In this document: piece by piece, positions 1 to 23,420 of the stretch
Numbering within the stretch: the first letter of the stretch is position 1
How the letters are laid out: each line of letters begins with the position of its first letter
Source of the DNA: a virus
Direction: 5' to 3' (one strand)
Virus record (IMG/VR): IMGVR_UViG_3300044987_001747
Span: 1-23,420 of that record
Length of the DNA stretch: 23,420 nt
Program-made: the position numbers and the translations under genes
Notes under the pieces: generated by a model
Seen by the model: the letters and a program-made list of their open reading frames with translations, nothing else
Database searches by the model: none
Told to the model about the DNA's origin: nothing

Positions 1-264
1 TTGTTAGAAAAGTATCCGATTTATTTGGATGTCCATGTTTCCGAATCGGGAAAGTATACCCCTAATAAAAGAATTTGTTATGAGGTATTTCTTATTATTT
101 TTGATGAATATTATGGAACATCTTGGAGTACAAAACAAATTGATGGGGTTAAAGAATATGTTAATACTCTTGCAAAATATATGGATATAAATATTTGTGG
201 GGTTTATCATGAAGTTGTTAATGAGCAAGAATGGGAAGAGATGAAATTACCTATTAAAAATTAA
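1..264 (+). CDS. Hypothetical protein, probably 5'-truncated by window edge
   Basis: An open frame runs from the first base to a TAA at 262-264. The only possible initiator at the edge is TTG, so the gene probably begins upstream and 87 residues are visible. The product has no hydrophobic segment, contains many Tyr/Glu/Val residues and ends in a Glu-rich stretch (NEQEWEEMKLP). I do not recognise the family. A terminator hairpin overlaps the stop codon, so this is the last gene of its transcript. Confidence 0.6.
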   Translation: MLEKYPIYLDVHVSESGKYTPNKRICYEVFLIIFDEYYGTSWSTKQIDGVKEYVNTLAKYMDINICGVYHEVVNEQEWEEMKLPIKN

Positions 265-292
265 ACCCCTTCCCAACAGAGGGGTTTTTTAT
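263..292 (+). terminator. Rho-independent terminator
   Basis: The stem AAACCCCT (263-270) pairs with AGGGGTTT around a short loop and is followed by a T run to 290. It starts inside the stop codon of the preceding gene. Confidence 0.85.
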
Positions 293-411
293 TTCCTGTA
301 AGTACGTATTCCATTCGGTCATTCTATATGATGACCCCTTCTTTTAAATTGACCCCTATATGTAAAATAAAATTTTTGGAAATTTTTATGTAAAATGGAA
401 CTTTACTAATA

Positions 412-433
412 TGTAAAGTAAAACCCTTATAAT
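412..433 (+). repeat. Dispersed TGTAAARTAAAAYCCTTAT element, copy 1
   Basis: This 22-nt block recurs nearly unchanged at 4528-4549 and, more diverged, at 7750-7774. All copies are intergenic. The stretch 293-467 also holds further ATGTAAA repeats (about 360, 389, 431) and no supportable gene. It may be an upstream promoter region, since the copy at 4528 leads directly into a host-like promoter. Confidence 0.5.
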
Positions 434-467
434 ATGTAAAGTGGGGATTTATTATAATTAACTGTTG

Positions 468-474
468 TATTTAT
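468..474 (+). promoter_or_regulatory. TATTTAT element (putative phage promoter), 17 nt before ATG
   Basis: TATTTAT lies 17 nt before the ATG at 492. The same spacing is seen before the genes at 6114, 9159, 9420 (TTTTTAT variant) and 10470. Confidence 0.5.
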
Positions 475-491
475 CAGTAAAGAATATTATT

Positions 492-878
492 ATGAAGTAT
501 ATTATAACCGAGTCTCAGTATAAAATTTTGTTGGAGGATGATGACCGTCTGAACAGGATGGTGGAGAAGTATTTGAATACTGTGTTTGACAACTTAACTC
601 AGGTTGATACAAAATTTGGTTCAGCGTATAAGTTTAATGATGACGAGGGGTATGCAATATTGGTATCTAAAACAAGTGACGGAAAACAATTGGCAATTGC
701 ATCTCCACTTATTAATAAAGTTACATCAATATTAAATACATTACTTGATTTGGATAGAGTAGGTGTCGTTAAAACCATTAGTAAGTATTGTAGAGAAGTA
801 TTGGGAATCAATTATGACTATATTCGAACTTGGCCAATTAAAATACCAGGACCTGATGAAGACGAGGATAATTTTTAA
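492..878 (+). CDS. Tag-B ('MKYIITES') protein, small acidic hypothetical
   Basis: This 128-residue protein begins MKYIITESQYKILLEDD. The start at 492 was chosen over an upstream TTG frame because it places the conserved MKYIITES segment at the N-terminus, as in the genes at 962, 8328, 8707 and 12892. The tag ends in L-L-E, matching the [I/L]-x-E pattern of T4-type prohead protease sites. The remainder is soluble with an acidic C-terminus (PDEDEDNF). The layout (tag, short alpha/beta-looking domain, C-terminal helix with aromatic residues) resembles the 8328 and 8707 products, so these may be paralogues. The biochemical function is unknown. A TATTTAT element precedes it and a terminator follows. 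Confidence 0.8.
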   Translation: MKYIITESQYKILLEDDDRLNRMVEKYLNTVFDNLTQVDTKFGSAYKFNDDEGYAILVSKTSDGKQLAIASPLINKVTSILNTLLDLDRVGVVKTISKYCREVLGINYDYIRTWPIKIPGPDEDEDNF

Positions 879-913
879 TGAAATTAACGTATTTATAATA
901 AACTAAATTAATC

Positions 914-940
914 CCCCTCCAACAAAGAGGGGTTTTTTGT
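914..940 (+). terminator. Rho-independent terminator
   Basis: CCCCTC (914-919) pairs with GAGGGG (927-932) and a T run follows. It belongs to a set of terminators sharing the 5' flank AAATTAATCCCC, also at about 6041, 7378 and 9884. Confidence 0.85.
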
Positions 941-948
941 TTCTTATA

Positions 949-955
949 TATTTAT
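949..955 (+). promoter_or_regulatory. TATTTAT element, 6 nt before ATG
   Basis: TATTTAT directly follows the terminator T run and ends 6 nt before the lysozyme ATG. If it acts as a -10 element, the mRNA would be nearly leaderless. Confidence 0.45.
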
Positions 956-961
956 TGTTGT

Positions 962-1837
962 ATGAAAATCATTATCACAGAAAACCAATTTAAATCTTTA
1001 TTAACGGAATCAATTGCTGATGATTCGGAATTAAGAGATATTATAAAAAATTATGAATCCACTGTTGTTGATTCAAAAGGTAACCATTATGTATTTGATG
1101 ATAAGGATTCAAAAAACCCAAAAACTTTTATTTCAAATAATAAACTAAAAAAGGGTGGAACATTAACAATTGGGTGGGGACATACAGGTAAAGAAGCGAC
1201 AATAGGAAATAAGATATTAAATTCAAAGGCCGAAGAGTTATTAACAAAAGATATTATAGAAAAAGAAAATATTGCAAAAAAAGTATTATTTCCAAAATAT
1301 GATAAGTACCCATTATATATACAAAGGGTATTAGTTAATACCGTGTTTAGGGGGGAGGCAAAAACATCTCATGAATGGGTAAGGGCAATAAATTCAGGTA
1401 ATTGGAGTTTAGCTGCTAAAAAATATGTGGAAGGATGGAACATTAATTTTTCTCAAGCAAAAGACCCCAAATATAAAGGTGGGGTTGCCAATAGAATGGT
1501 AAACAATCAAGAAGCATTTATTAAGTATGGTAATGAATTAAAAACAAAAAAACCTGTTGTTAAAAATTCCAAACCTGAAACCGAAAAACAAAGGTGTTTG
1601 AAAATGTTACCAAAGGAGTTGGTCTATAGACCTGAATGTGATAAGTACTTTAAAAGTAATTACAATATGGATTATGGTTATGATTTTCCTGAAATGTTTT
1701 ATACCGTAAAATCAGGTGATACTCTTTCGGGAATTGCATCAAAATACGGTAAATCTGTTACTGTGGATAAGTTAAGAAAGTTAAATAATTTAACGTCAGA
1801 TAATATCAAACCTGGACAAAGATTAAAAATAAAATAA
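962..1837 (+). CDS. Tag-B GH24-like lysozyme with C-terminal LysM domain
   Basis: This 291-residue protein has three parts. Residues 1-16 are a class-B tag (MKIIITENQFKSLLTE) ending in L-T-E before Ser. Residues about 20-185 resemble a GH24 (T4-type) lysozyme: a candidate catalytic Glu32 in NYES, the TIGWGHTG motif at 69-76 and a GVANRMVNNQEAF segment like the family's C-terminal helix. Residues 247-290 are a LysM peptidoglycan-binding domain (YTVKSGDTLSGIASKYG). Such an enzyme would cut the glycan strand of murein. There is no Sec signal; the tag occupies the position where one would be. The tag suggests that the enzyme is sorted into, or attached to, the virion rather than acting only as a free endolysin, but that is inference. 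Assignment of the domains is strong; the exact catalytic residues are not. Confidence 0.88.
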   Translation: MKIIITENQFKSLLTESIADDSELRDIIKNYESTVVDSKGNHYVFDDKDSKNPKTFISNNKLKKGGTLTIGWGHTGKEATIGNKILNSKAEELLTKDIIEKENIAKKVLFPKYDKYPLYIQRVLVNTVFRGEAKTSHEWVRAINSGNWSLAAKKYVEGWNINFSQAKDPKYKGGVANRMVNNQEAFIKYGNELKTKKPVVKNSKPETEKQRCLKMLPKELVYRPECDKYFKSNYNMDYGYDFPEMFYTVKSGDTLSGIASKYGKSVTVDKLRKLNNLTSDNIKPGQRLKIK

Positions 1838-1873
1838 TAATTAATTCTTCTTTTTAAATTGTGTCCGGAAACG

Positions 1874-1896
1874 AAACCCGACTTCGTCGGTTTTTC
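1874..1896 (+). terminator. Tandem terminator, first hairpin
   Basis: CCGAC-TTC-GTCGG (1878-1890) is flanked by AAA and TTTTT. It is the first of two consecutive hairpins after the lysozyme gene. Confidence 0.75.
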
Positions 1897-1905
1897 TGAG
1901 CGACC

Positions 1906-1925
1906 GAACCCTTCGGGTCTTTTTC
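1906..1925 (+). terminator. Tandem terminator, second hairpin
   Basis: ACCC-TTC-GGGT (1908-1918) is followed by a T run at 1920-1924. The stem is short but it doubles the preceding terminator. Confidence 0.6.
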
Positions 1926-1999
1926 ATTCACTAAGTTGTCCATTATAGTTGGTCTCTCAGAAAATGTCGGATATCTAAAAAAAAATTTTTGGAAAAATT

Positions 2000-2030
2000 T
2001 TGAACTATTGTATTATTATTATTACCTTTG
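2000..2030 (+). promoter_or_regulatory. Bacteroidota-type promoter, leaderless arrangement
   Basis: TTG at 2000-2002, a 20-nt spacer and TACCTTTG at 2023-2030 match the Bacteroidota housekeeping consensus TTG-N19-23-TAnnTTTG. The ATG at 2035 follows TTTG after only 4 nt, so the transcript would start at or next to the start codon. Confidence 0.75.
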
Positions 2031-2034
2031 TGGT

Positions 2035-2547
2035 ATGATAATCGACAATTTTTTAAAAAACCTTACTATTGAAGAACTGATTGAGGTACAATCTAAATCT
2101 TCGGGTATAATCCATGATTATAAAGATGGATATTTTTATATCTGTGAGGTACGTTCTTATGGACGTAATTGGAAGAATTCGGATATCTATAATACCCATA
2201 CTCTTCAGGAGTTATGTTACCAATATGGTGGTGACGACGGTATTGTTGATGTATATTCTAATAATCCCGACTTGTCTGGTATTGATAACTATGGGGTTCT
2301 TAAATTTATTCCATCCGTTGAGGACCATAAGAAATGGAAGGAATATATGTATCTTAAGAATTCTATTCCCCGACATGAGGTAGAACTTAAAGTGTGGGAA
2401 GAACGTGAAAATGTTCCATTCAGACAAAGACCGAGTTTCGCTCCGTTCTATAGTCGTGAGGATATTGATGAAATGAAATTAAAGTTGGAAAACTTTGATA
2501 TGAATTTTGTTGAACCAAAATCTTATATTAATAATGCTGAAGAATAA
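2035..2547 (+). CDS. Hypothetical protein
   Basis: The start at 2035 gives 170 residues and is fixed by the host-like promoter ending at 2030. The frame is open back to 1936, but that segment overlaps the promoter and encodes a low-complexity FELLYYYYY stretch. The protein is soluble and rich in Tyr, Asp and Glu. It has a helical N-terminus (NFLKNLTIEELIEVQSK) and a charged C-terminal half. I do not recognise a family. Codon choice (many CTT, GAC and CGT codons) and the host-type promoter differ from the tagged genes and hint at early expression or host ancestry. Confidence 0.75.
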   Translation: MIIDNFLKNLTIEELIEVQSKSSGIIHDYKDGYFYICEVRSYGRNWKNSDIYNTHTLQELCYQYGGDDGIVDVYSNNPDLSGIDNYGVLKFIPSVEDHKKWKEYMYLKNSIPRHEVELKVWEERENVPFRQRPSFAPFYSREDIDEMKLKLENFDMNFVEPKSYINNAEE

Positions 2548-2585
2548 GATGAAACAAATAATATAAACAAATAAAAAAAAAACAA

Positions 2586-3008
2586 ATGAGTAAAGAATTA
2601 GTAAAGGTTGGTGATAAGGTAATTGCTGACGATACATTCATAAATTTGAGTGGATTCATTGATGGTGAAGTAATTGAGGTTACACCATATAAAAATGTAA
2701 TTACAATGCCTAACGAACCCAAGTATGAAGATAATAGGTTAGGGGTGAAAATATTAGGTAAATTCAAGAGGAGAGATTTTTTAACCGACGTGGAATATGA
2801 AGAGACTCGTAGAATTTCTTCTTGTGATTTTATGGTAAATCCTACATACGATGTTAATACTACTTGGGGAAAGTTTCACGGATATGCTGAAGCATTATTT
2901 TTCACATCGCAGGAAATTAAAGATGATTTTAATGAATCACTTAGAATTAAAAATATGAATTACCATTTGAATTCTGCCAAATCATACGGATATAAAGAAA
3001 ATTCATAA
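2586..3008 (+). CDS. Hypothetical protein
   Basis: This 140-residue protein is preceded by a pure A run (2573-2581), typical of translation starts in phages of Bacteroidota. The N-terminal half (VKVGDKVIADDTFINLSG) reads like a small beta-barrel with a KOW/SH3-like look, which is only a guess. The stop overlaps the next start by one base (TAATG at 3006-3010), so the two genes are translationally coupled. No recognised motif. Confidence 0.75.
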   Translation: MSKELVKVGDKVIADDTFINLSGFIDGEVIEVTPYKNVITMPNEPKYEDNRLGVKILGKFKRRDFLTDVEYEETRRISSCDFMVNPTYDVNTTWGKFHGYAEALFFTSQEIKDDFNESLRIKNMNYHLNSAKSYGYKENS

Positions 3009-3208
3009 TGAATAAAGAAATGGATGAATTCCTTGATAAGTTATATGCATTATGTTGGGAATATCACATTGAAATTAAACCTACACACCCAATACCTAAT
3101 AATGAATATCCAACTATATCCATCATAAATGGTGATGAAGTTGTAAAATTATTATATGTTGATGGAGATGGAGAAAATTACTATAATGAAACCTTTAAAT
3201 CAGAATAA
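3008..3208 (+). CDS. Small protein related by its C-terminus to the TAVEW family
   Basis: This 66-residue protein starts in a one-base overlap with the previous stop. Its C-terminus YYNETFKSE matches the ending of the TAVEW family (YYKETFKNTEQ in the product at 3831), although its N-terminus lacks the TAVEW motif. It may be a recombinant or diverged member at the head of the tandem array. Only one base separates it from the next gene at 3210. Function unknown. Confidence 0.7.
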   Translation: MNKEMDEFLDKLYALCWEYHIEIKPTHPIPNNEYPTISIINGDEVVKLLYVDGDGENYYNETFKSE

Positions 3209-3209
3209 T

Positions 3210-3470
3210 ATGAAACAGACAGCAGTAGAATGGTTTGTAGAGCAATTAAATATTAATGGAACAGTTATTCCAATGGCAATAGAATACAAAGCCAAAGAAA
3301 TGGAGAAGCAACAACAAGGTTATAGTGAGGAAGAAGTAATAGAAATAATTAAACTTTCTTGTGAAGAAGGAATGTTAATTCAAAGAACTATAAATGATAA
3401 AGTTAAAATTCCATATATGAGAATAAAAGACTTTACAATTAGAATGTTTGAACAATATAAAAAGAAATAA
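3210..3470 (+). CDS. TAVEW-family small protein, copy 1
   Basis: The start at 3210 gives 86 residues beginning MKQTAVEWFVEQL. An upstream ATG in the same frame lies inside the preceding gene and was rejected because the MKQTAVEW start is conserved in the copies at 3475 and 3831. The signature is TAVEW(L/F)VEQ, a variable segment, AKEMEKQQ, then a divergent tail, here with an acidic helix (YSEEEVIEIIKLSCEEGM). Proteins of this pattern recur in phages and mobile elements of Bacteroidota, to my knowledge without an assigned function. Confidence 0.8.
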   Translation: MKQTAVEWFVEQLNINGTVIPMAIEYKAKEMEKQQQGYSEEEVIEIIKLSCEEGMLIQRTINDKVKIPYMRIKDFTIRMFEQYKKK

Positions 3471-3474
3471 GATT

Positions 3475-3834
3475 ATGAAACAAACAGCAGTAGAATGGTA
3501 TAACTTGAAAGTAATTGAGTTAATGACACAAAGAGAACAAGAAAATATTGATGTACTTGAATTTAGAAATCAACTTGATTTATTATTAACACAAGCCAAA
3601 GAAATGGAGAAAAATAATACTGATAATAAACATTTACCTGACAATGAAGTTTTAGGAGAACCTAAACAAGAACAAAGAAAAATGATTATGAAAAAGTTAA
3701 AGCAAATTGGCAAAGAATTAATAGCACTTACAGCACTGATACTATGTTTAATACTAATACCCAATCCCATAATGTATCTAATAGGATGTTGGCAATTAGG
3801 TTCATGGTTCGGCTATTTAACAAAAAAATTATGA
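3475..3834 (+). CDS. TAVEW-family protein fused to a membrane segment, copy 2
   Basis: This 119-residue protein starts MKQTAVEWYNLKV and contains QAKEMEKN at about 44-51, so the first half is a TAVEW paralogue. The second half is different: a basic stretch (MKKLKQIGK) followed by a strongly hydrophobic region of about 35 residues (LIALTALILCLILIPNPIM and onward). This looks like a fusion of a paralogue with a one- or two-pass membrane peptide. An internal start at the MIMKKLK methionines could also make the membrane part alone. The stop overlaps the next gene as ATGA. Confidence 0.75.
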   Translation: MKQTAVEWYNLKVIELMTQREQENIDVLEFRNQLDLLLTQAKEMEKNNTDNKHLPDNEVLGEPKQEQRKMIMKKLKQIGKELIALTALILCLILIPNPIMYLIGCWQLGSWFGYLTKKL

Positions 3835-4040
3835 AACAAACAGCAGTAGAATGGTTGGTTGAACAGTACAAGAAAGTTGGTGGTATTTCTATTAGTATGG
3901 CAGAAATAGCCAAAGAAATGGAGAGAGAGCAGATAACATATTGTTATGATTTTGTTTCATCAAAAATATGCACACAATGCGATGATTTTAAGACAGGTGA
4001 ACAATACTATAAAGAAACATTTAAAAACACAGAACAATGA
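3831..4040 (+). CDS. TAVEW-family small protein, copy 3
   Basis: This 69-residue protein (MKQTAVEWLVEQYKK, then AEIAKEMEREQ, ending YYKETFKNTEQ) is a canonical full-length family member. It contains a C-x2-C pair (ICTQC). The start lies in an ATGA overlap with the preceding stop and its own stop overlaps the next start in the same way, indicating coupled translation. The frame is open further upstream (from 3744), but the conserved MKQTAVEW start is preferred. Confidence 0.82.
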   Translation: MKQTAVEWLVEQYKKVGGISISMAEIAKEMEREQITYCYDFVSSKICTQCDDFKTGEQYYKETFKNTEQ

Positions 4041-4237
4041 CAGCAGTAGAATGGTTAGTATATGTAGTTCAATCAAACATAGCTCCAAATTATATACCAA
4101 AAGAAATTGTTGAACAAGCCAAAGAAATGGAGAAGCAGCAGATAGAAAATGCTTATGAAAAAGGTAAAAAATATAAAAAACCTATAAAGGATAGTAATCC
4201 AATTTGGCTTAATTCAAAACCATATAAAAAGAAATAG
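4037..4237 (+). CDS. TAVEW-family small protein, copy 4
   Basis: This 66-residue protein starts MTAVEWLVYVVQ and carries EQAKEMEKQQIENAYEKG, the best conserved part of the family. It begins in an ATGA overlap with copy 3. The C-terminus (NSKPYKKK) stops at a TAG at 4235-4237. The next 24 codons in the -1 frame look like a continuation (see 4237-4311), so this copy may have lost its normal tail by frameshift. Confidence 0.78.
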   Translation: MTAVEWLVYVVQSNIAPNYIPKEIVEQAKEMEKQQIENAYEKGKKYKKPIKDSNPIWLNSKPYKKK

Positions 4238-4311
4238 AGAAGGAAACTTTAGAATTACTAAAAGATTTTGACACTTGGAAAGAATGGAAAAATAAATTGA
4301 TGAGTAATTAA
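4237..4311 (+). pseudogene. Out-of-frame coding remnant after TAVEW copy 4
   Basis: The -1 frame reads EKETLELLKDFDTWKEW and continues KNKLMSN to a TAA at 4309-4311. It has no start codon of its own except a late ATG (4300). The amphipathic, coding-like composition and position suggest the detached C-terminus of the preceding paralogue or of a lost one. The junction lacks a good slippery heptamer (T-AAA-AAG rather than A-AAA-AAG), so decay is more likely than programmed frameshifting. Confidence 0.4.
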
Positions 4312-4328
4312 TATTTCTTATTAAAGAT

Positions 4329-4481
4329 ATGTCTGAAGTAGACTTAATTGACGAGAATTTATGGGACCATTATAGTGGTCTTCCAAATCCTGCGTGGTAT
4401 CAATATAAAAAAAAATTAAACAATGAGGAGGAAGATACGGATAGTAGTATTGATTTGGGAGTTATTGATGAAGAGGTTTAA
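4329..4481 (+). CDS. Small acidic hypothetical protein
   Basis: This open frame encodes 50 residues beginning MSEVDLIDENLWDHYSGLPN and containing an acidic stretch (NNEEEDTDSS). The composition is coding-like, with Trp and Tyr residues spread through a structured N-terminal half. No family recognised. It follows the TAVEW array after a short gap and precedes the repeat element at 4528. Confidence 0.55.
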   Translation: MSEVDLIDENLWDHYSGLPNPAWYQYKKKLNNEEEDTDSSIDLGVIDEEV

Positions 4482-4527
4482 ACGTAAAAGAAAAAGTATA
4501 TGGGACTTATGATTATTTTTTATAATC

Positions 4528-4549
4528 TGTAAAATAAAATCCTTATAAT
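4528..4549 (+). repeat. Dispersed TGTAAARTAAAAYCCTTAT element, copy 2
   Basis: It differs from the copy at 412-433 at only two positions. It ends where the host-like promoter of the next gene begins. Confidence 0.5.
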
Positions 4550-4579
4550 TTGAAAAAATGAAAAATTCTATTATCTTTG
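4550..4579 (+). promoter_or_regulatory. Bacteroidota-type promoter, leaderless arrangement
   Basis: TTG at 4550-4552, a 19-nt spacer and TATCTTTG at 4572-4579. The ATG at 4584 follows after 4 nt, the same geometry as at 2030 and 5662. Confidence 0.75.
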
Positions 4580-4583
4580 TTGT

Positions 4584-4808
4584 ATGAAAAATCTTATTAC
4601 ATATTATTGTCGTTTTCTATATGACATTTTTTGGGCTCAAATCCTTATTGTATGGTCAATTAAATCGTTTAACGACCAATCTATTTTTATGTTTATTTTG
4701 TTTATCACCTTTTTCTTTTGGGGACTTGAAGACCTTATCACGAGACACTCCAACTTTATGAAATATTATCCGTATTTTGACCATAAGTGGGATAGACTTA
4801 GTTTTTAG
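4584..4808 (+). CDS. Small two-helix membrane protein
   Basis: This 74-residue protein has two hydrophobic segments (about 12-27 and 33-49, FMFILFITFFFWG) and a polar, aromatic C-terminus. The start is fixed by the host-like promoter 4 nt upstream. It resembles many short inner-membrane proteins of phages and has no diagnostic motif. Confidence 0.75.
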   Translation: MKNLITYYCRFLYDIFWAQILIVWSIKSFNDQSIFMFILFITFFFWGLEDLITRHSNFMKYYPYFDHKWDRLSF

Positions 4809-4860
4809 TAATAGTGGGGGTTTTTATTTAACTATTTCATAACCTACGATAATTGAATAT

Positions 4861-4980
4861 ATGGTAAATTTGTTATATCTATTATATATGACAATATTAA
4901 GCATTATAAGTATTTTGTTAGTTATTGTAACGGTACTTAAAGACAGGAAGGATTATTTTGATTATTACGGAAAACATTAA
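4861..4980 (+). CDS. Very small single-pass membrane peptide
   Basis: An open frame of 39 codons encodes a hydrophobic helix (LYMTILSIISILLVIVTVL) followed by a charged tail (KDRKDYFDYYGKH), a typical single-pass arrangement. An internal ATG at 4888 would give 30 residues. No clear promoter is visible and the next terminator begins at 4985. Moderate support from composition only. Confidence 0.45.
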   Translation: MVNLLYLLYMTILSIISILLVIVTVLKDRKDYFDYYGKH

Positions 4981-4984
4981 TAAG

Positions 4985-5018
4985 AACCCCATTCTCTAAT
5001 ACAGGTGGGGTTTTTTTA
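4985..5018 (+). terminator. Rho-independent terminator
   Basis: AACCCCA pairs with TGGGGTT across a loop that includes TTCTCTAATA, and a T run follows. The loop sequence recurs in the broken copy at 7378-7405. Confidence 0.8.
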
Positions 5019-5027
5019 TTTATGTCA

Positions 5028-5038
5028 TATTTATTTAT
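5028..5038 (+). promoter_or_regulatory. TATTTAT element (two overlapping copies) next to the start codon
   Basis: TATTTAT occurs at 5028-5034 and again at 5032-5038, the second abutting the ATG at 5039. The first copy has the 4-nt spacing also seen at 13970 and 17633. Confidence 0.4.
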
Positions 5039-5566
5039 ATGAAGGAAACCAATATGATACCTCAGATAACCAAGTTATTAAAGAATTTTATTTTTAATGA
5101 TTTTAATTTGGACTTTAATATTAGTATTTCACCAAATCGTCATAGTAATTATCTCTTAACGGTTTATCTTGACCCTGAGGTTATGTGTATGTCGGGGGAT
5201 AAGTATAATCCTGATTCAGACTCATTCTTATATGAATTGGGGGAAAATATTGATGAAGTATTACCTTATATTGGTTTGACCGATGAAGACCTTATTTTAC
5301 AATTTAAGTTTCTAAATGAAGAAGAATTTTCAAATAAACTTAAGGGTATGATTAATGGGATTCTCCCCACCTTATACAATAGAATTGAAGGATTACCCAA
5401 ATTGCATAGTATTAATGTGGACCAACGTTGGGTAAGTTACGAGTTTGAGATGAACTTTAAATTTAAGGAGATTCCAAATATGAGTAAAATAAGTAAGTTG
5501 TATGAATACATCCACGAATTACTTCCAACATTTGATGATGTATATATGGATTTTGGTGTAGAATAG
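5039..5566 (+). CDS. Hypothetical protein
   Basis: This 175-residue protein starts MKETNMIPQITKLLKNF; a second Met at 5054 is an alternative start. The sequence alternates strand-like and acidic helical parts and has no membrane segment. A short match in style, not clear homology, links it to the large protein at 13970. The stop is a TAG followed at once by TAA, after which the same frame continues with coding-like sequence to 5629. Function unknown. Confidence 0.72.
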   Translation: MKETNMIPQITKLLKNFIFNDFNLDFNISISPNRHSNYLLTVYLDPEVMCMSGDKYNPDSDSFLYELGENIDEVLPYIGLTDEDLILQFKFLNEEEFSNKLKGMINGILPTLYNRIEGLPKLHSINVDQRWVSYEFEMNFKFKEIPNMSKISKLYEYIHELLPTFDDVYMDFGVE

Positions 5567-5569
5567 TAA

Positions 5570-5629
5570 GTATCCAACATTGAACACATTGTCAATAAAA
5601 TCATTAGTGATATTTTACCAAAAAATTAA
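5570..5629 (+). pseudogene. In-frame coding-like tail beyond tandem stops
   Basis: In the frame of the preceding gene, after TAG and TAA, the sequence reads VSNIEHIVNKIISDILPKN and then stops. It looks like the natural C-terminal helix of a longer ancestor. It could be a remnant left after a nonsense mutation; chance is possible at this length. Confidence 0.3.
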
Positions 5630-5630
5630 T

Positions 5631-5662
5631 TTGACTTATTAAATAATATATTTTATAATTTG
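5631..5662 (+). promoter_or_regulatory. Bacteroidota-type promoter, leaderless arrangement
   Basis: TTGAC at 5631, about 20 nt, then TATAATTTG (5654-5662), one base longer than the TAnnTTTG consensus. The ATG at 5667 follows TTTG after 4 nt, as at 2035 and 4584. Confidence 0.6.
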
Positions 5663-5666
5663 TCAT

Positions 5667-6023
5667 ATGAAAAAATATCTTACATTTAAAAACTTGGGGT
5701 GGTTGTTAACCGTCTTTGTTACGTTTATGTTGGGGATGTCTTCGGTTTCCAAAATTATTGGAACTGAAGAAATGGTTAATAACTTCACATTCATGAATCT
5801 TCTTCCTTATCTTGCTTTGCTTGGTGTGGTTGAACTTGCTGGTGTGATATTATTTATTATCCCAAAAACGTCTAAGTATGGGGCCGTATTGCTTTCATCT
5901 TATTTATCAGGCGCCGTGGCTATCCACATGGCAATGATGGGTGGGGTTGGAGTAATGGTACCACTCACTCTAGGTTTGGCAGTATGGGGAGCATATTATT
6001 TGAGAAGTTGTAGTACCAAGTAA
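5667..6023 (+). CDS. DoxX-like four-helix membrane protein
   Basis: This 118-residue protein has four hydrophobic helices (about 10-25, 45-66, 71-92 and 94-112). Length, the SKIIGTEEM segment after helix 1 and the Glu-containing helix 2 (VVELAGVILFI) resemble the DoxX/DoxX-like family of small membrane proteins, which are common in Bacteroidota chromosomes. The gene has a host-type promoter and slightly more G/C-rich codons than its neighbours, so it was probably acquired from a host. Its role in infection is unknown; family assignment is from the overall pattern. Confidence 0.7.
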   Translation: MKKYLTFKNLGWLLTVFVTFMLGMSSVSKIIGTEEMVNNFTFMNLLPYLALLGVVELAGVILFIIPKTSKYGAVLLSSYLSGAVAIHMAMMGGVGVMVPLTLGLAVWGAYYLRSCSTK

Positions 6024-6043
6024 TAAAACCATACAATCTAAAT

Positions 6044-6080
6044 TAATTCCCCATTCCCAATAAGTTTGGGGTTTTTTTGT
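6044..6080 (+). terminator. Rho-independent terminator
   Basis: CCCCA (6049-6053) pairs with TGGGG (6067-6071) and seven T follow. The 5' flank TAAATTAATTCCCC is shared with the other dispersed terminators. Confidence 0.8.
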
Positions 6081-6089
6081 CTTATGAAG

Positions 6090-6096
6090 TATTTAT
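6090..6096 (+). promoter_or_regulatory. TATTTAT element, 17 nt before ATG
   Basis: The 24 nt from 6090 to the ATG differ from 10446-10469 at a single position, so the whole element including the leader is duplicated. Confidence 0.6.
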
Positions 6097-6113
6097 TAAT
6101 AAATTAAAATATT

Positions 6114-6407
6114 ATGGCAAGAATTACAAGATTAACTGAATCCGATTTGTCTCGTATCGTTAAAAGAGTTATTATCGAAATGGATGACGATGATGATTAT
6201 GATAGTGATTTTGAAAATAAGTCGCTTAAAGAGTTAATAAAAATTGCTGAAGATTTTCTGTTAAACGAACTTGGATTTTCACCAGACGCAATCGATGAAA
6301 TTGATGAATGGTATATTATTGATGTTTTAAGAGACCACCATTATGATGAATTAGCGTCAGAAATAGAAGAAAAACTTTATGATAGTATTGATTATAGTGA
6401 TTTTTAA
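6114..6407 (+). CDS. Tag-A protein with acidic cargo
   Basis: This 97-residue protein begins with the class-A tag (RLTESDLSRIVKRVIIE at residues 6-22), basic and amphipathic, ending in I-I-E. The remainder is strikingly acidic (MDDDDDYDSDFE, then DEIDEWYIIDVL). The charge reversal at the tag/cargo boundary fits a removable targeting peptide. The gene follows a terminator and TATTTAT cassette and lies 32 nt upstream of the next tagged gene, probably in one transcript. Cargo function unknown. Confidence 0.82.
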   Translation: MARITRLTESDLSRIVKRVIIEMDDDDDYDSDFENKSLKELIKIAEDFLLNELGFSPDAIDEIDEWYIIDVLRDHHYDELASEIEEKLYDSIDYSDF

Positions 6408-6439
6408 TACTTTCAGGTCATTAAAAAACAAATAATATT

Positions 6440-7357
6440 ATGAGAAGAATTACAAGATTAACAGAAAGAGATTTAACAAGATTGGTTAGACGAGTTATTA
6501 AAGAAAATAAAACAAAAAAGAAACCTGTCAATGAAGGGTTAAACGACTATTTAACACTTATCGGAGGAACTTTGGTTTCATTTGCGGCTATTAAACTTTT
6601 TGGTAGAAAAATATTAGTACAATTATTTGGGTTATTTTCTAAAGGTCTAATAAAGTCGACTTGTTATAAAGAGTTGGAATCAATAATGGAATTGATTTCA
6701 AAAGACACGGACAACCTTCAAGTTGAGTATAAAAAAATAAAAGACTATTATCAAATAATAATTGATATGAAGTCTTTTTCTTCAGAATATTCATTTACTG
6801 ATACAAAAGATTATAAGGCGGGTCAGTTAGATTCATATAATTTTCCCGCAAAATTAAAACTATATGACGACGGAACGGTAGAATATTTGTGTAATACTGG
6901 CGAAGTTATTCGTGAAAAATCAAAAGGTAATATTTATGATAATTTTGTTAATTTTATTAAATCTTATGGTGAAGAAAACCCTAAGATTAGAGGATATGCA
7001 GAAGATAAAGAAATTTTCAAGGTTTTAAATAAAACATTAAAACCTAACTTCCAATCAAAAGTGGAACAATATAATTCTTTGGCTTCTATGGATAGTAATG
7101 TTATTGATAAAATGGCATCTGAAATCTCAAAAAAATTGGATATTCCGCAAGAACTTATTGCGAACGCAATGGAAAGACACCAACCAACAGAAATGAAAGA
7201 TGAAGAAACAATATCTACCGATAGATATTATTCACCTATTTGGGAGTTTATTAATGATGTTTATAAAGATATTACAGAAAGTGATAATAATGAATCTCTG
7301 AAAGAATCAGATTTAACCCGTATTGTTAAACGGGTAATCCAGGAAAATAAAAAATGA
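6440..7357 (+). CDS. Tag-A membrane-associated protein with tag at both termini
   Basis: This 305-residue protein starts MRRITRLTERDLTRLVRRV followed by IKE (class-A tag), then a basic linker and a second site-like VNE-G at 30-33. Residues about 37-66 are hydrophobic (YLTLIGGTLVSFAAIKLFG), suggesting a membrane-active segment. The middle is a soluble domain with no family I recognise. The last 19 residues repeat the tag: LKESDLTRIVKRVIQENKK. No other protein here has the tag at the C-terminus. It shares a transcript with the 6114 gene. A repeated or fused cassette is a plausible origin. Confidence 0.82.
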   Translation: MRRITRLTERDLTRLVRRVIKENKTKKKPVNEGLNDYLTLIGGTLVSFAAIKLFGRKILVQLFGLFSKGLIKSTCYKELESIMELISKDTDNLQVEYKKIKDYYQIIIDMKSFSSEYSFTDTKDYKAGQLDSYNFPAKLKLYDDGTVEYLCNTGEVIREKSKGNIYDNFVNFIKSYGEENPKIRGYAEDKEIFKVLNKTLKPNFQSKVEQYNSLASMDSNVIDKMASEISKKLDIPQELIANAMERHQPTEMKDEETISTDRYYSPIWEFINDVYKDITESDNNESLKESDLTRIVKRVIQENKK

Positions 7358-7377
7358 TGATGGTCATTAAAAAATCT

Positions 7378-7405
7378 AAATTAATCCCCCATTCTCTAAT
7401 AAGAT
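7378..7405 (+). repeat. Terminator scar lacking its 3' arm
   Basis: TAAATTAATCCCCC followed by ATTCTCTAATAAG matches the left half of the dispersed terminators (compare 9884 and 4985), but the GGGG arm and T run are replaced by ATTTACGG. It can no longer fold, so a promoter-bearing segment may have been inserted here by recombination. Confidence 0.5.
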
Positions 7406-7416
7406 TTACGGTATAT

Positions 7417-7447
7417 TTGTAAAATTTAAAATAATTTAATATCTTTG
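7417..7447 (+). promoter_or_regulatory. Bacteroidota-type promoter
   Basis: TTG at 7417-7419, a 20-nt spacer and TATCTTTG at 7440-7447. The gene starts at 7471, leaving a leader of about 17-20 nt. Confidence 0.72.
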
Positions 7448-7470
7448 TCTTTATATAAAATCCCACTGTA

Positions 7471-7680
7471 ATGAATGATATATCTCAAAAAAACAAAAAA
7501 TTTAGATTACCACGAAAGACTAAAAAAAGACTAAAAAAAGATTTTTACACTTATCCAAAGAGTGAAAAAGATACTTATTTAATTGCTTGGCCATATAGAC
7601 TCGAAGAAGATTATGTTGCATACAAAAAAGGATTATTAAGAGGACTTAAAGAGGAAGCAAGAAAATTTGTTGTAGAGTAA
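7471..7680 (+). CDS. Small basic hypothetical protein
   Basis: This 69-residue protein has a very basic N-terminus (KNKKFRLPRKTKKRLKKD) and a more mixed C-terminal half with Tyr/Trp residues and GLLRGLKEEARKF. The charge pattern suggests nucleic-acid binding, but there is no recognised fold. It is driven by a host-type promoter and has no tag, in contrast to the genes on either side. Confidence 0.7.
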   Translation: MNDISQKNKKFRLPRKTKKRLKKDFYTYPKSEKDTYLIAWPYRLEEDYVAYKKGLLRGLKEEARKFVVE

Positions 7681-7759
7681 CGATTTACCGAGAGTCACAA
7701 CAGATGAACCAGTCGAAAAATTCGACCGGTTGATGGGTAAGTTATACAATGTAAAATAA
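7676..7759 (+). pseudogene. Coding remnant (C-terminal fragment) with internal hairpin
   Basis: In a frame different from the preceding gene there is an open stretch without a usable start codon, reading DLPRVTTDEPVEKFDRLMGK then LYNVK and TAA. The composition is protein-like and it is likely the surviving C-terminus of a deleted gene. It contains a near-perfect inverted repeat at 7707-7731. Confidence 0.4.
7707..7731 (+). repeat. Inverted repeat / RNA hairpin
   Basis: AACC-A-GTCGAA, loop AAA, TTCGAC-C-GGTT: ten pairs with one A/C mismatch and a 3-nt loop. There is no T run, so it is not a canonical terminator. Confidence 0.5.
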
Positions 7760-7774
7760 ACCCCTTATTTTAAT
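7750..7774 (+). repeat. Dispersed TGTAAARTAAAAYCCTTAT element, copy 3 (diverged)
   Basis: It keeps TGTAAAATAAA and CCCTTAT but diverges after that. A TATTTAT follows at 7784-7790. Confidence 0.4.
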
Positions 7775-7783
7775 TTTGTATTA

Positions 7784-7790
7784 TATTTAT
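7784..7790 (+). promoter_or_regulatory. TATTTAT element, 32 nt before ATG
   Basis: The spacing to the ATG at 7823 is longer than elsewhere. A TTTTTAT variant at 7807-7813 is closer (9 nt). Confidence 0.3.
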
Positions 7791-7822
7791 ATTCAATAAA
7801 CATATATTTTTATAATTTAATA

Positions 7823-8326
7823 ATGAGTTCTCCCTACCAAAACGCCAGAGCACCAACAGAGATTAGTAATTTTCCTGATAAATTATTGGTAAGATTAATA
7901 CTATTAATTTACGAAAAATTTGAAGAAATCGATATTGAGGAAATTGATATATCCGAGATTCTTTCTAATCTTGATTTGGTTAACCCAGCTTTGAGATATT
8001 TTGGAATTAGTAACCCCAATTTTAACGATTATAGTTATTTGTGTGAATTAGTAAATTTAAATGTTAATCCTGAGATTCCAATTGAAAGACCAAAACTTAA
8101 AATATTAAAGGTACTTCACTCTGAAGACTATCGTGAATCTGGAACAAGGTATTATGAAACAATAATACCTTCTTATTGTGTGTTAAATGACGATAATTTA
8201 TCTGATATGAGAGAAGATGAATTTTATCTGTATTGGGAAGGAAAACAATTGGATAATGAGGTTTACGATAGTGAAACAGATGATGATAGGGTTGTAGAAA
8301 TAACTGTAGTTGGAACTGAAAAATAA
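7823..8326 (+). CDS. Hypothetical protein, acidic
   Basis: This 167-residue acidic protein has a helical Glu/Ile-rich segment (EKFEEIDIEEIDISEILSNL, about 32-51) and a Tyr/Asp/Glu-rich second half ending VVEITVVGTEK. No tag, membrane segment or recognised family. The stop is one base before the start of the next tagged gene (TAATATG), implying one operon with 8328 and probably 8707. Confidence 0.72.
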   Translation: MSSPYQNARAPTEISNFPDKLLVRLILLIYEKFEEIDIEEIDISEILSNLDLVNPALRYFGISNPNFNDYSYLCELVNLNVNPEIPIERPKLKILKVLHSEDYRESGTRYYETIIPSYCVLNDDNLSDMREDEFYLYWEGKQLDNEVYDSETDDDRVVEITVVGTEK

Positions 8327-8327
8327 T

Positions 8328-8687
8328 ATGAAATATACCATCAACGAATCTAAATTTAAAAAAGTAGTCATTGATTATCTTAATGAACTATTTCCTGAAG
8401 ATGAACTTCATTGGACTCACCCATTGGATGATTTTTACAATGAGGATGATAATGCATTACGAGCATATCTTGGTGATTCTGAGGATGAAAATGATTGTTT
8501 TTGGTGGTATGGACCTGAATGGTTTAATGATGATGATGAAAACCTTACAAAAGATAGGGCACCCATTGTTGAGATTGAAAACAAATACTTACTGTCATTA
8601 AATGGATATTTTGGTGATAAATGGCACGAAATATTTAAGGAGTGGTTTACTGAAAGGTTTGGCGTATCTGTGAAAACCATTGAATAA
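8328..8687 (+). CDS. Tag-B protein, acidic small domain
   Basis: The start at 8328 gives 119 residues beginning MKYTINESKFKKVVIDYLNE. An in-frame ATG at 8310 was rejected because it lies in the previous gene and hides the conserved tag. The tag ends in L-N-E. The body is very acidic (DDFYNEDDNALRAYLGDSED) and rich in Trp (WWYGPEWF), ending in a helix and FGVSVKTIE. This plan resembles the products at 492 and 8707. Function unknown. Confidence 0.78.
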   Translation: MKYTINESKFKKVVIDYLNELFPEDELHWTHPLDDFYNEDDNALRAYLGDSEDENDCFWWYGPEWFNDDDENLTKDRAPIVEIENKYLLSLNGYFGDKWHEIFKEWFTERFGVSVKTIE

Positions 8688-8706
8688 TCTGTAAAGTATC
8701 TGACAC

Positions 8707-9048
8707 ATGAATTATATTATTACTGAAAGTAAACTTGATAACATTATTGATAATTTCATTACAACTCAATTTGGTAAATTACATCATCAATTAGACGGTG
8801 ATAAATTTACGTTAGTTAATGATAATGGTGACACCATATTTATTGTTATTCTTACTGATTATGGTCAAGGGTATTATGCTTATGTGTTAGACGAAGCTTA
8901 TGCTAGTACAATCAACATGTTCTCTATGGTAGGATTTAAAGATATTCAGTCCGCGTTATCTAGATGGCTTTATAAACATTACAACTTACCTGTGAAAGAA
9001 TCAAGAATCACCACATTTTCCAGAGGTGAAGAAGAATATGCGTACTAA
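8707..9048 (+). CDS. Tag-B protein, small domain
   Basis: This 113-residue protein begins MNYIITESKLDNIIDNF. The IITES core is present but there is no [I/L]-x-E within the first 25 residues, so cleavage as in the other tags is not obvious. The body alternates predicted strands (DKFTLVNDNGDTIFIVILTD) and a helix with RWLYKHYNLPVKES, like the C-termini of 492 and 8328. It directly follows 8328 and probably duplicated from it or from a common ancestor. Function unknown. Confidence 0.75.
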   Translation: MNYIITESKLDNIIDNFITTQFGKLHHQLDGDKFTLVNDNGDTIFIVILTDYGQGYYAYVLDEAYASTINMFSMVGFKDIQSALSRWLYKHYNLPVKESRITTFSRGEEEYAY

Positions 9049-9101
9049 TTGATTTCATTGCAACTTTTAAAACAAGGTAAGGAGAATAAATTCATCTTTT
9101 T

Positions 9102-9134
9102 AACCAGAACGAGAAAACATTCGGTTTTTTTTTA
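9102..9134 (+). terminator. Rho-independent terminator
   Basis: AACC-A-GAA (9102-9109) pairs with TTCGGTT (9120-9126) with one bulge, followed by a long T run. Confidence 0.65.
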
Positions 9135-9141
9135 TATTTAT
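9135..9141 (+). promoter_or_regulatory. TATTTAT element, 17 nt before ATG
   Basis: TATTTAT immediately follows the terminator T run and lies 17 nt before the ATG at 9159. Confidence 0.55.
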
Positions 9142-9158
9142 AATAAACAAAATTAATT

Positions 9159-9395
9159 ATGGGAAAAGGTGCACAAACACGTAGAGCAGATAGAGAAACC
9201 GCTAGAGAAGAGAAAAAAACTGATATTCAGGATGGAGAATCTAGAAAAGAAGCAAGAGAAGATAAACATGAAACAAAGGCTCAAGATAGAACAGACTGGG
9301 ATGGTGATGATGATAGTATTGGACAATCTATTTCAGCTGCAGCGTCAGATGTTGGAAATGAAATAATCGATAACCCAGAACTTGGTTTGTTGTAA
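9159..9395 (+). CDS. Small highly charged protein
   Basis: This 78-residue protein consists of alternating Lys/Arg and Glu/Asp (REEKKTDIQDGESRKEARED), probably disordered or a long charged helix, with a less polar C-terminus (SISAAASDVGNEIIDNPELG). It shares MGKG at its start with the protein at 11759 but no further similarity. No tag. Lying in the tagged-gene cluster behind a TATTTAT element, it may be a small virion-associated or internal protein; this is inference from context. Confidence 0.7.
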   Translation: MGKGAQTRRADRETAREEKKTDIQDGESRKEAREDKHETKAQDRTDWDGDDDSIGQSISAAASDVGNEIIDNPELGLL

Positions 9396-9402
9396 TTTTT
9401 AT
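9396..9402 (+). promoter_or_regulatory. TTTTTAT variant element, 17 nt before ATG
   Basis: It deviates by one base from TATTTAT but keeps the 17-nt spacing and an A-rich leader ending AAAATACT like that at 10470. Confidence 0.4.
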
Positions 9403-9419
9403 AAATAAAATAAAATACT

Positions 9420-9866
9420 ATGAGAAAAATTGTAAGATTAACGGAATCAGATTTAACAAGAATTGTTAGAAGAGTTCTAAGTGAAGAAAAAAATAATATA
9501 AATGAGGGAGCTGTCATTAATGGTATTACCATTAATTCATCAGCAGATGGTATGTTAAATGCAAAAAGTGTAAAAAACTTGTTAAATAATTATAAAGTAA
9601 GTGTTAACTGTGGCAAGAATGTTTTTGGAAAATTTATGTCAGCATATAAAGGACCTGTGGTGATATCAAAATTATGGAACAATAAAAAAGATAATGGTAT
9701 TGCGGGAGTGGATAATACAGGGAAAATATTTACTATCCCGTTAGACCAATCTAAAAGATTAGCGGGAGAAATGAAATCAGGAAATACAAAAATAGTTGCA
9801 CAAGGTGAGGGAGAAATTTCAGGAATTAGCGGTGTATGTTATGTAACATTAAATAAAAGAAGTTAA
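9420..9866 (+). CDS. Tag-A protein with small beta-rich cargo
   Basis: This 148-residue protein starts with the class-A tag (RLTESDLTRIVRRVLSE at 6-22), followed by a short linker and a second site-like INE-G at 27-30. From residue 30 on, a Gly/Val/Asn-rich, probably beta-structured domain follows (GAVINGITINSSADGM, GKNVFGKFMSAYKGPVV). Removal at either site would release a cargo of about 119-126 residues. No family recognised. It is followed by a strong terminator. Confidence 0.82.
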   Translation: MRKIVRLTESDLTRIVRRVLSEEKNNINEGAVINGITINSSADGMLNAKSVKNLLNNYKVSVNCGKNVFGKFMSAYKGPVVISKLWNNKKDNGIAGVDNTGKIFTIPLDQSKRLAGEMKSGNTKIVAQGEGEISGISGVCYVTLNKRS

Positions 9867-9884
9867 TAAAATCATATAATTTAA

Positions 9885-9923
9885 ATTAATCCCCCACTTT
9901 TTAATAAGAGTGGGGTTTTTTAT
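9885..9923 (+). terminator. Rho-independent terminator
   Basis: CCCCACT (9892-9898) pairs with AGTGGGG (9909-9915) and a T run follows. It carries the shared flank AAATTAATCCCC. Confidence 0.88.
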
Positions 9924-9940
9924 TTCATTTTATTTTTTTA

Positions 9941-9947
9941 TATTTAT
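9941..9947 (+). promoter_or_regulatory. TATTTAT element after terminator
   Basis: It follows the terminator but lies 67 nt upstream of the next start (10015); the leader is long and AT-rich. Confidence 0.3.
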
Positions 9948-10014
9948 AAAAACTTTTGAACATGTTGTATAGACTACGATATAAATTATTAAAATACATT
10001 TTAAGAAACAAATT

Positions 10015-10161
10015 ATGGAAATAGGAAAAATGACCCTTAATGAGGCTTACCCATACCTTAAATCGATTGCTGTTGCATATGGGTTGAAGTTAAATCGTGT
10101 TAAAGATTTTAAATTTGCAAGAGTTATATTGGCAAACCTTTATAGTAAAGAATTGGTTTAA
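10015..10161 (+). CDS. Small hypothetical protein
   Basis: This 48-codon frame encodes a compact helical protein (MEIGKMTLNEAYPYLKSIAV, then KDFKFARVILANLYSKELV). The composition is coding-like and an A-rich leader (AAGAAACAAATT) precedes the ATG. The N-terminus does not match the tag classes. It is followed after 6 nt by a small membrane protein gene, so the two are probably co-transcribed. Confidence 0.6.
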   Translation: MEIGKMTLNEAYPYLKSIAVAYGLKLNRVKDFKFARVILANLYSKELV

Positions 10162-10167
10162 TATAAT

Positions 10168-10341
10168 ATGATACCTTTTATTTTAAATTTTGTGATGTGT
10201 GTTTCTCAGATTTTATTAGTTTTATTTTTTGGGGACAACATGAATTCATTAATGATTTTTGGTTGTCTTGGAATATCATTTGGAACAGGGTTAACTGCCA
10301 TTGTCGAATTTTTAAACTTGATGGATAAACGGGACATTTAA
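10168..10341 (+). CDS. Small two-helix membrane protein
   Basis: This 57-residue product has two hydrophobic segments (about 3-21 and 27-48) separated by FGDNMNS and a short charged tail (MDKRDI). It could be a holin-like or other small membrane peptide; nothing in the sequence decides. It lies 6 nt after the preceding small gene. Confidence 0.6.
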   Translation: MIPFILNFVMCVSQILLVLFFGDNMNSLMIFGCLGISFGTGLTAIVEFLNLMDKRDI

Positions 10342-10406
10342 TATGTAAAGAACAGAATCAAGGTCAATCTGTAAAATCATAACTCCCGACAAATATATTT
10401 TACATG

Positions 10407-10436
10407 ACAACACCCACAAAGGTGTTGTTTTTTTGT
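10407..10436 (+). terminator. Rho-independent terminator
   Basis: ACAACACC (10407-10414), loop CACAAA, GGTGTTGT (10421-10428), then seven T. Eight perfect pairs. Confidence 0.9.
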
Positions 10437-10445
10437 TTTATGTTA

Positions 10446-10452
10446 TATTTAT
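10446..10452 (+). promoter_or_regulatory. TATTTAT element, 17 nt before ATG
   Basis: Part of a 24-nt block nearly identical to 6090-6113; both precede tag-A genes. Confidence 0.6.
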
Positions 10453-10469
10453 TAATAAATTAAAATACT

Positions 10470-10676
10470 ATGAGAAGAACTGTAAGATTAACTGAAAGAG
10501 ATTTAACACGATTGGTTAGACGAGTAATTAAAGAAGACCAAGAAAGATTCACACTTAATGATGTTCAAGATGGAACGTGTGGAACTAGTGGAACATGGGA
10601 AGTTAGAAACGGTTCATTAATATTAACCGATTGTAATATGAATGGTACTACGATTGACGCACAAATAACAATATAA
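10470..10676 (+). CDS. Tag-A protein with very small cargo
   Basis: This 68-residue protein has a class-A tag (RLTERDLTRLVRRVIKE at 6-22) followed by only 46 residues: DQERFTLNDVQDGTCGTSGT, a strand-rich stretch with two Cys (CGTSGTW and LTDCNMNG), then a polar end. The tag is one third of the protein, which argues that it is a functional module rather than part of the cargo fold. It has its own terminator-TATTTAT cassette and is followed after 5 nt by another tagged gene. Confidence 0.82.
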   Translation: MRRTVRLTERDLTRLVRRVIKEDQERFTLNDVQDGTCGTSGTWEVRNGSLILTDCNMNGTTIDAQITI

Positions 10677-10681
10677 ACACT

Positions 10682-11239
10682 ATGGCAAGAATTATAAGAT
10701 TAACAGAAAGAGATTTGGTAAGAATTGCCAAAACAATAATAACTGAAAAAGAAAAAGAAAAAGGACTTATTCGAGGTTCTTTTGACAATTTTAAAAAAGC
10801 CGTTAACGCATCAAAAAATTTCTTTAAAAATGAGGTTTTTAGTGATTTAACTGACGCAGAATTATCAAAGATACTCAAAAAATCTAAAGAGGTGAATCTT
10901 GAAAAGATAATAAATAAATTAGACGACGAAGAATCAAAATTAGTGGACGAAGGTTATATAAATGAAGGTATTATTAGTAGAGTTAAAGATTTTATCTCAA
11001 ATCTTGGAATTTATGCTGGAGGATTGGCAAGTGCGACAGGATTAATCAGTATTGCCGGTGAAGTATCAGGTTGGAGTCAGAGTGAATTTTTCACTAAAAT
11101 ACATGAGATAAACGAACAATACATGGGTTTGGGTCGTGGTAATGCTGGTATGGCGTTATTAGTAATGGTTCTTGGTATTATATTGGCTTGTTTTTCTTAT
11201 TCAAAAAGAGAAACAAATAGAGAAAGAAGTAAATCGTAA
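10682..11239 (+). CDS. Tag-A membrane protein
   Basis: This 185-residue protein carries a diverged class-A tag (RLTERDLVRIAKTIITE at 6-22, ending I-T-E), then a helical charged region and a second INE-G at 93-96. Downstream are two hydrophobic segments (about 107-127 and 154-173) and a basic C-terminus (SKRETNRERSKS). If cleaved at INE-G, the released product would be a small two-helix membrane protein. Such a product could be ejected with DNA into the host membrane; this is inference. It is followed by a bidirectional terminator. Confidence 0.82.
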   Translation: MARIIRLTERDLVRIAKTIITEKEKEKGLIRGSFDNFKKAVNASKNFFKNEVFSDLTDAELSKILKKSKEVNLEKIINKLDDEESKLVDEGYINEGIISRVKDFISNLGIYAGGLASATGLISIAGEVSGWSQSEFFTKIHEINEQYMGLGRGNAGMALLVMVLGIILACFSYSKRETNRERSKS

Positions 11240-11258
11240 TATAATACTAACTAATTTA

Positions 11259-11290
11259 AACCCCCTTTCATTTGATTGGGGGTTTTTTGT
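11259..11290 (+). terminator. Bidirectional terminator between convergent genes
   Basis: AACCCCC (11259-11265) pairs with GGGGGTT (11278-11284). A tracts and T tracts on both sides allow function in both directions. The stop codon of the minus-strand gene (11268-11270) lies in the loop. Confidence 0.82.
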
Positions 11291-11606
11291 TTTTTATAAA
11301 CCCATCCAAGAAAAAAATTACTTCTTCAATTTCTTCTCTGTCCTTATCGTTAACTAGTTTAAATTTTTTATTTAATATAAGGTATTTCCAAAAGAAAAAA
11401 TAATGAAAAATGACAAACAATGATGAAGTTAAAATATTCACCTCATTAAAAAGGAAAACAAAAAATCCTAACACAAAAAAAGTAAAAAAAAAGTTTACAT
11501 TATCTAAATTCGTATATGATAAAAAACGATAAATCATACGTACACTTTTTAATTTAATAAGTGAACAGTTTTTATATTCATTAGCTTCTTTTTTTGACTT
11601 TAACAT
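11268..11606 (-). CDS. Membrane protein, two hydrophobic helices, minus strand
   Basis: This 112-residue protein has a basic N-terminus (MLKSKKEANEYKNCSLIKLK), two hydrophobic Phe-rich helices (about 36-53 and 58-77) and a charged C-terminal helix. It runs opposite to all surrounding genes. A TACATTTG element on the minus strand upstream and a shared terminator downstream support a real gene. Family unknown. Confidence 0.65.
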   Translation of the reverse strand: MLKSKKEANEYKNCSLIKLKSVRMIYRFLSYTNLDNVNFFFTFFVLGFFVFLFNEVNILTSSLFVIFHYFFFWKYLILNKKFKLVNDKDREEIEEVIFFLDGFIKNKKPPIK

Positions 11607-11637
11607 AATTTCTATTTTTTTTTAGTTTAACTTATAA

Positions 11638-11645
11638 CAAATGTA
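11638..11645 (-). promoter_or_regulatory. Host-like -7 element (TACATTTG), minus strand
   Basis: Reverse complement TACATTTG fits TAnnTTTG 31 nt upstream of the minus-strand start at 11606; the distal TTG is not well placed. Confidence 0.4.
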
Positions 11646-11717
11646 CTAAGTTTAATTCAAAGAAAAAAATATTTTTAAAAAAAAATAATATTAATGGACA
11701 GAATAAAAATAAATTAG

Positions 11718-11725
11718 TATATTTG
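11718..11725 (+). promoter_or_regulatory. Host-like -7 element (TATATTTG)
   Basis: TATATTTG lies 33 nt before the ATG at 11759, which has a long A-rich leader. No exact TTG at the right distance, so this is a partial match. Confidence 0.45.
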
Positions 11726-11758
11726 TAGAAGTATTAATTAAAACAAAAAAAAATAAAA

Positions 11759-11980
11759 ATGGGAAAAGGTTCAACAAGAGGTCGTTACATTTGTAAAGTT
11801 GGTTATTTAGATGTTTATGCCGTGGATGTTATGAGAAAACAACCAGGTAGAGGAGACAAAAAAGAGGTGGGGTCTACAGTTTATAATATTTATCATTCTA
11901 AAAAATTGATTGATAAAGGATTTAAGACTAAAGATATCGCAGTTGAAAGGGCCAAAGAATTGGGTGTTATAAAGTCATAG
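11759..11980 (+). CDS. Small basic hypothetical protein
   Basis: This 73-residue basic protein begins MGKGSTRGRYICKVGYLDVY and ends in a helix (AVERAKELGVIKS). An A-rich leader (AAACAAAAAAAAATAAAA) of the type favoured in this phylum precedes the start. The pattern of Gly/Arg loops and short strands suggests a nucleic-acid-binding fold, but no family is recognised. Confidence 0.7.
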   Translation: MGKGSTRGRYICKVGYLDVYAVDVMRKQPGRGDKKEVGSTVYNIYHSKKLIDKGFKTKDIAVERAKELGVIKS

Positions 11981-11985
11981 ATATT

Positions 11986-12135
11986 TTGAACACATATATA
12001 ATATATTGTATTATATTCTTATTTTTAGTTTTAATTATTTTAACTTCAAACTTCTTTAAACTAATTATTTTTAATATATTACTTCTTATTGTTATTTGGT
12101 ACGATACGACTACGGATACTAAAATAAAAAAATAA
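11986..12135 (+). CDS. Small hydrophobic protein with TTG start
   Basis: An open frame of 49 codons from a TTG encodes two hydrophobic helices (YIIYCIIFLFLVLIILT and LIIFNILLLIVIWY) and a polar tail (DTTTDTKIKK). No ATG is available. It ends just before a strong terminator, which supports its being a gene, but AT-rich DNA easily yields such frames, so confidence is moderate. Confidence 0.45.
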   Translation: MNTYIIYCIIFLFLVLIILTSNFFKLIIFNILLLIVIWYDTTTDTKIKK

Positions 12136-12139
12136 AATT

Positions 12140-12176
12140 AACCTCCACTTCCTTTATCAGGTGGAGGTTTTTATTT
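12140..12176 (+). terminator. Rho-independent terminator
   Basis: AACCTCCAC (12140-12148) pairs with GTGGAGGTT (12161-12169) and T-rich sequence follows. Nine pairs. Confidence 0.88.
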
Positions 12177-12183
12177 TATGTAA

Positions 12184-12190
12184 TATTTAT
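12184..12190 (+). promoter_or_regulatory. TATTTAT element, 14 nt before ATG
   Basis: The stretch TATTTATTAATAAATTA is identical to those before the tag-A genes at 6114 and 10470, showing that the block also precedes an untagged gene. Confidence 0.55.
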
Positions 12191-12204
12191 TAATAAATTA
12201 GAAT

Positions 12205-12813
12205 ATGTGTTATACAAAAGAACAAATCAAAATGGCAGTAAAATCAAAAGGATATAAATGGTTTGAAGATGCATCAAATAAAACTTACGATGTAAATATA
12301 GTGGGTGTAAGAAATAACACACCTGGTATATATAAAAAAGTGACTAATGTATTTGATGATTGTTTAACAGTATCTTTTAAAGACGCTAAATTAGTAGAAC
12401 AATTTTATTGTTGGAAAGCAACCTGCGACCCAGGAAAAAAAGGAGTTAAACAATTCCATAATAAAAATGGTGTTGCAAGATTAGTACCGGGACAATATAG
12501 AGGAGCATACGCATTATCATTACATCAAGGAAAATATGAAGCGGTTTGTCAAAGATTACAAGAAGTTACTGTGTGGAGAGATGATAATAAAGATTTAACT
12601 TTTGATGAAGTTAAACAAGATACGGGAATGTTTGGTATTAATATACATAAATCTGGTGTTGATTCTACTTGGGTAGAAAATTGGTCAGAAGGTTGCCAGG
12701 TGTTTAAACGAGTAAAAGATTTTAATGAATTTATCTCTATTTGTAAAAAAGCAGCTAAAGTACACGGCAATCATTTTACCTACACATTAATTGAAAGTTC
12801 AGATATTAAATAA
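12205..12813 (+). CDS. YkuD-like (L,D-transpeptidase-fold) protein
   Basis: This 202-residue protein contains GINIHKSG around His148 and NWSEGCQVF with Ser161 and Cys164. The spacing His-x12-S-x2-C resembles the catalytic His and S(H)GC signature of YkuD L,D-transpeptidases. Flanking features are an N-terminal helix (KEQIKMAVKSKGYKWFED) and the ending FTYTLIESSDIK. Very similar proteins are, to my knowledge, widespread in phages of Bacteroidota and usually left as hypothetical. A role in cell-wall modification or lysis is plausible. There is no signal peptide and no tag. The gene has its own terminators and TATTTAT element. Confidence 0.65.
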   Translation: MCYTKEQIKMAVKSKGYKWFEDASNKTYDVNIVGVRNNTPGIYKKVTNVFDDCLTVSFKDAKLVEQFYCWKATCDPGKKGVKQFHNKNGVARLVPGQYRGAYALSLHQGKYEAVCQRLQEVTVWRDDNKDLTFDEVKQDTGMFGINIHKSGVDSTWVENWSEGCQVFKRVKDFNEFISICKKAAKVHGNHFTYTLIESSDIK

Positions 12814-12837
12814 TAAAAAAATATTTTTAACTATTTT

Positions 12838-12868
12838 AAACCCCATCCATAATAGGTGGGGTTTTTTC
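12838..12868 (+). terminator. Rho-independent terminator
   Basis: AAACCCCA (12838-12845) pairs with TGGGGTTT (12857-12864), followed by a T run. Confidence 0.87.
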
Positions 12869-12878
12869 TTTTATTGAG

Positions 12879-12885
12879 TATTTAT
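12879..12885 (+). promoter_or_regulatory. TATTTAT element, 6 nt before ATG
   Basis: Same short spacing as at the lysozyme gene (962). Both drive tag-B genes. Confidence 0.5.
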
Positions 12886-12891
12886 CATTAT

Positions 12892-13926
12892 ATGAAATAC
12901 GTTATTACTGAATCACAATATAAAACATTAATTGGAGAAGATGAAAATGTCGAACCATCCAAAACCGCGGCAAAAAACATTTGTGATAGCGAAAAATTTT
13001 GTAAATCTCAAGGTAAAATTACTTTTGGTCAGTTAAAAGCCTTAGTTCAAGAATCATCTAAAAATAGAATATATAAACATGTTGGTGAGGGTGGATTTAA
13101 AGCAACAATTAGATTAATTCCATTTTTTCTACCACAATTAATGATTCCTGGCATTATTGCGGGTGTTGCAAGGGCAATTAATAAAATATTAAAACCAAGT
13201 TTAACTGAAACTGAAAGTTATAAAACGTTTTGGGGTAAGGCAATTCTAAATTCATTTAAAATTGTTGAAGGTGAAATTAATTTTGATGACCCATTTTCAA
13301 AAATATTTTTTATATCTGATGGTCTAATGACCATGTTGGATGATAAATATAAAATTAAATTTGCCAGACATATTGCCAATTTGGCAGATAGTATGCCAAA
13401 CAATCAGGAAGTTCCTGAATACTTTGTTGAAAATGAGTTAAGAAAATGGGTTAATGATAAATTTATATTGGACCCACCAATTCCACCAAAAACATCTGAT
13501 AATAAATTATCACCAATAGATGTTGATGACACTGAGAAAACTATAACTGAACAAAAGTTAAGCAAAAAAGAATTATTTCAGGAAATTATTGATGATAATG
13601 TAGAATACATCAAAAAACAGTGTAATGAATATAATGCTGATAACTACGCAAGTCATATTAGTTTTAGTACTTGTGATGAGGTGGACATAATTGATAGTAT
13701 AAGTGTTGATGAGGTGGTTATGATTTCAGGAGCAAGAACTGACATGGAAGGAAATATGTATGATACAACACCTGGAATTTATCTTAAATTAACGATAAAT
13801 TTACATTCGGCAACTAAAATGTCTGTTTTTGATGAGTTAATTTACGACTTAAAACATATAATAAGAAAATCAACAGGATTATTGGTCGTATTTGATTACA
13901 GAATCAATAATACATTTACGGATTAA
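12892..13926 (+). CDS. Large tag-B protein
   Basis: This 344-residue protein begins MKYVITESQYKTLIGE (tag B ending I-G-E). An upstream in-frame start at 12856 was rejected as it lies in the terminator and leader. Residues about 17-60 are polar with two Cys. Residues about 72-95 are hydrophobic (RLIPFFLPQLMIPGIIAGV). Next come KIFFISDGLMTMLDDKYKIK and EYFVENELRKWVNDKF, segments I associate with a conserved but unnamed protein of such phages. A further site-like TITE-Q occurs near residue 233. Its function is unknown; the hydrophobic segment suggests membrane contact after delivery. Confidence 0.8.
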   Translation: MKYVITESQYKTLIGEDENVEPSKTAAKNICDSEKFCKSQGKITFGQLKALVQESSKNRIYKHVGEGGFKATIRLIPFFLPQLMIPGIIAGVARAINKILKPSLTETESYKTFWGKAILNSFKIVEGEINFDDPFSKIFFISDGLMTMLDDKYKIKFARHIANLADSMPNNQEVPEYFVENELRKWVNDKFILDPPIPPKTSDNKLSPIDVDDTEKTITEQKLSKKELFQEIIDDNVEYIKKQCNEYNADNYASHISFSTCDEVDIIDSISVDEVVMISGARTDMEGNMYDTTPGIYLKLTINLHSATKMSVFDELIYDLKHIIRKSTGLLVVFDYRINNTFTD

Positions 13927-13929
13927 ACT

Positions 13930-13957
13930 ATACCCAATAACAATTTGGGTATTTTTA
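13930..13957 (+). terminator. Rho-independent terminator
   Basis: ATACCCAA (13930-13937) pairs with TTGGGTAT (13945-13952), followed by T residues. Confidence 0.8.
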
Positions 13958-13958
13958 C

Positions 13959-13965
13959 TATTTAT
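13959..13965 (+). promoter_or_regulatory. TATTTAT element, 4 nt before ATG
   Basis: It lies directly after the terminator and 4 nt before the ATG at 13970. Confidence 0.45.
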
Positions 13966-13969
13966 TATT

Positions 13970-14998
13970 ATGAATAAAAGACAAACTTTTAATGATTTAC
14001 TTATGAAGATAACTTCATGTAATACTCAGCATGAACTTAAGGAAATTATTAAAGATATTAATCATTTTATTGAGGATTATTCTATTTATGGTGATTCTAA
14101 CGAGTATAAAAAACTTAATAACTCTGTTGGGATTATGAAGATGAAATTGAAACGTGATTTTAAAATTGAAGAATCAATTATTAGTACAATTACGGAAGAT
14201 GTTGACATATCAGGATATAGTGATGAAGATTTTTTGGAAGTTTTTGTCATGGAATTTAGAACTTGGATAAAAAAAAATCATGGTGATGAAATTGGTGAAT
14301 ATCCTATGTCCTTATTAGTTAAAAAATATATCAAAGAATTCGGTACGGAATACGAAGTTTCTGATTATGATATTAGATATAATAATACATTAACTCAAAT
14401 GACAAATATTGGTCGTGTGTTAGTTAAGAAAGAAGTTAGAAAATTACCATCTCTTAAAAAAAATATTATATTCACTGAGAGATTTAAAAAAGTTCTTGAC
14501 CATTTTATATCTAGATATGAAATACCTGACTTTGTTAAAATCCATTTTAAAGAAGAAAAACCATTTGTGGTTCGAGGTTGGATGACCGCAGAGTTTGAAC
14601 CTGCAATGAAATACGATGGGAGTTTAGATGATTTGAAAAATTTTTCAAGAGAACTTAGTCAGTTAATTACAAATTATTTGGGATTTGAAATGGGGAGCCC
14701 TGTTCATGGAAATATCGATTTTTACTTTCAAAGTGGATTTAACCTTTTAGGTGTTGATGAATGGGTTAAAAATGTTCTTAATAAAAAAATTAAAAAGGAC
14801 ATTAAAACTTGGAAGAATAAATCCGTATTACACTCAATAAGATTTAATACAAATACCACCAAACTTCAGGGAGAGATAGGACTTGTATTTACTTCAAGTT
14901 CTTGGAATAGTTATCGAGATATTTTCAAGGATGAATTAAAACAATATTTAATAAAATTAGGTTATAGTTCTAAACGATTGTTAGTGTTCACCGTTTAA
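13970..14998 (+). CDS. Large hypothetical protein
   Basis: The start at 13970 gives 342 residues (MNKRQTFNDLLMKITSC). The frame is open from 13892 but that part overlaps the previous gene and the terminator. The N-terminal 55 residues are helical. They are followed by EESIISTITE, an internal stretch ending I-T-E that resembles the processed tags, and then an acidic segment (DEDFLEVFVMEFRTW). The C-terminal 200 residues alternate strands and helices (FKKVLDHFISRYEIPDFVKI). No recognised family. The internal site may mean that the N-terminal part acts as a longer propeptide; this is speculative. Confidence 0.75.
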   Translation: MNKRQTFNDLLMKITSCNTQHELKEIIKDINHFIEDYSIYGDSNEYKKLNNSVGIMKMKLKRDFKIEESIISTITEDVDISGYSDEDFLEVFVMEFRTWIKKNHGDEIGEYPMSLLVKKYIKEFGTEYEVSDYDIRYNNTLTQMTNIGRVLVKKEVRKLPSLKKNIIFTERFKKVLDHFISRYEIPDFVKIHFKEEKPFVVRGWMTAEFEPAMKYDGSLDDLKNFSRELSQLITNYLGFEMGSPVHGNIDFYFQSGFNLLGVDEWVKNVLNKKIKKDIKTWKNKSVLHSIRFNTNTTKLQGEIGLVFTSSSWNSYRDIFKDELKQYLIKLGYSSKRLLVFTV

Positions 14999-15044
14999 TA
15001 TGTAGATTTAGTTGTAAATAATTTTAATTATTGCAATTATTGTA

Positions 15045-15051
15045 TATTTAT
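15045..15051 (+). promoter_or_regulatory. TATTTAT element, 13 nt before ATG
   Basis: TATTTATAATAAAACAAATT precedes the ATG at 15065, similar to the block at 9135. Confidence 0.5.
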
Positions 15052-15064
15052 AATAAAACAAATT

Positions 15065-15253
15065 ATGAAACACCTATTAAATAATTTATCAGACGAGGAA
15101 AAAAATAATATCCGAAACCAACATACCGGAGGAATGAAAGTTATGACTGAGAGTTTTTCAAGGTTATTAAACTCTAAACTTGGAGATTCAAAACCTTTGG
15201 TTACTGAAGATGAAGATGAAGATGAAGGCCAATCACAACCATTTCTTAAATAA
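15065..15253 (+). CDS. Small tag-D protein (MKHLLNNLSDEEK)
   Basis: This 62-residue protein begins MKHLLNNLSDEEKNNIRNQH, then GGMKVMTESFSRLL and an acidic C-terminus after LVTE (DEDEDEGQ). The LSDEEKxxIxxQH pattern is a second kind of N-terminus that I associate with small phage proteins of this group. It ends in a [I/L/V]-T-E-like site followed by acid residues. The internal TES sequence recalls tag B. Almost the whole protein is tag-like, so it may be a minimal member or a cargo remnant. Confidence 0.72.
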   Translation: MKHLLNNLSDEEKNNIRNQHTGGMKVMTESFSRLLNSKLGDSKPLVTEDEDEDEGQSQPFLK

Positions 15254-15274
15254 ATAATCTCAAAATTAAAAGAT

Positions 15275-15391
15275 ATGGCAAAAACAAAAAAAGAAGGTAA
15301 AAAAAAGAAAAATAGAAGAAATTTGTCCAAAAACGTTAAACGAATTGAAAAAGTTACTAATTTTTTAAGTAAAATAAAAAAACCCCTGTAA
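15275..15391 (+). CDS. Very small, strongly basic protein
   Basis: This 38-codon frame encodes MAKTKKEGKKKKNRRNLSKN and then VKRIEKVTNFLSKIKKPL: a Lys/Arg-rich N-terminus followed by an amphipathic helix, likely nucleic-acid binding. Its stop codon lies in the loop of the terminator at 15379. The first residues MAK-(T/S)-K resemble the minus-strand basic protein at 15423, which converges on it. Confidence 0.65.
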   Translation: MAKTKKEGKKKKNRRNLSKNVKRIEKVTNFLSKIKKPL

Positions 15392-15407
15392 TTAGGGGTT
15401 TTTTTAT
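15379..15407 (+). terminator. Bidirectional terminator
   Basis: AAAACCCCT (15379-15387) pairs with AGGGGTTTT (15394-15402). A and T runs on the two sides suit termination of the plus gene and of the minus gene ending at 15423. Confidence 0.87.
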
Positions 15408-15422
15408 TAATAGTGGTTAATC

Positions 15423-15563
15423 TTAACCCTGTCCGCAGTAAAGTTTTTTGTAATTTTTAGATTTTTTTAATTTTGAAGATTTTGTCTTTGCGTGAATTCC
15501 AGGACGTTTTGTTTTTGGTCTTCCTGTTTTACCTGAAGTTGATAAAGTTTTTGATTTTGCCAT
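15423..15563 (-). CDS. Small basic protein with HAKTKSSKLKKSKNYKK motif
   Basis: The minus strand encodes 46 residues: MAKSKTLSTSGKTGRPKTKR, then PGIHAKTKSSKLKKSKNYKK and LYCGQG. The RPG(I/V)HAKTKxSKxxxSKNYKK signature is, from memory, conserved in small basic proteins of Bacteroidota phages. No function is known to me; DNA or RNA binding is likely from charge. A clear host-type promoter (15594-15623) precedes it and a bidirectional terminator follows. It is opposite to its neighbours. Confidence 0.78.
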   Translation of the reverse strand: MAKSKTLSTSGKTGRPKTKRPGIHAKTKSSKLKKSKNYKKLYCGQG

Positions 15564-15593
15564 TTTTTTTTTGTTTTTAAATTAATAATAAAA

Positions 15594-15623
15594 CAAAGAT
15601 ATACATAAAATTCATTATAACAA
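15594..15623 (-). promoter_or_regulatory. Bacteroidota-type promoter, minus strand
   Basis: On the minus strand, TTG (15623-15621), a 19-nt spacer and TATCTTTG (15601-15594). The gene starts at 15563. Confidence 0.75.
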
Positions 15624-15659
15624 CTTTTTTATTAATTTTTTATTACTATATTTTAAAAT

Positions 15660-16106
15660 ATGAAAGAAAATATTGTTAATTGGGATTTTATGGGTTGGAA
15701 AGAAACTATTGAACCAGATGTTGGAGTACAATTAAATTGGAATAAGACATTATTAGATAAATTCACACAGATTTCCTCTCAAATTAATAGAAATTCATTT
15801 AGAGGAGGTGCCGATACAATAACAATGTACCCATCATTGGAAGGATTACTTCATCCTGACTACTATGACGAACACAAAAAAATATTAATGGGGAATATTA
15901 AAGTTGTTTTGGATGAAAATATGGATAAATATGTTATAAACTTAGAAAATCTTTCAATCTTAGAAAACTTAAAATTAATTCCTGAAACACCTAAACATGG
16001 AGAAATTAATTTTAAAAAAATCTCTGAATGTACTGAAGAACAAATTGTCAATTATATCGAAGGATTAATTGGATTTGTAATTATTGAAAACTTAATCGTA
16101 AACTAA
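15660..16106 (+). CDS. Hypothetical protein
   Basis: This 148-residue soluble protein starts MKENIVNWDFMGWKETIEPD, with central NRNSFRGGADTITM and a C-terminal helix (CTEEQIVNYIEGLIGFVIIE). No recognised motif. It lies 4 nt upstream of the next gene and probably heads an operon with the genes at 16111 and 16428. No clear promoter motif of either class was found in the AT-rich leader. Confidence 0.72.
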   Translation: MKENIVNWDFMGWKETIEPDVGVQLNWNKTLLDKFTQISSQINRNSFRGGADTITMYPSLEGLLHPDYYDEHKKILMGNIKVVLDENMDKYVINLENLSILENLKLIPETPKHGEINFKKISECTEEQIVNYIEGLIGFVIIENLIVN

Positions 16107-16110
16107 AAAA

Positions 16111-16431
16111 ATGGAAAAAGAAACAAACCTTAAAACTGAAATAAACGTTCAAAAAGAACCAAAAAAAAAATATTACAAACCTAAAAAGAAAAGAGAAATT
16201 TTAAATATTAAAATTGATAAAATTGGTCTTGATAATTTTCATAAAGTAGTTCATACAGAAAAACCATATTTGGAATACAAAAAACTAATAACAAATAAAA
16301 ATGGTGGTAGTTATTCTATTGGAGATAAAAAAAAGTTTCGTATATTTTTAGATAAAACACCAAATTGGATACATAGAACATTTATGAAATTATTTTTTGG
16401 GTGGAAATGGAATAACAATAAAAACTTATGA
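16111..16431 (+). CDS. Basic hypothetical protein
   Basis: This 106-residue protein is rich in Lys (KEPKKKYYKPKKKREILNIK) and ends in an aromatic/basic helix (WIHRTFMKLFFGWKWNNNK), a combination that could bind membranes or nucleic acid. The stop overlaps the next start (ATGA at 16428-16431). No family recognised. Confidence 0.7.
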   Translation: MEKETNLKTEINVQKEPKKKYYKPKKKREILNIKIDKIGLDNFHKVVHTEKPYLEYKKLITNKNGGSYSIGDKKKFRIFLDKTPNWIHRTFMKLFFGWKWNNNKNL

Positions 16432-16613
16432 CAAAAACAATTAACATAGAAGGCCAAGATTATACTATTACTGATGAACAAACAATTCGTTCAGGAGAAG
16501 TTTTAGTTTTTGAAATTAGAAATTATAGTGATAAAGATTCAAAATTTGCTATTGGGCATTTTGATGACCTACTTGGATTACCAATTAAAAAAGTTTGGAA
16601 GATACTGCAATAA
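16428..16613 (+). CDS. Small hypothetical protein
   Basis: This 61-residue protein (MTKTINIEGQDYTITDEQTI and onward) looks like a small beta-rich fold ending in a helix (LPIKKVWKILQ). It starts in an ATGA overlap with the previous gene, so translation is coupled. Function unknown. Confidence 0.68.
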   Translation: MTKTINIEGQDYTITDEQTIRSGEVLVFEIRNYSDKDSKFAIGHFDDLLGLPIKKVWKILQ

Positions 16614-16684
16614 GATTAATATTCAACATCATTAACTATTGATACAATAATATATTTTACTTATTTTTTTAAAAAATAAAATAT

Positions 16685-17116
16685 ATGAGTAAAGTAAAAA
16701 TTTCTACAAGCAAAGGTGATATGATTGCTGAGTTGTATGACAACGAAACGCCAATCACCACAGAAAACTTCAAAAGTTTAATTAGTAAAAAATTCTATGA
16801 CGGACTAAACTTCCACAGAGTTATTCCAAACTTTGTAATCCAAGGTGGATGTCCTAATGGAGTTGGTAATGGTGGTCCAGGATACAACATTACATGTGAA
16901 GTAACCGCACCAAAACAATTCCACGAAAAAGGTGTGTTGTCAATGGCTCACGCTGGACGTAACACAGGTGGTTCTCAGTTCTTCATATGTCATAACAGAC
17001 AAGGAACACAACACCTTGATGGAAACCATACCTGTTTTGGTAAAGTCATGGAAGGACTTGAAATAATTGACCAAATACAACAAGGAGATAAGATTAACTC
17101 AATTGAAATTATTTAA
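16685..17116 (+). CDS. Cyclophilin-type peptidyl-prolyl cis-trans isomerase
   Basis: This 143-residue single-domain cyclophilin would catalyse cis-trans isomerisation of Xaa-Pro bonds. The motif FHRVIPNFVIQGG (43-55) contains the catalytic Arg45. GSQFFI (96-101) and LDGNHTCFGKV (111-121) complete the active site, with His115 in place of the Trp of human cyclophilin A, as in many bacterial enzymes. There is no signal peptide, so it acts in the cytoplasm. It is close to the minimal length for the family. Codons are more C-rich than those of neighbours (AAC, TTC, CAC), pointing to acquisition from a bacterial host. It probably assists folding of phage or host proteins. Confidence 0.95.
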   Translation: MSKVKISTSKGDMIAELYDNETPITTENFKSLISKKFYDGLNFHRVIPNFVIQGGCPNGVGNGGPGYNITCEVTAPKQFHEKGVLSMAHAGRNTGGSQFFICHNRQGTQHLDGNHTCFGKVMEGLEIIDQIQQGDKINSIEII

Positions 17117-17147
17117 CAATTAAAACTTTTTACTAAACTTACCATAA

Positions 17148-17345
17148 ATGTCATTAATAATTTATGCGATAAGATGGATTGGGTCAAATATGGCAATGCC
17201 ATTTTGGATTGTTGGTCACATTCACCTAACAATGAATGTTTATGAGGACATCTATGAAATACTTACATCATTAGGAATGAATATTATTGTTGCTCTCGCA
17301 TTTTGGATGGATTGGAATGACCAAAAAAAAAATAAAATCTCTTGA
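17148..17345 (+). CDS. Small membrane protein
   Basis: This 65-residue protein has two hydrophobic segments (about 2-24 with IYAIRWIGSNMAMPFWIVG, and 38-54), separated by a polar turn, and a basic C-terminus (DQKKNKIS). Several His, Trp and Met residues lie in or near the membrane parts. No recognised family. Confidence 0.65.
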   Translation: MSLIIYAIRWIGSNMAMPFWIVGHIHLTMNVYEDIYEILTSLGMNIIVALAFWMDWNDQKKNKIS

Positions 17346-17382
17346 TATACTTAAAATAAGAGTTATAATTAAAAGAAAAACA

Positions 17383-17580
17383 ATGGGAGCACAACATTTA
17401 ACACAAGAAGAAAAAGCTAGACTTTATGATGATATGGTTTTAAGATACCAAAGACTTGAAGAACAAGTTAGATTAATTAAAGCTAAAAATTTTGAAATTA
17501 CAGATGAAGACCAACGACAAATTAATATAATTGAGTCAAATATGAGAAAATTATATACCGATACACAAAAGTTGTTTTAA
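17383..17580 (+). CDS. Small coiled-coil protein
   Basis: The start at 17383 gives 65 residues (MGAQHLTQEEKARLYDDMVL and onward). The frame is open from 17287 but overlaps the preceding gene. An A-rich leader (AAAAGAAAAACA) supports the choice. The sequence is a long amphipathic helix with heptad-like hydrophobic spacing (RLEEQVRLIKAKNFEI, RQINIIESNMRKLYTD). It is likely a small helical oligomer; function unknown. Confidence 0.72.
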   Translation: MGAQHLTQEEKARLYDDMVLRYQRLEEQVRLIKAKNFEITDEDQRQINIIESNMRKLYTDTQKLF

Positions 17581-17621
17581 TCAAATTTAAGACTATTTAC
17601 ATATAATAAACAAAATCAATA

Positions 17622-17628
17622 TATTTAT
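17622..17628 (+). promoter_or_regulatory. TATTTAT element, 4 nt before ATG
   Basis: TATTTAT ends 4 nt before the tag-A start at 17633, while an ATAATAAACAAAATCAAT block like that at 9140 lies further upstream. Confidence 0.5.
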
Positions 17629-17632
17629 TTGT

Positions 17633-18118
17633 ATGAGAAGAGTTCAAAGATTGACAGAAAGAGATTTAACAAGATTAGTTAGACGAGTTTTAAGAGAAGA
17701 AGATGACCGAAAATTCTGCCACGGTGGAAATGTAAAATCTCTTGAGGAGATTGTTGGTCATGATGAACCACAAGATTATATTGAAGGTGTAAAGATTAGA
17801 CCAACTGGAGTTAACGGCTTAGTTGATAAATTAGAGTTATTAAAAACTCTTAGGTTACACCCAAAAGTCTCTGATGGTGGTGAACATTTGGCAAGTGAGG
17901 TAATGAACCATTTAAAAAGTTTTAAACCTTACAATTATTTTGATGAAACAAAAAAAGAGTGTGGTGGGGCAATGGACAAGATTATTGAACTTTACAAAGA
18001 AAACGAACACGGGGAAGAACTTGTTAAAGACATTGAATCGGTTTATAGAATGCAACATGTGTCCCCAAGAGCAAAAGAATTCTTAAAACATGGAATGGGA
18101 ATGATTAAAGGTCAATAA
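17633..18118 (+). CDS. Tag-A protein
   Basis: This 161-residue protein starts with the class-A tag (RLTERDLTRLVRRVLRE at 6-22), followed by an acidic junction (EDDRKFCHGG). The cargo is largely helical and contains three or four His and two Cys (FCHGGN, KKECGG). No known fold is recognised. A strong terminator directly after the gene ends the transcript. It lies far (about 6.4 kb) from the other tag-A genes, showing that the tag is dispersed rather than clustered. Confidence 0.82.
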   Translation: MRRVQRLTERDLTRLVRRVLREEDDRKFCHGGNVKSLEEIVGHDEPQDYIEGVKIRPTGVNGLVDKLELLKTLRLHPKVSDGGEHLASEVMNHLKSFKPYNYFDETKKECGGAMDKIIELYKENEHGEELVKDIESVYRMQHVSPRAKEFLKHGMGMIKGQ

Positions 18119-18149
18119 TTTGATTCTTACATAAAATATATCTATAATT

Positions 18150-18179
18150 AATGTCTCACAATTGTGGGACATTTTTTTT
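18150..18179 (+). terminator. Strong hairpin terminator abutting a start codon
   Basis: AATGTCTCA, loop CAATTG, TGGGACATT (18150-18173) is followed by six T that end exactly at the ATG at 18180. Confidence 0.82.
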
Positions 18180-18560
18180 ATGTGGGATAATAAACCTGAT
18201 AATATTGCTGACACACCTGGATTACTTCCATACGGTAGTAATGCCAGTGCTCCATCTATTAAACCTGTTGATTTAACGACATTCAAGAAAAATGGTCTTG
18301 ATAAGGTTAATAAAGTTTTTGACCGAAGATACAAAGAAATCGTGGAACAAGCAGAAACCCTTCAAAAATCGTTTTTAATCACTCAAACGGTATACGAGTC
18401 CAAATATAAATTTGAACCGATTATAGGTGAAATATATCATTTATATGAGGATTTAGATGGTAAGTATTCATTATCAATCATTAGTCCATCAGAATGGAAC
18501 AAAAAACATGTTTATTCTGTGGTGTTAAATTCGGATATGACATGGACAAAAATAGATTAA
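18180..18560 (+). CDS. DUF2452-like protein
   Basis: The start at 18180 gives 126 residues (MWDNKPDNIADTPGLLPYGS). The frame is open from a TTG at 18162, which lies within the hairpin and was rejected. The sequence NKPDN...LPYGSNxSAPxIKPVD, followed by KFEPIIGEIYHLYE and a C-terminal SPSEWN, matches the DUF2452 family as I remember it, at full length. The family occurs in Bacteroidota and Proteobacteria and has no known function to me. The start codon directly follows a terminator T run, an arrangement that may couple termination and expression. Confidence 0.78.
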   Translation: MWDNKPDNIADTPGLLPYGSNASAPSIKPVDLTTFKKNGLDKVNKVFDRRYKEIVEQAETLQKSFLITQTVYESKYKFEPIIGEIYHLYEDLDGKYSLSIISPSEWNKKHVYSVVLNSDMTWTKID

Positions 18561-18597
18561 AAAAATTGGATACATTGTTCTTTTTCTTTGTTAACCA

Positions 18598-18604
18598 TAT
18601 TTAT
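18598..18604 (+). promoter_or_regulatory. TATTTAT element, 19 nt before ATG
   Basis: TATTTAT precedes the GAF-like gene at 18624. Confidence 0.4.
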
Positions 18605-18623
18605 TTAAAAGTTAAAGGTATTA

Positions 18624-19241
18624 ATGAATCAACATTTTATGGAAATATTTGGAAGTGTGTTAGTGGCGTTGATAACGGCGTTATTTGGACCAGTAGCAAT
18701 ACTGTGGGTTAAAAAAAAATTAACAAAACCTAAAGATGAGTTAGAAATTGAACTTTATTCTACGGAAAAAATAACAACAGAAATAGAAGAAGTTTTAAAA
18801 AAATTAGATGCCGATAGAGTTTGGATAACACAATTTCACAACGGAGGACATTTTTTACATTCAAATAAGTCAATGCAAAAATTTTCAGTTGTATATGAAG
18901 TAGACGCCGCAGGAGTCTTACCCGTGTCAACAATTTTTACAAATATTCCAATATCCTTATACTCAAGATGTTTTTCCGAAATGTTAACAACAAAATTTAT
19001 TGCAATTCCTAATTATGAGGATGAAACAGTTGCAACTTATGGTTTAAAGGCAGGTGCTGAGGCAACAGGTGCAAAGTCAAGTTATATTGTTGGGTTATTT
19101 GACTTTGGAACATCAAAACTTATGGGGTCAGTTGGTGTTGATTTTTTAGAACCTAAACAACTTACCGATAGTGAAATAGAATATTTTAAAACACGTTCAG
19201 AAAGAGTTGCAGGATACTTGTCATCAAATAGACAAAATTAA
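18624..19241 (+). CDS. Membrane-anchored GAF-like domain protein
   Basis: This 205-residue protein has an N-terminal hydrophobic helix (about 7-29, FGSVLVALITALFGPVAILW) followed by basic residues (KKKLTK), so the rest lies in the cytoplasm. Residues about 45-200 resemble a GAF fold: a helix (EIEEVLKKLDADRVWITQFH), FSVVYEV, and a final strand/helix (LMGSVGVDFLEPK, then RSERVAGYL). GAF domains bind small ligands or mediate dimerisation; no effector domain is attached. Assignment rests on the overall pattern. The stop overlaps the convergent minus-strand gene by 4 nt. Confidence 0.6.
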   Translation: MNQHFMEIFGSVLVALITALFGPVAILWVKKKLTKPKDELEIELYSTEKITTEIEEVLKKLDADRVWITQFHNGGHFLHSNKSMQKFSVVYEVDAAGVLPVSTIFTNIPISLYSRCFSEMLTTKFIAIPNYEDETVATYGLKAGAEATGAKSSYIVGLFDFGTSKLMGSVGVDFLEPKQLTDSEIEYFKTRSERVAGYLSSNRQN

Positions 19242-19522
19242 ACATCCCACCTTATAATTGTTTTAATAGTTTTTTCAGGAAAAAAATAAACAAGAGCATC
19301 TTGAATTAAGATTTCCGTTAATGAAGTGTCCAAAATTTCTTCATTTATAACGTCACCCAAAATAACAACAAGTTCAACCAACACACTATTATCTGAAACT
19401 CCAAAATTTACGGTATGAACTTTAATTATTGACCTATTACCATAAATTGACTCCACCAAGTCACCCTTAAATCCATTAAGGTACACTTCGATTAAACGAA
19501 AAAGTCTTCTTTTATTATCCAT
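19238..19522 (-). CDS. Hypothetical protein, minus strand
   Basis: This 94-residue protein (MDNKRRLFRLIEVYLNGFKG and onward) is probably alpha/beta, with strand-like VLVELVVILGDVI. It ends tail-to-tail with the GAF-like gene, overlapping it by 4 nt. No recognised family. Upstream lies the structured, gene-free region 19523-19749, without a convincing promoter of either class in the immediate leader. Confidence 0.65.
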   Translation of the reverse strand: MDNKRRLFRLIEVYLNGFKGDLVESIYGNRSIIKVHTVNFGVSDNSVLVELVVILGDVINEEILDTSLTEILIQDALVYFFPEKTIKTIIRWDV

Positions 19523-19581
19523 TATTATAATAATATAATAAAAATTATCAAAAAATGTATGTTAATTAAACTTGACATAAA

Positions 19582-19656
19582 AAAGAGGGGTAGCGAATCC
19601 CTCTTTAATTTGTTACCGAAACAGTAACGGTCCTAAAATCCCCAAATTAATTGGGG
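19582..19656 (+). ncRNA. Three consecutive hairpins with 23S-rRNA-like segments (possible structured RNA)
   Basis: Between divergent genes, three hairpins follow one another: AAAGAGGG/CCCTCTTT (19582-19606) with loop GTAGCGAAT; GTTAC/GTAAC (19612-19628); CCCCAA/TTGGGG (19640-19656). Segment 19589-19597 (GGTAGCGAA) and segment 19625-19636 (TAACGGTCCTAA) equal, from memory, adjoining pieces of the universally conserved helix 69-71 region of 23S rRNA, but in reversed order. Terminator-like elements are unexpected between divergent genes, so a small RNA is possible. The strand is uncertain. Confidence 0.35.
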
Positions 19657-19665
19657 GGGCTTGTT

Positions 19666-19688
19666 TTATTATAAATATTTTATAATAA
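19666..19688. repeat. Perfect 10-bp inverted repeat
   Basis: TTATTATAAA, centre TAT, TTTATAATAA. A symmetric AT-rich palindrome beside the hairpin cluster, perhaps a protein-binding site or part of the divergent promoters. Confidence 0.45.
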
Positions 19689-19728
19689 TTAAAAATTAAG
19701 AGATTATCTCTCCTTTTTTATTTTCATA

Positions 19729-19735
19729 TATTTAT
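19729..19735 (+). promoter_or_regulatory. TATTTAT element, 14 nt before ATG
   Basis: TATTTAT precedes the ATG at 19750 with the same intermediate spacing as at 12205. Confidence 0.45.
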
Positions 19736-19749
19736 CTAATAAATGATAT

Positions 19750-20019
19750 ATGGAAAAGAAATGGTTTTTTGGATGGTCAAATATTAAATGGTTAATAAAA
19801 GAACTAATAAAGTTATACAGCGTTGAAATATCTTATTTCTCTAAAAAACGAGTTGAATCAGGTGTCGCATTTTTAGTTGGTCAATTTGGTATGATTTATT
19901 TTTTAATGGTTAATATAAATAAATTAGATAGTACAGATATTGCAATTTGGGCTAGTATTGAATTTGCAATATCTGGATACATTGTAAGTCAAATACAAAA
20001 AGAAAAAAAAAATACATAA
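19750..20019 (+). CDS. Two-helix membrane protein, holin-like
   Basis: This 89-residue protein begins with an aromatic basic amphipathic region (KKWFFGWSNIKWLIKELIKL), followed by two hydrophobic helices (about 36-54 and 62-80) and a basic C-terminus (QIQKEKKNT). Size and topology suit a phage holin, but holins have no universal motif and no endolysin is directly adjacent. It lies 27 nt before the tagged nuclease gene and may share its transcript. Confidence 0.6.
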   Translation: MEKKWFFGWSNIKWLIKELIKLYSVEISYFSKKRVESGVAFLVGQFGMIYFLMVNINKLDSTDIAIWASIEFAISGYIVSQIQKEKKNT

Positions 20020-20035
20020 TACAATATTATAATTG

Positions 20036-20042
20036 TATTTAG
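20036..20042 (+). promoter_or_regulatory. TATTTAG variant element, 4 nt before ATG
   Basis: It differs by one base from TATTTAT and has the 4-nt spacing; weak support. Confidence 0.25.
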
Positions 20043-20046
20043 AGAT

Positions 20047-21081
20047 ATGAGAGATTTAATTAAAAAAATTTTAAATGAATCAAAGAAAACATTAGTAGGG
20101 TGTGATTTTTTTGAGACAAATACCAATGATTACAGATGGTGTAAATTTGCCGAAAATAAATTAATGAAAAATACTCGAAAAGTTAAAAAAGCTTTAGACG
20201 ATTATACGAAAGAATACCTTTCAACCTACGAGACTGGTGTAAGGGCAGTTAAATATGATAAAGGCATACAGTTTTTTTCAGAAAGAAGAGACATGGTGAT
20301 TGACGCACTTGAAAAGTTTAAATTATCTTGCCCAAAATTAAGAAGTTATATCATAGAGGCTATGACCAAATTTACTGAAAAGTTTGTTATTTGGGATGAG
20401 AAACAACAATATGATTTATTAAACAAATTAAACACTAATTATAGTGCTGCGGCTTATATGATAACGGTAGAATTACCTGAAAAATATAAAACCTCAGTCT
20501 CTTTTGAAGACTCTTTAAAATATTTTTTTGATTATAAAAATAATGATGGTATTACTCCATTTGAAAATTTTATGGGTAAAATAGAGACAACAAACAAACA
20601 AGAAATTAGAGATAAAATTAATCAAACAATATCTCAAAAAACAAAAGAAGGTCAAGAAATTGAAGATAAGTTTTATGAGTATATTACAGAACAATTAGGT
20701 GGGTCTAATGTTATCACATATTCTGGAGATTATTCATTTATGGATATGATTGGAATTGATATGGTTGTCAAAAATCCTGAAAATAAATGGATTCCCGTAC
20801 AAATTAAAAAATACGTGGGAGCATGTGAAGATTCTAAGGGTTATCGAAAACATATGTGTGAAAATTGGTGTGTTTCTAATGAATCAAAATTTTGGAATAT
20901 TCGAGTTTATAATGGTGAAACTTTGGTTAAATTAAAAAAACAATGTAAAACTACAGAATTAGATGAAATTACATTTTTAAATGTTCACGGAACTCCAAAT
21001 AAAGAGTCACAGTCAGGATTTTGTCGTTCCGATTATGAGGCTGAGGATGAATATTATAAAAGTTTAGATAATCCAAAATAA
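20047..21081 (+). CDS. Tag-C protein with PD-(D/E)XK-like nuclease domain
   Basis: This 344-residue protein begins MRDLIKKILNESKK, a short basic amphipathic helix ending L-N-E, the same logic as tags A and B. Residues about 20-190 are helical and charged. Residues about 200-260 look like a restriction-endonuclease-like fold: Glu206 in EGQEIEDKFYEYI, Asp238 in DMIGIDMVV, and Gln252/Lys254 in WIPVQIKKY (the D...(E/Q)xK pattern). A Cys/His-rich stretch follows (GACED...HMCENWC), perhaps metal-binding. The likely activity is DNA or RNA cleavage. A packaged nuclease entering with the genome could attack host DNA or resident plasmids. Domain assignment is by motif only. Confidence 0.7.
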   Translation: MRDLIKKILNESKKTLVGCDFFETNTNDYRWCKFAENKLMKNTRKVKKALDDYTKEYLSTYETGVRAVKYDKGIQFFSERRDMVIDALEKFKLSCPKLRSYIIEAMTKFTEKFVIWDEKQQYDLLNKLNTNYSAAAYMITVELPEKYKTSVSFEDSLKYFFDYKNNDGITPFENFMGKIETTNKQEIRDKINQTISQKTKEGQEIEDKFYEYITEQLGGSNVITYSGDYSFMDMIGIDMVVKNPENKWIPVQIKKYVGACEDSKGYRKHMCENWCVSNESKFWNIRVYNGETLVKLKKQCKTTELDEITFLNVHGTPNKESQSGFCRSDYEAEDEYYKSLDNPK

Positions 21082-21090
21082 TTTCACATC

Positions 21091-21094
21091 TTTG
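21091..21094 (+). promoter_or_regulatory. Possible host-like -7 element, 4 nt before ATG
   Basis: CATCTTTG (21087-21094) departs from TAnnTTTG by one base but has the same TTTG-N4-ATG geometry as the genes at 2035, 4584 and 5667. No TTG at the proper distance. Confidence 0.35.
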
Positions 21095-21098
21095 TATT

Positions 21099-21320
21099 AT
21101 GTCACAAAAAATAGAAAAACAAACTAAATTTGAAAGAATATATGAAGACGAATACTGTCAGTCTATTTGGAAATACGACTATTCTAAAACTAAGTCAGGA
21201 CCTATATCTGTAGAACACAAGTGGAAAAAAGGATTTGAAATTCCGGACACAAAAAAGAAAACTTTAGGTGATTTAGTTAATAACAGTAACCCAAAAAAAT
21301 TACAAAGACTTAAGTCTTGA
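21099..21320 (+). CDS. Small hypothetical protein
   Basis: This 73-residue charged protein (MSQKIEKQTKFERIYEDEYC and onward) is rich in Lys, Tyr and Trp and ends KLQRLKS. No recognised family. Its 3' end overlaps the convergent minus-strand gene by 21 nt. It is the last plus-strand gene before the strand switch. Confidence 0.68.
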   Translation: MSQKIEKQTKFERIYEDEYCQSIWKYDYSKTKSGPISVEHKWKKGFEIPDTKKKTLGDLVNNSNPKKLQRLKS

Positions 21321-21941
21321 GTTAATCATTGATTTTAATCTTAAAAGGTTTTTTCGGTCCAAGGATAAAATTGATTTTCTCGTATGTTCAATTAATGTTC
21401 TATTAGAGAATGATTCATCAATTACATTTTTATCCTCATAGAGTACAACTTTATCAAAAGAGAACTCTGAGTCATCATAATTATCGTACTCAGTATCCCT
21501 TATATTATTACCGTCAAATAAATCCCAATTACCATCATTCATCATTTGATAGGCCGAATCTTTAACCCAATCAATATCGTAAGAATCTATTTTTTGACTC
21601 ATATAATCATCATAAGTACATGAACCCCAAACACTGTAACGTAATTCGTATGTCTTTAAACTTGGGATTACAAGACTGTTGTAGTATACAGAAGTAGTAC
21701 CATTTTCAAAGATATCTGGAAGCATACGGTCGTTTATTTGGATAAATTTTGAGATGAACTCAACATCTTCATGAACCGCACGAATATTAAAGTACTTACT
21801 AATACTTGTTAACTTTTTATAATACTCTTCAAAATCTCCATCATAAGGATTTTCGGAGGAAAACCCTTCATCCAATAATTTTTCAACAATTAATAATAGT
21901 TGTTTTTTTGGTAATCTTGAGAATTGACTGTTATTTTCCAT
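21300..21941 (-). CDS. Hypothetical protein, minus strand, tag-like N-terminus
   Basis: This 213-residue protein starts MENNSQFSRLPKKQLLLIVE followed by KLLDEGF. This amphipathic basic segment ends L-D-E-G, so it may be a divergent form of the targeting peptide. The body is acidic with many Tyr/Asp (DSYDIDWVKDSAYQMMNDGN). It ends in a basic helix (RKNLLRLKSMINSRLKSL). A TATTTAT on the minus strand precedes it by 7 nt. No family recognised. Confidence 0.7.
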   Translation of the reverse strand: MENNSQFSRLPKKQLLLIVEKLLDEGFSSENPYDGDFEEYYKKLTSISKYFNIRAVHEDVEFISKFIQINDRMLPDIFENGTTSVYYNSLVIPSLKTYELRYSVWGSCTYDDYMSQKIDSYDIDWVKDSAYQMMNDGNWDLFDGNNIRDTEYDNYDDSEFSFDKVVLYEDKNVIDESFSNRTLIEHTRKSILSLDRKNLLRLKSMINSRLKSL

Positions 21942-21948
21942 ATAGTAT

Positions 21949-21955
21949 ATAAATA
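21949..21955 (-). promoter_or_regulatory. TATTTAT element on minus strand, 7 nt before ATG
   Basis: Plus-strand ATAATAAATA context; read on the minus strand it gives TATTTAT 7 nt before the start at 21941. The element thus appears in both gene orientations. Confidence 0.45.
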
Positions 21956-21974
21956 CTAAAAAAACAGTAAATTT

Positions 21975-22196
21975 TTACAAATTTTCGCGTTTACACTCCA
22001 ATTGTGCTTTTAACGGTTTAATAATGTCATAGTATTGGTTTGGACAATAATCTGATGGAGATTTACTAATAAGTTTATTTTGAAAATTTTTTATTAGTTT
22101 ATCTACTGCAAATGTTTGTTCTTGTGTTTTACAAGATTTGATGGTCTTTCCAATCCAATTTGAAATGTCCCCGTAATGATTACTAATTGCTCCCAT
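21975..22196 (-). CDS. Small hypothetical protein, minus strand
   Basis: This 73-residue mostly helical protein (MGAISNHYGDISNWIGKTIK and onward) contains three Cys (KSCKTQ, DYCPNQ, ECKREN), no hydrophobic segment, and a Lys-rich middle. It has an excellent host-type promoter (22213-22243). Function unknown; expression class differs from the TATTTAT genes around it. Confidence 0.7.
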   Translation of the reverse strand: MGAISNHYGDISNWIGKTIKSCKTQEQTFAVDKLIKNFQNKLISKSPSDYCPNQYYDIIKPLKAQLECKRENL

Positions 22197-22212
22197 AATT
22201 TTATTTTTATTA

Positions 22213-22243
22213 CAAATATAACAAAAAAAATAAGATTCGTCAA
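22213..22243 (-). promoter_or_regulatory. Bacteroidota-type promoter, minus strand
   Basis: On the minus strand TTG (22243-22241), exactly 20 nt, TATATTTG (22220-22213), and the ATG at 22196 follows after 16 nt. Confidence 0.78.
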
Positions 22244-22261
22244 AATAAATTAATAAGTCTT

Positions 22262-22681
22262 TTAAATAAAATATTTTTTTACTTTTTCTAGTAAATTTTC
22301 GTTAAATTTTATACCGTGTCTATTTTTAAAATTTTTTAATAAGGTTTTTATTGAATCTGTTTTATCTGATTGTTTTAATAAAATGTATGCACCTAAATCT
22401 GCATCCAATTCATCTTCATCACTTCTTGGTCCGTCATGACCCATAATAATGTGAGACACTTCATGAGCTTCGACAAATTTTAAAACATCTGAATTAAAAT
22501 TATCTATAAATTGTTCTCCATCAATAATAATTAAATTTTTACCAGGTACAACAAATCCATATCCATACTCATCAAATAATGGTTTTAGGTCTTTATATTG
22601 TGGATGTTCATCTACAACAATTGCAATTTGTACGTTTGGTAAAAATTCACTATCATATATTAATGGTTCTGATTCATTCAT
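22262..22681 (-). CDS. ImmA/IrrE-like zinc metallopeptidase domain protein
   Basis: This 139-residue protein contains HEVSHIIMGH (H73-E74-x2-H77, with a further His82) followed by DEDELDADLGAYILL, in which an acidic residue near 91 can be the third zinc ligand. This order (HExxH, then E-x-D-A) is that of the ImmA/IrrE-type peptidases that cleave repressors or stress regulators. A small strand-rich part precedes it. No DNA-binding domain is fused. In a phage it may cleave a host regulator, or process a phage protein; not decidable here. TATTTAT lies 13 nt upstream on the minus strand. Confidence 0.75.
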   Translation of the reverse strand: MNESEPLIYDSEFLPNVQIAIVVDEHPQYKDLKPLFDEYGYGFVVPGKNLIIIDGEQFIDNFNSDVLKFVEAHEVSHIIMGHDGPRSDEDELDADLGAYILLKQSDKTDSIKTLLKNFKNRHGIKFNENLLEKVKKYFI

Positions 22682-22694
22682 AATAATCTTTAAT

Positions 22695-22701
22695 ATAAAT
22701 A
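22695..22701 (-). promoter_or_regulatory. TATTTAT element on minus strand, 13 nt before ATG
   Basis: ATAAATA on the plus strand; the spacing to the start at 22681 matches the 13-14 nt class. Confidence 0.45.
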
Positions 22702-22712
22702 GATGAAATTAA

Positions 22713-23420
22713 TTAATTTGCTATGGTTGGTTCTGAAAACTGAGGACCATTAGTTGTTGTTCTAACAAATGGAATTAATCTCCCAATCTCATCACTCAAT
22801 CCAGTGGTGTCTACTTCGTGACACAATTCCATTCGATTGTTTTTGTTATTTTCAATCCACAAAATTTGTTTATTTTGTTCTTCGTCAGTTAAAATATCCC
22901 AGTTACATTGTTTTGTATTTAAAAATTCATTTCTAAAAATATTTAAAACATCATCGGGTAATCCACTATCCATAGAATCAATTCTCTGGTCGTTTATGTC
23001 CCAAAAAGATGTTTCATTTTCGTAACTAATATCAAGACTTTTAAATCCGGCAATTTTATTACCTGTTTTTTTATTAATCGAATAAATTAAAATTCCTCTT
23101 TTACTGTATCTAAAATAATAGTCAGGTTGGTCTTTTGATGCCGTACACCACTTTGTTGATGCACCATATTTTAACGATGATTGATATGATAAAGGTTTAC
23201 ATACCAACCACTCATCAGTTTCATATAATTTTTTAATTTGTCGTTCAAACTCTTTATCAATGGTTTTTAGTTCGGATAATGAAATTTGAAGTTCTATCTC
23301 ATCAAATGATTTATATGTTGTTAAATCATTATTTTTAATTAAATTCTTTTCATTTAATTCAATAAATTTATTTATAAGTTTTAATTTATTGTAACCAATA
23401 TATGAATTAATAAAATACAT
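22713..23420 (-). CDS. 'KWCT'-motif protein, probably 5'-truncated by window edge
   Basis: At least 235 residues are encoded, from an ATG at the very edge (23418-23420) to a stop at 22713. The gene may well begin outside the window. The central motif YGASTKWCTASKDQPDYYFR (from residue 85) followed by RGILIYSINKKTGNKIAGF is a pattern I associate with recurrent but unnamed phage proteins. The N-terminal 70 residues are helical. If a tag exists, it would lie beyond the window. The conserved Trp-Cys and neighbouring Lys/Asp residues suggest an enzyme, but the activity is unknown to me. Confidence 0.7.
   Translation of the reverse strand: MYFINSYIGYNKLKLINKFIELNEKNLIKNNDLTTYKSFDEIELQISLSELKTIDKEFERQIKKLYETDEWLVCKPLSYQSSLKYGASTKWCTASKDQPDYYFRYSKRGILIYSINKKTGNKIAGFKSLDISYENETSFWDINDQRIDSMDSGLPDDVLNIFRNEFLNTKQCNWDILTDEEQNKQILWIENNKNNRMELCHEVDTTGLSDEIGRLIPFVRTTTNGPQFSEPTIAN

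Follow-up and report, generated by a model that had tools for sequence, protein, structure and literature searches.

Thirteen proteins encoded on a fragment of a large phage carry short sorting tags that most probably act as capsid-targeting propeptides of T4-type head assembly, expanded and made modular in Bacteroidetes jumbo phages. The fragment, hereafter the window, comprises positions 1 to 23,420 of IMG/VR virus record IMGVR_UViG_3300044987_001747 (23.4 kb, G+C 28%). Tag families, their position, a site signature at the tag end, natural swaps between cargos, an encoded prohead protease with a matching gp23 site, and a shared upstream element were all read directly from the sequence. The principle of capsid targeting is known from phage T4 (PMC9026906, PMC3012670); what is new is how many tags there are and how freely their several types are exchanged, and searches of open-access articles found no report of these tags, which does not prove absence. 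The initial annotation had proposed a T4-like sorting-tag interpretation for this window, and the sequence evidence supports it.

Tags were sought with profile HMMs grown from sequences of the window and its relatives. The thirteen genes listed in the initial annotation all proved to be open reading frames at the coordinates given there; 12 match a profile (i-E 3e-5 or better), and the remaining one, at 15065, was recognized through its orthologues. All tags located in the window lie on the plus strand. Class I, with the consensus RLTExDLxRxVxRVIxE, opens six genes: MARITRLTESDLSRIVKRVIIE (6114–6179, HMM E 2e-12; TATTTAT at 6090) precedes a 97-aa acidic protein, MRRITRLTERDLTRLVRRVIKE (6440–6505, E 3e-11) a 305-aa protein, MRKIVRLTESDLTRIVRRVLSE (9420–9485, E 4e-13; TATAAATA at 9400) a 148-aa cargo, MRRTVRLTERDLTRLVRRVIKE (10470–10535, E 7e-12; TATTTAT at 10446) a 68-aa cargo, MARIIRLTERDLVRIAKTIITE (10682–10747, E 5e-11) a 185-aa cargo with a hydrophobic stretch near its C-terminus, and MRRVQRLTERDLTRLVRRVLRE (17633–17698, E 2e-11; TATTTAT at 17622) a member of a widespread phage family that carries other tags elsewhere. 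A second, C-terminal class I copy on the 6440 protein, ESDLTRIVKRVIQE (7304–7345, residues 289–302, E 5e-7), adds to the original list. Class II (MKYIITESQ...) opens five genes: MKYIITESQYKILLED (492–539, E 2e-7; TATTTAT at 468) on a 128-aa cargo, MKIIITENQFKSLLTE (962–1009, E 6e-6; TATTTAT at 949) on a phage lysozyme with LysM (PF00959, 2e-7; PF01476, 1e-17), MKYTINESKFKKVVIDYLNE (8328–8387, E 3e-5) on a 119-aa cargo, MNYIITESKLDNII (8707–8748, E 3e-6) on a 113-aa protein and MKYVITESQYKTLIGE (12892–12939, E 4e-6; TATTTAT at 12879) on a 344-aa protein. The short class V tag, MRDLIKKILNES (20047–20082, E 8e-6), opens gene 20047, and a probable class III tag without an HMM match, MKHLLNNLSDEEKNNIRNQHTGGMKVMTES (15065–15154; TATTTAT at 15045), is kept in the related contigs G001 and G016. 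The cargos differ as described originally: one is the lysozyme–LysM protein and the others fall into no Pfam family. A nuclease-like nature of the 20047 product could not be established, with no Pfam match above threshold and an AlphaFold model at pLDDT 40. Elsewhere in the window, four tandem small genes of a paralogous family (3156–4237) begin with or contain (MKQ)TAVEW...AKEMEKQQ, and 16685–17116 encodes a cyclophilin-type prolyl isomerase (PF00160, E 5e-42).

The tags of 6114, 6440 and 10470 resemble one another at the DNA level, as do some of the bases upstream of them, which would fit recent duplication of a leader cassette whose peptide has no function, but we give this explanation almost no credence. 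Class I pairs in the window share 43–61 of 69 nt, and the synonymous differences noted originally amount to 2–5 codons per pair; together with the nonsynonymous ones they are many. Also speaking against duplication are the conservation of the tag across hundreds of contigs and in front of 51 cargo families, C-terminal copies, the exchange for unrelated tags that are built alike, and the class I column statistics given below, which contradict it.

Of two near-complete genomes, the one of 326 kb encodes 34 tagged proteins and the one of 318 kb encodes 32, with tags of five classes; within-class counts, here and below, are not independent tests, since each class HMM was built from the very tags counted. 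Across eight contigs, 107 of 114 profile matches are N-terminal and most of the others C-terminal, while reversed decoys of all 1408 proteins gave 1 match in total. The class I tag occurs at at least 509 confirmed stretches in IMG/VR and only 9 times in 84,980 prokaryote genomes. Among the best 80 class I loci, it is N-terminal in all 80 and precedes 51 unrelated cargo families. Known cargo domains include lysozyme plus LysM, M23 peptidase plus lysozyme, OmpA-like, GYF and DUF5872.

The end of the class I tag bears a distinct signature. In 77 class I tags, column 20 is I, L or M, column 21 is free (H 3.0 bits) and column 22 is E in all 77, after which conservation falls to background within two residues. 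An invariant glutamate, a free position before it and the loss of conservation right after it together form a protease-site pattern, and T4 gp21 sites show the same one (PMC9026906). All 26 class I tags tested contain [ILVMF]xE (24 in the strict (L/I)-x-E form; shuffle mean 10.3), as do 8 of 8 in class V (shuffle 3.9) and 29 of 45 in class II (shuffle 15.6); classes III and IV exceed the shuffle mean by small margins. In the class V tag of 20047, L9 and E11 are invariant in an alignment of 8 homologues and position 10 varies. The initial annotation had given the site as [I/L]xE. A hydrophobic-x-E end holds, and the strict form is too narrow: among 44 distinct tags on the 17633 cargo, 28 end in the strict motif and all 44 in [ILVMF]xE (shuffle mean 25.9, maximum 37). 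Two further candidates were rejected, namely linker sites after the tag (VNE, INE), which are not enriched over shuffles, and the internal class I L-T-E as a second site with a free P2, in which T is fixed.

A distal [ILVMF]xE within residues 10–24 is absent from 17 of 45 class II tags. The 8707 product is one of these: as originally noted it has no obvious cleavage site, its sole hydrophobic-x-E being I-T-E within the tag itself. Such members would suit peptides that bind scaffold or shell and stay on the cargo uncleaved, in the manner of encapsulin cargo peptides, as would the class I core L-T-E-x-D-L, which is conserved beyond what a cut site alone would need. We nevertheless regard permanent docking as quite unlikely, because the invariant E, the free position before it and the conservation lost right after it follow a protease-site pattern and a fitting protease is encoded.

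That protease is absent from the window, which is a fragment; no head genes were found within these 23.4 kb. Using the 20047 product as query disclosed ten related contigs. One of them, the 71-kb contig G001, runs collinear with the window over about 18 kb, the two being 95–99% identical; gain or loss between the two concerns 5 genes, a small number, of which 3 have a tag HMM match and 1 is class III-like. The gp21-like protease that the initial annotation had suggested seeking in the remaining genome was found in these relatives: S77 (PF03420, gp21-type prohead protease) scores above cut-off in G001, in G005 and in all 9 of 9 related genomes of at least 270 kb. Its catalytic His/Ser region is kept, with LNHPE and G[VI]SSRG aligned to LNHPP and GVSSRG of T4 gp21. 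Both G001 and G005 encode Gp23 (PF07068, 4e-63) as well as Peptidase_S77, and G001 further encodes Portal_T4 (gp20), a terminase and, adjoining gp23, an acidic candidate scaffold-like protein. A capsid cleavage site of like form, also sought on the earlier suggestion, is present: aligned to T4, gp23 has LINE|ASST at the position of FLTE|AEIG, before the shell domain.

Related genomes reach 326 kb, a size that might bring nucleus-forming jumbo phages (Chimalliviridae) to mind, with the tags directing import into the phage nucleus. This is extremely unlikely: the head genes are T4-type, and nothing homologous to the nuclear shell protein of phiKZ was found, a phmmer search with phiKZ gp54 against eight contigs, including the two near-complete genomes, giving a best E of 0.011 (a 99-aa protein), although a distant homologue could escape such a search.

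Tags move between cargos. With the cargo sequence as query and the tag excluded, one cargo, that of 17633, was found behind at least three unrelated tags, its orthologues following MRRVQRLTERDLTRLVRRVLREE, MGKRFxITExEKxxIKKLYxIEQ or MKKIRIKESDIRKVIRRYILEN. The 12892 cargo follows MKYVITESQYKTLIGED or MKDLIKQILEDE, and at nine loci it lies downstream of an internal KKKNESIDKLIKLVLEDE in the same reading frame as a DUF5872-like protein. At L161–L168 and L171 (position about 3000), the DUF5872-like protein and the 12892 cargo form a single ORF via the internal tag KLIKLVLEDE. This fusion is possibly a polyprotein split by the prohead protease. In G001 (851–1561, in L022), a DUF5872-like protein near gp23 bears a C-terminal class I tag, KKIIRLTENDLIRIIKKIITEQ, and the G016 DUF5872-like protein has a short C-terminal tag. 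The propeptide reading fits these natural swaps and C-terminal and internal copies, as well as the I-x-E column signature.

The same observations bear on whether the tags are amphipathic helices that target the membrane or envelope and act in the infected cell rather than in the capsid. The helices of class I are amphipathic (muH 0.8–1.1) with a positive charge, and some cargos are hydrophobic or peptidoglycan hydrolases. The same cargo, however, sits elsewhere behind acidic, weakly amphipathic tags (muH 0.25), tags occur also at C-termini and within fusions, and the hydrophobic-x-E constraint is left unexplained, so that we consider membrane targeting very unlikely.

Tagged genes also share an upstream element. 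Among genes with a free 40-bp upstream gap, to which the comparison was restricted, TATTTAT lies within 45 nt upstream of 25 of 29 tagged genes vs 114 of 325 others (P 8e-8). It is orientation-biased, preceding 15 of 44 genes in G000 vs 1 for the reverse complement; a further example in the window is at 12184. Several of the tagged genes without the element sit directly behind another gene. TATTTAT is a probable phage promoter element, and it also precedes gp20, gp21 and gp22; its presence before both tagged and head genes suggests late expression together with the head genes.

Taken as propeptides, the tags may be placed in a scheme modeled on T4, in which the N-terminal residues of the capsid-targeting sequence (CTS) target and its last residues are processed (PMC9026906). 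Each short tag would dock its protein on the prohead core before shell closure, the S77 gp21-type protease would cut after hydrophobic-x-E at the tag end, and the cargo would be freed inside the capsid and later ejected with the DNA. By this analogy we infer core docking, cleavage, packaging and ejection. Tags behave as exchangeable modules that move between cargos and may also stand C-terminally or at the junction of a fusion; in T4, Alt is known to be processed at its C-terminus (PMC9026906). A more speculative extension, which we hold to be rather doubtful, treats the tag classes as an address code: different tags would meet different prohead-core partners or layers and yield an ordered payload of >30 proteins. 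Some of these would arise from polyproteins cut at their internal tags, others would be anchored by both termini, and tag exchange would alter the payload between phages.

Which phage proteins travel in the head and enter the cell early is known mainly for a few model phages. If the propeptide reading is true, sequence alone reveals what is loaded into the capsids of uncultured Bacteroidetes jumbo phages, a large and widespread group, each class I tag site (at least 509 in IMG/VR alone) names a candidate injected protein, and the tags offer natural, portable means of capsid loading. Two further products were observed at the end of the window on the minus strand: a HEVSH-motif, metallopeptidase-like protein (22262–22681) and a YGxxTKWCT-domain protein (22713–23420). 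The latter domain recurs at two places in G001 (22476, 24879) and also in G016 (235352), where it follows a class I tag.

The host of this large phage is probably a member of the Bacteroidetes. Among phage records, nothing related to the window was found at the DNA level, and tblastn with the tag or with 20047 likewise found no relatives. By gp23, the nearest cultured Bacteroidetes phages are Flavobacterium phages (immuto, 42%), with a Microcystis phage and one metagenomic phage scoring on par. Like the phages here, immuto (NC_055915) encodes S77 and repeats short N-termini of its own, e.g., MKKSQLRQIIKEAL; it differs in its size of 160 kb and in giving a single weak tag-profile match, off the very N-terminus. 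G001 carries a bS21-like gene (7034–7222, in L022; PF01165, E 1.5e-5, slightly below cut-off) between portal and protease on the opposite strand, and this placement ties the lineage to the freshwater Bacteroidetes bS21 phages of Chen et al. 2022 (PMC9723584). Size, G+C, synteny and bS21-like gene placement are similar and the lineage is probably the same; the passages of that article consulted hold no mention of sorting tags.

Among characterized systems, phiKZ and SPN3US (gp175, gp245) are likewise giant phages in which many head proteins are trimmed after x-E and a bolus is ejected (PMC10052503). SPN3US cuts after AxE, with 8 N-terminal propeptides reported, mostly long (PMC10052503), whereas the tags here are short; and unlike in phiKZ and SPN3US, the major capsid protein and protease here match T4 families. 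The closest parallel is the T4 CTS (IPI, IPII, IPIII and Alt, with gp21): the tags here would likewise be short propeptides on unrelated cargo with a P1 glutamate in a hydrophobic-x-E site, alongside an S77 protease and T4-type gp20/gp23, and the likeness seen between the tags and the CTS is one of form. In contrast to T4, the phages here have five tag classes, whose members are longer and range from 12 to about 30 aa, and >30 tagged proteins per genome, exchange tag types on one cargo, and place copies at C-termini and inside fusions.

Follow-up and report, generated by a model that had tools for sequence, protein, structure and literature searches.

A conserved candidate phage RNA with two sequences antisense to the helix 69 region of 23S rRNA

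We describe a predicted structured RNA element, present once per genome in many large T4-like phages, that recurs in two architectures and presents two nearly invariant sequences antisense to adjoining parts of the helix 69 region of 23S rRNA, which ranks among the best conserved parts of the bacterial ribosome. We put the probability at roughly 0.6 that it is a trans-acting phage small RNA (sRNA) that pairs with this region in 50S subunits or their precursors and thereby adjusts translation in the host or the assembly of its ribosomes, a reading built on sequence comparison. The broader proposal, that a widespread set of T4-like and jumbo phages devotes a two-part antisense RNA to the universally conserved helix 69 region and so reprograms host ribosomes during infection, stands at about even odds.

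Two segments of the intergenic region match 23S rRNA

The window analysed here is the whole 23,420-nucleotide stretch of IMG/VR virus record IMGVR_UViG_3300044987_001747. It contains a three-hairpin intergenic stretch (19523-19749) with divergent ORFs on either side, and the two 23S-like segments that the initial annotation placed there are present, GGTAGCGAA at 19589-19597 and TAACGGTCCTAA at 19625-19636. The latter is indeed the 3' side of helix 69 with the following linker (E. coli 23S nt 1917-1928). Relative to rRNA they stand in swapped order, as had been noted; E. coli rrlB has the contiguous sequence TAACGGTCCTAAGGTAGCGAA (nt 1917-1937). The hairpin around GGTAGCGAA had been likened to helix 71. 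That comparison did not survive: no 23S helix is copied, the stem sequence is free to vary and the loop alone is fixed.

Two such matches close together had also been judged improbable by chance. A 12-mer and an 8-mer adjacent in 16S or 23S rRNA were found in 24 of 600 dinucleotide-shuffled windows, and a looser test (11-mer plus 8-mer with wider spacing) was positive in 247 of 300. The match is modestly unusual, the evidence of the window alone is weak, and after these shuffles we dropped any claim of significance from the window alone. What makes the match significant is that other phages conserve it, and this decides the matter. The parts of the element are given in Table 1.

Table 1. Features of the element in the window (positions 5' to 3' on the plus strand; all features on the minus strand)
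Feature	Position	Strand	Basis or remark
Proposed sRNA, ~85-90 nt	19578..19665	minus	5' end predicted
sRNA core matching the covariance model	19578-19639	minus	model R1
Promoter-like motif ATATTTAT, context AAAATATTTATAATAAAACAAG	19671..19678	minus	directly upstream of the element; putative promoter function
5' hairpin, CCCC...GGGG arms	19640..19659	minus	folds
Antisense element 1, TTAGGACCGTTA	19625..19636	minus	antisense to nt 1917-1928 of 23S rRNA (3' side of helix 69 plus linker)
Hairpin P2, GTTACTG/CGGTAAC	19612..19628	minus	fold
Hairpin P1, intrinsic-terminator-like	19582..19606	minus	covariation; T-rich 3' end in type A relatives
Antisense element 2, P1 loop TTCGCTAC	19590..19597	minus	complementary to 23S nt 1930-1937
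T-run 3' of P1	19577..19583	minus	sequence

The element is conserved among phages

An exact scan of IMG/VR for the segment pair in the order of the window returned at least 120 stretches, and a second IMG/VR scan at least 119. Among the matches listed in these two scans, together with those obtained by homology, there are 134 distinct elements, 76 of type A (the type of the window) and 58 of type C, the type C number being lower under stricter collapsing. A separate set of loci was collected through homologues of an upstream protein, thereby avoiding selection by the rRNA pattern. The element lies 3' of the stop codon in 33 of 37 such loci, and TTAGGACCGTT is present in 33/33 of these elements, with TCGCTAC invariant as well. 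The loop TTCGCTAC is exact in 30 of the 33 and is replaced by CTCGCTAC in the other three, and the P1 stem varies across the set while both antisense sequences stay. The link that had been drawn to helix 69 and the 1930s region of 23S rRNA is correct, and it is under constraint.

Of 36 related contigs, up to 322 kb long, 34 hold a single copy of the TTAGGACCGTT 11-mer; one of the two exceptional contigs has an extra 11-mer copy with no second loop nearby, and the other has none. The L145 contig has no element after the usual gene and a complete one elsewhere. The element was absent from the 84,980 cellular genomes scanned, where all eight pattern matches were accounted for. Six are 23S rRNA itself, one of them spanning a masked stretch, and the remaining two were set aside as likely coincidence in apparent coding sequence of two related bins. 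At the Rfam gathering score the window has no match to any family and 12 relatives yield tRNAs alone; an Rfam E-value search with the element returned sub-threshold matches alone.

Covariation supports the P1 hairpin in type A

The covariance check proposed in the initial annotation was run and was positive. Each of the seven outer P1 pairs shows changes on both sides across 61 sequences, and the helix is 96.9% paired. The overall covariation score in these sequences is 0.716, compared with 0.191 after shuffling (0/500) and at most 0.333 when slid. The P1 loop is invariant while its stem covaries, and compensatory P2 pairing (GTTGTC/GGCAAC) occurs in L163 and L168. Covariance model R1, built with the window left out, scored the window at 58.2 bits (E = 3.9e-10) on the minus strand. 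The element is a conserved structure with invariant unpaired seed sequences, as in trans-acting base-pairing sRNAs.

Type A elements consist of TTAGGACCGTTA, hairpin P2, hairpin P1 with the loop TTCGCTAC, and a T-run; the tail after P1 averages 7.4 T per 10 nt over 56 elements. In the window the order from 5' to 3' on the minus strand is ATATTTAT, a hairpin, TTAGGACCGTTA with P2, and P1 with the loop TTCGCTAC. The 5' hairpin is not constant, relatives having other hairpins or none.

Type C lacks the T-run 3' of P1, a point against the sRNA reading. Its first hairpin carries AGGACCGTTA in the loop, the loop of its middle hairpin pairs with the 3' tail, and its third hairpin has the loop TTCGCTACC, both antisense segments thus being presented in hairpin loops. 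Architectures A and C have nothing in common except the two antisense sequences. For the loop-tail pseudoknot, 0/5000 permuted pairings were as good in 19 hand-picked elements outside the commonest tail class, and in that commonest class (loop GCTGC, tail AAGTGAGC) no simple contiguous helix between loop and tail was found. The comparison of these 19 hand-picked elements suggests a pseudoknot for type C elements outside the commonest tail class. A likeness of the type C sequence CAGCAGCCGC to the 16S 530 loop was considered and rejected, this hairpin loop being variable and covarying with the 3' tail in divergent members.

Gene context favours a trans-acting RNA

A gene on the same strand ends at most 100 nt upstream of the element in 100 of the 134 cases (56/76 in type A, 44/58 in type C), and a gene on the opposite strand does so in 16/134 (12/76 and 4/58). 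The window and a few relatives have a stand-alone element with its own promoter-like motif; in most relatives it lies in a 3' UTR. In the window ATATTTAT stands shortly before the start codons of ten plus-strand genes (948, 5027, 7783, 9134, 10445, 12183, 15044, 17621, 18597 and 19728), with 18 copies against 9.3 expected, and may serve as a promoter in this group of phages. The promoter-like motif, the terminator and the flanking genes all point to the minus strand as the one most likely transcribed, which would make the RNA antisense to 23S rRNA.

The position in 3' UTRs counts against a trans-acting sRNA, since it would suit a role in cis as well. A cis-acting 3' UTR element, serving as terminator and mRNA stabiliser and perhaps tethering the mRNA 3' end to the 50S subunit after termination, would account for the frequent same-strand gene ends and for the terminator-like hairpin that closes type A. 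We nevertheless regard this as unlikely, given one copy per contig in 34/36, the stand-alone elements with a promoter-like motif, an invariant loop that a plain terminator does not need, and the diversity of the neighbours (37 clusters among 100 upstream genes, 41 among 90 downstream). A single copy per contig together with diverse neighbours favours an RNA acting in trans. An intrinsic terminator and nothing else, with a free loop and many copies, was rejected on the invariant loop and the single copy.

The element might instead be a guide or shield RNA, directing an enzyme to 23S rRNA or rDNA, or covering helices 69-70 against host toxins that cut there. Guide RNAs have similarly short bipartite complementarity, the target is universal in bacteria, and most phage contigs hold no second 11-mer copy; yet no partner gene accompanies the element, whose neighbours fall into about 40 clusters, and we consider this explanation quite improbable.

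In L071 (2187-2234) and L100 (about 2301-2364) the element lies inside or beside phage tRNA genes. The window gene at 17633-18118 (+) is an apparent homologue of that for the 'TELVKDIERVL' protein, the element's usual upstream neighbour in many relatives; here the element is ~1.5 kb away and inverted.

Predicted target and proposed action

In E. coli rRNA both loops match solely at antisense 23S 1917-1928 and 1930-1937, side by side, and the target sequence is identical in the Flavobacteriaceae 23S of L122. The first module of the window RNA finds its best duplex across the whole 23S at 1906 onward (-29.2 kcal/mol), and the second loop at about 1928-1940 (-18.0 kcal/mol). P2 and antisense element 1 together resemble the antisense of the whole of helix 69, and the type A consensus TTAGGACCGTTATnGTTAnGG tracks the antisense of all of this helix when compared with TTAGGACCGTTATAGTTACGG.

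Alternatively, the loops of a conserved phage RNA could serve to bind some protein or RNA, with the likeness to 23S rRNA a coincidence; a match of this kind has about a 4% chance in a single window. We think this very improbable, as invariance falls precisely on the residues complementary to rRNA, both loops map to a single place, next to each other, and the match continues along helix 69. The initial annotation offered an RNA that mimics the intersubunit bridge region, or a decoy, read from the sense strand. This is barely credible: the plus-strand segments are identical in sequence to 23S rRNA, but the terminator, promoter-like motif and flanking genes are on the opposite strand, and the likely transcript is complementary to 23S rather than a copy. 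The same annotation also suggested that the sequence arose by recombination at a site of rDNA homing. This origin is excluded by compensatory conservation in 134 distinct phage elements of two architectures; such a remnant was also rejected on the absence of the element from cellular genomes, 23S itself and the likely coding coincidence apart.

As an antisense sRNA the element would be transcribed and act in trans, with the predicted antisense sequences TTAGGACC(GTTA) in the linker or hairpin and TTCGCTAC in the terminator loop. It would pair with 23S rRNA in free 50S subunits or in precursors still being assembled, both of which expose helix 69. Access is an assumption of this proposal, as the target sites are partly paired and buried in the mature 50S subunit. 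Simultaneous pairing of both segments would require the RNA to loop, because their order is reversed relative to a continuous antisense. Pairing would hinder subunit joining or 50S maturation and so shift translation capacity during infection, and the gain for the phage might lie in reduced host translation, in slower assembly or in protection of the site. Against this, a phage requires working ribosomes, and plain inhibition brings no obvious benefit.

Comparison with known systems

Bacteria and phages have trans-encoded base-pairing sRNAs, which are likewise short structured RNAs with loop seeds and a 3' terminator hairpin, often derived from 3' UTRs. The phage element differs in that its apparent target is rRNA rather than mRNA and its seeds are invariant across distant phages. 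Plant-virus 3' CITEs are viral RNA structures that present rRNA-complementary sequence, often in the 3' UTR, but they belong to eukaryotic RNA viruses, target the small subunit and act in cis. A relation to 23S rRNA has been proposed for the Rfam 23S-methyl RNA motif, which is cis-regulatory and found in Lactobacillales, whereas the phage element has no Rfam match. T4 RNA C and RNA D are stable small RNAs from the tRNA region of a T4-like phage, comparable in setting to the L071 and L100 elements; neither antisense sequence nor its complement is present in the RNA C/RNA D stretch.

To our knowledge no phage or bacterial sRNA has conserved targeting sequences antisense to large-subunit rRNA, and limited literature searches, covering open-access full text, turned up no case of a natural phage RNA complementary to 23S rRNA. 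A synthetic antisense PNA against the same helix is reported to inhibit the growth of E. coli (Kulik 2017, cited in PMC7038079), so helix 69 is a sensitive target; the PNA is man-made and not a natural RNA, and the phage element has two segments. If the present reading is true, the element would be nature's analogue of the antisense inhibitors aimed at helix 69 and would block either the joining of subunits or the assembly of the 50S. Confirmed pairing would reveal a new phage route to act on the ribosome, explain a recurrent 3' UTR element of uncultivated phages and point to a target already known as vulnerable, helix 69.

Phages with and without the element

Some elements have a T4 gp17-like terminase gene next to them; the nearest cultivated relatives of these terminases are in Flavobacterium phage immuto for type A (31%) and in Pseudomonas phage PA5oct for type C (54%). 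Short pattern matches and anatomy are the basis for three variants: CCCTTAGGACCGCC...GATTCGCTACCAC in PA5oct (NC_071039) at 115474-115609 on the plus strand, directly after the gp295 stop, another in its relative MIJ3, and a type A-like one in the uncultured huge phage LR745206. The PA5oct variant would allow testing in a cultivated phage.

The two-segment patterns were not found in T4 (including rnaC/rnaD), XacN1, 121Q, RaK2, SCTP-2, P-RSM4 or ACG-2014f. The long-spacing pattern was not found in Immuto, Phosso, Atu_ph07, Vibrio 2.275.O, Mel-JY01, LR756502, LR756508 or LR756511, a search that covers this pattern and leaves room for more divergent forms in those phages. INPHARED, searched by BLASTN with element sequences, yielded no true match, and matches in SCTP-2 and LR756504 were rejected as plain terminators without the loop.

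Other genes of the window

Many proteins of the window that otherwise differ carry at the N-terminus one of two common tags, which resemble either MKYIITESQYK or MRRITRLTERDLTRLVRRVIKE (plus-strand genes at 465, 962, 8310, 8707 and 12856, and at 6114, 6440, 9420, 10470, 10682 and 17633). By analogy with the T4 capsid-targeting sequences cut by gp21, these tags may be head-targeting signals of internal proteins. The gene at 962-1837 (+) encodes a phage lysozyme with a LysM domain and one of the shared tags in front, and that at 16685-17116 (+) a phage-encoded cyclophilin-type peptidyl-prolyl isomerase (Pfam PF00160).
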